A stretch of DNA of 64,000 nt from Polytrichum commune (Eukaryota > Streptophyta > Polytrichopsida > Polytrichales > Polytrichaceae). Position numbers and translations under genes: made by a program. Of the stretch, positions 1-64,000 are shown in pieces. Every line of letters starts with the position of its first letter. The stretch's first letter is position 1. Below the pieces are notes generated by a model. It was given only the letters and a program-made list of their open reading frames with translations, was not told where the DNA came from and searched no databases. The stretch is from contig OX485804.1 of assembly GCA_950295325.1 (NCBI GenBank), positions 66,874,033 through 66,938,032 on the forward strand, given 5' to 3'.

Positions 1-3000
1 TCGTCTCCGCCCAGGTCGAGAGTGTCCATGCGGACATCCTCCATCTCCGCGGATGGATGTCATCCCAGGTCAGGGCTCTCAACGTCCATTCCTTGGACAG
101 CTGCCGCGTCATTGGGGCTCCCCTGCGTTTCCTCCACAATGACCATGTTAGTGTGTTGCGCAGATTCATCGCCCTGCCTATCCACTACCCTCGGGTCGAC
201 TGTCAAAGAGGCGGTGTCAGTGACTGAGGCCAGTCCTACCCTTGGAGGGGGGGGAGTTAGGACTGCCGGACCTGAGGATTCACGAACGCGCGTTCGTAAA
301 TCTTCGTCCTCGTGTATGGCAGCCCTTATCGCATCGTGGGAGTTGGCGGGGGTGGCAGTCAATTCAGGGGGCGGAGGACTCCCAGCTGGCGTTGGGTGTG
401 GTGCTGGTGGGTGCGAAGGTCCTCCGGGGAACAGGCCTGGAGGGGGGGAATGGGAGGGGTATCCTCCGGGGAAGGGGTAAGGCTGTTGTGCTGGCGCCGA
501 GAAGCTCTGCATATTTCTGAGCATCTCAAATATGGCGTCCGTCTTTGCTGCGGACTCCCGCAGCGCCTCCTGCATGCGGGCCATATTTCTTGCACTCTCC
601 TCTGCTGCAGCCGCCATTTCCTCCTTCATTTTTTGCTCTAGCTTGGCATTCAGCTCGGCAACGGTCAGCGCCTCCTCCTTCACCCGCTTGTTCTTGTCGT
701 AATCGACCCCCAGCTCCGTCATGATGTCCATGTCCCCCTCGTCTTCGTCCGACACCTCGATGATTGCTCCCTCAGGCAACTCCACGTACGGCGTCTTCTT
801 CATCCTCCTCCTTGTGTTCCGGAAGAGGTCCAAGGATGGACGCGAGCGTTGGTCGAGGAGGTCGAGGGTCTCCATCCTCGGAACGACGACGGGCCTTGGA
901 GACACTGACGTCGAACAGCCGCCAGGCGTGCCTAAGGCTTCCGCACCCGACACTCTAGCGGGGAGGACATCCTGGGTTGTCCCAGCCGAGGATCCTGTAT
1001 AGCCCCCCGGTGTCCCTTGGGGGTCAGAAGGGTGACCCGCTGGCGCCAACATCCGTAAAGGAGTGATGTTGAACGACTGCAAGATGGCGTCCACGTCCAC
1101 GGAGGGGGCGGGCTCGTCATCGTCTGTCTCCATGCCCGGCATGCCCTCGTCGACGGGCATGCTGAAGTCCTCCCTGGGGACACACATGTCATCGAGGTCC
1201 ATTGTGGACGCTTTCACCCTGTGGACCTGGTATTCATCCTCGTCTTGGGCATCAACGTAGTTATTGACGACCAATCCCAACATCTGTACCAACGATTCCA
1301 AACATGTCAGCATATACGAACGTGCGTTCATAAACATCAACATTGAGACAAGGCCAGATCAACGCAAAGGGGAAAATGCCACAACTATTATAACATTTGA
1401 ATCAATGAAATTTACGAACGCGCGTTCGTAAATCTAAGAATGATAGCTTACCATGGCCGTGTACATGAACTTGCTGCCTCCAAAGACGTTGTATACCGTC
1501 TCTCCAGCGATTGCCAAGCTCTGCAACACTGACACGTAGAACTCCAACCTGAGCTCCAGCGCGGGGAAAACCGTGTACAGTGTCTCCTGCAGCAGTTCCT
1601 TGGGAGGGGGTGAGGGATGTTGTATATCTTCTTGAAAGTACTGTTCGCCTTCACAGGCGCTCTCCCATTTCTGAGAGCATTGTACGTTAAGAAGATCAAG
1701 CTGACAGCTCCCACCTGCTTGTTGCCCCTGGCCTCGTTGATGGCCACGATCCCTTCCGTTTTTGCGGGCACGTAGGTGCTGTGGTAGATGCTGTATTCAA
1801 ATTTGATGGTATTTTCGTACAGCTCCGTCACAATGGATAGCTTCTCCTGTTCCACTATCCAAAGTCATACGTGAGGCTCCCTCATGTCAAGCGATCTGTA
1901 GTCTTGAAACTTTGCCATGAAAGGGTTGTAGAAGGGAAAATCCTTTGCCCCTTGCCTCGTACCTCCTGGGATCCCCCTGAAATCAATGAGGGCAAATGGG
2001 CAACCCCTGCGGTCCTCCCTCACCTCGGCCTTACTGATGGTGCCGTCCCACTTAGAAAAAGTGGTCCTCTCCAGCCCGGTGGTTACCAAACAAAATCTGG
2101 CCACTCCCTCGAATGTGGCCCTCCGCTTCCTCTCCAAAAAAATTATATACAACTCCACCTCCTGGGGATCTGTCTCTGCTTTCTTGGTCCGCTTGTTCCC
2201 CTTCAGCTTCAAGACGGAGGCGTGTTCCTTAACTAGCCTACGCATGGAAGAGCCGTTGATGTTGTACCCGACCTTGAACTCCTTCCATCCAGCCCAGTTG
2301 ATGTCCCTGTCGGCCTGGAAGAGTTTGTACTCCGGGACGAGTGCGCCCAACTCCCTCATTGCATTGGTCTTCAACTTGCGATGTTCGCACCACTTCTTGA
2401 TGGAGTACGTTCCGGGCCTGTGCTTTGGCCTCTTCAAAAATATCTTCGGGTAGGGGATTGTTCTCCCGACGGTGTTCCCAAGAGCATGCACTGCACATCT
2501 TTGCAATTCCGACTCCGTCAACCCCTGAAGCGGTCTAAAAAATTCCCTCAGCAACGGAGGGGCTTCCCCAGTCTTCTCCTTGCTATATTTTTCTTCAGTG
2601 TCGGGGTTGACGAGATCCCCCGCACTGTGAGCATCAAAAAATTGGGTCCACAAATCCCAGGTGTCTCTGTTGCAACAAATAAGACGGAGCTCACCCTTCA
2701 GCTCGAGCACCGACTTCGTTGAAGTGGACTTCATGTCGATGGAAGAGAATTTGTCAACCATCGCATCGCAAAACGCCTGCATTAGAAAGGAATGTCAGCG
2801 GGCAATCAAATACGAACGCACGTTCGTAAATAAAATGATCAGGAATGTTGTAAAGGAACCTGAGAATTACGAACGCTCGTTCGTAAACTTACCTTCCATT
2901 GTGGAGACTGGTTTTTCGCATTCTCCCTCTCCTTTGGTGGGCACTTGTGTGCCACCCACACGTCTCTCGCAGCCACTATGTTTGCTGCCCATGATGCCTC

Positions 3001-3960
3001 AAACGCCTTGATCTTATTCCCGGAATTTAAAAATGTTGAAATTTTCCGGAGTTTGTCCCAGTCGTCTGACCACACCAGGAACGCCTTCCAGTAGCGCAGG
3101 TCCCCCTTTAGCTCATGCTGGAAGTTATCATCCTTGAGGATGATCTGCGATGCCTCCAAGCTGTGCTGTCCATCAATAATCCAGAACTCCCCGTTCTGGA
3201 TTCTTGCCTAATCTTTCTCCGTGGGACGGGAAGTGAAACCCTTTGGCATAACGCACACAGTTTGCCTATCCCACTTCACGTTATTCATCAGGTTGTTGAT
3301 TTGCCACTTCACACCTCCGCTTTCACGTGACCTCACCACCCACTTGTTGGGGGATTTCTCGCATTTGAAGTAGTCCACGTTGAAGGTAAAGTGCCGTCCC
3401 ATGGGCCAGCAATCCTTCGAGTAATTGTTGAAGTCGCGAAGGATACGAGTCGCCTTTGCCGCATCAGGGTTTTCCCCCTTCTTCAAAGGAGTCTGCATGA
3501 CAGGCGGCGAGTTGACCTCAGTTGTCTCCGTGACACCAGACTTCTCCATATCGTCCCGAGTTCTTTTGGATGGCGTGGAGTGTCTGCTTGGCCCTTCTGA
3601 CAATCTGCTAGCTGAAGGCACTGGCCGCGGCGCACTTCTAGAACCTCCTGCTCCGGATGCAGTAGGTTTTTTAGGACTCTTCTTCTTGTTGTTGGCCTCC
3701 ACGACGGCACTGTTATACTTGGACATATTAAGGGCCAGTGCTGTCAGCTTCCTGGCTGTCCAATGCTGGCTGAGGCTGTACTTCGTGAAAAGGTTCACGA
3801 GGTCGAAATGCTTGGCATCCTCTACAACATTATTCTGTGCGTATGTATGGGAGAAAGGGTGCCTCCTGAAGTCCAGCAGGAGGTTGATGTGGTCTTTTTT
3901 GTTTTTCAAGTCCAAGATAACAAAATCACCCTGTGCCTCTATGGACTCTATCTCCGGGAA
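1..3960. mobile_element. Element alpha (CACTA-like), left segment
   Basis: Part of a CACTA-like two-gene element interrupted by delta1. This segment holds most of its ParB-methylase-like gene and palindromes of the ACGAACGCGCGTTCGT family at about 279-301, 1314-1336, 1411-1433, 2811-2833 and 2868-2890. The remainder, with the matching N-terminal exon, the same palindromes and the partner DUF7869 gene, resumes at 33077 and ends at 42396. The outer left end lies before the window. The assignment rests on reading-frame continuity across the insertion, homology to gene B, and the shared palindrome. Confidence 0.7.
60..3960 (-). pseudogene. ParB-like/degenerate methyltransferase gene of alpha (gene A), main part
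   Basis: Minus-strand gene, exons about 3960-2893, 2776-1452 and 1283-60, with GT-AG introns. Its first coding exon is at 33077-33240, cut off by the delta1 insertion. Order: S/P/K-rich linker; ParB/Srx-like region with WIIDGQHS (about 3140-3190), followed by a conserved YWKAFLVWSDD stretch; a middle region with LIDFRGIPG, where a methylase motif IV would be; NVFGGSK, a degraded motif I; then an acidic and coiled-coil, proline-rich tail. Gene B is homologous throughout. It is broken: in-frame TAG at 3208-3210 and TGA at 1865-1867 (both opposite Trp in B) and a frameshift near 1610-1650. One palindrome lies inside the last exon and encodes LRTRVR; the others are intronic. Role is inferred: an element-encoded DNA-binding accessory protein, probably not a catalytic methylase. 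Confidence 0.65.
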
Positions 3961-3995
3961 AAGCTATTTTGCGAGTGGTGAGCGGTGAGCGGTAA
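3961..3995 (+). repeat. Left terminal inverted repeat of delta1
   Basis: AAGCTATTTTGCGA followed by tandem GGTGAGC units and ending GCGGTAAG. It is the inverse of 33042-33076 and matches 52698-52745. Gene A coding sequence stops at its outer edge. I could not find an identical flanking target duplication; the flanks read GGGAA on the left and CGTCC on the right. Confidence 0.7.
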
Positions 3996-5091
3996 GTTTT
4001 CTAGAATATTGAAATTTTGTGTGGTGGAACATGCCCTATGACCGCGGTGTAGAGCTAACTTTTGAAATATTTATTGACAAATTTATTGACAAAAAGAACC
4101 TATAACCGTGGTTGAGGAACCTATACTGTATTTGCTTGCACCTTCTCTTATAAGGTTTGTAGGTTGGGAATGGGTCTCGGATGGTTACAGGTTGTCATTT
4201 GAGGTGGATTAGGTCCCACTGGGAGAAGGCCTCGGACCCGAGGCCTCATGGCTTGAGCCCCTAAATTCTGATTGTGTTTAAAGTTGGTGGTTTCAGGGTG
4301 GGTCTCGGCATTTCAAGTGGAGGGGCTACTTTGCAGAAGGCTTCGGATCCGAGGTCTGTTGGCCTTGGGGTATGCTGTTTGATTTGAGGTCAAATTTATG
4401 GTTTCAGATTGAATGTAGGCATGCCATGTTTGGGTTTCATGTTTAGCTACATTCAACCTGACTCCATAAATTTGACATCAAATCATTGGTTTAAGGTTGA
4501 GTCTCGGCATGCCAAGTGGTTCAGATTTCATGTGGGAGTGGCCACTTTGGATATGGCCTCGGATTTCTTGGGGTTTGATGTTTGATTTGAACATTAAACA
4601 TAGGATGATGTCCATATTTTATGCACAAGCATTTTTTGGGTTATTGCATTCTTCTTCCATTCTATCTTCTCATTTTTTTATTCTTCCATTCTTCTTCCAG
4701 TCTATCTTCTCATTTTTTGTAATTCTAAAAAACGTATTGATATTCTATACTTATCATCTTTAATTTTTTGATTTAGTTTTTCGGTTTAGTTTTCCTTAGT
4801 CTTTGTTTCATGTTTTGATCTATATTTTTACAACTACATTTCTTTATCTTGTTTGGGTTTTGTTTTGAATTTTGTTACATGGATGATGCTATGGTGGATA
4901 ATGAGGTAGTTTACCTCTATGTCTTATTGAATAATAGAGTGCAAGGAGGGTTTAGGGTAAGAGTGTAAGAAGGCATTACAAAACATAATTCACTGTCTAA
5001 GGAAAACCATGAAGATTACCGCACTAAACGGACAATTAACAATCAAATGCAAAAATATATTATTATGCAAGCAATAAGACACAAAATTCTA
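3996..5091. other. Delta1 left subterminal region with hairpin and palindrome
   Basis: No gene. It holds two CCTATRACCGYGG motifs (about 4037 and 4096), a near-perfect palindrome AGGCCTCGGACCCGAGGCCT (about 4226-4246, related to the delta1 core CTCGG..CCGAG), a degenerate copy near 4345, and a long imperfect inverted repeat. The arms of the inverted repeat are 4381-4417 and 4448-4484 (GATTTGAGGTCAAATTTATG against its near complement), with a loop of about 30 nt. Position next to the terminus suggests transposase or accessory-protein sites, which is inference. Confidence 0.5.
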
Positions 5092-6835
5092 CTAAGACAT
5101 ATAATCGAAATCACAATTATCAGATAATGCTATAGAGACTTTAGAATCTATACTATCTGCATCTGAAGATCCTTCATCCTCAGACTCAACAACTTCTAAA
5201 TCAACATACTCTATACCGCTTAGCATCAACTCCTTAGGTCTAAATGTACGATATGAACCTTCCGCTAATTCATTGGCAACGTCATTTGCGTATGAAGGGA
5301 GCCGCCATGACTTTGGAGGGCTTGGATAGAACTTAGGGTCACAAAAAAAAGGGCGGTGACTAGGGTATCTCAAATTACCGCTTCTGCAAATGCAAATGGC
5401 AACATGGTCATAAAACCGCCTCATATGAAAGCAAATAAGAAAATATATCACTAGTAGTAGAAATAGTAGCTATACTCACTTACTAAACCTTGATTTCTTC
5501 ACGATCTTCTGAACAACAATGATTTCGCTATCTGGATCCTCTGACATGACAACGTCTCTTGATTTCACTTCTATGGCCGAAGCATATCGAATTAGAGGAG
5601 CGATCAAGGCTTCAAAAATTGCCTTGTCAGCCTCTAATGCCGCAATGTGACGGTTCACATTGCGGCACGCATGAATAGAAACTCCTGCAAAATAAGAAAA
5701 CAATGAAGTTCAGTTCTCAAACAACATAAAAATTAATTAACATGAAATGGGCAACGGTTATTTACTTAAACATGAAGAGATGTACAACGTACCCGTAGCT
5801 GTAGAGCAGTCTAGAACAATATCCCCGGGTGAAGAACATGCCTGAATGAGCATCTGTATAAGGGCGAGGGATTTTTCGCGAGGACCACACCAAGGGGTAG
5901 ATCCATCCATTAACTGATCCTCCCTTGACACCAAGTTCTGGAGGATGTCATCCCGTGCCACATCAACCCCGTGACGGTCTAGTGCAGGGATGTGTTGAAA
6001 GCAAAATCTTGAAGCACGCACCTCCGGAATGCTCCTCACAACTAAAGTTATTCCAAACCTCATGGTCTGCAGATTACAAAAACAGTTAATAACTTTACTT
6101 ACGAAATAAGATAAAAATCATTAAGCACATTCTAGCAAATGAAATGGAAGATTAATTCCACAAGATTTATAACATAAGATACAGCTATCAATCAAATTGG
6201 CAATAAGTCATATCATAAAATAGACTCATAGTCAAGACTGGATTAATTGGGGACGTCAGGTGAAGCTTGTTCATCCCCCACCACTCCTTGCGAACAACAA
6301 ATCCATACGTGGAACAGTACCCAAGAATGATTGACTTTGTAGACATTCGAAAAGGATGGAACAAAATTATCGCCCCATCGTCTTGGAGGTGATGATCTGC
6401 GAAATCAAAGATTGTTTGAAACCAATCCTCAGGTTCTATGTTCCAGGCGGGAATAGACGAAGGTGGATTCGAAATTCCTGGAACAGGAAGGCCCTCTGGA
6501 AGATCTGCAAGAATCAAGTCCACACAGGGTACTTCCGCAGCAGATCCCTTGTAGCGTCGGCCTTTGTCACTTGAGTGCTGGGCATGAAAATAAATTTATC
6601 AAAACTCTGACAAGAAAATCAAAGAATGCACACATTCTAACTTGACACCGTTCTGAATTAATGTGAATCAATTAATTGACTTTGAGATCAAATATTTGAG
6701 AAGGAGCTGTGTATGTAATGAAATCGCATATAACATACAAAAACATATAGAAGTCAACGACTTAAGCAAGTGCTGAAGTTTTCATACAATGAAAATTAAC
6801 AAAGAAATGCGTTGGATGTCATTGTAATTTCCAAA

Positions 6836-9829
6836 TGGCAATGACATTAGTGGATGTCAATTTCAGATTCCATTCAACCAACTATTAAACTCAGCCTAAA
6901 CATACTAACCTCATTTCAGAATACATTCAACCCACTGATTCACTCAACCTAAGCATAACTAACCTCATTCAGATCATATTCAACCCACTAATACACTCAA
7001 CCTAAGCATAACTAACCTCATTTCAGATAATATTCAACCCTCTAATACAGTCAACCTACACCTAACTAGCCTCATTTCAGAAAACAATCAATTTCAGATT
7101 TGACTCAACCTACTTAACTATCTGCCCCAATATGGTTGTCTCGGTCCCGAGACACCTATTTGCATGACTAGAACTCAATTTCAGATTCCATTCAACCAAC
7201 TATTAAACTCACCCTAAACATGCTAACTTCATTTCAGAATACGTTCAAGCCACTACTACACTCAACCTAAGCATAACTAACCTCATTTCAGATCATATTC
7301 AACCCACAAGTACACTCAGCCTACACCCTAACTAGCCTCATTTCAGAAAACATTCAAGTTCAGATTTGACTCAACCTACTTAACTATCTGCCCCAATATG
7401 GTTGTCTCGGTCCCGAGACACCTATTTGCATGACTAGAACTCAATTTCAGATTCCATTCAACCAACTATTAAATTTCAGACTTCACATACTAACCTCATT
7501 TCAGAATATATTCAACCCATTAATTCACTCAACCTAAACAATACTAACCTCATTTCATAATAAATTCAACCCAATAATGAACTCAACCTAAGCATAACTA
7601 ACCTCATTTCAGATCATATTCAACCCACTAATACACTCAGCCTACACCTAACTAGCCTCATTTCAGATAATATTCAACCCTCTAATACAGTCAGCCTACA
7701 CCTAACTAGCCTCATTTCAGAAAATAGTCAATTTCAGATTTGACTCAACCTACTTAACCATCTGCCCCAAAATGGGTGTCTCGGTTCCGAGACACCCTTC
7801 TCCATGCTAGATTTCAATTTCAGATTCCATTCAACCAACTATTAAATTTCAGACTTAACATACTAACCTCATTTCATAATATATTCAACCCATTAATTCA
7901 CTCAACCTAAACAATACTAACCTCATTCCAGAATAAATTCAACCCACTAATGACCTCAACCTAAGAATAACTAACCTCATTTCAGATCATATTCAACCCA
8001 CTAATACAGTCAACCTAAGCACAACTAACCTCATTTCAGATAATATTCAACCCGCTAATATAGTCAGCCTACACCTAATTAGCCTCATTTCAGAAAACAT
8101 TCAATTTCTGATTTGACTCAACCCACTCAACCATCTACCCAAAATGGTTGTCTCGGTCCCGAGACACCGTTTTCCATGTCTAGAATTCAATTTCAGATTA
8201 CATTCAACCCACTTTTGAAGTCAACCTGAACATAACTAACCTCATTTTAGAAGACATTCAACCCACGAATTCACTCAACCTAAACATATCTAAACTCATT
8301 TCAGAATACATTCAACCCACTAATGAACTCAACCTAAGCATAACTAACCTCATTTCAGAATGCATTCAACCCACTAATACACTCAACCTAAGCATAACTA
8401 ACCTCATTTCAGATAATATTCAACCCTCTAATACAGTCAGCCTACACCTAACTAGCCTCATTTCAGAAAACAGTCAATTTCAGATTTGACTCAACCTACT
8501 TAACAATCTGCCCCAAAATGGGTGTCTCGGTCCCGAGACACCCTTGTCCATGCTAGATCTCAATTTCAGATTCCATTCAACCAATAATAAAATTCCAGAC
8601 TTAACATACTAACCTCATTTCAGAATACATTCAACCCATTAATTCACTCAACCTAAACAATACTAACCTCATTTCAAAATAAATTCAACCCACTAATGAA
8701 CTCAACCTAAGCATAAATAACCTCATTTCAGATCATATTGAACCCAGTAATACACTCAACCTAAGCATAACTAACCTCATTTCAGATCATATTCAACCCT
8801 CTAATATAGTCAGCCTACACCCTAACTAGCCTCATTTCAGAAAACAGTCAATTTCAGATTTGACTCAACCTACTTAACAATCTGCCCCAAAATGGGTGTC
8901 TCGGTCCCGAGACATCCTTGTCCATGCTAGATCTCAATTTCAGATTCCATTCAACCAATAATAAAATTCCAGACTTAACATACTAACCTCATTTCAGAAT
9001 ACATTCAACCCATTAATTCACTCAACCTAAACAATACTAACCTCATTTCAAAATAAATTCAACCCGCTAATGAACTCAACCTAAGCATAAATAACCTCAT
9101 TTCAGATCATATTGAACCCAGTAATACACTCAACCTAAGCATAACTAACCTCATTTCAGATCATATTCAACCCTCTAATACAGTCAGCCTACACCTTAAC
9201 TAGCCTCATTTCAGAAAACATTCAATTTCATATTTGACTCAACCTACTGAACCATCTACCCCAAAATGGGTGTCTCGGTCCCGAGACACCCTTCCCCATG
9301 CTAGATTTCAATTTCAGATTCCATTCAACCAACTATTAAATTTCAGACTTAACAACCTAACCTCATTTCTAAATACATTCAACAAATTAATTCACTCAAC
9401 CTAAACAATACTAACCTCATTTCAGAATACATTCAACCCACTAATAAACTCAACCTCAGCATAACTAACCTCATGTCAGATCATATTGAACCTACTAATA
9501 CACTCAACCTAAGCAAAACTAACTTCAGTTCAAATCATATTCAACCCACTAATACAGATAGACTACACCCTAACTAGCCTTATTTAAGAAAACATTCAAT
9601 TTCAGATTTGGTTCAACCCACTGAACCATCTGCCCCAAAATGGGTCTCTCGGTCCCGAGACACCCTTCTCCATGCTAGATTTCAATTTCAGATTCCATTC
9701 AACCAACTATTAAATTTCAGACTTAACATACTAACCTCATTTCAGAATACATTCAACCCACTAATTCACTCAACTTAGGCATAACTAACCTCATTTCAGA
9801 TCATATTCAACCCACTAATAGTATGGTAC
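6836..9829. repeat. Satellite array I, inside an intron of gene C
   Basis: Tandem units, mostly about 375 bp (one about 265 bp), in the intron between the exons ending 9830 and starting 6569. Each unit has one GTGTCTCGGTCCCGAGACAC core (about 7137, 7403, 7778, 8153, 8521, 8896, 9269 and 9645) followed by several subrepeats of about 53 bp containing CTAACCTCATTTCAGA and TATTCAACCCACTAAT. Differences in unit length are whole numbers of subrepeats. The array is AT-rich, and the conserved CpGs sit in the palindromic core. Confidence 0.85.
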
Positions 9830-12659
9830 CTTAGAGATGAAGCTCTTTAACTCGTCATATAATGGACTCAAGCTGCCCGTGTCGCCACCAAGGACTTGCT
9901 CTAGTGAGAAGTTTTTAATCCACTCCCCAACTTGGCCATCATTCTCCTCAACCGATGTGAAAATAGGGATTCCTTGGCTTAACTGCTCATAGGAGGAATC
10001 GCGTTTGGTTCCTCTAGACTGAATTGGAGCATGAGAACCAGAGTCATATGTAGGACTAGGCGCAGGTGGGCTCTTACATTCTGGCTCTGGAGGGGGGTTC
10101 ATCTTTTTCTTCCCCCTCTTGTTAGTCTTCTCCAGAGAGTTGTGGAGTTTTGCCATCTCTTTCTGGGCCGCTTTCTCCTCAGCTTCCTTCACCTTAAGCG
10201 CTTTCTTCCTATCTTCTTCTAGACGTCGCAAGAGGGCCTTTGCCCTCTCGTGCTCGTCTTCAATGCCCTGTAAATCAACCATCTCAACACCAGACTCTCC
10301 AACTGCATCCCTGGACTTCCTAAGTTCAGTTTCAAAGGAGGGAGTGAAACTAGGAGCACAGTCGAGGTACCATCCACCTCCTGTGAGATGCGAAGTAGAC
10401 CACGTCCGCTGCTGATTTGCTGAGAACATGCACGTTGAGTTCAACCTGTCAAGCCATGTAGAGAGAAATATTGGGAGATCTTCTTTTGTTATTGCTCCTT
10501 TTGCAAGGAGCTCGTACTTGAAATACCTGCGGGTTAAAAAAAACCTCATCGTTATATACATTGCAATCAAAATACATGTCATGTGAACAACCAAATCAAT
10601 ATGACAATATAAGATTTCTAGTTGGAGAAGGATAAATCTTACCGAAAGAGTACTCTTCTCACAATCAAGTCAGTTCCGTTGAAGCCCTCAAATTCGTGAG
10701 TTTTGTTAAAAGCCTCCTGCCCTCGGAAGAAGGTGGGAAACGCATTGTCCCATAATTTCATTCTACAGTCCTCGATGTATGCAGCCAAGGTCAAGGGCTC
10801 GCTGGGTATATCAAAGTTGATAGCCAGTCTATCTTGGCGCAGAGTGTCTTCAAAGATAATGGTAGCCTGATCGGATATCTGTAGAAACATAGTGAGCAAG
10901 GCCGAGAACAAGAATCAGAACAAAACCGATTCATATATTGAAATAAGCGTGAGGCAGACCTAGAGAAAGGCCGAAGTAATGGAAGTGCTCAAATAAGGTC
11001 AAACGGAACTAAAGGGTAGACAAGGGGTTATGTACTCACTCCTTCCCAAAAACATGCCTTGGATAGGAATGCCTGCAATTTCTCCTCGTTGGTGGGCTTG
11101 GTTGGCAGTTTGCGGGCCTCACGGGTTGATGCAGAGGAATTGAAGTATTCCAACCATTTGATTTTACAAGCGGGTGATGCTTTTGCAGTAGCGATCAACT
11201 GCAATTTCTCTAAGTTGAGCTCCGGTGCAATTGAGTTAAGAGTATAGTGACGCGCAATCTGTGAACCATGGGGAAATATATTGGAATCATGGAGTTTAAT
11301 GAATTACTTGGACAATGAAAAATGGGCATTGAAGTAGTGGACATACCTCCCGAAGCCATGCATCTGTCAAATCTGGGTTTGCCACACAAACTAGTTTTGA
11401 CATTTTCTTATGAAGTGCCTCGGCTTTCTTTGAAGCAGCGACCTTCATGGCGGCTGCTTTTTCAGCAGCAGAAACCTCTCCATCCGTTTGCTCAACAAGT
11501 TGACGAACACCCTCATCTGCAGCTTGTGCCAGTTCGTGCTGCAAAGGGATTACCATAGGTAGTTTGTAGTCAAACAATAACATACTAATGTCAATTACAA
11601 TTACCAAATGTTGCAAAGGAAAAGATATAAGAGTAATCACATCATCAAGCATCAACATCAGATCATACCTGGAAGATGAAGCTTGTAAATACATGCAGAT
11701 TTAATGAATACCACGTCTTCTTCGAATGTTGAGATTTCTTGCACCTTTTAATGTCAGAGGGAGTCAAAATGTCTTGGTACTTTTCGAGCGGCATAAGTCC
11801 ATACTTCTGCACCCTAAATAGAGTGTGAACTGTGTTCGTCTTGACGTGAGAGTCTTCCGTATGTCTACAAGTAAGAATCATAGATTAAAGACAAGCACAA
11901 TATAATATATGTACATTACATAGATGAAAACCTTAGATAATGGACTTACAAAACTTACTTGTTGATATCATGCATAACTTGCATAACAACACCAATTTTT
12001 CCCTTCGTGTCAAGGAGGATGCTATCCACACAAGAATGCCAGGCCTCTTATGTTTTGTGAAGGCGTTCAATATGATTCAACCAAGCCTGCCGCCTATGGT
12101 TCCCGTCACAAACAAAGAACATCAAATTCTTAAAACTGGCTAACTCCGGAATGGACAGAAGAAAGGAGTTGAATTCTTCATTTTTTGCACTCCAAATGGG
12201 ACCCCAGGATGCCATATCTGCTTCTGTAACCTCATGTGTTTTGCCTTCTTCATCTGTTATTGTGACATAAAATACTGAGGCACCCTCTCTATACCCATGC
12301 ACAAACTCCCGCTCCAATTTAGCAAGGTCACTTGGGAGAGTTGGCCTCACCATAGGCATGGCCATCATTCTGCATAATGGAATATGGAACCTGGAGGAAC
12401 TCAGGGGTTGGACTCTCAGTCGAGAGATCGTGGCAACGGAATCAAGTTTCTGTCGGGTCCTGATATCATCTTCATCCCCTTCATATGGATCTCTATCTGG
12501 AAGCCCCTCTTCATCCTCATCCTGACCCTCTTCAGAATAGTCTAGAGAAAACAATGAAAGAGCATGAACATCCTCCATTGTGTTGTTCTCTACCTGCAAA
12601 ATACATGTATTAGTTAAGTGAGGAGACAGTAGCTTAGCCAACCACCCACCCTTTCATAA

Positions 12660-15600
12660 GTAAAATTCAATTTCAGATTACATTCAACCAACTACTACAG
12701 ACAATCAATACATAACTAACCTCATTTCATATTCAACCCACTAATACACTCGGCCTACACCCCAACTAGCCTCATTACAGAAAACATTCAATTTCAGATT
12801 TGACTCAACCCACTCAACCATCTACCCCAATATGGTTGTCTCGGTCCCGAGACACCTATTTCAATGACTAGAACTCAATTTCAGATTTCATTCAACCAAC
12901 CATTACAGTCAGCCTAGACCTACTAACCTCATTTCAGAATGCATTCAACCCACTAATACACTCAACCTAAGCATAACTAGCCTCATTTCAGATCATATTC
13001 AACCCACTAATACAGTCAGCCTACACCTAACTAGCCTCATTTCAGAAAACATTCAAGTTCAGATTTGATTCAACCCACTTAACCATCTGCCCCAATATGG
13101 TTGTCTCGGCCCCGAGACACCTATTTCAATGACTAGAACTCAATTTCAGATTTCATTCAACCAACTATTAAAGTCAGCCTAGACCTACTAACCTCATTTC
13201 AGAATGCATTCAACCCACTAATACACTCAAACTAAGGATAACTAGCCTCATTTCAGATCATATTCAACCCACTAATACACTCAGCCTACACCTAACTAGC
13301 CTCATTTAAGAAAACATTCAATTTCAGATTTGACTGATCCAACTCAACCATCTGCCCCAATATGGTTGTCTCGGCCCCGAGACACCTATTTCCATGACTA
13401 GAACTCAATTTCAGATTTCATTCAACCAACTATTACATTCAGCCTAGACCTACTAACTTCATTCCAGAATGCATTCAACCCACTAATACACTCAACCTAA
13501 GCATAACTAGCCTCATTTCAGATCATATTCAACCCATTAATACACTCAGCCTACACCCTAACTAGCCTCATTTCAGAAAACATTCAAGTTCAGATTTGAT
13601 TCAACCCACTTAACCATCTGCCCCAATATGGTTGTCTCGGTCCCGAGACACCTATTTCAATGACTAGAACTCAATTTCAGATTTCATTCAACCAACTATT
13701 ACATTCAGCCTAGACCTACTAACCTCATTTCAGAATGCATTCAACCCACTAATACACTCAACCTAAGCATAACTAGCCTCATTTCAAATCATATTCAACC
13801 CACTAATACAGTCAGCCTTCACCCCAACTAGCCTCATTTCATAAAACATTCAAGTTTAGATTTGATTTAACCCACTTAACCATCTGCCCCAATATGGTTG
13901 TCTCGGTCCCGAGACACCTATTTCAATGACTAGAACTCAATTTCAGATTTCATTCAACCAACTATTACATTCAGCCTAGACCTACTAACCTCATTTCAGA
14001 ACGCATTCAACCCACTAATACACTCAACCTAAGCATAACTAACCTCATTTCAGATCATATTCAACCCACTAATAAACATAACCTAAACCCAACTAGCCTC
14101 ATTTCAGATCATATTCAACCCACTAATACACTCAGCCTTCACCCCAACTAGCCTCATTTCAGAAAACATTCAAGTTTAGATTTGATTCAACCCACTTAAC
14201 CATCTGCCCCAATATGGTTGTCTCGGTCCCGAGACACCTATTTCAATGACTAGAACTCAATTTCAGATTTCATTCAACCAACTATTACATTCAGCCTAGA
14301 CCTACTAACCTCATTTCAGAACGCATTTAACCCACTAATACACTCAACCTAAGCATAACTAACCTCATTTCAGATCATATTCAACCCACTAATACAGTCA
14401 GCCTTCACCCCAACTAGCCTCATTTCAGAAAACATTCAAGTTTAGATTTGATTCAACCAACTCAACCATCTGCCCCAATATGGTTGTCTCGGCCCCGAGA
14501 CACCTATTTCCAAGCCTAGAACTCAATTTCAGATTTCATTCAACCAACTATTACATTCAGCCTAGACCTACTAACCTCATTTCAGAATGCATTCAACCCA
14601 CTAATGCACTCAACATAAGCATAACTAACCTCATTTCAGATCATATTCAACTCACTAATACACTCAGCCTACACCCTAACTAGCCTCATTTCAAAAAACA
14701 TTCAATTTCAGATTTGACTGATCCAACTTAACCATCTGCCCCAATATGGTTGTCTCGGCCCCGAGACACCTATTTCCAAGCCTAGATGTCGCGCACCTCT
14801 CCATGGGGAGTGCCCGAAACACCATGGGCACAAGGGGGACCCCGGAGTGACACCCGGGACTTGTGGCACCGTTGGTGAGAGGGCCCAAGTGATCCTAGTG
14901 TGGGTGAGGGCCCCGGGCGTTGGGAACGCCTCCCACCCACGGAGACTAGGAGGCACAAGGGTAAGGCCATGAGCTATGCGTAGCTCATGGCGTGGTGATT
15001 CTAGAATGCTCAAGAACACCTCAATCGGAGGTGTGAGCTAGGAGTTATGGCCATTTGAGTGGGGCGTTGTCCCGGGACAGCGCCCTGGTACAGCAGTGCC
15101 TGGGAGTGATTCCCGGGACTGCCAAGGTTCAAACAGGCATAACTTCCTCACCACTTGCCCTAATGGGGCAAGTGAGGAGTCCATTTGCATCTACGTGAAG
15201 CGTAGATGAAGATGGAGTGGTCAAGTGCTAGCATCAGATATCACACAAGGAAGTTATGATGGTCTGAAGCTGTGGGGGCTTCTAGGCCCAGCGGCTAAGG
15301 GAAAATGTCCACTTGGCCCCAACTCTTGGTAGAGAGACAAGAGGTTGGTTGACGGTGGGGTGGGGCCCCCGCGTGAAGTCCTAGAGGCTTATATGGGTGA
15401 GGTGGTGTGGCCTCACCCACCCGAGGCCGAACGGCACGGCCTCCATGGGCTTTGGCCCATTGTGAGGCCATAGTTGCCTAGTATGGTCCGGGTTGTTGTA
15501 GTGTTGCTCCGGCAATGCGATGATCAACATAGGATTGGACTTCCATGGATGGAAGTCCACATCAAAGAAATGGGTTACCGATTAAGGGGTGAGTCCCGAA

Positions 15601-16560
15601 AGCAAAGTAGGAGGGTTGGTTCCCCTCCTTTGAATTATATGGTCCGGGGTAAGAGGAGCTAACCATTAGCATGGCGGTATGCGAAGGGTTAGCGCTCGTA
15701 ACCTTCGCTAGAATTGAAAATTGGCAAGATTGTCAACGGGGGCTAGCAAGGGTTGCGACACTAGAACTCAATTTCAGATTTCATTCAACCAACTATTAAA
15801 GTCAGCCTAGACCTACTAACCTCATTTCAGAATGCATTCAACCCACTAATACACTCAAACTAAGCATAACTAGCCTCATTTTAGATCATATTCAACCCAC
15901 TAATACAGTCAGCCTTCACCCTAACTAGCCTCATTTCAGAAAACATTCAAGTTCAGATTTGACTCAACCCACTTAACCATCTGCCCCAATATGGTTGTCT
16001 CGGCCCCGAGACACCTATTGCCAAGCCTAGAACTCAATTTCAGATTTCATTCAACCAACTATTACATTCAGCCTAGACCTACTAACCTCATTTCAGAACG
16101 CATTCAACCCACTAATACACTCAACCTAAGCATAACTAACCTCGTTTCAGATCATATTCAACCCACTAATACAGTCAGCCTTCACCCTAACTAGCCTCAT
16201 TTCAGAAAACATTCAAGTTCAGATTTGACTCAACCCACTTAACCATCTGCCCCAATATGGTTGTCTCGGTCCCGAGACACCTATTTCCAAGCCTAGAACT
16301 CAATTTCAGATTTCATTCAACCAACTATTACATTCAGCCTAGACCTACTAACCTCATTTCAGAATACATTCAACCCACGAATTCACTCGACCTAAACATA
16401 TCTAAACTCATTTCAGAATACATTCAACCCACTAATACACTCAACCTAAACAGAACTAACCTCATTTCAGAATACATTCAACCCACACATACCTCTAACC
16501 CCAAAAAGAGTGTCTCGGTCCGGCACCTTTGTCTCGGTTTCGGTCTCGGCACCTTTTTTC
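12660..16560. repeat. Satellite array II, in a 5' intron of gene C
   Basis: Same family as array I, here mostly in units of about 267 bp (cores near 12838, 13105, 13371, 13637, 13905, 14220, 14487, 14754, 16000, 16264 and a degenerate last one near 16512). Core centres vary between TC and CC. The array lies between the exons at 16709 and 12593 and is interrupted by a solo LTR at 14787-15760. Short open frames here (such as repeated ISEYIQPTN-like peptides) are repeat translation, not genes. Confidence 0.85.
14787..15760. mobile_element. Solo LTR, 974 bp, in satellite array II
   Basis: GC-rich, non-satellite block starting TGTCGCGCACC and ending GGTTGCGACA, so TG...CA with a short inverted TGTCG/CGACA end. 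It is flanked by a perfect 5-bp target duplication CTAGA (14782-14786 and 15761-15765). Removing one copy restores the normal satellite reading AAGCCTAGAACTCAA. No protein, primer-binding site or polypurine tract follows, so this is a solo LTR. Orientation cannot be told. Confidence 0.85.
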
Positions 16561-17149
16561 ATAACTAGAAATCAATTTCATATTTCATTAAAAATACACA
16601 CCTCTAGCCTAATTTCAGATTACAGTCACCCTTAACCCTCACTCTCGCCCTCACCCTAAACCCCTAAGCAAAAAAATTACATTCAAGTATTTATGTGTGG
16701 GACAACCTACCTCTTCCCCGATGTGCTGCTCTTCATTATCCATGTTGGCTTCGCGAAGATCACCAATATCATCCCGGCGATCGAATTCGCCTAGTGTCTG
16801 TTAAGTGTATATGTCATGTGCTCGTTAGCTATGTAGTTGGCCTAAGACATTGTTAGCATTGGAAAGAACCCTTACCCTTAACCCAAACCCCTAAAATTCA
16901 CCAATTGATAACAATCTTTACAAACCTGCTCCTCACTATGATCTGATGTTGAGGCACTGGAGGTTGCCTGAGGTTGAACCTGTGTCTGCGTCACTCCCTG
17001 TTCCAGCTACTCCAACCAAACCCAATTCACAATCCCACACCAAACATAGAACACATTGCCCACACAACAAGGGAAGTTAATGGTTCTCAACTGTTCTAAC
17101 TATCCGTGATATAAATTAACATTATGATTGCACATAAAAGAATATCAAA
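16561..17149. other. 5' exons and introns of gene C up to the beta boundary
   Basis: Contains two short minus-strand exons of gene C: 17012-16926 (TQVQPQATSSAST, donor GTTTGT) and 16793-16709 (DDIGDLREANMDNEEQ, donor GTAGGT). The second matches the delta3 exon at 47700-47788, which also ends EE then GTAGGT. Degenerate CCCTAAACCC-type sequence lies at 16630-16670. The rest is AT-rich intron. Confidence 0.55.
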
Positions 17150-17160
17150 CACTATATTCG

Positions 17161-17700
17161 TTAAATTGAGACTTTTTGGGCATTTTGAGACATTCACAAA
17201 AATAAGAACAAGGATAAATGGAACACATATTGGAGAAAGTTGTAAGATGCGAACACTTTGAAGCGGGTGTTTAGAACAAGAACCCCATTAATAACTCATA
17301 TTTGGGATTGTTTAGGGTGGGCAATCCAAACCTTAGGCCAAGTTGAAGGGGAAATCTTAAAACATTCATATTATTGCACAAAAACTTGTATGAATATGGT
17401 TTAGGTAGGGCAATCCAAACCATAGATCATATTGAAGGGGAAATATGTGAACCAATATAATATAACATACAAAATATTCCAAACTCATATTTGTGATGGT
17501 TTAGGTAGGGCAATCCAAACCTTAGACCATATGGAAGGGGAAATCATGTGACACTTATATTATTGCAAAAAAAACATACAAAGTGTGGCATGTAAAATGC
17601 ATAGCATGCTAACACCACACATCCATTGGATAGTGCGACCCAAAATGTTCTTGCCTATGGCCCACAACCCTACGCCTACTATGGCCTATCTAGCCTTGGA
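17161..17700. other. Beta left subterminal DNA without genes
   Basis: AT-rich. Three diverged tandem copies of a unit of roughly 80-130 bp containing GGTTTAGGTAGGGCAATCCAAACC and ending GAAGGGGAAAT (around 17310-17545). No palindrome of the beta family was seen here. No gene. Confidence 0.45.
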
Positions 17701-17706
17701 GACTGC

Positions 17707-19075
17707 CTATTTTTCTTTTGCATCTTTTTCTTTTGTTGCGGCTTCTTTTGCTCGCATTGCTTCAACATTCTTGAAAATCTCCGCCCCGCGACTATAGCCA
17801 AGCTTGAGGTGACCGCCATCCATAACACATTTTGGATTCCGTCGGCCGCCCGAAGTATACGACGAAGAATTCGAATACAATGAAGTGGATTGTCTAGCAT
17901 TTCTGGTCATGGAGTAAAAACGCTCCAACTCGATGGACGCACTAGACCGCATAGGTTTACGGGCGGGAGCAACCTGCAACGTGTCAATGCAAGAACACAT
18001 GTGTTAGTTTAGGGAGGAAGACCCAAACGTGTCACAGGTTCATTTTTTTAGTGCAAAATGATTGTAATGCGCGGTTAACCATGATTGGGGGGGGGGGGGG
18101 GGTTCACCTTGTCACCGGGGGTGTTCCCGTCCGAGTTGGCGAGGAGGGGCAAGGCGTCCTGCAAAGGAATAGGAAGGGTGCCACTCTTCGTAGGCCGAGC
18201 GTCCATCCGCAGCCGCCGTTGAGGTGTAATACTCCCGCCAGGCCGAGAGGGGGACGCCCGGACGCATAGGGCAACCTTGCTTCATTTTCTTTTGCTTTTT
18301 TTTCTTTTGCCTCTTTTTCTTTTGCCTCTTTTTCTTTTGCTGCGGCTTATTTTGCTCGCATTGCTTCAACATTCCTGAAAATCTCCGCCCCGCGACTATA
18401 GCCATTCTTGGGGTGACAGCCAACAATAACACATTTTGGATTCCGTCGGCCGCCCGAATTATACGACGAAGAATTCGAATACGATGAAGTGGACTGTCTT
18501 GCATTTCTGGTCATGGAGTAGAAACGCTCCAACTCGACGGACGGATCATCCCGCATAGGTTTACGGGCGGGAGCAACCTGCAACGCGTGAATGCAAGAAC
18601 ACACGTGTTAGTTAAGGGAGGAAGACCCAAACGTGTCACACGTTCATTTTTTAAGTGCGGGATGATTGTAATGCGTGGTTAACCATGTTTTTTTGGAGGG
18701 GGGGGGGTTCACCTTGTCACCGGGGGCGTTCCCGTCGGAGTTGGCGAGGAGGGGCAAGGCGTCCCGCAAAGGGATAGGAAGGGTGCCACTCTTCGTGGGC
18801 CGAGCGTCCATCCGCAGCCGCCGTTGAGGTGTAATACTCCCGCCGGGCCGAGAGGGGGACGCCCGGACGCATTTGCGATCTATGCCCTTGAGCGGCGACG
18901 GGGACGGAGATGGCCGAAGATTTGCTTGGGTGGGGGGCTATCGACGACGCCGGCGTCGATAGGCTCCTTGGAGTAGTCGATGGTGGACGCGGCATCGTAG
19001 ACGGTCTCGTAGAAGAAGCTCCCCAAGTTTGATTCGCTGACGATCTCAATCGAGGGCTCCAAACGCTGGCGCAAA
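17707..19075 (-). CDS. Unrecognised minus-strand exons with an internal duplication
   Basis: I do not recognise this. Two tandem copies, about 17700-18270 and 18290-18870, each hold an exon-like segment (APARKPMR...ELERFYSMTRNARQSTS...SSSY.SGGRRNPKC...YSRGAEIF.NVEAMRAK) and a second open segment containing REYYTSTAAADGRSA.EEWHPSY. Both copies of the second segment precede GTGACAAGG and a poly-G run. A further exon-like piece at 19070-18720 carries RLEPSIEIVSESNLGSFFYETVYDAA after a GCGCCAG acceptor. Lys/Gln-rich low-complexity sequence fills 18290-18345. It could be a continuation of the phosphatase-like transcript just upstream or a separate gene captured by beta. Frame is uncertain. Confidence 0.3.
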
Positions 19076-19184
19076 AAAGGAAACAAAACAAAACCCAAGG
19101 GGAGGGGGGGAGGGGGGAGCATGTGAAAATCGATATACAATTGAGGCATAATATATCACACACAATGGCACACCATGTAGTATC

Positions 19185-19949
19185 TCAAATGAATTTATTA
19201 TATTTCGCGTGAGCGTACAACTCTCTGTACATATAGTCCTTCGGATCCATGTATCTTTTGCCTATCGGATTACAACTAAAGAACCGGGGCACGGGTAGTC
19301 CGCTCCCCACGAGTGTTTGAATGTACTTAAGTAGGTCTAACAAAAAGCGGTCTCGGACCTTCTCGACCGTCCACGTGGGGCAAACTATGAAGTTCGAGGT
19401 CGGGTTCAAAATGTTTTTGGAAGCGCCGTCGTCCACCATCAACGTGTTGTCACGGGTGGGGCGAACGTCGTAGGGACAGCCGACCATGGTCGGACGCTGG
19501 TCCCATACGACTGGCTTCAAGACCTTAAGAAATTGGTTTACGGCGGGGTTGTTGGGCTTCTTCACAACCCTGCCCTTGGGGGTGTATAATGTTTTACAAG
19601 AATCCTGTCCTAGGACCAAGCACGGGGGTTGGAGTCCCTTGAAGATGAACTCCACGATGGCCTGGGTATTCTCGGACTTCATGGAGCTCCAAATGATCAC
19701 CCACCATTTGGATAGGGCGACCTGTAGGAAGCGCCGAAGCCACGGGCGGAGGTACACTAGCTTGCTTTTGATGTACGCGGGGGGTCCATCGTAGTTGGCG
19801 TCCTCGGGCTTGCAGAAAGGCACCGTGGGGACCCTCGGACAATGCACGCACTGGACAAGGACCCCGTTGAGGTCTAGCACCAGGAACCGGGTCTTGGGAG
19901 GCGAAGGTGGCGAGGGCAAAATCGGGGGGACCGCCGCGCTGTCCTCCAC
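19185..19949 (-). CDS. FCP1/NLI-interacting-factor-like (CTD-phosphatase-type) HAD protein
   Basis: Single open frame of 254 residues. FLVLDLNGVLVQ near residue 22 is the DxDGTL nucleophile motif of HAD phosphatases, with the second Asp replaced by Asn, as I recall from some plant NLI-type proteins. YLRPWLRRFLQ and WWVIIWSSMKSENTQAIVEFIF follow (motif II, Ser in the Thr/Ser position). VWDQRP, then NTLMVDDGASKNILNP supply the late acidic DD motif. Family members dephosphorylate phosphoserine, typically on RNA polymerase II. The D-to-N change makes general acid/base catalysis doubtful. It lies on the same strand as gene B, 0.5 kb downstream, inside beta, so it may be host sequence captured by the transposon. 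Stop is TGA. Confidence 0.65.
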   Translation of the reverse strand: MEDSAAVPPILPSPPSPPKTRFLVLDLNGVLVQCVHCPRVPTVPFCKPEDANYDGPPAYIKSKLVYLRPWLRRFLQVALSKWWVIIWSSMKSENTQAIVEFIFKGLQPPCLVLGQDSCKTLYTPKGRVVKKPNNPAVNQFLKVLKPVVWDQRPTMVGCPYDVRPTRDNTLMVDDGASKNILNPTSNFIVCPTWTVEKVRDRFLLDLLKYIQTLVGSGLPVPRFFSCNPIGKRYMDPKDYMYRELYAHAKYNKFI

Positions 19950-20449
19950 ACTCCTCGGAGAGGATCGGTGGGGAGCCGCGACGCTATGCTCCGAACCCTG
20001 CGGCGACGAGCGAGAGAAGGCGGACGAGGACTATGTTATGCTATGTCCATCTCAAGCAGAACGGAAATTTTGTGCAAACACGAGAAGAATTGGACCATTG
20101 GTGGCAACAAAAACATACAAGGCGAACAACATACATTGGGACACGGATGCAAACATATGGGCGCCAAAAATAATAATTTTATTTTTACAAATCTCTATGT
20201 ACAATTTGATTGGGGGGGGGGGGACCGCGGTGAACGAGGGCATTCACACTATCCTAATTCTACATCTACAAAATTGGTTGCGCGCCGCCAAGGTCGAGCG
20301 TAGTCGAGTGCAAGTGAGACGAAGGGGATCGCGGGGGGGGGGCACGTTGGGGGGAGGGGGAGCAAGTGTAGAGCATGGGGGGGCAGGGGGTGTGCATTTC
20401 CTCCTAGCAAGGGGGACACGACCACGCCAACAAGACAATGACCCAGGAA
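19950..20449. other. Spacer between phosphatase-like gene and gene B
   Basis: No supported gene. It has GC-rich G-runs at 20211-20223 and 20332-20375 and an AT-rich stretch at 20160-20200. It probably contains the 3' end of gene B and the promoter of the phosphatase-like gene. Confidence 0.4.
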
Positions 20450-20481
20450 GTTTGGGTCGGTCGACCCAAACTGGGGAGGGC

Positions 20482-23400
20482 TCAGTGTATTACCTCGCCC
20501 TGGTCATGTCTCGACGATGTGGAAGCCTCCACCGTCCCCGCTGCCCCGCCTCTCTCGCCACCGCCTTCTCCGACGACGTCAGGAACCTTCTCCTGCAAAC
20601 GATCGGCATCAGGCCCTTGTCCTAAACCAATCTCCGCATGTGCATCATGCATGGGTTCATCGATTTGGTTAGGAGTAGAGGTATCACCAGGCCCTTGCAG
20701 GCCTTCAACATCTAGCATGGCCGTGTCTAGTTGACACCCATGTTGGTCAAGGGAGGACTGCGCTGCAACGGGGTTTGGGTCGGGCGACCCAAACTGTCCT
20801 GCATCTGGAGAGGGCCCTTCGGACACTCCAGTGGATGGTGGGTTTGGGTCGGTCGACCCAAACATCCTGGGGTCGTCCGATTGGTGAGGGGGCGCCATGA
20901 CTATGGGGGGCCGAAGTGGTGGAGGGCCCAAAGGGGAGGAAGCTCCAGATACGCGCCAGATGTTGGGGTCATCCACTTGCTGGACCGGCGCGTACGGAAC
21001 TTGGTGGGGCCGCATCAAGTGCTGGAAGCTGAAAGACGATTGCGGCATAGGCTGCTGAGGGATGCTCTGCGCAGGGAAGCCGGGGGGCAAGTGCGGGAAG
21101 GAGCTGGAGGGAGCCACCACCAAACCTTGCGCCCACATTCCTTGTATCACTTGTGATATCAATTCGGCGTGGGACGGAGGTTGGGCCATCGCCCTCTGTC
21201 GCTCCTACTCCAACAGGAGAGCCCTTAGCTCTGCTACCTCGTTCCGCATTGAGGGTTCTTCCGCGGCAGCCTTTTGCAGGCGGACTCGCTGCTCCTCGTC
21301 CCTCCTCATCTTCTCGTTCGCCTCCTCCACAGTCAGGACCTCGGGCTTCACCCTAACCATGCCAGCGAACGCTGTCGGGGACGGGGGATCTGATCTTAGC
21401 CGTTTGGCGAGCTCAATGTCATCGTCGTCCTCGCTGCTTATGGCAATGGTCTCCTCCACGGAGTAGTCACCATACAACTTCTTCCCCTTCATCTTCCTCC
21501 TCTCCCTGAACGTGGCGGTCGCGTCCCTGGAATACATGTCCCGTGCATTGTCCACCGTCAGGACGGGCACGAGCTTACTCTGCTGGGTTGCCGCCCGCAT
21601 CGCCTTCTTCCGTTGAGGGGCTTCGGATTATTGCGTGAAGCCCGTTGCCCTTTCCTCCACGTCGCCTTCCTTCTCCGCCTCCTCGTGCTCCTCTTCTTCC
21701 TCCTCCTCCTCGACATCGCCACCTTCTGTGCGGGACGGATTGCCCGGATGCAACCCGACAAGAGGTTCGGGTACTTGGGTTATGGCCCTCATGGCCATTT
21801 CTTCCGGGTTGATCCGCCTCACCCTATCAAGAGGATTTTCGCCCCCCTGAACAACCTCGTCGACGTAGCTACCCGGGATCCAATCGAGGATGTCCATCTT
21901 CTTTGCCAGCGATCTCTACGTCCTGTAAAATGGCAGATCGCCATCCTCTATGTAGGAGTATATACTCAGCCCCGACATCTACACAATCCAAGTTATATAG
22001 ACATTAGAATTAGGCGAGGGACATAAACAAGACCAAGTACAATGTGTAGTTTGGGTCGATCGACCCAAACCAACAAAGAGCCTAGTTTGGGTCGATCGAC
22101 CCAAACCAACAAAGAGCCTAGTTTGGGTCGATCGACTCAAACCAACAAAGAGACTAGTTTGGGTCGATCGACCCAAACCAACACAGAGCCTAGTTTGGGT
22201 CGATCGACCCAAACTGCGCACGAGTTATAGAAAGTCGCTTACCATGGCAGCATAGATAGGTTTAGAGCCTCCGAAGACATTGAAGATGCAATCCCCTCTC
22301 CTCGTCAGCGTCCTCATCATTCTCACGTAAAATTCCATCCGCAGCTCATCTAAAGGATAGTTCGCGTATTTAGCCTCGTCGTAGAGGCACTTGTTGACAC
22401 CCAACCCTTCTGGAACTTGGAAGAGTTTGTCCATCCGGGATATAGGGTGGTTCGGCACCTTCAGCAACTCCGCTTTGTACACGAAGTACAAACACAAGAC
22501 GTTGACGAACTTGGTCTTCTTGTCCCTCAACGTCGTGTAAGCCCCCTCCGCCGGTGCGGCGATGTAGTGAGACTTGGAGACTGCATACTCCGGCTGCAGT
22601 TTCCGGACAAGCTCGTACACCTGCTCCGCCCTCCTATCCTCGACTATCCAAAGCCAGATATCTACCTCCCTGAACTTAGGGCTTGCATAATCGACGAACT
22701 TAGATAGGAAGGGGTCATAGAAGAGGGTGCTCATCGTGCCCTCAAATGAGCTTCCAGGAATATTCCTGAAATCAATCATCCCAAAAGGAAAGCGGTCCCT
22801 TGCTTTCGTCCTTATCGCCATTCTGGCGTCTTGACCTGGCCAGCCCTGAATTTTCAACGGGTCGGCGGTGACAAGGTTGAAGTACGCTTCCCCTTCAAAC
22901 TGGACAATCTTCTTCTCCTTGATGAAGTTCGAGAACGCACGCGCTGTGTGATCCGGAAGCACCCGGTTCTTCCCACCCTTCACCATCTTGGCCCGCAAGA
23001 AGTCGTCCCCCGCTTCCCTTATTAGAGCCGCCATGGAGGCACTGGTGAACTTATATTCAGCTTTGAATGCTCTCCAGTTAGCCTCATGGACCTCGCCGTC
23101 CACGACAATATTCCTCTCTGGCACTAGTTTATGCAGCTCCTGCACGATAGTCATCTTCTTTTTCCTGTTATCCGTCCATTCCTTCATGGTGTAGCATGAA
23201 GGAACGAAGGATTTGGGCTTTTGGAAGACAATCTTCGGGTGCACCCAACACCTCTTCGCCGTGGGTGCCACGTGCAGGATGTGAGATGCCGCCTTCTCCA
23301 CCTCCGTCTCTGACAGCCCTTGAAGAGTTCTAAAGAACTCTCTCACGAGAGGCTTCATTTGCTTGAAACGCGAGGTTTGGCTGAAGAAAATGCCAGTGTC

Positions 23401-25118
23401 GGGGTCGATCAAATCCCCCGTCTCGTACTTTTCAAACACGGTTTTCCACTTCCTCCAAACTGAGTCAGATGCTGTAATCAAGTAAATCTCCCCCTTGAGG
23501 TCGCTGTATTTCTTCTGCTTGTGGCTCGAATTATCAATGGAGGAGAATTTGTTGATCATTTGGTATTTGAAATCTTGCACGTCCACAAAACAGAACATTT
23601 GAATGCGTGTTAGATATGTACATGTGATTTCCAACCCATATCATGACCAACATCTGCAACAACAGTTTGGGTCGATCGACCCAAACTAAAAAAACACAAG
23701 ACTGCAACAATTGTTTGGGTCGATCGACCCAAACTAAATAAACTAGCTGCATCAGGAGTTTGGGTCGGTCGACCTAAACAATACTGACCTCCCATTTGGG
23801 ATTCTTGTCCTTCGCATTCTCCCTCTCCTTGGGAGGCCTACCATAGAACTCCCACACCTCCCGCGAGGCCATGATATTCCTTATCCAGGAAGCTTGGTAG
23901 GCCCTCTTCTTATTTCCCATATTGAAGTACCGGGAGATGTCGATCGCTGAGCTTGGTCTCGTCGTCAGACCACACCACCAGTGCCTTCCAAACCTTCAGC
24001 TTTTCCTTCTGATTGTTCGGATCATCCCACTCATTCATGAGTTGGATTTTCTTGGATGCCTCCACGCTGTGCTGGCCGTCTATGAGCCAAAAATCGCCCT
24101 TCTGAATTGTGGGCCACATTTCAGGTGTAGGCATTTTCTTGAGACCCTGTGGCATTACTACTATCGTTTGCCTGTCGTCTTTAAACTGCTCGCAAACGAT
24201 CTGCGCGATTATCCAGTCAACGTAGGCGTCCTCCTTTGCCCGGACACACTTCTCCGGTGGCGCTAAATGGCACTAGCTGATGTTCACGTCAAACTTAAAA
24301 TCCCTGCCCATGAAAAAACAGTGGGAGCATTTCGTCGTGAAATTGTTCACGATTTTTTGCAGCTCCCCTGCATCCACCTCTTCGCCGGGCTTCGGCATGC
24401 GCAACTCCGGTGAGACTGGCTCGTCAGCCATCACAGATGACTCTCTCCCCCTCTTGGATGGAGTTGTTTGACGGCTCCCAGAAGGTGTAGGCGTCTCGCT
24501 ATCCGCAGGTGTTTGGGAGGGAGTGGTCCTCCGCGAGTCAGCCGGTACTGGTCGCGGCTTCCTCACCGATTGAGGTCTTGACGACCCTGCTCCTTCCTCT
24601 GTGGTTGCTTTCCGCCTCACGGGTTGCTGAGACTTGGTTTTGCTCTGCAGGGCTTTGTTGAGCACGCTGATTGCATGCTTTAGTTTCGTGAATCTGCTCG
24701 ACACCTTTGTGTTCGATGTACTGTTATCGATGAATATGGACTCCGGTTTGATGACGCCTGGTTCTACACATGTTTCTTTTGCATAGATAGCGTCAAAGGG
24801 TTCGGAGAACTGGTGCATAAACATATGCACGTTCTGGACAGCGTTGTTCTCGAGGATGACATCCACGTAGTCTCCAAGAGACTGAACCGATGCCACCTCC
24901 CACCCCGTAAGAGTAGCCCATGTGTGCTTCTCCACGGTCCCAACCTTCACAACAAAAATCATTTTGTATTGCGAACCCTTAACCACTTGTATAGACCACG
25001 CGAGGACAAGCCCGTCCTTAGGGGAATAGGAGTCATCCTGCGGGGTTTCGTGCTCCTGCCACAACATGTCCGGCGCAGGCATGAACCACCTTTCGCCGGG
25101 TCTTTTCTTTAGAGCCAT
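20482..25118 (-). pseudogene. ParB-like/degenerate methyltransferase gene of beta (gene B)
   Basis: Exons about 25118-23789, 23573-22243 and 21978-20482, with start ATG directly after a TTCTTACAG acceptor. Layout matches gene A: N-terminal domain; Ser/Pro/Thr-rich linker (about 24650-24430); ParB/Srx-like WLIDGQHSVEAS (about 24080); KVWKALVVWSDDE; FPFGMIDFRNIPG in motif-IV position; NVFGGSKPIYAAM in motif-I position; then acidic and coiled-coil tail with a Pro-rich end. Neither DPPY nor GxG is kept, so a DNA-binding or scaffold role is more likely than methylation (inference). Four in-frame stops interrupt it: TAG 24273-24275, TAG 21916-21918, TAA 21628-21630, TAG 21205-21207. Each fits a Gln codon changed by one C-to-T step. 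Palindromes fill both introns, and three lie in the last exon, where they encode GSTDPN-type peptides. Confidence 0.65.
22049..22214. repeat. Five palindromes at exact 36-bp spacing (beta family)
   Basis: Copies of TTTGGGTCGATCGACCCAAA with one flanking G/C on each side start at 22049, 22085, 22121, 22157 and 22193. Spacers are CAACAAAGAGCCTA-like. The third copy has one C-to-T change. The array lies in the intron of gene B just after the exon ending at 22243. More copies: 20450, 20773, 20842 (coding), 23665, 23713, 23758 (other intron). Confidence 0.9.
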
Positions 25119-25139
25119 CTGTAAGAAAATAATGTGCAA

Positions 25140-25530
25140 TGTTAGTTTCGGTCGTTCGACCCAAACATCTACGACATGAATAGGTTTAGGTGGATTGTAT
25201 ATTTATATATTTCAGCATCATTTGTATTGATAATAAGAATGTTTTGATTATTGGGTGGATTTGCATTTTATATTGTTTGTGACATGCAGGATTACTTGAT
25301 ACTTTTCCTTGATACATTCCTTGATTATTATTTTTTTGTGGATGTGAATTTTATATTGATGCAAAAATCATGGATTTCTTTATGTGTTTATAATTAGAAG
25401 ACGTTGTTTGGGTCGTTCGGCCCAAACATGATGCTTTGTTTTGTGTTTGGATCGGTCGACCCAAACAAGAGCCTGTGTTTGGGTCGACCGACCCAAACTT
25501 GTGGCCGTGTTTGGGTCGTCTCCCCAAACT
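25140..25530. repeat. Palindrome cluster upstream of gene B
   Basis: Variants of the beta palindrome at about 25148, 25407, 25446, 25477 and 25509, in AT-rich DNA 5' of the gene B start exon (5' leader intron or promoter). This is the same relative place as the 33.27-33.95 kb cluster of alpha. Confidence 0.8.
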
Positions 25531-25689
25531 TTCCTATTTTAATGTAATTTTTAAAAGTTGGCACGTAGCATATACAATGCTTATGCGTTGTGTATGCTAC
25601 AATACCTTCAATTGACAAACACTTATTGCATATAATAAAAGAAAATACCTTTGTTGTATGTAGCAGTTGTTGTAAACAGTTGCTTTAGA

Positions 25690-26640
25690 ACAGGTGTTCT
25701 TCTTCCAATAACACAGAAACAGTTGAATGTAACCTCTCACACAAATCCACAATCTCTCATACAACTCCTAGATCTCTTTTGAATCTCTCAAACAACAATT
25801 CAATACTTCAAACAACCTCTGAATCTCTAAGAACAAGTGAATCTCTCAAAACAATAACTGACTCTCTCAAATGACTTAGATATCTCTCAAACAACAATTG
25901 AGTGTTTCAAACAACCTCTGAATCCCTAAGAACAAGTGAATCTCTCAAAACAATGACTGACTCTCTCAAATGACTTTTGTATCTCTCAAACAACAATTGA
26001 GTGTTTCAAACAACCTCTGAATCCCTAAGAACAAGTGAATCTCTCAAAACAATGACTGACTCTCTCAAATGACTTTTGTATCTCTCAAACACCTCCTGAT
26101 TATCTTATAGAACTCCTAAATCTCACAAACTCTCCAACTACAATACAGCCTCCAAAACCCGCAAGCTTAGAATGTTGGAAAACCCTTCAACAATCTTCTA
26201 CTTACTTCACTCTACAACAATCACTCTACTAACTCTCACGCACTCTAAAACTCTCTCCTTAGGTTTATGTTCTATTGCAAACACTTCCTAACTTCTACAG
26301 CAAGAGAAGGGAGGGAAGGAGAAGAATCAGTAGGCGCCAAAGCAACAAGAAGAAGGGAGGGAAGAGAATAAAATCGCCACCCTGAATCGCCACGGCGCTT
26401 TGCGAAAGCGGCGCTTCAGGAGAGGCGGCGCTTCCACAAGAGGCGCGGAGCGAATGCTTGGCGCGGAGAGAGAGAGAAAGAGCGAAAAGTTGTGACGGCT
26501 GGGGTTTTGTATGCCTCGGGAATTGGCCCCCAACCGCACGAATAGGGTGCCAACGGGATTAGGGCACCAACGGAATTAGGGTTACGGGGAACCCTAAATC
26601 CTAAAGCCAAATTGTAAACCCTTAGCGGGCATTAGTATTT
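25690..26640. repeat. Pyrimidine-rich minisatellite and GC-rich block upstream of gene B
   Basis: Direct repeats of about 99 bp (around 25784-26085) built from ATCTCTCAAACAACAATTGA and ACCTCTGAATCCCTAAGAAC. They are followed by an A/G-rich, then GC-rich block (26280-26600) with no convincing gene. An equivalent block lies upstream of gene A at 34.3-35.0 kb, so this is probably the shared promoter or leader zone of the CACTA-like elements. Confidence 0.6.
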
Positions 26641-26664
26641 TCAAGACACTTTGGAGTACCGTAA

Positions 26665-27195
26665 TGGGGCATTCCCACTTGACTTTAGTTAAGACCCTCA
26701 CTATTTTATAAAGACCGGGTAAAGCTCCCTCGGTTATAGCGGAGGCATCCAACTATCCCAATGCACCTACAAGAACTTGCTCCGGAGATTTTCAAGTAGG
26801 TTTTAGTTAAGTAGCTTTCACACATGTTCATGGTTTTATCTACCAAGCAATGAATGTTGGGTAGTTTTTGTCCCATCCCCAAATGCCTTACTACTCACCT
26901 ATCTTACCATCGGTTTTTGTTAATGAAGCTCCTCGTGCCCTCATAGCTAAGACTAAAAAGCAACCAATCACAAGGGTGGGAGGCGACACTTTTAAAATTC
27001 CTATATTCTTGCCTAATGTTTAGGTACCGATGGGAGCGTCGGTGGTTGAGGCTTAAAACCTCCACTTTTAAGCCATGCCACATCATTTGCCACCTAGGCT
27101 CGGCACTAAAAAGAGCCATATGTGTGAAACCTAGATAACTAAAACCGCATTTAGACTAATACTACTTCTAACTAATGTCAAGTGGGAATGCCCCA
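26665..27195. mobile_element. MITE (PIF/Harbinger-like), 531 bp
   Basis: Terminal inverted repeats of about 30 bp: TGGGGCATTCCCACTTGACT on the left, its inverse ending GTGGGAATGCCCCA on the right (two mismatches seen in the inner part). It is flanked by TAA on both sides (26662-26664 and 27196-27198), the TWA duplication typical of PIF/Harbinger and Tourist-like elements. No coding capacity. Confidence 0.85.
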
Positions 27196-27198
27196 TAA

Positions 27199-28610
27199 GG
27201 TGCACATCAAATGCGGTATTCTACAAAATGAAACCATTTATACAACTAATGCATTTTTACAACGCAACGTTATGCTAAAACTAAGACTTAACCCCTACTC
27301 ACATGACACCATAACCTAAATTTCCCAAACAAGTTGAAATCATTGGTTTCTCTTTTGTTTGAGCAAGTTAGAAAAATAATACAATTGCGTGACATTTAAC
27401 GATGTAATCGTTGACATTTAGACTTTACCAATGATGCCAAGAACTCACACAATATGCAATGAATAAAAAATATAACCCCCGTCCCCCAACATGAAATTCG
27501 GAAATTTAGGATATTTGAATGTGTTTGCTAAATGTATACCTTCCCCAAGAGCATTTTCTCAGGGTTTGGAATTGCATGATCCTTATGTCGAAATGCTAAC
27601 ATGCTCAAGTTTTTAGTAAATCCCTTACATACTCACTTGAATGAATCACATAGTCGCCAATAAACCATGGATCGTGATATATGTACTTCGAATGTGATAT
27701 AAAAGTAAATCGGAGAACCACAACATCAAATGAAGCCCTTTGACGCAATCATGTTGTTATTGAATGTTCCCTCCACATATATTACATAATGGCGCAAGAT
27801 AAAGTTCATGTTGTTTGTATGTGGAGGTAGCAGTGAACAACTACGAATTTTTGTATTTAGGGTTTAGGGTTTAGGAGTTAGGTTTATAACATATTAATCT
27901 ATCCAATATTAACATATAACATTGACTTACTAGTGAGAATAGGTTTTTACTGGAAGGTAATAGAAAAGACGATCTTGATTATGTTAATTTGTTATTACGG
28001 ATGTTTAAACGTGATATAGTGAATGGTCTTGTGTTTATTCAAATAACATGAAATGTTGTGGATGTTATTAGGGGTAAGGGGTTCAACTTTGGATGTTTTG
28101 CTCACTTTAGGGAATCACATAGTCGCCAATAAACCATGGTTCATGATGTATTTAATATATGGAATGTGATGCAAAAGTAAATAAGAGAAGCACAACATCA
28201 AATGAAGCCATTCACGCAATCATGTTCTTATTCATTGTTCCCTCCACATGTATTGGATAATGGAGAAAGATATAACAGATATTGTTTGCATAATATGAAG
28301 AAGAGTCTTATAGGAAGGTTATAGTAAATACAATCTTGATCATGTTAATATGTTATTTGGGACGTTTAAACATGATATACTAATTGGTTTTGTATTTTGT
28401 CAATACGTATTTCATGTTGTGGATGTTATAAGGGTTTAGGGTCCAACTTTGGATGTTTTGGTCACACACATTAGTAAACTTGAAGTGAACTTGAGGATGG
28501 ATTGAAATAACATTAAAAGATTGAACCAAAAAGCGACATTGCTAGTTAGTATCCCCTTAACAACGTCCACATACGTTTATCATTGCCACACTTCCATGCG
28601 AGATAATAGA
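27199..28610. repeat. AT-rich region with a tandem duplication of about 468 bp
   Basis: 27643-28110 and 28111-28476 are diverged direct copies. Both begin GAATCACATAGTCGCCAATA and share GTTCCCTCCACAT and CAACTTTGGATGTTTTG. A TTTAGGG run lies at 27856-27875. No gene seen. Confidence 0.7.
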
Positions 28611-28614
28611 GCCG

Positions 28615-29200
28615 CAATGTTCTAGGGTTTAGGGTTTAGGGGAGACAAATAAATAATTTTATTCATCATGACAATGGCCTCAAGCCTTGGAAACTCTCTC
28701 ATAATTGCAACTTCCAAATGGCCCCAACCCCACCTAAATAGGTTTGCACTTGAAAGCATTGAATGGAGTTGTGGTTGGGTATACATATTGGTTAAAATAT
28801 ACCGTTGTGACACTTGAAAAAATTAATGTGGCCGCCACCCTTCCTCCCAATGTCGTATGTCATATACACACAAAACCAAAAAAAGATTAAATATCATAGA
28901 CTAAGTCATATGACGGCTAGGGTATGAGAGGGGCATTGAAAGATGCGCATTTTCTACAATAAACAGAAAACAGGGAATTCTGTCAGGAGGTTTGAAATAA
29001 CAAGGCGGGAAAGGCATCCAATGAGGAAGTCGGGCAAGTGGAGGTGGATAGTATAAAGGGGCGCACCCCCCAAAAGTTGGTTCTTTTTTGCTCTTCTCCC
29101 ACTCCTGAATTCGTAGAGAGAACTCTTAGTCGGATTTATATATTTCACGTTTAACTTATTCCCTTCACCTGAGCATGTGTCTCATATTTATTAACAACAA
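28615..29200. repeat. Inverted partial copy of the 35.5-36.0 kb MITE, then unassigned DNA
   Basis: 28650-28760 (CATGACAATGGCCTCAAGCC, then CCAAATGGCCCCAACCCCAC) is the reverse complement of parts of 35590-35890, with an internal deletion. TTTAGGG units lie at 28622-28641. A TATAAAGG box followed by a GC-rich start-like stretch occurs at about 29052. It could be a promoter, but nothing coding directly follows. Confidence 0.5.
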
Positions 29201-29209
29201 AAGGTGTTA

Positions 29210-29640
29210 CAAAAGGTTTTTAATTATTGTAATTACTAGTATAAGTAATTAATATAAAGAATGTATTTACTATAATTAATGTAATAACTAATTTAATTAA
29301 TTAATGTAAATACTGAAATTACCAATTTAAGTAAATACTGAAATTACCCTTTTGAGTAATACTGAAATTACCAATTTAACTAAATACTGAAATTTGTTAA
29401 TTTAAGTAAATACTGAAATTTTCTAATTTAAGTAAATATTGAAATTTGCTATTTTCAGTAAAATACTGAAATTATTGTAATTAATGTAGTTAAAATAATT
29501 ACAATAATTATTGTAATAATGTTTAGGAGTATTTTTGTAAATTGTTTTTAATACAAATACAATACATACTAATTAAAAACAGTAAATACATTAATTCTAT
29601 GCTTGTTTTTACTTTCACTAATTAAAAAATATATATACAT
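29210..29640. repeat. AT-rich tandem repeat
   Basis: Imperfect units of about 25-27 bp of the type AAATACTGAAATTACCAATT, mainly 29300-29475, embedded in A/T-rich sequence. No gene. Confidence 0.7.
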
Positions 29641-29702
29641 AAGTTTATAAGTCTTATGGCTTCTTCATACAAAACTCTTACATACTTGGCCTATATCATG
29701 TA

Positions 29703-29890
29703 ATGAGCAGTGGCTTAGTGGCTAAGGCCTCCACACTATAGCCAAGAGGTTCAAGGTTCGATTCCCTTGACCCCTCACCCTTGGCTTCGTCTAGGGTAGG
29801 TAGGTGGCTTTGTCCATTAGCCTAGGTTAGGTGAGGTGGCCCTTCTCCCTTAGACCTATGTGAGTAGGCCCCGAATGCGAGGGTGGATTA
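29703..29890 (+). mobile_element. tRNA-derived SINE-like sequence
   Basis: An A-box-like TGGCTTAGTGG (29711-29721) and a B-box-like GGTTCGATTCC (29755-29765) lie 33 bp apart. A tRNA-unrelated body (CCTAGGTTAGGTGAGGTGG...) follows. The flanks do not pair as an acceptor stem, so it is not a functional tRNA. Ends are not defined. Confidence 0.55.
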
Positions 29891-30119
29891 CTAATTTAGG
29901 ATTTTTTACTAGTATAACTTGGACATTAAACCACATCACCATGGGTAAATGACGAGGTAAAGAGAATCCAACATGGCAAGGGGGCCGGAGTAAATGGAAT
30001 CCTACGTGTATAATTGTCCCAGATGACAAAGAAATTGACAGAACTCTGTTAATTGTATGACCAAATCAAGGTGCCTTATATGACACCCAAATTAACAAAA
30101 TTTCGTCACATTTTTGTCA

Positions 30120-30145
30120 AATAGGTCATATAAACTCTTGTAGTG
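30120..30145. repeat. Possible plant-type CACTA right end
   Basis: AACTCTTGTAGTG (30133-30145) is the inverse of CACTACAAGAG, close to the CACTACAAGAAA end of many plant CACTA elements. Gene G homology to gene H begins directly after it, so this end may mark what truncated gene G. I could not find the matching left end upstream. A CACTACAAGACATTTGACG sequence at about 32699 faces the other way. Confidence 0.4.
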
Positions 30146-32623
30146 AAACTGCAAAGGAAGTCCTGGGCCCACTCCTCCTTGCTAAAGATGGTGAACCACA
30201 GAAGATCTTGGAGCTGGACGAGCTGCAAGTTATTTTCGATCGGTGTAAGCACCTCACCTCGCCCAACATTCGTAACGCAGTCACCACTTTCAGGACTATG
30301 CATCGCTTTGGAGTCATGGACAGTATTACCAAGTTACGCGGTGCTAGCAATTGGAGGTTCGTGTAGCAGAATAGGTTTCCAGGGCAAGGAGCGGACATGG
30401 ACAAGGTCTTTGTCTTCAAGATGTCCGAAGTTGGACCGGGCAGCAGAGTCGACCTGGTCAAACGAATGCAACCCGGTGGTGACTTGGAGAACTCCTGGAT
30501 AATGTTTGACCATGTCAAACGGGTCAGGTCGTGGACGACAATGGCTTGCCATGTGTACGATTCTACGTATTGCCGTGTCATGACCATCGCAGTATGCGAC
30601 ATGCAGTCTGAAGATGTTGCAGCCCAGTCAGTCGTATGGAAGAACCTGAACGCTCTCATGGCTCAACATGGAGTGGACAAAGTCAATTTTAAAGGTTTCA
30701 TGGCCGACAGTGCGCGCCCAAGCGAACTGGAATGTTGTTCGCATCATATACGGAAGTGGAGATGCGTCTGAGAAGATGGTGGACAGAGAGAGGACTTGTT
30801 TTTTCCATTGGACGCAGTCCTTGGAGAAACATACCAAGGCCGATATCCGTCAAGACCTGCAATATCAGCATCGAATACTATGCCAGCAATACAAGAATGC
30901 GAAATCGATGGCGGAGGCCGAAACAAAGTTTCTGGCAATTCGGGCATGGTGGATGTCATCCGGTGCAGCAACTGAACAAGCTCTACCTCGACTGGAGCTC
31001 TGGCTGGCCTTCTGGCATTTCCGTTACCGCCAATGGGGTGGATTTATGGAGTTGGTAAGTCTATACTTGCCAAACCCTTTCCTGTATAGTTCACTCTTTA
31101 TAGTTCAACTACACTGATTTCGCCATTGTTCTAATTCGGACTCTATGGGCATTGCAGGATCTAAGTGAAGCTAAACTAGCGGAAATGCCATCCTGTAACC
31201 TTGCTGAATCTATCCATAACAAGTGGAAGCAGCAATCCGGCGATCGAGGCAGCGACCTTTATGTGGCAACAGTCGATGATTTCGTGCGTGCTTTCATGCA
31301 GTGCTCAGCATATTCCCAATTCCTGAAGGGAGACAACCCTGGAACTGGACCGTCGAAGGAGGAATTGAAGCTGAGGCGTGCTCAAAGGTCTGCCGCAAAA
31401 ACAAGAATCTCGAAACCGCTGCATGAGGCCATCTTGAAGATGCCTGGCGGTGACGAGTGGTGCACCAGGACTCCCCACCTCGAAGGGGAAGAGGTATTTG
31501 TTTCTCTGAAGCGTAAACCAGACACTGCTTTCGGTGACGAATGTGAATCTCACAGGCCAGACAAGATCAGTATATCCCGACTTCGCGTCCAAACCAGATC
31601 TTCCCGAGTTGACGTTTCTCCACCTCCTGTGACAATTCCAGATTCTCCCACAACTCCACATTCTCCCACAACTGCAGATGAAGAGCAGCCGCAACTTCCA
31701 ACACACGACGCTCCGCAGCAGGTGGATCGACACCACGTCACCGCGATTGAGGAGACATTATGCAACCCTGCCCAGTGGCACATCGCACGGTTGCCTAAGA
31801 CATCTGCGAAGGCTTGCTTTGCTCTACAAGCAATCACCAAGAAGAAGTGCGTCGCTCGGATTGTACAAGACGGGAAGAGCACCGCTGCACCTACCTACTC
31901 AGGCCTCATGGATAGCTATCGGAAGAAAAGATTGGACCCTCAAGACTTCTTTTTCTGCAATGACGACATTGAGAGATGCGTTAAGGGGACAAAAAGGAGA
32001 TGGGTGGTCTCAGTCCCGAACGTTCCGGAGGTATGGCCGGTTAAGTTGGGGACCAACTTAACCTGCAAAGAGATCCTCTCTTTTGAAAACGCAGGCTTTA
32101 GACTGCCCCAGCGGAAAGAAATGACACCTTCCAGAATTTTTCAGGACCACCCCTTACCTTTGGACTTGGCAAGCTACACGACACCTGCATATCCCGATGA
32201 GTTTCCCACCCAGCGTTTAGGGAAGTTGATTAGGCGCAACAAGAAGGCCCCGTCAACAAAACACGCCAATAATTGTGCCTCAGCCCTATCACTGAAAGCC
32301 AAAGTGCACAAATTGTGCATGCTTCCAGCCCCTGCCTTAGGATGCATAGTCTCGTTGGATTCCGGCACGCCCCCAAAGGTTCAGCAATACTACTTGACGA
32401 TTTCGCAGTTGCCAGCATGCACTTGTCCTAACTTCAAGGAGATGGCGACTAAAGCAATTGGAAAAGGGGTCAATGGGCCAACTGTAAGCATTTGTACTAT
32501 TTGTTTACAGTAGTGTGTGGTTTGGACTCAGATTCAGACACGTTCATTCATGCAGCAAGTTTTAGCTTCAACGAAGTGAAGCGAGTTTTGGAGGCCGGTT
32601 TATTGAAGTACCTTGACTCTTAG
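30146..32623 (+). pseudogene. MULE transposase gene of delta1 (gene G), 5'-truncated and broken
   Basis: Homologue of gene H. Exon 30146-31054, intron 31055-31157 (GTAAGT...GCAG), exon 31158 onward, at the same splice position as H. Recognisable: FKGFMADSA, HWTQSL, FWHFRYRQWGG, MPSCNLAES (the N..E of the DDE set) and the start of a SWIM finger (ACTCPNFKEM). Defects: the whole N-terminal third including the Cys/His cluster is missing; TAG at 30364-30366; a one-base-type frameshift near 30710; and the CKH end of the SWIM finger is absent between about 32480 and 32530, though the C-terminus (IHAASFSFNEVKRVLEAG) continues to TAG at 32621. Its 3' end sits about 450 bp from the delta1 terminus. Confidence 0.75.
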
Positions 32624-33041
32624 ATTTTTCTGTTTCTTTAAACAAACATATGTATGCAAGATTTTTTATAATCATGATGTAGTGAGACTAAAAGGGCCAC
32701 TACAAGACATTTGACGCACCACATGTATTTTTCTTTTCCAAAGTTGCGTGACCCTTTTGGAGTACCACTAATTCTCATTATACTGAAACAGTACGTGTTT
32801 GACTTGACCTAAACCCATATTTATTACTGATATTAGTTCCAAATGTTCAATTTAACACCCTAACCCATATTTTTCACTGATACAATAACATTTTTTCCGG
32901 TATCAGAGCCCTTAATTGTCCACGGTCATAGGTCCCACTGTTCACTAAGTTTAGAAGAAAAAAATTACTAAAAATATATTTAGTCCAAATATACCCTAAA
33001 CTTACTGCTTAAAATAACATTTAATCAAAATATCGCGGAAG
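32624..33041. other. Delta1 right subterminal region
   Basis: AT-rich, no gene. It holds CCACGGTCATAGGT (about 32928), the inverse of the CCTATGACCG motif seen inside the left end, and a CACTACAAGAC sequence near 32699. Confidence 0.5.
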
Positions 33042-33076
33042 TTACCGCTCACCGCTCACCGTTCGCAAAATAGCTT
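33042..33076 (-). repeat. Right terminal inverted repeat of delta1
   Basis: TTACCGCTCACCGCTCACC followed by GTTCGCAAAATAGCTT, the inverse of 3961-3995 with two mismatches next to the GCGA block. Gene A coding sequence restarts immediately to its right. Confidence 0.7.
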
Positions 33077-33240
33077 CGTCCCAATCCACCCTCGATTTTC
33101 TCCAGGAGCGCCGTCCACTCCCCCATGAAGTCATCTTTGGGGACGTAGTTATCGTTCCCATTGTTATCTGTCACTGACTCCAGAAGCCGATCCAACTGAA
33201 CCGCGAACATCTCGATTGCGCTCCTGACTGGTCTAGCCAT
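33077..33240 (-). pseudogene. N-terminal coding exon of gene A, severed by delta1
   Basis: Starts with ATG directly after a TTGCAG splice acceptor, as gene B does at 25118, so the upstream leader is a 5' intron. The protein contains NYVPKDDFMGEW, which aligns with SYSPKDGLVLAW near the N-terminus of gene B. It runs into the delta1 terminal repeat at 33076. On the other side of the 29-kb insertion the homologous reading resumes at FPEIESIEAQGDFV (about 3955). Both pieces are on the minus strand in the right order, which is what makes delta1 an insertion and not two unrelated ends. The exact target site cannot be restored because no clean target duplication is visible. Confidence 0.65.
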
Positions 33241-33269
33241 CTGCAATGTAACAGACACCTTCAGAATTG

Positions 33270-33955
33270 CATTTATGAACGCGCGTTCGTTACTGACATT
33301 TGCGGGTCGTCAATAAATCATTTATTATTGGCAAGACATCTGTTGGTTCTTGTTTACGAACGTTCGTTCGCAAATTTGGTTTGATTTCCAAGGTGTTATT
33401 CATTTTCTATAAATACGAACGCGCGTTCGTATTTGTGTGCTTTGATTTTCATATGGCGTTATCAAAAGGTGTGGGGTTCGTTTTTAGGTTCATTTTGGGC
33501 TCATTTTTATTAGTTTTTTGGTACACATATTTATGTCCATGCCTTTGTGTAGATTTACGAACGCGCGTTCGTAAATCTTGGGTGTTTTTGGATCCCTGGT
33601 TACGAACGATCGTTCGTAAATCTACGATATTGATGTGATTCAGTGTATGTTCACGAACGGACGTTCGCAAATACAAGATGTTCCTTATTTAATCAATTAC
33701 GAACGCACGTTCGTAAAGGTAGAAGGTGAGTGGGTATTTTACGAACGCACGTTCGTAAAAGTAGAGGGTGAGTGGGTATTTTACAAACGCACGTTCGTAA
33801 AATTAGAAGGTGAGTGGGTATTTTACGAACGCACGTTTGTAAAATTAGAAGGTGAGTGCGTATTTTACGAACGTGCGTTCGTAAAAGTAAAGGGCTTGGT
33901 ATATTAGATGTATAAACGCCACATTTACGAACGATCGTTCGTAAATGTGGTCGTC
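33270..33955. repeat. Palindrome cluster upstream of gene A (alpha family)
   Basis: About twelve copies of ACGAACG(N2)CGTTCGT with flanking TTT/AAA. Examples: 33416-33432, 33554-33575, 33599-33621, 33698, then a short tandem run to 33890 with spacers like GGTGAGTGGGTATTTT. The central dinucleotide varies (CG, TC/GA, CA/TG, TT). They lie in the 5' leader intron or promoter of gene A. Confidence 0.9.
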
Positions 33956-34209
33956 TGTGTATGATAATAAATGCTTTCCGTACATATACGAATATGTATA
34001 CATACATATACGTATGTATGGGTTTATGAATGTTGCTATCGACATTGCTTGGATTTCTGCCTGCAACTCTTGATCAGAATGATGAAACACAAAGTGAAAT
34101 ATGGAATGACAACAAAATTTAGATTCAGTGATTAAGAATTCATAATGAAGAGGAAAGTCCTAATTCATACAAAACATGACAAAGCTCATAATGCATAAAA
34201 CATAACACA

Positions 34210-35040
34210 TGGAATTCAACAAAGAACAATTTCAGATTGGAAAGAAGTGTTTTGAAAAGGAAACCTGTACTCACATTGAATTGTTGCACACCCAAAACCT
34301 GCTGCCTGCTACTCAGAAATCCAGAAACCTCACAAATGCACTGAATTCGCTTTCAAATGCAATCTTCTACCCTTGCTCCTTTCTCACACTCTCAAGCCTT
34401 CAGAACTTATTTACAAATCCTATAAATATTCTGATGTACACACAACTCACAAGCTTTCTGAAACTCTCAAGCTCTCAAGCTTTTTGAAACACTCAACCTC
34501 TCAAGCTTTCTAAAACACTCAACCTCTCAAGCTTTCTAAAACTCTAAACCTCTCAAGCTTTCTAAAACTCTCAAGCTTTCTAAAACACTCAACCTCTCAA
34601 GCTTTCTAAAACTCTAAACCTCTCAAGCTTTCCAAAACTCTAAACCTCTCAAGCTTTCCAAAACTCTCAACCCTCTCAAGATTTCTAAAAATCTCAACCT
34701 CTCAAGCGATCCTACTCTCAAGCTTCTGAAAATGCGCGCCAAGAATAAACATAAAATGCGGCTATACAAATGGCAAGGGCTTCGCCGCACCTAAGCTCTC
34801 CCCTCCTCCTCTGCTCCAAATGACAAATGAGGAGGAGAGGAAGAGGCGCGGGGAGGTAGCCGGCACCGCTAGGGTTTCCTGGCGGCGGCCACGTGGCTGA
34901 CAGCCACTGGCCAGGGCTGGGATGGGGGAGGGGATGGGGATGGGGATGGGAGGGGATGGGGAGGGAATGGGGAGGGGAGGGATGGGGATGGGGATGGAGG
35001 GGAGGGGAATGGGGATAGGGAGGGATGAGGGTTTACGAAT
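34210..35040. repeat. CTCAAGCTTTCTAAAAC minisatellite and G-rich block
   Basis: Imperfect units of about 20 bp (CTCAAGCTTTCTAAAACTCT and variants) from about 34440 to 34720. They are followed by a GC-rich stretch and GGGGATGGGGATGGG repeats (34915-35030). No gene. Probably the core of the promoter zone between divergent genes A and F, equivalent to 25.69-26.6 kb in beta. Confidence 0.7.
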
Positions 35041-35474
35041 TAAGATATACGAAATGGTGGGAGCTTAGTTCGGGGACATGAATTTTACATTCCGTATCCC
35101 CTTAATACCTCTACAGTTGGATTCCTTGTAAACATATTTTAGAAAAGTATGTTCAGTTAATTTGTACAACACAATGCATGTCATTTAGTAGGTTTTCGAT
35201 GAAGAATCCACCCCAATGTGTATATGGTGTTTTGCAAAATAGAGTTTCATGAACCACACATCCTTAAAGTTGTTCAATGGTTCCTCAAACAAATTTTACA
35301 TACATAAAGGACGCATTTTGAATTGTGGAGAGGGGCTATCAGATTCTCCTCAAGAGGTGGGGGAAAATTCATTTTTCAATACGATGTCATTAATTTCATG
35401 AGGTGTTAGCTTGACCCACCCTTAATATGATATTTAGTGTTAGATACTCTAAATACGAACGCATAGTACACTAA

Positions 35475-36006
35475 GGGCATGTTTAGACTTGGGGCCAAGG
35501 CCATTGTGAACGAAGGCCAATATGTCCCATGTGGCATGCAAATGGGCCCCCAAGGCCATTAATTTAATAAGAAAGTAACCTAACTCCATTCATTGCTTTC
35601 ATGTGTAAACATATTTAGGTGGGGTTGGGGCCATTTGGAGGTTGCAATTATGAGAGGGTTATGAGAGGTTCCAACGTACTTATGAACTATTCTATGGATA
35701 ATGATTAAAGTATAATAAATTTAGAATTTCTCCCCTCCTACTCAATGCTCAAAGAATAAACTACTATAAGCGAATAAAAGCTCTAACAATGGCCTCAACA
35801 AGAGGGAAAGAGTCCACAATGTTGGGAGCTCTTTTTTCCAAGGCTTGAGGCCATTGTCATGATGAATAAAATAATTTATTTGTGATTGGCCCCAACTCAT
35901 GGTCTAAACTTGAAGAGGCGAATCCCAGCCTCTCTACCAATGAGAGGAGTGGATTTCCTTCACCCCAACCCATTTTTGAGCCTTGACTCCAAGTCTAAAC
36001 CCGTCC
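35475..36006. mobile_element. MITE (PIF/Harbinger-like), 532 bp
   Basis: Left end GGGCATGTTTAGACTTGGGG, right end CCAAGTCTAAACCCGTCC (inverse, with a few mismatches). Flanked by TAA at 35472-35474 and 36007-36009. No coding capacity. A rearranged inverted fragment occurs at 28.65 kb, so the family is dispersed. Confidence 0.85.
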
Positions 36007-37770
36007 TAAGTATCACTAACGATCTAAACCCTAAGCCCGCAAACCACATATTAGACAACTTTCACAAACCATATACACTAACCCCAAACCCCAAACCCTA
36101 ACCCCTAAACCCTACATCTTTTTATCAAACCAACCCTTCTTAGGAGGTCAAGTCATTTAATTAGTTGTCGACTTGAACTAACAAACGAATTCTAGTGCCA
36201 TCAACTTTAAATTTCACCAAATTGAATGATCAATTGCATTTAAACTTATAGTTCATAATATGGTCCGATGTTTGGCGAGCCTCAAGTGTAGGGGGTGGAT
36301 TCAAATGAAAAATCCACCCGCAAACATGTGTATATGGTGTTTTAAAATATAATTTTTTCATGGACAATATGTCTTTCAAGGTGTTCAATGGTTCCTTAAA
36401 AAACAATTATTGGATAAAGGACTCAATTTCAGATTGTGGCGAGCCTGCGCTATCCTAAACCTTTACAAGAGGTGGAGGAAATTTTATTTCCCATAGGACG
36501 TCAAACACATGATATTAATAATTGTAAGTGTGACTTCACGTAGGCATGGTTTCAATTCTTATCATTATCGTATGCACCGTTCCAAAGTGATTGATCATTT
36601 CCAATCATGCCATTTTAATTCATTATTTTCAAACCTAGTGTTACATTTGAATGAAGACCTTACCTACATATATTGGGTATGATTACTTCAAAATGTCCTC
36701 AATTTACCTAGTACAAGCCATTATGGATTAAGCGACTTTTTATTGGTATTCATGCAGTTGGTGACCATATTACGGGCATATAGTTATTATAGAATTTGAT
36801 CACATAATCCATTCTTAATATTATTATAACTTGCATGTCTTAGGCCCTTAATTCATGCGTCAATGATTTTCTGTTCATGGGTCCATGAGTCCCACTCCCA
36901 CCTTATTGAGTGATATAAATATAGTTTCTATATTTAGTTTCTTTTATATATCAGGGTTAAGAAGAGTTATGGATGGTATTTCCATTGAATTGATTCAAGT
37001 TCTATTAATTCTCGGTATGTTCCCTTCCTTTGGGGTCTATTTCTCATTTCATGTGCAAATATTTTCATGTAACTATGTTTCATAATTTCGTTCACTTCAA
37101 TGCGTTTATGTCTAATATAAGTTGTATCCGATTTGGAAACTATACGTATGGAAGTTTTAGTTTGTAATTACAAGTCCATATTTGAAATTTAAAGTGCGTT
37201 CTTAAATAGTCTCAAAATCAACTAAATGACTCCAATTACCAAATATACCATTATTGTATTAGATATGAATTGTTAATTAACTTGGACTTCACACCTTGGT
37301 TGCAAATCATTTAATCTTCTATGTCAAAATTCATAATATTTAAATATCATATAACTTATATATGTATATATGTATATATAGATTTGGTGGTTCAGACCTT
37401 GGTTACATCTAAGGTGTGCGACCGATTTACATTTTTTTCCAATATAATGTGCGTGCATGCAATACATGTTGCATACAAAATGCTATTTATATAATTGGTC
37501 ATGGCGGGAATCGCATGGCGGGAATGGCATATTGGTAGGTCTAGGTAGGGGGCGGGAGTCCGCTTTTTAAAGAGCATCCAAGAGATTTTGAACCACCGGG
37601 GGGAGGTACTTAAAGCTTTTCCCCCCACGGGAGAGCTCTTTTCTGCGGCTGATGGGAGGTGTGCGCTCTAGAGAGTCGTCGGAGCGCGCTCAAGCCACCC
37701 TCATGTTCGCCAACCGTACTCCTCACAGGTACAGGACACAGCATATCCCTCATATACCGCCGCAAATACC
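36007..37770. other. AT-rich gap in alpha, no gene seen
   Basis: Degenerate CCCTAAACCC-type sequence at about 36080-36115, otherwise AT-rich. 37500-37740 becomes GC-rich (GGCGGGAATCGCATGGCGGG, then GGGGGGAGGTACTTAAAG) and may include the transcription start zone of gene F. Confidence 0.4.
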
Positions 37771-37777
37771 GGATACT

Positions 37778-38768
37778 TACGAACGCGCGTTCGTAAGTAT
37801 GAGGTCCCATCACTAGCACAGTTGGATCGGACGGAATGTTGTGGGTTTATGAACGTGCGTTCGTAACTACCAAAGTAGACCAGAGTCGACGTTGTGACAC
37901 ATGTATATCAATCATGTGCAATGCGAATGGTGGTTCATTTACGAACGTGCGTTCGTAAATGTGGCATCTACGCTTTTATGTGTGTACAATTATAAATATA
38001 ATGGTTGTTCATTTACGAACGTGCGTTCGTAAGTACGCCATCTATGATTTCCTGGTATATACATTCAGATGGGGGTTGCTGTGGTTTTACGAACGTGCAT
38101 TCGTAAAGATGAGGTCCCATCACTAGAACTGTTGGATCGGACGGAATGTTGTAGGTTTACGAACGCACGTTCGTAACTATCAAATTAGACCATAGTCGAC
38201 GTTGTGACACATGTATATCAATCATTTGCAATGCGAATGGTGGTTCATTTACGAACGTGCGTTCGTAAATGTGGCATCTACGCTTTTATGTGTGTACAAT
38301 TATAAATATAATGGTTGTTCATTTACGAACGTGCGTTCGTAAGTACGCCATCTATGATTTCCTGGTGTACACCTGCAGATAGCGATTGCTGTGGTCTTAC
38401 GAACGTGCGTTCGTAAAAATGCTATCTATTTTGTCCCGATATACTCTTGGAAATTCGGGATAGTTGTGGTTTACAAATTTTTCTCGTGAATACAACATGC
38501 GAGTTTTGTCCTGGTTTCCAAGAAATACTCCTCGTTTATAAACCTTTATACCCAAACTCATTCATCCTATGCTATACGAACGTGCATTCGTATAAAAAAC
38601 TTGTACGTTCTGCTCATGCAGGTCGATGGTCTGTAATTAACGAACGCACTTTCGTAAATTCCATCTGCGATCAATATGATAGCACATTGAAAGGCTTTCT
38701 AAGTTATTGACTTCCACACACAGGCACATTCACTATTGCAGTCGTATATGAACGGACGTTCGTATTTA
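37778..38768. repeat. Palindrome cluster upstream of gene F, with 312-bp duplication
   Basis: About twelve copies of the alpha palindrome (about 37779, 37846, 37940, 38013, 38087, 38158, 38251, 38324, 38399, 38577, 38640 and 38749), most with centre GTGC (ACGAACGTGCGTTCGT). A module of about 312 bp carrying four of them is duplicated in tandem (about 37801-38112 and 38111-38422). Lies directly 5' of the DUF7869 gene. Confidence 0.9.
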
Positions 38769-38871
38769 GAACTTGACTGATTTGACATGCTGCGTTGAAT
38801 GTCGTCCATGTTGGCTGTCATTCTTTCGTTTACGTTTGGGTCTCCTGGTGCCTCTGGTTTTTGTAGGTGGG

Positions 38872-41800
38872 ATGGCGATGCATGTGGGTGGTAGTTCTCT
38901 GGAGTTGTCAACAGGCATGTCGTCCTCCGTTCGTGAATGTGAAATTTCATCCTCATCCGCGGGTAGTTTTGACGACACAAACGTGGAGGGTGTGTCATTG
39001 CGTACATCCTCTCATGATTCTTTTCAAGTGCACGACCGTTCTCTACATTCCGGTGTGGACGACGATGACATTCCTTTGTGTGCAGGATATGGTAGGGAGA
39101 AATGGGTGGGCCTTGATGTGGTTCTACTTAATGATCTAGGTGTCCCGGTGGCAAATGGCATATGTAGAAACTCCGATCCCCGTGAATGTGTTGATGCCAA
39201 TCCCCTTGGTCTCCATGATGTTGGGGTGTGCATCTTGAATTCTTTGCTTCCGCTTGAGGTCCCTGTGACTTGGAGGTTTTCATTGCGCCGATGGCCCCTT
39301 CGTCGGGTTCTCCATGAAGAAGTAAGCTTGTGGGATCATGGGCGACGGCATGAGCAAGTTCAATCAACCTTGGTTTCCAACACTTGTCCTCGCAAGGGCC
39401 TCCGTAGATATGATTCTAGCCACGCGCCTCCTGATGATAAAGAGCGTCGACGGGATCGCATATTAGGAGACGATTCTATCCGTCTCGTGTCCGCCAAGGA
39501 CTGTTGTGCAAAAAGATGTTGCCAATTTTTCCCCCGCGAAAAAATTAAGTCTTTGCGTCAGGAGATGTGGCTCGCGGATTTTCGTATGAGGTCAGCAAAG
39601 AAACTCGAGGTCCATAGAAATTTGCACCTTGATGCCCATGGCCATAAGGTGGTGACCCTCGAGAATGTGGAAGTGTGTTGTACCGCATGGTATACCATTC
39701 ATGCCGTCTCCAAGGCTGACTTTTATAGGTTTAGAAAGTATTCATCATTGGGTCGTCGCTCTCGATTTCATGGCAATGCGGGCACAAAGAAACCTAGGGA
39801 TGCTACACTCCAAGCCTCCGCCACACTCTCCACGATCATAGTGCCATTGGCCGATGCAATGCCCCACAAGACGAGGACATTGTCGACAGGGGAGAAAGTT
39901 GTTCAAATGGTGTTGCCCACGGGCACAAAATGGAAGAACATATTAACGGATATCAACGAAGTGGGTCGCATAGCGGGTTGTGGGCCCATTTCTTTGTCCA
40001 AGTTGAGTGTCATTAAAAACCAACAATTTGCAGAATACATTTTGAAGAGACCTGGTGACAAGTTCGCGAGGTGCACGACGTGTGAAAAATACAAAGGTCT
40101 TCGAGATGCCCACCCCATAGGTACTGAGTCTCATACCAGGCATCAGGCAAAATATATTGGACATGTCAACAACCAAAAGGCTCACCGTCAAGATTACTAC
40201 AAGAACCGTGCTCTATCCATAATGAGGCCTACAGAGGTTCTAACAATTATTCATGATAAAATGGACCACTCGAAGACCGCATGCCCTTGTTATGCTCGCA
40301 AAATAAAGGCCACGGATGGTCTTTTCAAGTTGCCCGTATCTGTAACAGGTTTGTATAGCATCACACACCTATATTCACCCTAAATCCTATTTTATTGGGT
40401 GGATTTTCCAAATGTTCTACTTCAGTGGTCTCTTCATTTTTTTGGAGATTAACCCATCGTTTGTTTTTTATAGGTATGATTGCCCACGGCCATGGGGACG
40501 TAAAATATGCCCATTATGGTTTGGATTTTTACCCTGGCGATGCTAACCACACGGTGGGTTCATTTGCAAAACTCTTGCGCGATCTAGAGAAACCGCCGAT
40601 ACAGTCTTCACGTGCATTGTTTGATGGGTGTGGAACGACACCCCTTTATGAGGCAGTGCTTGCGGGTAAGGAGGTTTGTATGTCATCATTGCCGGAAGCA
40701 TCCGGAGAGCTTATTTGTGCAAAACCTTTGCCTCCAACTCTCCACGTTCAACTTGATAATTGCGCAAAGGACAACAAATGTCGATACGTATTTTGTTTTT
40801 GGTCTTTGCTTGTGGCAAAAGGTATCTTCAAGGAGGTGTTTGTGTCTTTCTTGATGGTGGGACACACACATGACGACATTGATGCGTCCTTCGGACGGTG
40901 GAGCATGAAGTTGCATGAGGAAGATTTTCCAACCATACCACTTCTTATGAAATCGTATATGGATTTGGACCATATGCCGGTGATTCCGCACATGATCGAG
41001 GAAGTACCAGATTTTAAGGCCTTCATCAAGCCATACATGTTGAAAGGAGGGGACCGTTTGGTGGGACACACCAAAGCACAACAATTCCGATTCTATATGA
41101 GGGATGATGGTCTCCCGGCCATGCAATTCAAGCTTTTGTGCACATCTCCTAATTGGGGCCCGGATGATGGTATACTAGTATGGCGTCAAGACAATGATGG
41201 GAAATGTTTGCTCCCGGATGGGGATCCAAAGCCTTGTAAACCCGACCCCATGAGGAATGGACCGGAGATCATCAAAGGCATATCCGGATTCATTGAATAT
41301 TGGAAGGAGTTGTGTGAGGAGGACATCACTAGACGTGTTAGAGATACTCATGAACCATTGATTTCATATTGGGATCGCATTCGCTCGGCACTAGTGACAG
41401 TTGATGGCGACACCCGTACGACTTTGACACAAGGGTTTTGGCCACAAAGTCGTTTGACGGTTGTCGAGTCCGACACCATGTTTTTCAGCAATGGAGACGT
41501 TCGTGAAGAGTTCGCAATGGATGAACATTACGTCGGCCCTGCCCGCAATCGACTGGCACCGTCGTTTCGTGTTGGTGTTGATTGCCACGAAGGTTATATG
41601 GTGCTCGTACGAGCTGGGGATGAGGAGCATCCCAAACCAATTTGGTTGGTGAAAGCATTGTCTTCACCCAATTTTGTTCGAACTAGCCCCAACTTTCGTC
41701 AAATTGAGGTGGAATATTGCCGTCCAAGCACTAAAGACCAGAACGTGCTTCGCACTTATTTAGGTTGGGACACCAAAAAGAATTTCAAGTGGACAGTGGA

Positions 41801-41993
41801 CTCAGCGTACAAACCGGTTTGGATAAACACGGATACTATACTTTGTGCTTGGAAGCCGCGCAAAGGTTCCAAAACAGAATCAATGACCATCCCCCAAAAA
41901 CATATAGATTTTGCCAAGGACAATTTGGCACGTATTGCAGCTGCGGAAAATGACTCGGACAATGGATATGAAGCGGAAGATGGAGATGGGTAA
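38872..41993 (+). CDS. DUF7869-type transposase-like protein of alpha (gene F)
   Basis: Exons 38872-40348 and 40474-41993. The donor GTTTGT and acceptor TTATAG are at the same place as in gene E, joining ..VTG to MIAHGH. The protein is about 1000 residues, open throughout. The first exon has Cys-rich motifs (CCAKRCCQFFP, ARCTTCEKYKG) and ends CPCYARKIKA. The second has the conserved block LHVQLDNCAKDNKCRYVF ... FLMVGHTHDDIDASFG, which I recall as DUF7869; the Asp residues suit an RNase H-like fold, though this is inference. The end is Asp/Glu-rich with TAA. ATG at 38872 (MAMHVGG) follows a possible acceptor; 38773 is an alternative. With CACTA-type ends nearby, it is the likely transposase of alpha. 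Divergent from gene A. Confidence 0.75.
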
Positions 41994-42349
41994 ACATAAC
42001 ATACTAGGTGGGAGTTAATGGCGAGAGGCATGTGAGCTTAGCAAGCTTGGTTTTTAATAGACTTAGTAGACTTGTCACATTCCATTGTGGCATATGTTTG
42101 GGATGTGTCATCCAACTTTATAAGACCCTTACTTTTGGGATGGGCACCCTAAACTCTAAAATGACATAAACAATTTGATTTTAAAAGTCCATTGTTATTT
42201 TTCACATGGACTACACGTTTTCATTGTAATTGAGACTTTCTATTTTTAGTAATGATAATATTCTTCGCATGCGAATTTATAAATCATCATGTTTTTTATG
42301 TTCCCAATATTCTATATGCCCACAATATTGGCATCCCAAACTATGGGCA

Positions 42350-42396
42350 TATTTAATTTTGAGACTTTCAAAAGTCTCCGATTAACGAATATAGTG
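42350..42396. repeat. Right end of alpha
   Basis: GAGACTTTCAAAAGTCTC followed by CGATTAACGAATATAGTG. It is the inverse of CACTATATTCGTTAAT at 55335 and 17150. The next base starts other sequence (TTCTGAGTAGG). Confidence 0.7.
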
Positions 42397-42947
42397 TTCT
42401 GAGTAGGACTCTTCGTATAGTTTCTTTACAAATATGACTAAAAGTAGATGGTACGTTTAACTGTGGATGGTGCCTATAACCATGGAGTGGAAGAAATTAT
42501 AAACTTTTAAAAAAACCATCCATAAAAAGAAACGGAAGAAAACGAAAAAAAAATTTAGAAAAAAAAATTCCAAAATAATAGGGAACATAAAATAAGGGAA
42601 TAAGAATGTAAATTAAAATTTTAAGTATTATCCACGAAAACTCAAAAAAAAGAAAACAGATAATAAAAAAAATGAATTTTTTTTGTCCATGTCCTTTTGG
42701 ATCCGAGACAAGAATATTCTATAGTCACAATTGAGAATAAAAAATAGAGAAAAATAGTCATTTTCATGGCAATCCTTTTGTATCCAAGATTGGAAAATTC
42801 ATGGTTTCATAAATATGATCTTTTAATAATGTGCAGATTTAAATACAAATCAAAGGCAATTCAAATCAATTCCGCTATTTGAAGATGGGATTCACGAATT
42901 AAAAAGATCACTACCAAGCACCTTGAAGCATGAAGGAAGTCAAGGAA
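42397..42947. other. Delta3 subterminal DNA
   Basis: AT-rich, no gene. It has the CCTATAACCATGG motif at about 42472 and half-palindromes GGATCCGAGACAAG (about 42698) and a weaker one at 42775, related to the delta3 palindrome. Confidence 0.45.
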
Positions 42948-45900
42948 CTACACAAGTGGTTCAGCAACTTTAGCAAGTTCTAAAATATGCATAACCTCAT
43001 TGTAGCTAAAGCTGGGTGCGTGCATGAAAATGTCCACTTTGTAATCCATCTTGCAGAAATAGCGAAAGATGTAGTACACATGCTTGCAATACCTCCATTG
43101 ACCCTTCTTTCCTAAGGTCTCTGATGTCATCTTCATGAAATCGGGGCAGGTACATCCCAGTAAATCGGTGATGGTAATACAATACACCTTTCCATTACCA
43201 CTATCCATGGATATAACACACCCATATGCAGGGTATGGTATGGACGTAACGCTTGTCACATGACAATTGTTCATAAGTCCTGCACTGCTCCACTTATTGC
43301 GATGCTCAGGAGTGGGTGCATCTGAGCTTCTTCTGATGGCAAAACCGTCTCGAGTTGTAGGATGTGAGTCTGGATTCCCAGGAGTTGGGAAATGTGATCT
43401 TGGAAGTGGCATGTTTGCTGCATTCTGGAATTGACGGCGCGGAGATAAGGCACCACGTTGTTGGAGTTGGAAACATGCCTCTTCTAGAGCCAAGATTTCC
43501 TTCATAGTTAAGTTTGTACCCTTCTTCACAGGCCAGGTCATAGGAACAGATGGCCAACCTACCACAAAGGATTTCTTGGTCCCCTTCACACATCGATTAA
43601 TGTCATCTGCACAAAACCAAAATTCTGTAGAAATAGTTCGATGAGTTTTGTACCCCTTCTTATCGCCAACATACGTAGGGGCAGGGGTGCCATGTGGACC
43701 TCGTCCTACTCTGGTATCGCATTTCTCATTAGTATGAGCATACATGGCCTGGCATTTCCGTGCGGATTTGCTTGAAAGACGGGCAATATGCCATTTCGAA
43801 GGATCGCAGTTGGTTTCCAAAACGGAGGTACTGTGTTGGACGCCCGAGTCAGGTTTAGATAGAGCCTCCTCAATGCGTGCTTTAGTGGACCTGGTACCAT
43901 CACGTGGAATAGAGTAATTCACTGTATCCGACCGATGCGAATCATGACTTGATCCTGGTGGCAAATCTAACTTTCGTTTTGTGGACCCAAAAATCTTTGC
44001 GCCCTCAAGGCCTCCTTTCTTGGTCAATAGATCTGCAGCCCCAGGGTAAGAGTTAACCGCCTCAGCTATTAGCTTCGGGTCTCCAGAGCGTTGTGCATGG
44101 CGTAAACGAAGTTCAGATTTGTCTGGTCCCTTTCCTCCCTTCCCCCCTTTCAACCAAAATCGGTAGCTTGTAATCTGCATGAAAGCACGAACGAGATCGT
44201 CCACCGTAGCCTCGTACAAACATGTCATTGTGTTTCCGGACTGTTGCAGCCATCTGTTGTGGACAGTTTCCGCTAGATTGCAAGAAGGCATGTCCGCCCT
44301 TTCGTCAAGAGTGAGGTCCTGGAGAAACCACATGCAAAGATGAGTAATGGCCCAACGATATGAATTACAGTGAAGGTTTAGTGTATTAAAACATGTGAAG
44401 TGATGCACAAACTTACAAGTTGCATTGAGCCGCCCCACTGTCTGTAGCGAAAGTGCCAGAATGCCATCCAGTCATTTAGAGAACGCCTTCCATCCTCTGT
44501 TGTAGCACCAGATGAAAGCCACCAACCCCGAATGACGTTATACTGCGCTTCTGCTTCTTCTTGAGACTTAGCATCCTTCCAGACTTTGCACATAGCGATG
44601 TGCTGGTCTTGAAAACCTGGTAGAATGTTTTTAGAGGTGGCTCTTTGAAGGCACTTTGTCCAGTGAAACAAACATGTCCGCTCCCGGTTCTCCATACATT
44701 TGTTGGGATCTCCGTTGCCATATACTTTGCGAACGGCGTGCCAATTGGCTCCAGCACTATCAGCCATGAAGCCCTTGAAGTTTGTAGTCTCTAATCCATT
44801 CTTCCACATAACTTCGTTCAGATGAAGCCAAAACAACTCTTGGGCTTTTGCATCCTCAGATTGCATATCACAAAGGGCAATGGTCATTACCTTACAGTAC
44901 TTGCTGTCGTAGACATGGCATGCCATAGTAGTCCAACTAGAAACACGCTTCACATGGTCGAACATGACCCAACAATCTTGAAGGTCACCGCCGGGCTGCA
45001 TGCGCTTCACCAAGTCCACACCACTCCCTGGACGGTCCACGGACATCTTGAAAACAAATACCTTTCCCTTGTTTTGACCTGGAAATTGATTTTGGTGGAT
45101 GAAAACAAAGTTGGAGTAGTCTTTGAGTTCGAGAATGCTATCCATAATTCCTCTCCCCTGACGGAAGAATCTCTTTGTTCCAGATACAAAGTTGCGTAAG
45201 TTTGGTGAAGTAAGCGTCTCAAACTGGTCCATAACAATATCCATAGATGCTCCTTGAAGGTTGCTTCCGCCTGGAGTTGGACGAATCAAGGCATCCGCAA
45301 GATAGTTCTTACTTGCCGCCATGATGATAGCAGAGTTCTTTGCATTAGGAGTCTTCTGGACTTCCTTGGCAACACAATCATACATAATGTCCATGGAATC
45401 TTGACATGTTCCTTGAGATACTGGATGATTGTGACATCCTAAGTGGATTGCAGCACGAGTGACATCATTGTCATTGGACGACACATGGTAGATTCTAGCA
45501 TCCCATAATGCTAAGCAAATGGAAGGTGTTTGACAAACCTTACACGCTAATGTGGATTTCTCACTTGGACCCCCTCCAATTGAAAATGGTATCAAAGCCA
45601 CTCCAGACCACTCTGTGCAGTTTACCTTGCCATTGTTCCTGCAGATGTAATCACAACTCTGGTTTGGGCACTCAAGGTGTCCAGTACAAGAGGACCTACG
45701 ATAGGTAAGGCCAAATTCATTCTTGATATTAGTTGTGATGGTTTTGCACCACGTATGGCCATCGTATTGTTTGCTCATTCCATCCATACTACCTCCAAAT
45801 TGAGTTGGAATTCCTTCAGGAAGAGGAGGCAACTCAAATATCTTCTCTCCATCATAAGTTGGAGGTAAATACTTGACTTGTTCGTGATCAATACTGTCAA

Positions 45901-46522
45901 AATCTATTCGTGAAAGCTCTGAACGAGAACCCTTTCTAGAGGCAGTCTTTCTAATAGCAAATAAGATACTACGACTCTTCCTACAATTAGGATGAATAGG
46001 TGGATGTCCTGAAGAGAGTGACGGTGACACACTTGAGCGACTATGGTGCTGAAATGGACGTGCGGATCCAAGCAAGCCACGTGACTGAAATGGATTACTT
46101 GAAATGTCACTTAGCTTGATCTCATTAACATTGTCATCGTCTGAATCACTCAATATATGTACATTTGATTCAGTTGGTTCGACTTTGACAGTAGCTAGAC
46201 CAGGTACATGAACGGTTGATGTGGAAGTAGGAGGTGTCATGATTATAGTAGACCCGGACATTTGAACATCTGATAAACCGTACACTTTGTAAGTACCACT
46301 TGTTAAATTCCAGACATAGCCCTCATCAGTACTATCCTTGACCTGAAATATAGACTCACATAACTCTCCATTAGCATCAAACACTTCCTCTTCCACATAA
46401 ATTGTACCAGATCTGAAACCAAACCTAAGACTAAGAAGTTGTTCATGGACAACTACCTTGTCGTCTGGGCCCAAAGACATCACAAATGGAACACCTCTAG
46501 CGTGGGATCTAAGAGAAGCCAT
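42948..46522 (-). CDS. MULE-type transposase of delta3 (gene H)
   Basis: Exons 46522-44417 and 44318-42948; intron with GTAAGT donor and TCTCCAG acceptor. About 1160 residues, no internal stop. Order: N-terminal domain; acidic patch SDSDDDN; basic linker; a Cys/His-rich cluster around residues 255-365 (CTGHLECP..CDYIC ... CKVC ... LGCHNHP) resembling the WRKY-GCM1 fingers of MULE transposases; the transposase core with MFDHVKR, FKGFMADSAGANW (Asp), HWTKCL, FWHFRYRQWGG, and PSCNLAETVHNRW (the Glu of DDE); then a SWIM zinc finger CTCPDF...YCKHVYYIF. This is the expected MURA-like layout. It cuts and pastes the element by acting at the GAGCGGTGAGC-type ends (inference). Ends TAG. Gene G is a decayed homologue. 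Confidence 0.85.
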
Positions 46523-47291
46523 TCTAAGTGTGCTATAGAAGATGGAAGACGTACAATCATGCTTTGAATAAGAAAATGCTTAGAAGAAGATGTAAGGTTT
46601 CAATTGATATGCTCATTATATATCTCACCGAGGATGGGATTGTAGACCTTGTGGTCACACTATAGGTAGTGGGTGGAAGCTCAATAGAATATTTGTTGTA
46701 TATGACAATGATCTGTAAAGTAGGTGTTGAAAGAGGCAAAGCATATTTTATAAAGCATTGAAATTAATAATTCCATTGACGGCTGAGACCACCAAGCATA
46801 AAGGTGTTAGGTGATACAATAATAACATCCAGCCGTATTTATGCCAAAATTATAGATGTCCTTTAATAGCACTGAAATGGAGTTCATGACTCTATTCTAA
46901 GGCATGCAAGCTAAGACCACTATTCATAGTCACTTAAATCTGTTAGATCCTAGATACTTAAAATTGCGTGACGATCGTACTTTGTCCTATGAGCTAATTA
47001 GATGCTTTATAATTATCAATTGCTATACTTGTTTGTTTTGGAAGACCTGTATTGAGAACATCGTGTAGAAGTACTCTAATAATAACAATGAGAATGTTTA
47101 TCTAAATATAATCATGAGCCATGATCTGAAAATATTAATCATGAACCATTAGTGAAGTATCTGATGGGAAGACCCTAAAGCAATTTGAAGAGAATAATGA
47201 GTCATTCTATTGAAATGACAATGTACATTATCCTTGGCTTCTATTTCGTTTCTAGTAGTGACTAGTTGTGGTGTGATTGTGAATCAGACAC
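46523..47291. promoter_or_regulatory. Bidirectional promoter region between gene H and the delta3 ParB gene
   Basis: The two start codons are 770 bp apart and diverge, so both promoters must lie here. The DNA is AT-rich, with no clear palindrome of the delta3 family. No specific box is claimed. Confidence 0.5.
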
Positions 47292-48474
47292 ATGAAGGAG
47301 GGCGAGGTTCCAAGCGCAGTAGTTCCAAGAGCTCTTAGATCATGTAGAGGTAGAGGAAGAAGACGAAGTAGCCATTTTACACTGCCAAAGCTACTGAAGG
47401 CTCAATGGAGACGACGGGAAAAAATGGCTCTTAATCAAATTGTTGAGGTTGATAGCAGCTCAAATGATACAAACCATTTGAACTTTAAGGAATTAGGGGA
47501 TATTTGCAAGGTAAATATTCTCAATGGTTTATGGGTAGTCTGTTGAGGGTTCGCGTATTGACCAAGCTGTGTATTCATAGACTTAAACTATGGCTGAGAA
47601 AACTCGGAGCTTTTTGCGTAACCTGCATTTTTGTGACTCTGACTGTGATCACTAGGGTTTTTATCATTAGGGTTTTGAGCATTTGTTGAATGATTCGCAG
47701 GGTATTGCCTGTGAAGTTGGCGACCTAGGGGACGCATGCCCCGGAGATCAGCCAACGATTGAGGCTCAATCTCCCCTTGCCGAAGAGGTAGGTTTTAGTA
47801 ATTAGTTTTGAATGCCTTATGTAATTATTTCTGGAGGAGAGGAGGCTTCCCCGGGTTTACACATCCCTCATAGTGTGCGGTCCGGCTCTAGAACAACCTA
47901 CATGAAGCCTTGTCTCGGATCCGAGACAAGGGTGAAAGGGCAATTTTTTCCCGATTCTTTTGAAAATCTCAGGCGATGAATCTGATATTGAACCATCCAA
48001 CCTGGCGAGAGTTTCAGTGTGCAGCTTCGAGGTCGGGTGGGATCCTAGAGAAGCATCTTCACAATCTCGACTGCTATAGAGAAGCATCTTCACAATTACA
48101 TTACACGGATTGTTCATTATTTTTTTTGTAGACTCATTCCATTGCATACTTGCTCACAAATCACAAGTTTGCTTCTTCACCCGAAACCCTAAACTGCGTC
48201 ATTTGTGGGAAATGTGTGGTGAGTTGAGGGGGAGAGTGTCGATTTCGAGGTTGTGTGAGTGAGACCAGTGTGGTGAGTTTTAGCCTCTCCCCCACCTGGT
48301 CCCGGTCATCCATCCATCCATCCAAAAACCTTTTACCCCCCCCCACCCTCTTCTCTTCTCCTTCCCGTGTCCGGAGAGGGAGTTTGCTTCTCCGCCATTG
48401 AACTGGCATATGCTTTGGCCTTTCCCTCATTAGCCAGCTGCTCTGCCCTTTCCTGTAACACGATCTGTGTCTAT

Positions 48475-49182
48475 CTCCGGGTGATCCGATTCCAGGGTGG
48501 GCGGGCTGTTAAAAAGAAAAGAGAACTCTTCCCGGGGCCCTCGCCGGCGTCTCTGGATTCGGCCACGTCGCCGTCCGCTGCCGAGGCCCGGTTCGGGAAT
48601 ATTGACCCGATCCCCTTTCGATACACGGGGCGCATTGCGCCATTGACACAGGATTGCCCCGTCTCTTAGGATCGACTAACCCATGTCCAATTGCTGTTCA
48701 CATGGAACCTTTCTCCACTTCAGTCTTCAAAGTTCTCATTTGAATATTTGCTACTACCACCAAGATCTGCACCGGAGGCCGTTTCACTCGGGCTCACGCC
48801 CAAAGCTGCTCCACGACCCCCGCGCCCTCCTTTCCCTCGCGGTACTTGTTCGCTATCGGTCTCTTGCCTGTATTTAGCCTTGGAAGGAATTTACCTCCCA
48901 CTTAGGGCTGCATTCCCAAACAGCCCGACTCGCAGACAGCGCCTCATGGAGCAACAGGGTCCGAACTCGACGGGGTTCTCACCCTCTCCGACGTCCCGTT
49001 CCAGGGAATGTCCGTTGCAGAGGACGCTTCTCCAGACTACAATTCGAGGGGCGAAGCCCCTCGATTTTCAAGCTGGGCACTTTCCGGTTCACTCGCCGTT
49101 ACTAGGGAAATCCAGGTTAGTTTCTTCTCCTCCGCTTAGTGATATGCTTAAACTCAGCGGGTAGTCTTTCCTGATCTGAGGT
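48475..49182 (-). rRNA. Large-subunit rDNA fragment with internal deletion (pseudogene)
   Basis: Reading on the minus strand from 49182: ATCAGGAAAGACTACCCGCT, GAGTTTAAGCATATCAC, AGTAACGGCGAG: the LSU rRNA 5' end. It continues through the region with GATAGCGAACAAGTACCGCG (about 48850). Near 48815-48835 it jumps to a much more 3' LSU segment (GTGCAGATCTTGGTGGTAGT, CATGGGTTAGTCGATCCTAA, ending near CAGCCCGCCCACCCTGG, about 48500). Over a kilobase of normal LSU sequence is missing, so it cannot be functional. Confidence 0.85.
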
Positions 49183-49190
49183 ATGATCGT

Positions 49191-49311
49191 CGATTTTCAA
49201 TCTGGGCACTTTCCGGTTCGCTCGCCGTTACTAGGGAAATCCAGGTTAGTTTCTTCTCCTCCACTTAGTGATATTCTTAAACTCAGCGGGTAGTCTTTCC
49301 TGATCTGAGGT
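49191..49311 (-). rRNA. Second LSU 5'-end fragment (pseudogene)
   Basis: A 120-bp copy of the same LSU 5' end with changes (CCACTTAGTGATATTC in place of CCGCTTAGTGATATGC on the plus strand). It abuts the first fragment in tandem. Followed by AGTCTCACGGCTC repeats and a delta3 palindrome. Confidence 0.85.
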
Positions 49312-50106
49312 CAGTCTCACGGCTCAGTCTCACGGCTTAGTTGTCTCAGATCCGAGACAACTAAATTTCAATCATCCATGGCCATATTTCATCCCAAGTT
49401 TTAGGGTTTCCATTTTGTCTCGGAGATTCTGACCAGTTCATACGAAGTGACCAACATTTAATGTTGAGTGAGTCGAGGTTTAATATCTTTTTCAGTGCTA
49501 ACTCAACATTTAGCCAGTGATTCATTCCACATTGATTCAACTTATTGTTCATCCTTTTAGGTGATTCACAAAAACAAAAACTAAAATTGCAAGCCTGTCT
49601 TTGGTTTGTAGTTTAATGTGATTGAATGAAATCAGCGTTGATACATGAATTTAGAGATTTGTGATATTGTTAGCCAGTGAGATTCAAACTTCACTCTTTA
49701 GCTCCAATCTCCAATCTCCAAACTGCAATAGTAATCTGCAAAGCTAACCTGGAAAAACAAATCTGTCTGGAAACTACTCCTGCTCCACAGTACCTGAAAT
49801 ATTGAAAGAAAGAATGCATCAAACTGTACAATGCCGTATTTCGCATGTGGGGGGCTACTCAGGGTATGTCAGTTGAAGTGAAGACAATGATGAGATAGAT
49901 GAGGAAAGAAGAAAAAGGTGGAAAAGGTTGGGCTTGCCTGCCACCAGACTCCTCTCAAAATCCGCCATTTGTATACTCTCTACCAATATCATAATATTTC
50001 TATGCTGGAACTTGGAAGCATCTGAATCAACAGCCAGGAAAATTGAATATTCAGAACTGCTCATAGTCAATACATTATAGGTAAGAGGTAGACAACCCTT
50101 ACTCAG

Positions 50107-50207
50107 TTCCGGTTCGCTCGCCGTTACTAGGGAAATCCAGGTTAGTTTCTTCTCCTCCGCTTAGTGATATGCTTAAACTCAGCGGGTAGTCTTTCCTGAT
50201 CTGAGGT
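50107..50207 (-). rRNA. Third LSU 5'-end fragment (pseudogene)
   Basis: A 100-bp copy of the LSU 5' end. It and about 120 bp downstream (AGTCTCACGGCTC, palindrome, AATCATCCATGGCC, TTTTGTCTCGGA) duplicate 49200-49428 as one cassette. The fragments were therefore multiplied together with the palindrome inside delta3. Confidence 0.85.
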
Positions 50208-51099
50208 CAGTCTCACGGCTCAGTCTCACGGCTTAGTTGTCTCGGATCCGAGACAACTAAATTTCAATCATCCATGGCCATATTTCATCCCAAGTTTTAG
50301 GGTTTCCATTTTGTCTCGGATCTTGTTGTCTCTTAAAGGTTTTGATGTTCCTGTAAGGTTAGGATTGCAATACATGTATTTCAAAATCGAAGTTCTGGTG
50401 TATTGGAGTCTCGAATTAGAGTATCCAATGAATGTCAACAACTCCGATTAAGAACAGTAGCCACTTAAGACCCATCTACCTTATAGCAGACTTACCCAAA
50501 CACAGGAATATTACTGATGTTTTAAGCATCTGTAATACAGCAGAAAAAAAGAGATGTAGGGGAATTGCAGAAGAAATTGTTGACAGGTAGTGAGATCGAT
50601 TACAACCCTCATCGTTGTTATATCGAGCTTGAACTGGTCGTACCTTTACTTAATCTGATGCAGGTGAATTGGGGTTGTTTTTTTTTTGTTTTTTTTTTCA
50701 TCTTCTTCCTCATGAATATAATGGATCCTCTGCTATGATTACAGCTTGTTGACTTTCTGAAAATCCCAAGTTGTGTGATTTATATTGCAAATGTGGCATT
50801 GGCTTATACCAAAAGAGATGAGTGTTGAGTTATGTATCCCCCCACACAAAGCGCACGAGAGGTTGGATATATATGCCTCAACTCTCAAAACTCTTCCTAG
50901 TCTCCCTTTGTTACCGGGGGATCCCACCTGTCAGGTTCCTTGCGCCTCAATTAAGCCTTGTCTCGGATCCGAGACAAGGCTTTCGGGTCCCAACAGGTAT
51001 GCTCACACTGTATATGGATCTGTTACACAACAGGTATACACAACAGGTATGGATCTGTTCATTTTTGTTTGAAGCTTTTGATTCCTGGTTGTGATTGAT

Positions 51100-51640
51100 T
51101 CATTTCACCCTCAATTTGATTCCCCAATTGTGATTGATCATAATTGGGGAGACCTATATCACGACCACTTAATGAGCACAAGAATCTTCACTTTCGACAA
51201 CGAATAGGATGGTTCATACGTGCTCCAAAGTGTACGAGGAAAGTGGCTACGGCCTTGATTTGGATTTGCTAGCCGTCTTGTGCTAGTGGCGGGTTTCATA
51301 TCCTAGGAGACGTGGCGTAGACGGACAAAGTAACCATTCAAGGCGCACCTACCTTAGAGTTTGGATGAGCACAAGTGTAGTTACAAATCGGCATTGGGCA
51401 AGCAAAGCAGTGACCGCCACCCGGCTAATTCATAAATGCTGAGCTCATCACTGCTCGGGTGCAAATTCCATTGGTTGTGTTCCGGGACTTGAATGTGATG
51501 GTCGATGGAGAGCTTAAATCCAGGTACTGATGCAGCCAATTAGTGACGGACACACCACACTGGTTATGGGCAGGCAGGCGCAGGGATGGATTGATGACAT
51601 GTCGCGTGTAGGGGTTTAGGGGTATAGGGTATCAGATTGG
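51100..51640. other. Unassigned intronic DNA of delta3
   Basis: Moderately GC-balanced unique sequence between palindromes. No gene, RNA or repeat recognised. Confidence 0.3.
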
Positions 51641-52697
51641 TATACACCAGAGACGCTCCTGGAATCTAATACTCGCGTGTAGGAATGGTTGTCTCGGATC
51701 CGAGACAAGGGTAGAGGGGTGCTGTTTGTTTTGCTATTTTTGAAAATGCTCTTGGTGTCATTTCCGTGGGTTTTAAGGTAGTTAGAGCTTGTGTATATCT
51801 ATAAGAGAAATATGTTAGTTTGCCTTCCTGACTGTGCGTTAAATGGGTTGTCTCGGATCCGAGACAAGGGTGGACGGGTACTATTTCATGCGTTTTTTTA
51901 AAAAAAATGCTCTTGTCCTCATTGCTTGGTTGTAGTTTTGTTTTTCGAAAATGCTTTATTTCTCAATTCGTTAAGGGACTCACTCCAATTTTGTGCGTTA
52001 AATTTGTTGTCTCGGATCCGAAACAAGGGTGGACGGGTACTATTTGTTTTGTTTATTTTGAAAATGCGCTTGTTCTCATAGCCTTGGGTTCTAAGCGGCA
52101 GGGCTTCATGTACATCAGAGAAACCCGTCAGTTTTCCTCTAGGATTGTGCATTAAATGGGTTGTCTCGGATCCGAGACAAGGGTGGAGGGCTACTATTTC
52201 ATTTTCTTTTTTTTGAAAATGCTCTTGTCCTCATTGCTTGGTTGTAGTTTTTTTTTTCGAAAATGCTTTATTTCTCAATTCGTTAAGGGACTCACTCCAA
52301 TTTTGTGCGTTAAATTTGGTGTCTTGGATCCGAAACAAGGGTGGACGGGTACTATTTCATTTTCTTTTTTTCAAAATGATCTTGTTCTCATTGTTTGGTT
52401 TTAGTCTTTTTTTTTGAAAATGCTCTTATTTCTCAATTCTCTTATCCATATGCGCAGATGACTCACGTTGAATGGAGGTTGAAGATGGTGGTTTAGCAGA
52501 GATTGAGGAGAAATTACGGAGAGCCGTGAGAGGCAATTCACATGAAGCAATTCAAAGTGCACTTGAATCTCCAAACTGTGAACTTGACGTGCCCTTGTGC
52601 AGGATGATTCCTATGAAGGATGTTAGAGAGCCCTTGAAGACTGACATTCAGAAGTTGAAGGCAGAGTTCTCTCGTGGGTATAGGCGGGCAGGGGAGT

Positions 52698-55334
52698 GCT
52701 ATCTTATGAGCGGTGAGCAATGAGTGGTGAGCGATGAGCGGTAACTTATGAGCAGTGAGGAAGATGAAAATTTTGGTAATAGGGCCACCAATATCCTATA
52801 ACCGTGGAATTGTGGCCTTAAAAATGATGATTTTAGGGTTTAGTAATAAGAGGGTTGAAAAGGATAAACAACATGAAGTCCAAAAATTTATTGATCAGTA
52901 GTAGCACTAGACATGAAACTATCTTTTGCCTCGTCATCTATATATATTCGAGCACCTTTGCATTGCGAATTGATTTTGGAACTATAGCAAGATTCTTCAT
53001 TTGGATCCGAATCTTCGAGATTCAATATTGCAATTGCAACATTCTCGGCATATGATGGGAGACGCGGGCTACGGCTTGGACTTCGTAGGAATTGTCTATG
53101 TGCCCAAAACGGGAGACATGTCCTCTTTCCAATCGTATTCCTGAAATCAAATCGATGAAACATGTAAATAATGTGAAGAAATAAAAATGAACCAATGAAT
53201 TGAATGAAACGAATGAATTGAATAAAAATTTATTGTATTAAAACTTACTCACACTCAAATTCAAGCATCTCCTCATCCGAGAGGTCATCATCTTCTTTTG
53301 TGAGATCTTGTATATTCTCCTTAGATGACCCCTCTTTCAAAACGTTTTCCAAAAGCGGTTTCAATATGTGCTCAAACATGTCATTATCACCCTCAAATGC
53401 AAGAAGATGTCTGCCACATGCGCGTGTTGCTAGGATAGAAGCTCCAGTGGAACATGTCAAATCAACAACGCGTCCATTCGATGGTGTAAACAATTCAATA
53501 AGATCTTGAAAAAAAACGCGGCGATTTTTTATATGGCCCCCTCCAAGGTCTTCCCGATTTTTTAAGAAACATGTTTTTTTCATCCACAAAATTGAAAAGC
53601 AAGTTTATGCTTTTCAATCCAGTGCCAAAAAAAGTGGAGTTTGGTTGTCTCGTGGATTTTGTGGTAGTAAAATCCCTTACCAAGACATGAGCCATAAATG
53701 CCGGAGTCTACAAAAAAATGTAAATTGTGTTAAAACTATATACAATGCAAATAACACCAAAATAATTAAATATAAACAATTGTAATGTGTTATACTTACG
53801 GTGTAGGTTGGAGACTCTGGATCCTTGAACACCATGTACGAATTGAGGCAAATAAAAGTCCTAAGAACTTTCATGTTGCCGTTGTGTAAGGTTGAATTCA
53901 AAACCTTCTTGGTTTGCATATCGATAGCACAAAAAACTATGAGGACGCCATCATCAGACAAGATGGACTTGCACAAGGACATTGTTGCAACCATCCAGTT
54001 CTTGTCATATTTATTCCAAAGAGGAATTTCAGTAGGTCTATTGGAGAGGTTGAAGTCAAGACCGTCGGGAAATTGGAGAAAAACCAAGTCAACGGCAAAG
54101 GGAGTCGGACTTCCCATGACATGAAATTCGCGATTGTCATTGAACTGAAATACCACAACATATCACAATATAAGACACAAAATAAAACCCAAATGAAAGT
54201 AAGAACATTAGAGAAAATACCAAAACAATAATACTTACGTTTTCAATAAATTCCCGCCATTGGATCCACTCAGGAGGGCCTACATCCACCCCTTCAGACT
54301 TATTTTTGACAGCAGTAGATCGAGCAAACGAGAACGTGAGAAAGTTCTTCAGTATGAATAACTCTTTTATCAAAATATCCGTTGGCGCACGATGAATAGC
54401 GTCATAGGTGCTGAAGTAATGAAATTCCAATACATCGCACCTAGACTTTGAACTTTCGTTTCCAAGTGGATTCTTATCCAAATCATTGGAAAGAACAAGC
54501 AATTCTTCATGTTGTGAAATTTCCGATTGACCTTGTATTTTGGTTTCAGGAACATGTTTCCTCTTACGACGTTTTGTCTCTTTTGGTTCTAGCTCTCTAA
54601 GTTTAAGCTGCACAATTTGTGCTTGTAAAATTGCAGTATCACGAGGATCCACATTTTTAGCATCATTTATCTGACGGATTGTCTTCTCACTTGACGGACA
54701 TGCATCATTAGGACAATCAAGATACCAACCACAATCCTCATAGTGTGGGAGCGACCAATCCAAACAAATCTCAGTAGTGAACATGCATGAATCTCCTGCA
54801 CCAGTGTCACGCCAATTTGGGAAAAAACGAGGTTCCCCTATAATGCATTTATGTGGAATCAAAACATATCGAAAATACCTACACACAAAAATATTGTAAG
54901 TCAAATATTCCATGATAATTTGACAAATGAAATCAAAAAAATCAAACAAATAATAAGATTAGGTTGTACCTGTATAATACATGTTTTATGGCAAGATCAA
55001 TATTAGGTTGCTCATCCCAACCGTTGTGTTTTTTAACTTTTCTGCTTTGGAATTCACGATAGAATATTGAATTGAAAGCCGCAAACTTCCAGGTTTGGAT
55101 ATACTCGGAGAGAGTAGGCACATCTGCAGGCAACTGAAGAGGAGATGAAAGAATACTTTGAAGCTCTTCGATAGTTTTTTTTTCCAACTGTGCCCAATAT
55201 GTAGACTTTGATAACCAATCATCAAGTGCAGAATCAGAGAGGGGCGATTTCGGGAAATACAATGCATCTTTGTCAAATCTATTGCCATTCCAAAGCTTGA
55301 GCCATCCAACTTTGACTTCTGCATCCACATTAAA
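52698..55334. mobile_element. Element delta2 (MULE-type), left part to the gamma insertion
   Basis: Begins GCTATCTTATGAGCGGTGAGC with tandem GAGCGGT-like units to 52745, then CCTATAACCGTGG at about 52796. This is the same terminal layout as delta1 left, and a ParB-methylase-like gene likewise ends just inside. Gene D runs up to 55334, where gamma starts. The remainder, including its transposase gene, should lie beyond gamma, outside the window. Confidence 0.65.
52888..55334 (-). pseudogene. ParB-type methyltransferase-like gene of delta2 (gene D), C-terminal part
   Basis: Exons about 55334-54970, 54878-54239, 54144-53800, 53707 to about 53250, and about 53140-52888. It begins in mid-protein at VDAEVKVGWLKLWN, homologous to the gene C exon at 11258-11040. 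Also shared: GWYLDCP, a basic linker with RRKRKH, then the methylase-like part. DLVFLQFPDG stands in motif-IV position, VVDLTCSTGASILATRACGR in motif I, HLLAFEGDNDMFE in motif II, and RLPSYA near the C-terminus. No DPPY is present. The frame shifts in a run of eight T (about 53503-53512), which may be a real mutation or a sequencing error. The ParB part is missing because gamma inserted at 55335. The intron between gene C exons 11040 and 10878 is absent here. Confidence 0.65.
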
Positions 55335-55564
55335 CACTATATTCGTTAATTGGAGACTTTGGAAAGTCTCAAAATAAATTGGACCCGTAGTTTCGGATGC
55401 GAATATTGTGAACATGGGGAACATGGGGAACAATGGCAACATAATGTTTTAAAGATCCATATGTGATGAATATATATGTTTCTAAATATAGTAATTGTTC
55501 AGTTGATAATCAAAACTATGCCAACACAATATTCCAATGACACGAAATTGCAAATTAGCATCTG

Positions 55565-55845
55565 CAATATAATTATATAGTTTAGGGTCCACATCCGTAA
55601 AAACACAGACATAAAAAACATTTGGATTCCACATCCGTAAATCAATGCATCCATGCAATATAATTATATAGTTTAGGGTCCACATCCGTAATAACACAAA
55701 CATAAAAAACATTTGGATTCCACATCCGTAAATCAACGCATCCATGCAATATAATTATATAGTTTAGGGTCCACATCCGTAAAAACATAAACATAAAAAA
55801 CATTTGGATTCCACATCCGTAAATCAATGCATCCATGCAATATAA
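55565..55845. repeat. 91-bp tandem repeat with gamma half-sites
   Basis: CAATATAATT blocks start at 55565, 55656, 55747 and 55838, an exact 91-bp period. Each unit has two CCACATCCGTAAA half-sites, that is, one arm of the gamma palindrome (CGTCCGTAAA with one change). Located 230 bp inside the element end. Confidence 0.85.
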
Positions 55846-55962
55846 TTGTAATCTATAAAATTGCTATAAAATGTGTCTAATATAGTATTCGACCCCAATG
55901 TCATATATTTTATGAAAAACCAATACACATTCAAATATCTTTGGTCCAAACCTACGTCAATA

Positions 55963-58900
55963 TCATTCACCATCTTCATCTTCTGCTTCATTTCCATTCT
56001 CGACATTGTTTTCTGCAGCAGCAATACGTGCCAAGTTGTCTTTGGCAAAATCTATATGTTTTTGGGAGATGGTCATTGTTTCAGTTTTGGAACCTTTGCG
56101 TGGTTTCCAAGCACAAAGTATGGTATCCGTGTTTATCCATATTGGTTCGTATGCTAAGTCCATTGTCCATTTGAAACCTTTTTTCGTGTCCCACCTTAAA
56201 TATGTGCGGAGCACATTTTGATCTTTGGTGCTTGGACGGCAATATTCCACCTCAATTTGACGAAAATTTGGGCTAGTTGGAACAAAATTTGGTGATGACA
56301 ATGCTTTCACCAACCAAATCGGTTTAGGATGTTCCTCATCTCCAGGACGTACGAGGACCATATAACCTTCGTAGCAATCAATAGCCACACGAAATGATGG
56401 AGCCGGGCGATTACGAGCAGGGCCAACATAATGGTCGTCCGCCGCGAACTCTTCACGGACGTCCCCATTGTTGAAGAACATGGCCTCAGATTCCACGATT
56501 GTCACTCGGCTTAGTGGCCAAAAACCTTGTGTCAAACATGATGGTCTATCGTCTTCGGGTGCTAGCAACGCTGAGTGGATGCGATCCCAATACGCAATCA
56601 ATGGTTCGTGGGTATCCCGAACACGTCTTGTGATGTCTTCCTCGCACAAATCTTTCCAGTACTCGATGAATCCATATATACCTTTGATGATTTCTGGTCC
56701 ATTCCTCATGGGGTTGGGTTTGCAAGGCTTCGGCTCCCCATCAGGTAGCATACATTTGCCATCTTCGTTTTGGCGCCATACGAGTATCCCTTCCTCTGGG
56801 CCCCAATTCGGGGAGGTACACAAAACTTTGAATTGCATGGCCGGCAGACCATCATCACGCATATAGAATCGGAATTGTTGAGCCTTGGTATGGCCCACTA
56901 AGCGGTCACCTCCTTTAAGAATGAATGGTTTGATAAACGATTTGAAATCGGGCACTTCTTCAATCAAATGCGGGATGACTGGCACATTATCCAAATCCAT
57001 GTACGATTTCATGAGAAGAGGAATTGTGGGAAAATCATCCTCGTGCAACTTCATACTCCAATGTCCGAATGAAGCGTCAATGTCATCGTGCGTGTGGCCA
57101 ACCATCAAAAAAGACACAAACACTTCTTTGAAAATGCCCTTGGCTACGAGCAATGACCAAAAACAAAATACGTATCGACATTTGTTGTCCTTGGCACAAT
57201 TATCAAGTTGCACGTGTAGAGTTGGAGGCAAAGGTTTAGCAAGAACGGGTTGTTCAGGCGGTTCTTGCAGTGAAGATAGGCAAACCTCCTTCCCCTCTAG
57301 CACAGCCTCATAAATCGGTGGTGTTCCACATCCAACAAAAAGAGCACGAGAGGATGATGTGGGCGGACTCTCAAGATCTCGTAGAAGTTTTGCAAAAGAC
57401 CCTACGGTATGATTGGCGTCGCCATGATAGAAATCCAAGCCATAATGTGCATATTTCACGTCCACATGACCATGTGCGATCATACCTGCATTTAGCCACA
57501 CAAATCGTATATATGAATGAAATTCAAAAATTTCCCCAAGCAAGCAAAAAAATGTACACTTACGGACGTACATCCGTAAATCTTAACAATGAGTATGTGG
57601 GCGCGCAAAAAATAAATGTGAAAACCAACAAACCTGTGACAAATATTGGAAGCTTGAAATATCCATCTGTAGCCTTTATTTTCCGCGCATAACAAGGGCA
57701 CGCCGTCTTTGCATGGTCCATTTTGTCATGAATGATTGTCAAAACCTCATTCGGCCTCATTATCGATAATGCGCGATTCTTGTAGTAGTCTTGACGGTGT
57801 GCCTCCTGGTTGTTGACATGCTCAATGTATTTCAGTTGATGTCGGTTGTGGGACTCAGTCCCAATGGGATGTGCATCTCGAAGGCCTTTATATTTCTCAC
57901 AAGCAGAACACCTGGCAAACTTATCCCCAGGTCTCTTCGTAATATATTCTGCGAATTGTTGATTCTTGATCACACTCAATTTTGACAATGAAATCGGCCC
58001 ACATCCAGCATTTTCGCCAACTTCATTAACATCCATAAGTATGTTCTTCCATTTTGTCCCTGTAGGCAAAACCATCTGAACAACCTTTTCCCCTGACGGC
58101 AAAGTCCGCGTCTTGTGTGGCATCGCATCTGCCAATGGCATAATGATGGTTGATAGTGTTGCAGCCGCTTGGAGTGTTGCCTCCCTAGGCTTCTTTGTGC
58201 CAGAGTTGCCATGGAACCGAGAACGGCGTCCTTGCATCGAGTAGTTCCGGAACCTATAAAAATCTGCCTTTGAAACTGCATGTATAATGTACCATGCCTT
58301 GCAACATATCTCTACATTTTCCAAGGTCACAACCTTACGACCTTCGACATCAAGGTGCATGTTGCGATGGACTTCAAGTTTCTTTGCAGATCGCATATGA
58401 AAGTCCGCGAGCCACATCTCTTGTCTCAAAGATTTGATCTTGTCACGGGGAAATAGTTGGCAACATCTCTTTGCACAACAATCCTTTGTTGCTACGGACC
58501 TAATAGATGCATCTCCCAATGTTTGATCTCGACGACGTTGCGTGGGTTCACGAGGTAAACGAACGGAATCATATTTACGCCGACCTATTCTAGGGCGCAT
58601 TGTGGAGAACAAAGCGGATTGCATTTGATCAAAACGGCGGGAATGATTCCACAAGCTGACACCATCATGAAGAACACTGCGCAACGGCCATCGACGAAGA
58701 GAGAATCTCCAACCAGAAGGCACTTCCAACGGATGTAAGGAATTCAAAATGCACACCCCCACATCTTCTTCCCCAAGGGGATTTGCATCAATACAATCCG
58801 TAGGATTCGAGTTCCGACAAACACCATCAGCCACGGGGACGCCACATCCATTGAGGAGGACGACATCAAGATCAATCCACTGCTCCCGCGAATAACCCTC

Positions 58901-59038
58901 ACATGGTGGGAGGAATTCATCCTCTACATTGGCGACACCAATTGTAGTATCTTGTTCCACGACAACTTCAAACTCGCTAGCATAGCTTGACGCTTCCGAC
59001 GAAAAATCAACCCCACTATCACCGACGTTGGAATCCAT
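55963..59038 (-). CDS. DUF7869-type transposase-like protein of gamma (gene E)
   Basis: Exons 59038-57634 and 57485-55963 with the same splice site as gene F. About 975 residues, no internal stop, stop TGA. Start MDSNVGDSGVD chosen because homology to F begins soon after; an upstream ATG at 59098 is in frame. Most residues match gene F by eye, including CCAKRCCQLFPRDKIKSLRQ, ARCSACEKYKG, LHVQLDNCAKDNK and FLMVGHTHDDID. Acidic C-terminus. The intron contains one gamma palindrome (about 57560-57582). The presumed transposase of gamma. Its close identity to F is striking because the palindromes beside the two genes differ. Confidence 0.75.
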
Positions 59039-59183
59039 GGCCACTACAAGAAAGCCAAATGAAGAGTATGTCAAAATATCCCATTCAATAAATGTCATGG
59101 ATAGCCCTAACGCTTATTATTGTCAATGAAACACAATGTGAACACTAGTGGCTTTCATGGCTTGGAAACAAAGCTAGCATTGG

Positions 59184-60032
59184 TATACGAACGTGCGTCC
59201 ATATACCTCCATGTAACAACATCAGCAGCGCAAGCACACGCGCATACGGATACATTTATGTGTTCATAGGAGCGGGAAGGTGGAGGCAACAAAAACATCA
59301 CTGGTTTATGGACGCGCATCCGTTAATCGGCTCGTGCACAGAGTTCAGTATCATGCTCAACCACAACATAGGTATACGGACGCGCGTCCATAAACATCCG
59401 TATGACAAACATCAATGTAGTCCTAGATACAAGTTCAAGGAAGCAAGACGTCCTCCAAAAACGGCCATGTGTACACAACCCTGACGACTCATGAAATTTG
59501 AGGAGGATTGAACACGGCCATACGCGCTTCCTAAAATGTTTAATCAATGTCAAAATATTTTACTATGACATAGGGTGATGTAGGCTAAGGGATGCGAGCT
59601 CCCAACCCTTCCTGACCGTACAGTCTCAGTGCAGTCTCAGTCTACATGGCACATGGTCAACATTATGGTAACAAAGGTTTACAGGTTTACGGACGCGCGT
59701 CCGTAAACCTCTGTGGACCTCATTTCTAGCATAAAGACAGTGCTCGACGGAATACACCTCTGTGGACATCATTACTAGCCTAAATACAATGTCCAACGCG
59801 CCAAGGGGTTTACGGTTTACGGACGCGCATCCGTAAACTTCCATGGTAATATATTGTCGTTGTGGTACTCTACACGACAGGTGGTGTAGGTGACCTACAG
59901 AACTATGGCACCAAAGGTATGCAGGTTTACGGACGCGCGTCCGTAAACATCCATGTACATGAGTATTGGCTCAAACAAATAAAGGTTCAATGAACCAATA
60001 TGTTTAAGGTTTACGGACGCGCGTCCGTAAAT
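59184..60032. repeat. Palindrome cluster upstream of gene E (gamma family)
   Basis: Copies at 59184 (hybrid ACGAACG/CGTCC), 59305, 59373, 59685-59708 (perfect), 59815-59838, 59925-59948 (perfect) and 60009-60032, core ACGGACGCGCGTCCGT with GTTT/AAAC flanks. Same relative position as the 37.8-38.8 kb cluster of alpha. Repeats such as CTCTGTGGACATCATT flank several copies. Confidence 0.9.
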
Positions 60033-63000
60033 CTCCGTGATTTGCGGCGTTAAAATAGGATCATTGCACCAGAAAGGATAACTGTCCGAAATTTTAAAAA
60101 AATCAGCACACTACAAGGAGAGTGCAACCCAAATACAAATTGTCTACCCTAATGGGCTCAGGATTTGGGGTTTAGAGTATAACAGGATCTTAACCTGTAC
60201 AAAATCTGTAGCAGGAGCACACTACAAGAGCGCAACCCACAGCTGAGATGCAAAAAGAGTCCCGACGGTGGGGGGTGTCCCCTTAAGTACTGATCGCTTT
60301 CCCTTGGATCCGTTTTCCAACATAGGATACCAGCCACCAACTATGTCCTATAAATACAAACCTAGCATTACTACATTCCGTGTGCCAGCCTTACAATGGA
60401 ATGTGTATTCATGTGGACAACATGCATAGACCATGAGTCCACATAATGACAAAGAGAAAGGCATCTATGTATTTGTGGTATACAACAAAGTAAATTGGCT
60501 AATATTATATGAGCAATAAACATTGTTGAGGGGTGGTTTATAGGATTGGAGTACATAATATGAAGAGTACATTTTAAAAAACGTAGACAAAAAATTATAG
60601 AATCTTGTGAAAAATCAACCACCACAACAACAATAGTACATGGAGTATAAAAATACATGTAATCAAAATTAAATTAGCAACTATTTTATTATTTTGCATA
60701 CAATGTAATGGTATTGACCATAATATCATGCTATCTCCTCTCATCTTGCATTTAATATTATAATTACATTGGCCACCGCCTTACCATCCAACATGTTTAA
60801 TGTACCCAACTATACACACCTATACATAATTGTATTGATATCTGATACACAAACTTTGATTACCGTAAGGCCATGATAGTAGCACATCTATTGTCCTAGG
60901 TAACATGGGTTGCATTCAATTCAATATTGTCAATTTTCTCTCTAAACCTTAGGGGCCCCTTCCGTACATCAACATTTACTTCAAAATAAACTAATTATAC
61001 TAGCCTTCTTCATGTACTATACGTGAGGGAAAACATTTTTTAGTACCTCATGTACATTACCTACATTAATTAATACTCAAACAATACCAATTGTTGCTCC
61101 AAGTAACATTATTAGCCCAAAACAACATAATGGAGAGAAAGGAAGGGTAGGGTATCCACATAGTAATAAGGCAAGCAATATTAAGTTGGTGACGCAAGGG
61201 GGATACTCACATGCGTTCGTACGTGGTACCCTAAACCCTAAACCCTATAACCACCCAACCCTAAACAAGCATGTGGACATATAGGGGTGCAAGCATGGTT
61301 AACTGAACAACTCCCGATACATGTCAAGGCTTAAATGGAAAGTAATTCAAAACAAACAAGCAAACAATTATACCAATTGTTGTTCTACGTAACACTATTA
61401 ACCCATAAAATATAATGGACAGAAAGGGAGGGTAGGGTATCCAAATAGTAATAAGGCAAGCAATATTAAGTCGGTGACACAAGGGGGATACCCTAAACCC
61501 TAAACCCTAAACCCCATAAACGACTCCCCACTCATGTCAAGGCCCAAAATTATCTAAAATAAAACCATAAACATTTCAAAAGTCAAGCAAATTTATGTTC
61601 ACAAATTATACTTCAAGACAGTAAGTGGTGAAAAAGTAGGTGACATAGAACAAAGATTTATCAAATTGTCAATGGCAATCCTAATTACCCTATATGCGTA
61701 ACCTTACCTTTCATTTTTTTAATCTTTATTTGGCTGGGTAAAATATACCCCTTAGAGGCAAGTACAAGATTTAGCCGGGACTTGTTATCCTTTGATGTGA
61801 CCTCAAGTTTATAATGAAATGAAGGGATACAATATGAAAACAATTAAGCCTTCAAAACATTTAAGATCATCAAAGTGATGTTCTGAGTCATATTTATCCA
61901 TTTGCTTTAAACCTTTACTTTTGAAGATAGGTTTTGAACAGCATTAACACAACCATACATGTCACCATCATGGAAACAAAACTCCAATATAAACAACAAT
62001 TTGCTACTACTTATAGGCGATAATACAAGCTCTTGCCTAGGTTTGGAAGGATTGGATGAATCCTGAACGTTGTTTAATGTACAAGAGGGATGTAAATTCA
62101 ACACCTACCCATGCCTTTTGTTTTAATGCAAGCTTAGACCTATGTGCAGAGGGATTGAATTAACCCCTAACGTTGTTTAAGATTTTATAAGCATTTGATC
62201 TTAACCCATATTATCTCGATGTTTGGTTTTGTTAATTGTGTTTCAAATGTGCATAATTTAAATATCATTATTTATAATGATATTCGCATCAAAGCATCCC
62301 ACGTGTCGAACTTCAATAAAGTTTTCAAGTTGCTATTGATAGTATAATGTAGGGTTGAAAATCCCCTTACACAAATTATTGCGATAATTGAGGGATTCAT
62401 AAGGGTGTAGGGGCAACGTTTCATGAGAATTTGTGGCCAATGGGTAATGCAATTGTCCCAATTGCATTTGAATCCCACCTTTGTGAAAAAAAAATTATAC
62501 TTAACTTAATCAAGAAGACATCCTTTATATTCAATATTATTACTATTCTTAAAATATAAAGTCCCCTCCATACTTGCTACACTAGAAATGGTATAATTTA
62601 GTTTCACTCATTGTTTGGAGTTACAAAAGGCTTTATCTTTTTATTATTGATGTTATTTAATTGATGCCAATGACATATTAATATACAATGAATAGTTAAT
62701 ATAGCAATCCATAATTCTAAATATTAAGCAATACTACTTATAATAGTTAGTGTACTAGTAATTTAAAGCCCGCTTACCTTCATATTACAACAAGTCCACA
62801 AAGAAAATCTTACACTTGAGTTACTCAACCTCAACCTATACTTCAGAATTATGTTTACTATTGGGCCTAGATGGTTATTATACATTGAGCATTGAGATTC
62901 CTTTATTTTTGGTCAGCAATTGTTTTTGGTATACGTTCTTGGACTCAAACAACATACAATCCATCCTCTATAAATGTTAGGCTCTAGAATACAATGTTCC

Positions 63001-63400
63001 TAACATTTATTGTGAGTTGACATTGTAACAATTATAAAGGGAGCTTTTTGAATGCTTAACAAATTTCATTCATTACAATTATGAAGGGAGAGTTTTGCAA
63101 AATTATCAAACATAAAATATGTGTATCAATCACAATATAACCCATATTAATAATTTGATCACAAATTTGGTGGCTTTTGCCACTTTGGAAGGTTGTGACT
63201 CAATGTAATGGATGTCATCTCACAATATTGGATGTAGTTCGTAGGTTAACATTTATAAGTGGCAAATTAACAAAGAGGGGAATAAATTATTCTTAACATT
63301 TAACAAAGTTAACATTCTAGTTAGCAATATGAGAGGAGTACGAATTTGTTAACAAATACAATTATGAGTTAACATGTGGAAGTGTGACATTTATCGAGGG
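60033..63400. other. AT-rich part of gamma, no gene
   Basis: Direct duplication of about 135 bp at roughly 61070-61210 and 61358-61495 (share GGGTAGGGTATCCA and AATAAGGCAAGCAATATTAA), each followed by CCCTAAACCCTAAACCCT (61229-61246, 61491-61512). No gene found. Confidence 0.5.
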
Positions 63401-64000
63401 TGGACTCTACCACTCTAATATAGACCAATAGACATATGCCACGTAAGGGGAACGCGTGGCCTTTGGGCGCGGGGTGATGGGACGTCTAGGTAGGGGCGTT
63501 TGGGAGGGAGTGGATGCAACGTTTTGGGTTTAGGGTTTCGTGCATTCGCCCTTGCCCTTTTTGCTTTCACCCTTTCACCCTTTCCTCCTTTCGCTCCTTT
63601 CCTCCTCCTGCATTCCTTTGTTGCTCGCCCTTGCTCCTCGCCTTTGCTCCTCGCCCTTGCTGCTCGCCCTTGCTGGTCCTCCTTCTCCTCCTTCTCCACC
63701 TCCTCATTCTCCTTCTCCTTCATTCTCATCCTCAATCTCCTTCTCCTTCATTCTCCTCCTCAATCTCCTTCTACTTGCTGTTTCTCCTCATTCTCCTCCT
63801 CCTTCTACTTGTTGTTTCTCATCCTTCTCCTTCTTGCTCTTGATTTGTTGCTTTGTGTCTTAGTTGCATAAGAGCGCCAGGAGCTCTAGACAGGTGCTTT
63901 TTTCTTTCCTTCACTCCAAGATGTGCTGTTCCAGGTGCTTATTAGGTGATTTCAGTGTATGTTTTGATGCACAAAAGGGGGATTGTAAGATTGTAAGATT
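63401..64000. other. GC-rich then CTCCTT-rich stretch
   Basis: GGGGCG-rich 63450-63520 with TTTAGGG, then (CTCCTT)n-type low complexity to 63840. Open frames here come from the repeat. It may be the promoter zone of the expected ParB-like gene of gamma, like the pyrimidine-rich blocks at 25.7-26.3 and 34.4-34.7 kb. Confidence 0.4.

Follow-up and report, generated by a model that had tools for sequence, protein, structure and literature searches.

The window analysed here is a stretch of 64,000 nt from Polytrichum commune (GCA_950295325.1, contig OX485804.1, positions 66,874,033-66,938,032, forward strand). The elements in it were labelled E1-E8, and L-numbers denote the fetched loci and sequences with which the window was compared. 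Besides transposase genes, the window contains accessory genes of a ParB/methylase-like kind, which fall into a DUF7869-linked clade (clade D) and a MULE-linked clade (clade M). Their DGxH boxes (DGQHS at ~3180, DGQHS at 24086 and DGNHR at 12107) all lie on the minus strand.

Accessory genes of the window

The clade-D gene of E1 (63..3963, minus strand; DGQHS at 3180) can be aligned in pieces with that of E2 at 37-44% amino acid identity. Its 5' end is missing from ~3965, it has one in-frame stop and one frame break, and its introns, 2892-2777 and 1451-1284, were read as GT-AG; among 1047 candidate relatives, 129 were scored. In the E2 gene (20482..25130, minus strand), exon 1 starts at ~25130, exon 2 runs to 22243 and intron 2 spans 22242-21979, the position of the intron 1 acceptor not being fixed. 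Exon 1 of E2 is interrupted by one in-frame stop and one frame break, and the corresponding exon 1 frame is uninterrupted in L043:8091-9512. A gene for a NIF/dullard-like phosphatase (19188..20030, minus strand; PF03031, E 1e-12) belongs to E2-family elements and was also found in L044:2298-3140, within a DNA match of 97.6%. In E5, an N-terminal exon of a clade-D ParB-like gene (33052..33309, minus strand) is cut at ~33.07 kb; its local alignment to the L043 N-terminus scored 46, a score equalled by none of 500 shuffles (best shuffle, 40).

The clade-M gene of E3 (5095..12653, minus strand) carries DGNHR at 12107, a motif IV exon at 6595-6191 and a motif I exon at 6117-5761, with an in-frame stop downstream of the DGxH box; 150 relatives of its ParB-like exon were scored out of 1129 candidates. 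E6 retains an N-terminal piece of a clade-M ParB-like exon (52472..52705, plus strand; 39.5% amino acid identity to E3, E 8e-8), which the 3' end of E7 truncates at ~52.7 kb; homology to E7 starts at 52687-52720 in seven copies. The E7 gene itself (52691..55332, minus strand) is a C-terminal part with a motif IV exon at 54162-53680 and a motif I exon at 53604-53248; the E8 element ends at 55333 inside E7 (junction 55332/55333). The upstream part of E7 is retained in the copies L034-L036. When these three E7-family copies were read through, the last ~4 kb before the 3' end was found to hold no palindromes and to carry a different repeat, GAGCGGTGAGC.

Transposase genes and the shared unit

DUF7869 genes are present in E5 (38770..41990, plus strand, two open frames, the first 60% identical in amino acids to L043:970-2526; PF25273 E 3.3e-41 at 40359-41990) and in E8 (55966..59113, minus strand; PF25273 E 6.1e-39 at 55966-57582). 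Membership was assigned by PF25273 scores above the cut-off (141, 134 and 134 bits vs 26). The original prediction had called these elements CACTA-like. A scan of the window with exact 10-base seeds gave one CACT pair of 10 bases that has no relation to the DUF7869 genes, and the CACTA label is unproven.

MULE-like transposase genes were found in E4 (30061..32510, plus strand, in pieces, recognised by homology to E6) and in E6 (42951..46579, minus strand; 49.5% amino acid identity to L036:2-1486, E 6e-170); the two gave four piecewise blastp matches (37-71% amino acid identity, E 6e-8 to 8e-110). A C(2)H motif is present in both (ERTCLFHW in E6, ERTCFFHW in E4) and a SWIM-like CTCP...CKH in E6 only; we take these motifs to be marks of a MULE transposase. 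The predicted MULE type thus agrees with the motifs but not with Pfam, as no transposase model was hit at E<=10 by any of the six MULE-like pieces, in a HMMER search whose filters drop most weak matches. E4 is flanked by an inverted repeat ~7 kb apart, with no clear target duplication of the 8-11 bp usual for a MULE.

Genome-wide comparison supports the view that two transposon types share one unit, in which a transposase gene and a ParB/methylase-like gene are divergently transcribed from a palindrome-bearing region between them. A DUF7869 gene was located divergently 8.1-14.1 kb upstream of 70 of the 93 scored E2-family genes (taken from 1236 candidates), and a divergent E7-family gene was found 2.1-8.4 kb from 59 of the 86 scored MULE-like genes; in both cases random placement gave a mean of 0.2 and a maximum of 3 in 200 draws. 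Complete modules, each with a divergent second gene, were seen in copies of DUF7869 elements and of MULE-like elements outside the window. The shared module of the original prediction therefore recurs even more strongly than had been claimed, but no complete unit lies inside the window: E2 lacks a DUF7869 gene, with homology to L043 stopping at 29134, the ParB-like genes of E5 and E6 are cut, and E7 starts within its own gene.

Methylase and ParB similarity

When the clade-M profile was compared with PDB, it matched 5hek (DpnA) at E 2.6e-8 and CcrM (6pbd) at E 2.1e-4 over 51-229, in a permuted motif order. The core of the SAM-binding motif I is kept (DLTAGTGAS, DLTCSTGAS). The catalytic motif IV, DPPYG, is replaced by EYPDG, QFPDG, DLPEG or decayed forms, and none of the 10 clade-M copies read had [DNS]PP[YFW] at motif IV. 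PF01555 matched only below its own cut-off (0.0043 for the motif IV part of E7 in the window and 0.2 for the motif I exon of L036, the L036 motif IV exon being unmatched). Judged from the PDB profile matches, the clade-M domain is a real relative of beta-class methyltransferases with a changed catalytic motif. For clade D, there was no methyltransferase among the PDB hits of A3, hhalign against clade M gave a probability of 0.4, and the sequence at the place of motif I is FNVFGGSK. The predicted methylase relationship is accordingly supported by sequence for clade M but not for clade D.

Similarity to ParB, as proposed before, was limited to the DGxH motif and lacked statistical support in every search made. 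No ParB model of Pfam or NCBIfam was matched at E<=5 by the ParB-like exons given, and a genome-wide PF02195 search found matches on the small contigs C12 and C23 only. Against a 23-row bacterial ParB set, the D profile gave E 0.015 at the DGxH motif (best of 40 column shuffles, 0.016) and the M profile E 0.1 (best column shuffle, 0.012). The M and D profiles matched each other with an uncalibrated E of 0.0056 at the same DGxH motif.

Palindromic words and their placement

Palindrome sites in the window were counted at <=2 mismatches. The word P1, TTACGAACGnnCGTTCGTAA, occurs in E1 at 280-2867 and in E5 at 33273-38638. The E1 sites (280..2886) start at 280, 1314, 1412, 2810 and 2867, so that introns 1 and 2 hold two each and exon 3 holds one (280-299); the E5 sites (33273..38657) comprise 12 upstream of the ParB-like exon (33273-33925) and 10 upstream of the DUF7869 gene (37777-38638). 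P2, GTTTGGGTCGnnCGACCCAAAC, has 15 sites in E2 (20450..25498; starts 20450-25477), located upstream, in introns 1 and 2, in exon 3, whose coding sequence includes P2 at 20773 and 20842, and on the 3' side. A similar layout with 31 palindromes was seen in L043/L044. P3, TGTCTCGGnnCCGAGACA, forms tandem arrays in E3, one inside the gene (6853..9820, 374-bp units, 8 sites at 7137-9645) and others upstream of it (12670..16486, mainly 266-bp units, 10 sites at 12837-16262). P4, with a half-site identical to that of P3 and the centre AT, has 8 sites in E6 (47910..52180; starts 47910-52161) between the transposase gene and the ParB-like fragment. P5, TTACGGACGnnCGTCCGTAA, has sites at 57560-60011 in E8, including a group upstream of the DUF7869 gene (59374..60034); because each half of P5 departs from that of P1 at a single base, the <=2-mismatch lists of the two words overlap. 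Palindromes are thus placed at the promoters of both genes, in accessory-gene introns and at times in accessory coding sequence.

Exact sites numbered 9,231 for P2, 3,737 for P1 and 1,310 for P3 genome-wide, compared with 0 for the reversed-pattern controls. Together with the recurrence of the same units in relatives elsewhere, these counts show that the palindromes are more than chance.

Gene-palindrome matching and CpG spacing

The E1 and E2 genes of the window, 37-44% alike, carry P1 and P2, respectively, in the same two introns. Of the 10 E1-clade loci fetched, nine had P1-type palindromes at the intron 1 place and eight at the intron 2 place; all 10 had at least one, and none had P2. In two fetched E2-clade loci, P2 was present at both intron places and P1 at neither. 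The clade-M gene tree accounts for nine palindrome types, scored in 21 gene rows, with eight changes; this is the minimum and was reached in 0 of 200 shuffles, although near-copies are included among the rows and a type found a single time has no chance of conflicting with the tree. The predicted co-occurrence of each gene clade with one palindrome was therefore observed in the loci examined, which were chosen loci and those of the best-scored lists.

What is new here is that the CpG spacing of the palindrome goes with the gene clade in the loci examined. Among palindromes of the form CG-Nd-CG, CG-NN-CG accounted for 63 of 65 in 14 clade-D loci, and CG-NNNN-CG for 19 of 19 in 20 clade-M upstream loci. 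Genome-wide, P2 half-sites were found 9,231 times at a spacing of 2 and twice at spacings 3-8; the two halves and their spacing are constant around a variable centre dinucleotide. CpG-decay counts were mixed and speak neither for nor against protection from methylation.

The matching has exceptions. P2, the word of the DUF7869-linked gene, was also found in the recent MULE-like E7 copies L034-L036 and at C1:2159610-2159887 beside an E7 copy. Palindromes had been proposed to be private to the element, an idea that their equal occurrence in elements lacking the gene would speak against; the word does follow the gene clade in the loci examined, but it is not strictly private, since in this one limited way P2 occurs in copies that carry the other clade of the gene. 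No palindrome family was found within 1.6 kb in seven of 24 clade-M upstream loci (L065, L067-L070, L075 and L077) or within 10 kb in the E7 relatives L039 and L040 (74-77% amino acid identity). On C1 below 18.39 Mb, eight E3-type genes were scored, three of which lie in exact-P3 clusters and five outside; one of these five, L078, has a 7-bp form of the P3 half-site. In addition, P3 and P4 have an identical half-site, though E3 and the E6 fragment are distant.

Discussion

An even chance is what we would give to the reading that the matched module works through a dimeric, site-specific and probably non-catalytic protein in a VANC-like anti-silencing role. The accessory protein would bind its own palindrome as a dimer in which each subunit contacts one half-site, and the clade would set the spacing (two CpGs 2 bp apart in clade D and 4 bp apart in clade M); the two-fold symmetry and fixed spacing of the palindromes fit a dimer. 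The methylase domain would no longer methylate, serving instead DNA recognition or the reading of base state, and the protein, by coating its own element, may protect it from DNA methylation and silencing by the host. The exceptions to the matching described above count against this reading, as do the unsupported homologies to ParB and, in clade D, to methylases.

With only two clades available, the effects of clade, transposase type and CpG spacing cannot be told apart, and the transposase could instead read the palindromes, DUF7869 needing CG-N2-CG and the MULE-like transposase CG-N4-CG for assembly of the transposition complex. Transposase type and spacing do co-vary, each clade being seen with one transposase type, and arrays lie at the transposase promoter. 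However, transposase sites are normally terminal, and here palindromes lie mid-element, in accessory-gene introns and even in exon 3, with none in the ~4 kb before the 3' end of the three E7-family copies. We consider this alternative unlikely.

That the protein might be an active N6A/N4C DNA methyltransferase of changed chemistry, marking the element at the palindromes, would agree with the kept motif I core of clade M and with the matches of its domain to DNA adenine methyltransferases, but it seems improbable in view of EYPDG, QFPDG or DLPEG at motif IV and of the clade-D FNVFGGSK. Still less credence is given to the palindromes being passive by-products, that is, tandem repeats which slippage has multiplied and which are inherited together with a neighbouring gene, without any protein reader. 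Isolated copies in short introns that are homologous between genes, others in exon 3, a variable centre between fixed halves at a fixed spacing (9,231 vs 2), and nine different clade-M words in the same CG-N4-CG frame all speak against it, even though many sites do lie in tandem arrays and any linked repeat would track its gene tree. We regard it as very improbable that the protein is a loading clamp of the ParB kind, acting in the condensation or partitioning of element copies or of extrachromosomal intermediates, since the DGxH box, the parS-like palindromes and a domain order like that of the phage-type fusion L001 are set against the absence of significant ParB similarity in the searches made and the presence of dozens of sites in each element (31 in L043/L044).

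Four known kinds of system bear comparison with the matched module. TnpA of the CACTA element Spm/En binds repeated element-specific sites and counters silencing. By description, the role proposed here would parallel that of TnpA, whose sites are 12-bp subterminal repeats, whereas the sites here are internal palindromes. In bacterial and phage ParB-DNA methyltransferase fusions (L001, an ORF of our own contig C12, and the IMG/VR sequences L081 and L082), a DGxH/ParB-type region is likewise followed by motif IV and then motif I, in a permuted beta-class order; L001, however, keeps DPPYG and a ParB_N match of 5.7e-10, whereas here DPPYG is lost, ParB similarity is non-significant, and the genes contain introns and are borne by transposons. 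Similarly, clade M matches beta-class adenine methyltransferases (DpnA-like 5hek, CcrM 6pbd and RsrI 1eg2) over motif I, with CcrM in the same order over 179 profile positions, but differs from them in its changed motif IV and its sub-threshold PF01555 matches.

The fourth is that of the VANDAL elements of Arabidopsis, a MULE type whose VANC anti-silencing proteins remove methylation from elements with the matching motif. VANC target motifs are reported to be tandem repeats in introns and intergenic parts that change in step with the protein between related families, and an unrelated element, AT9TSD1, can carry a VANC motif (PMC5735166). The likeness extends to a second gene in the element, to an element-specific motif that is tandem, intronic and intergenic and diverges with the protein, and to the presence of the motif in another element (AT9TSD1 there, P2 in E7 here). 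The VANC motifs given there (YAGTATTAY, AGTTGTCC and AGTTGTAC) are 8-9 bp, non-palindromic and free of CpG (PMC5735166), in contrast to the 16-22 bp palindromes with paired CpGs described here. Moreover, the protein of one clade here is a methylase relative, and transposons of two types bear the module.

If the anti-silencing reading holds, plant transposons of two unrelated types would have enlisted one kind of protein (a bacterial-type DNA-modification enzyme in one clade) as a sequence-specific shield with its own family of DNA addresses, and the VANC strategy would have arisen a second time. How elements evade silencing, with thousands of sites still present in the genome, would then become open to test. 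More speculatively, and in our judgement rather doubtful, the module might be a methylation-reading address system, in which the retired methylase domain acts as a caliper on two CpGs whose distance the clade sets (2 bp in DUF7869 elements, 4 bp in MULE-like elements) and the freely evolving outer half-site provides a private family address. Binding only to unmethylated CpGs would make the coated state self-sustaining, an element-encoded epigenetic memory that both of the unrelated transposon types would share and that could be stolen, as suggested by the E7 elements having taken on P2 sites.

One genome holds nine word-gene pairs in clade M and two in clade D, in addition to P5, for which the gene is located outside the window. 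Under the matched-module reading, these pairs would offer a ready-made protein-DNA recognition code, from which it could be learned what residues select the half-site and how the CpG spacing is determined.

Gene content of the window

The window is a nest of truncated elements with three relevant gene types. DUF7869 genes lie at 38770-41990 (plus strand) and 55966-59113 (minus), and MULE-like genes at 30061-32510 (plus) and 42951-46579 (minus). The ParB/methylase-like genes fall into a DUF7869-linked clade D, comprising E1 (63-3963, minus), E2 (20482-25130, minus) and the N-terminal piece E5 (33052-33309, minus), and a MULE-linked clade M, comprising E3 (5095-12653, minus), the N-terminal piece E6 (52472-52705, plus) and the C-terminal part E7 (52691-55332, minus). 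A GAGCGGTGAGC repeat was found at three element ends that truncate other genes (3973-3990, 33050-33064 and 52708-52739).

Several boundaries and gene models were revised. E7 and the DUF7869 element E8 were ruled out as a single element: in copies, E7 homology ends at 55332 and E8 at 55333, so E8 lies within the E7 gene. The sites of palindromic word P1 at 33.3-33.9 kb were likewise ruled out as part of the MULE-like element E4; they go with the ParB-like exon of E5, which is cut by the end of E4. The 'coiled-coil gene' of E1 and E2 was dropped as a separate gene; it is now read as belonging to the ParB/methylase-like gene, as its exon 3, following the intron that bears P1 or P2.

When up to two mismatches were allowed, the window contained 30 sites of P1 (3 truly P5, the word of E8), 15 of P2 (E2), 27 of the P3 word of E3 (9 within the P4 region), 8 of P4 (E6) and 21 of P5 (15 truly P1). 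The P4 region also contains eukaryotic LSU rRNA fragments (48369-48709 and 48835-49161, minus strand), followed by a 129-bp tandem copy. Other features of the window are intron-bearing genes and an ACCCTAA-type repeat at 61490-61514; on these and the rRNA fragments, it is taken to be plant-like. It lies on contig C2 (66874033-66938032), and the genome carrying it comprises 407.8 Mb in 64 contigs, with about 406 Mb in seven contigs of 42-78 Mb.

Transposase and accessory genes are paired genome-wide

The original observation that two transposon types each combine a transposase with a second gene was borne out by gene pairing. Among the matches listed, a divergent DUF7869 match was located 8.1-14.1 kb upstream in at least 70 of 93 scored E2-family genes (1236 first-look candidates) and stood in the wrong place or orientation in 2 of the 93; random placement yielded a mean of 0.2 and a maximum of 3 pairs in 200 draws. 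For MULE-like genes, compared with 112 of 150 E7 rows, a divergent E7-family gene was found 2.1-8.4 kb off in at least 59 of 86 scored (2057 candidates), and none of the 86 had a listed partner in the wrong place or orientation (random placement: mean 0.2, at most 3). Viewed in reverse, a partner was present for at least 60 of 112 E7 genes and at least 70 of 150 DUF7869 hits, all pairing figures being among the matches listed, where a partnerless gene is not proof that the partner is absent.

The layout of individual units was read from copies elsewhere in the genome. L043 and L044, which flank one E2-family copy on contig C1, hold in order a DUF7869 gene facing away, P2 sites, the ParB-like gene and a NIF-type phosphatase gene. 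Within these two loci, which stand 1.2 kb apart, there are 31 P2 palindromes: 16 at the DUF7869 start, 4 ahead of the ParB-like gene, 3 and 5 at introns 1 and 2 of the latter, 2 in its exon 3 and 1 after exon 3. In the E7-family loci L035 and L036, the order is a MULE-like gene facing away, arrays of P6 (CCTGTGCG-TTAA-CGCACAGG) with a P2 cluster, the ParB-like exon and the methylase exons.

The NIF/dullard-like HAD phosphatase gene of E2-family elements was detected at 19188-20030 (minus) and at L044:2298-3140 (plus; PF03031, E 1e-12). The second Asp of the first HAD phosphatase motif is catalytic; here the motif reads DLNG, so this residue seems to have been lost. E2-family genes on C1, C2, C3, C4 and C5 also occur as inverted pairs (18-136 kb apart), direct pairs (66 and 111 kb) and, on C3, a direct triplet spaced by about 84 kb; large-scale duplication, nesting of copies or effects of the assembly may account for them.

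Each clade has its own palindrome spacing

Clade-D words (P1, P2 and P5) have the form CG-NN-CG; P5 was placed in this clade on the strength of its DUF7869 gene, as the matching accessory gene would fall outside the window. Clade-M words have the form CG-NNNN-CG (TGTCTCGGnnCCGAGACA, GGGTTCGGnnCCGAACCC, TGTTTCGGnnCCGAAACA, ATGCCGTnnACGGCAT, TTGGCGGnnCCGCCAA, CTGTCGGatCCGACAG, GGTTTCGGtaCCGAAACC, GGGTGCCGnnnnCGGCACCC and CCTGTGCGttaaCGCACAGG). When CG-Nd-CG palindromes were counted for d from 0 to 8, 63 of 65 in 14 clade-D loci had d=2, and the sole d=4 site, in L044, is taken as part of a neighbouring E3 remnant. In 20 clade-M upstream loci, d=4 was found in 19 of 19; seven longer clade-M loci held 58 palindromes, of which 35 had d=4, 20 had d=2 (the P2 cluster) and 3 another spacing. 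This count assumes CG; the palindrome search of clade-M loci described below does not. In the window, CG-Nd-CG palindromes with six paired flanking bases numbered 30 at d=2, 10 at d=4 and 2 at all other d from 0 to 8. Genome-wide, P2 half-sites occurred 9,231 times at spacing 2 and twice at spacings 3 to 8, and exact sites numbered 3,737 for P1 and 1,310 for P3, with none for the reversed controls.

Gene and word change in step

E1 and E2 are 37-44% alike and have two intron places in common, filled by P1 in E1 and by P2 in E2; GT-AG borders are clear for both E1 introns and for E2 intron 2, the first acceptor of E2 not being fixed. With intron places judged from the distance to exon 2, P1-type palindromes were found in E1-clade loci (n=10, 81-97% amino acid identity to E1) at the intron 1 place in 9 and the intron 2 place in 8, all ten having them at one place at least and none having P2. 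Both E2-clade loci (92-96%) had P2 at both places, and neither had P1. On C1 below 2.54 Mb, among the sites listed, all three scored E1-clade genes lay inside P1 clusters or bordered on them; no scored gene among the matches listed accompanied a few single sites or the P1 clusters at 640865-646098 and 2270109-2276149.

For clade M, 24 loci were taken by their ParB-like exon, each with 1.6 kb upstream. A palindrome family was present in 17 of them: TGTCTCGG in 8 (whole or as its inner 7 bases), CTGTCGG in 3, GGGTTCGG in 2, and TGTTTCGG, ATGCCGT, TTGGCGG and GGTTTCGG in one each. Within the 1.6 kb upstream, none was found in L065, L067, L068, L069, L070, L075 and L077 (7/24). The types of L062 and L071 each rest on one perfect site, with one imperfect site in addition in L071. 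None of 60 shuffled loci contained a repeated palindrome. Some inverted repeats lacking CpG recurred from locus to locus at a constant position, with a single copy in each (for example ttgaaac...gtttcaa at 1242 and, within the hit exon, tgaacaaGAGTttgttca near 1696, tcttgct...agcaaga at 1684 and ctgtgat...atcacag near 1898). Having just one copy per locus, they were left out of the families. The word is CTGTGCG in L034-L037 and GGGTGCCG in L041-L042, and L039 and L040 had no palindrome family at all. On a quick tree of 27 rows (with L034-L037, L041-L042 and E3 added, without L077-L080), nine palindrome types on 21 rows required 8 changes, the minimum, and none of 200 shuffles was as low; near-copies favour such a fit, and types that occur once cannot conflict with it.

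In the loci covered, which were picked to span identities rather than at random, gene clade and word match, as predicted for element-specific palindromes, but the specificity is not strict. P2, the word of a DUF7869-linked gene, was present in all three recent E7 copies taken with their upstream part (L034-L036), with sites mostly 32 bp apart, and in none of four older relatives (L037-L040); a further P2 cluster (C1:2159610-2159887) adjoins the E7 copy at C1:2162818. Moreover, the E6 fragment, though distant from E3, shares its half-site (P4 vs P3). On C1 below 18.39 Mb, among the sites listed, three P3 clusters lay around a scored E3-type gene and 3 of 8 scored E3-type genes lay within P3 clusters; the cluster at 468609-471945 and one single site had no scored gene around them among the matches listed. 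L034:71-826, just past the E7 copy, holds an additional CG-N4-CG palindrome, CCTCTCGG-TT-CCGAGAGG.

Methylase ancestry is supported in clade M

The accessory proteins had been described as joining a ParB/Srx-like DGxH box to a methylase fold, and the methylase part of this description held for clade M. A clade-M profile of three joined methylase regions matched DNA adenine methylases in PDB (best 2.6e-8), and CcrM aligned over both halves in the order motif IV to motif I. Motif I retains its TG core (DLTAGTGAS, DLTCSTGAS, DCSTATGVS); motif IV reads EYPDG, QFPDG or DLPEG, vs DPPYG in the relative L001, and DPP[YFW] was missing from 10 of 10 copies read. Given this change in motif IV, the clade-M protein has likely lost methylation activity.

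For clade D, neither a PDB profile search of the C-terminal part (chance-level names) nor hhalign against clade M (probability 0.4) gave a significant methylase match; the label is owed to two features only, a motif-like FNVFGGSK and a location behind the DGxH region. The DGNHR and DGQHS boxes are plausibly set for ParB, yet no significant score was obtained in Pfam, NCBIfam, PDB or 23 bacterial ParB rows, and both ParB-like alignments, searched as profiles against PDB, returned chance-level names only. The ParB parts of the two clades aligned at an hhalign probability of 1.7 (6.5 with a deeper set). No relative turned up in IMG/VR when it was scanned with E2 exon 2 or with DUF7869. Bacterial-type ParB genes were seen on two small contigs, C12 (L001; 61 kb) and C23 (L002/L003; 20 kb), which look like bacterial or phage contigs; that of L001 is a ParB and N6 methylase fusion with DPPYG intact.

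Proposed role of the accessory protein

Two-fold symmetry, combined with a fixed spacing and a centre free to vary, points to a dimer, and the accessory protein would bind its word in this form. With two clades only, accessory protein and transposase are not separable as readers of the word. The words lie in promoters, in introns and in places even in the coding sequence of the element that carries them, which fits a factor coating or opening the whole element better than one cutting its ends; the accessory protein may act in the former way. In open-licence PMC literature, no paper was found on DUF7869, nothing on ParB with a methyltransferase in eukaryotic transposons or with Mutator-like elements in plants, nothing related by title on ParB and sulfiredoxin in transposable elements, and, among the papers listed and judged by title and abstract start, nothing on such modules more broadly.

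The nearest described parallel is VANC, which is reported to recognise short motifs located in the introns and intergenic stretches of VANDAL elements, these motifs forming tandem repeats that change with the protein, and also to affect an unrelated element carrying the motif (PMC5735166). This parallel and the spread of the words favour an anti-silencing role, to which, by analogy, we would give an even chance. Less probable, and in our view doubtful, is that the protein reads methylation, as the paired CpGs held by every word might suggest. CpG is a main target of plant methylation. Decay counts in near-matches do not decide this point, being mixed when CpG transitions per CpG position were compared with transitions per other position: 1.62 vs 1.8 for P1, 0.5 vs 1.62 for P2, 1.75 vs 0.33 for P3 and 1.5 vs 1.25 for P6.
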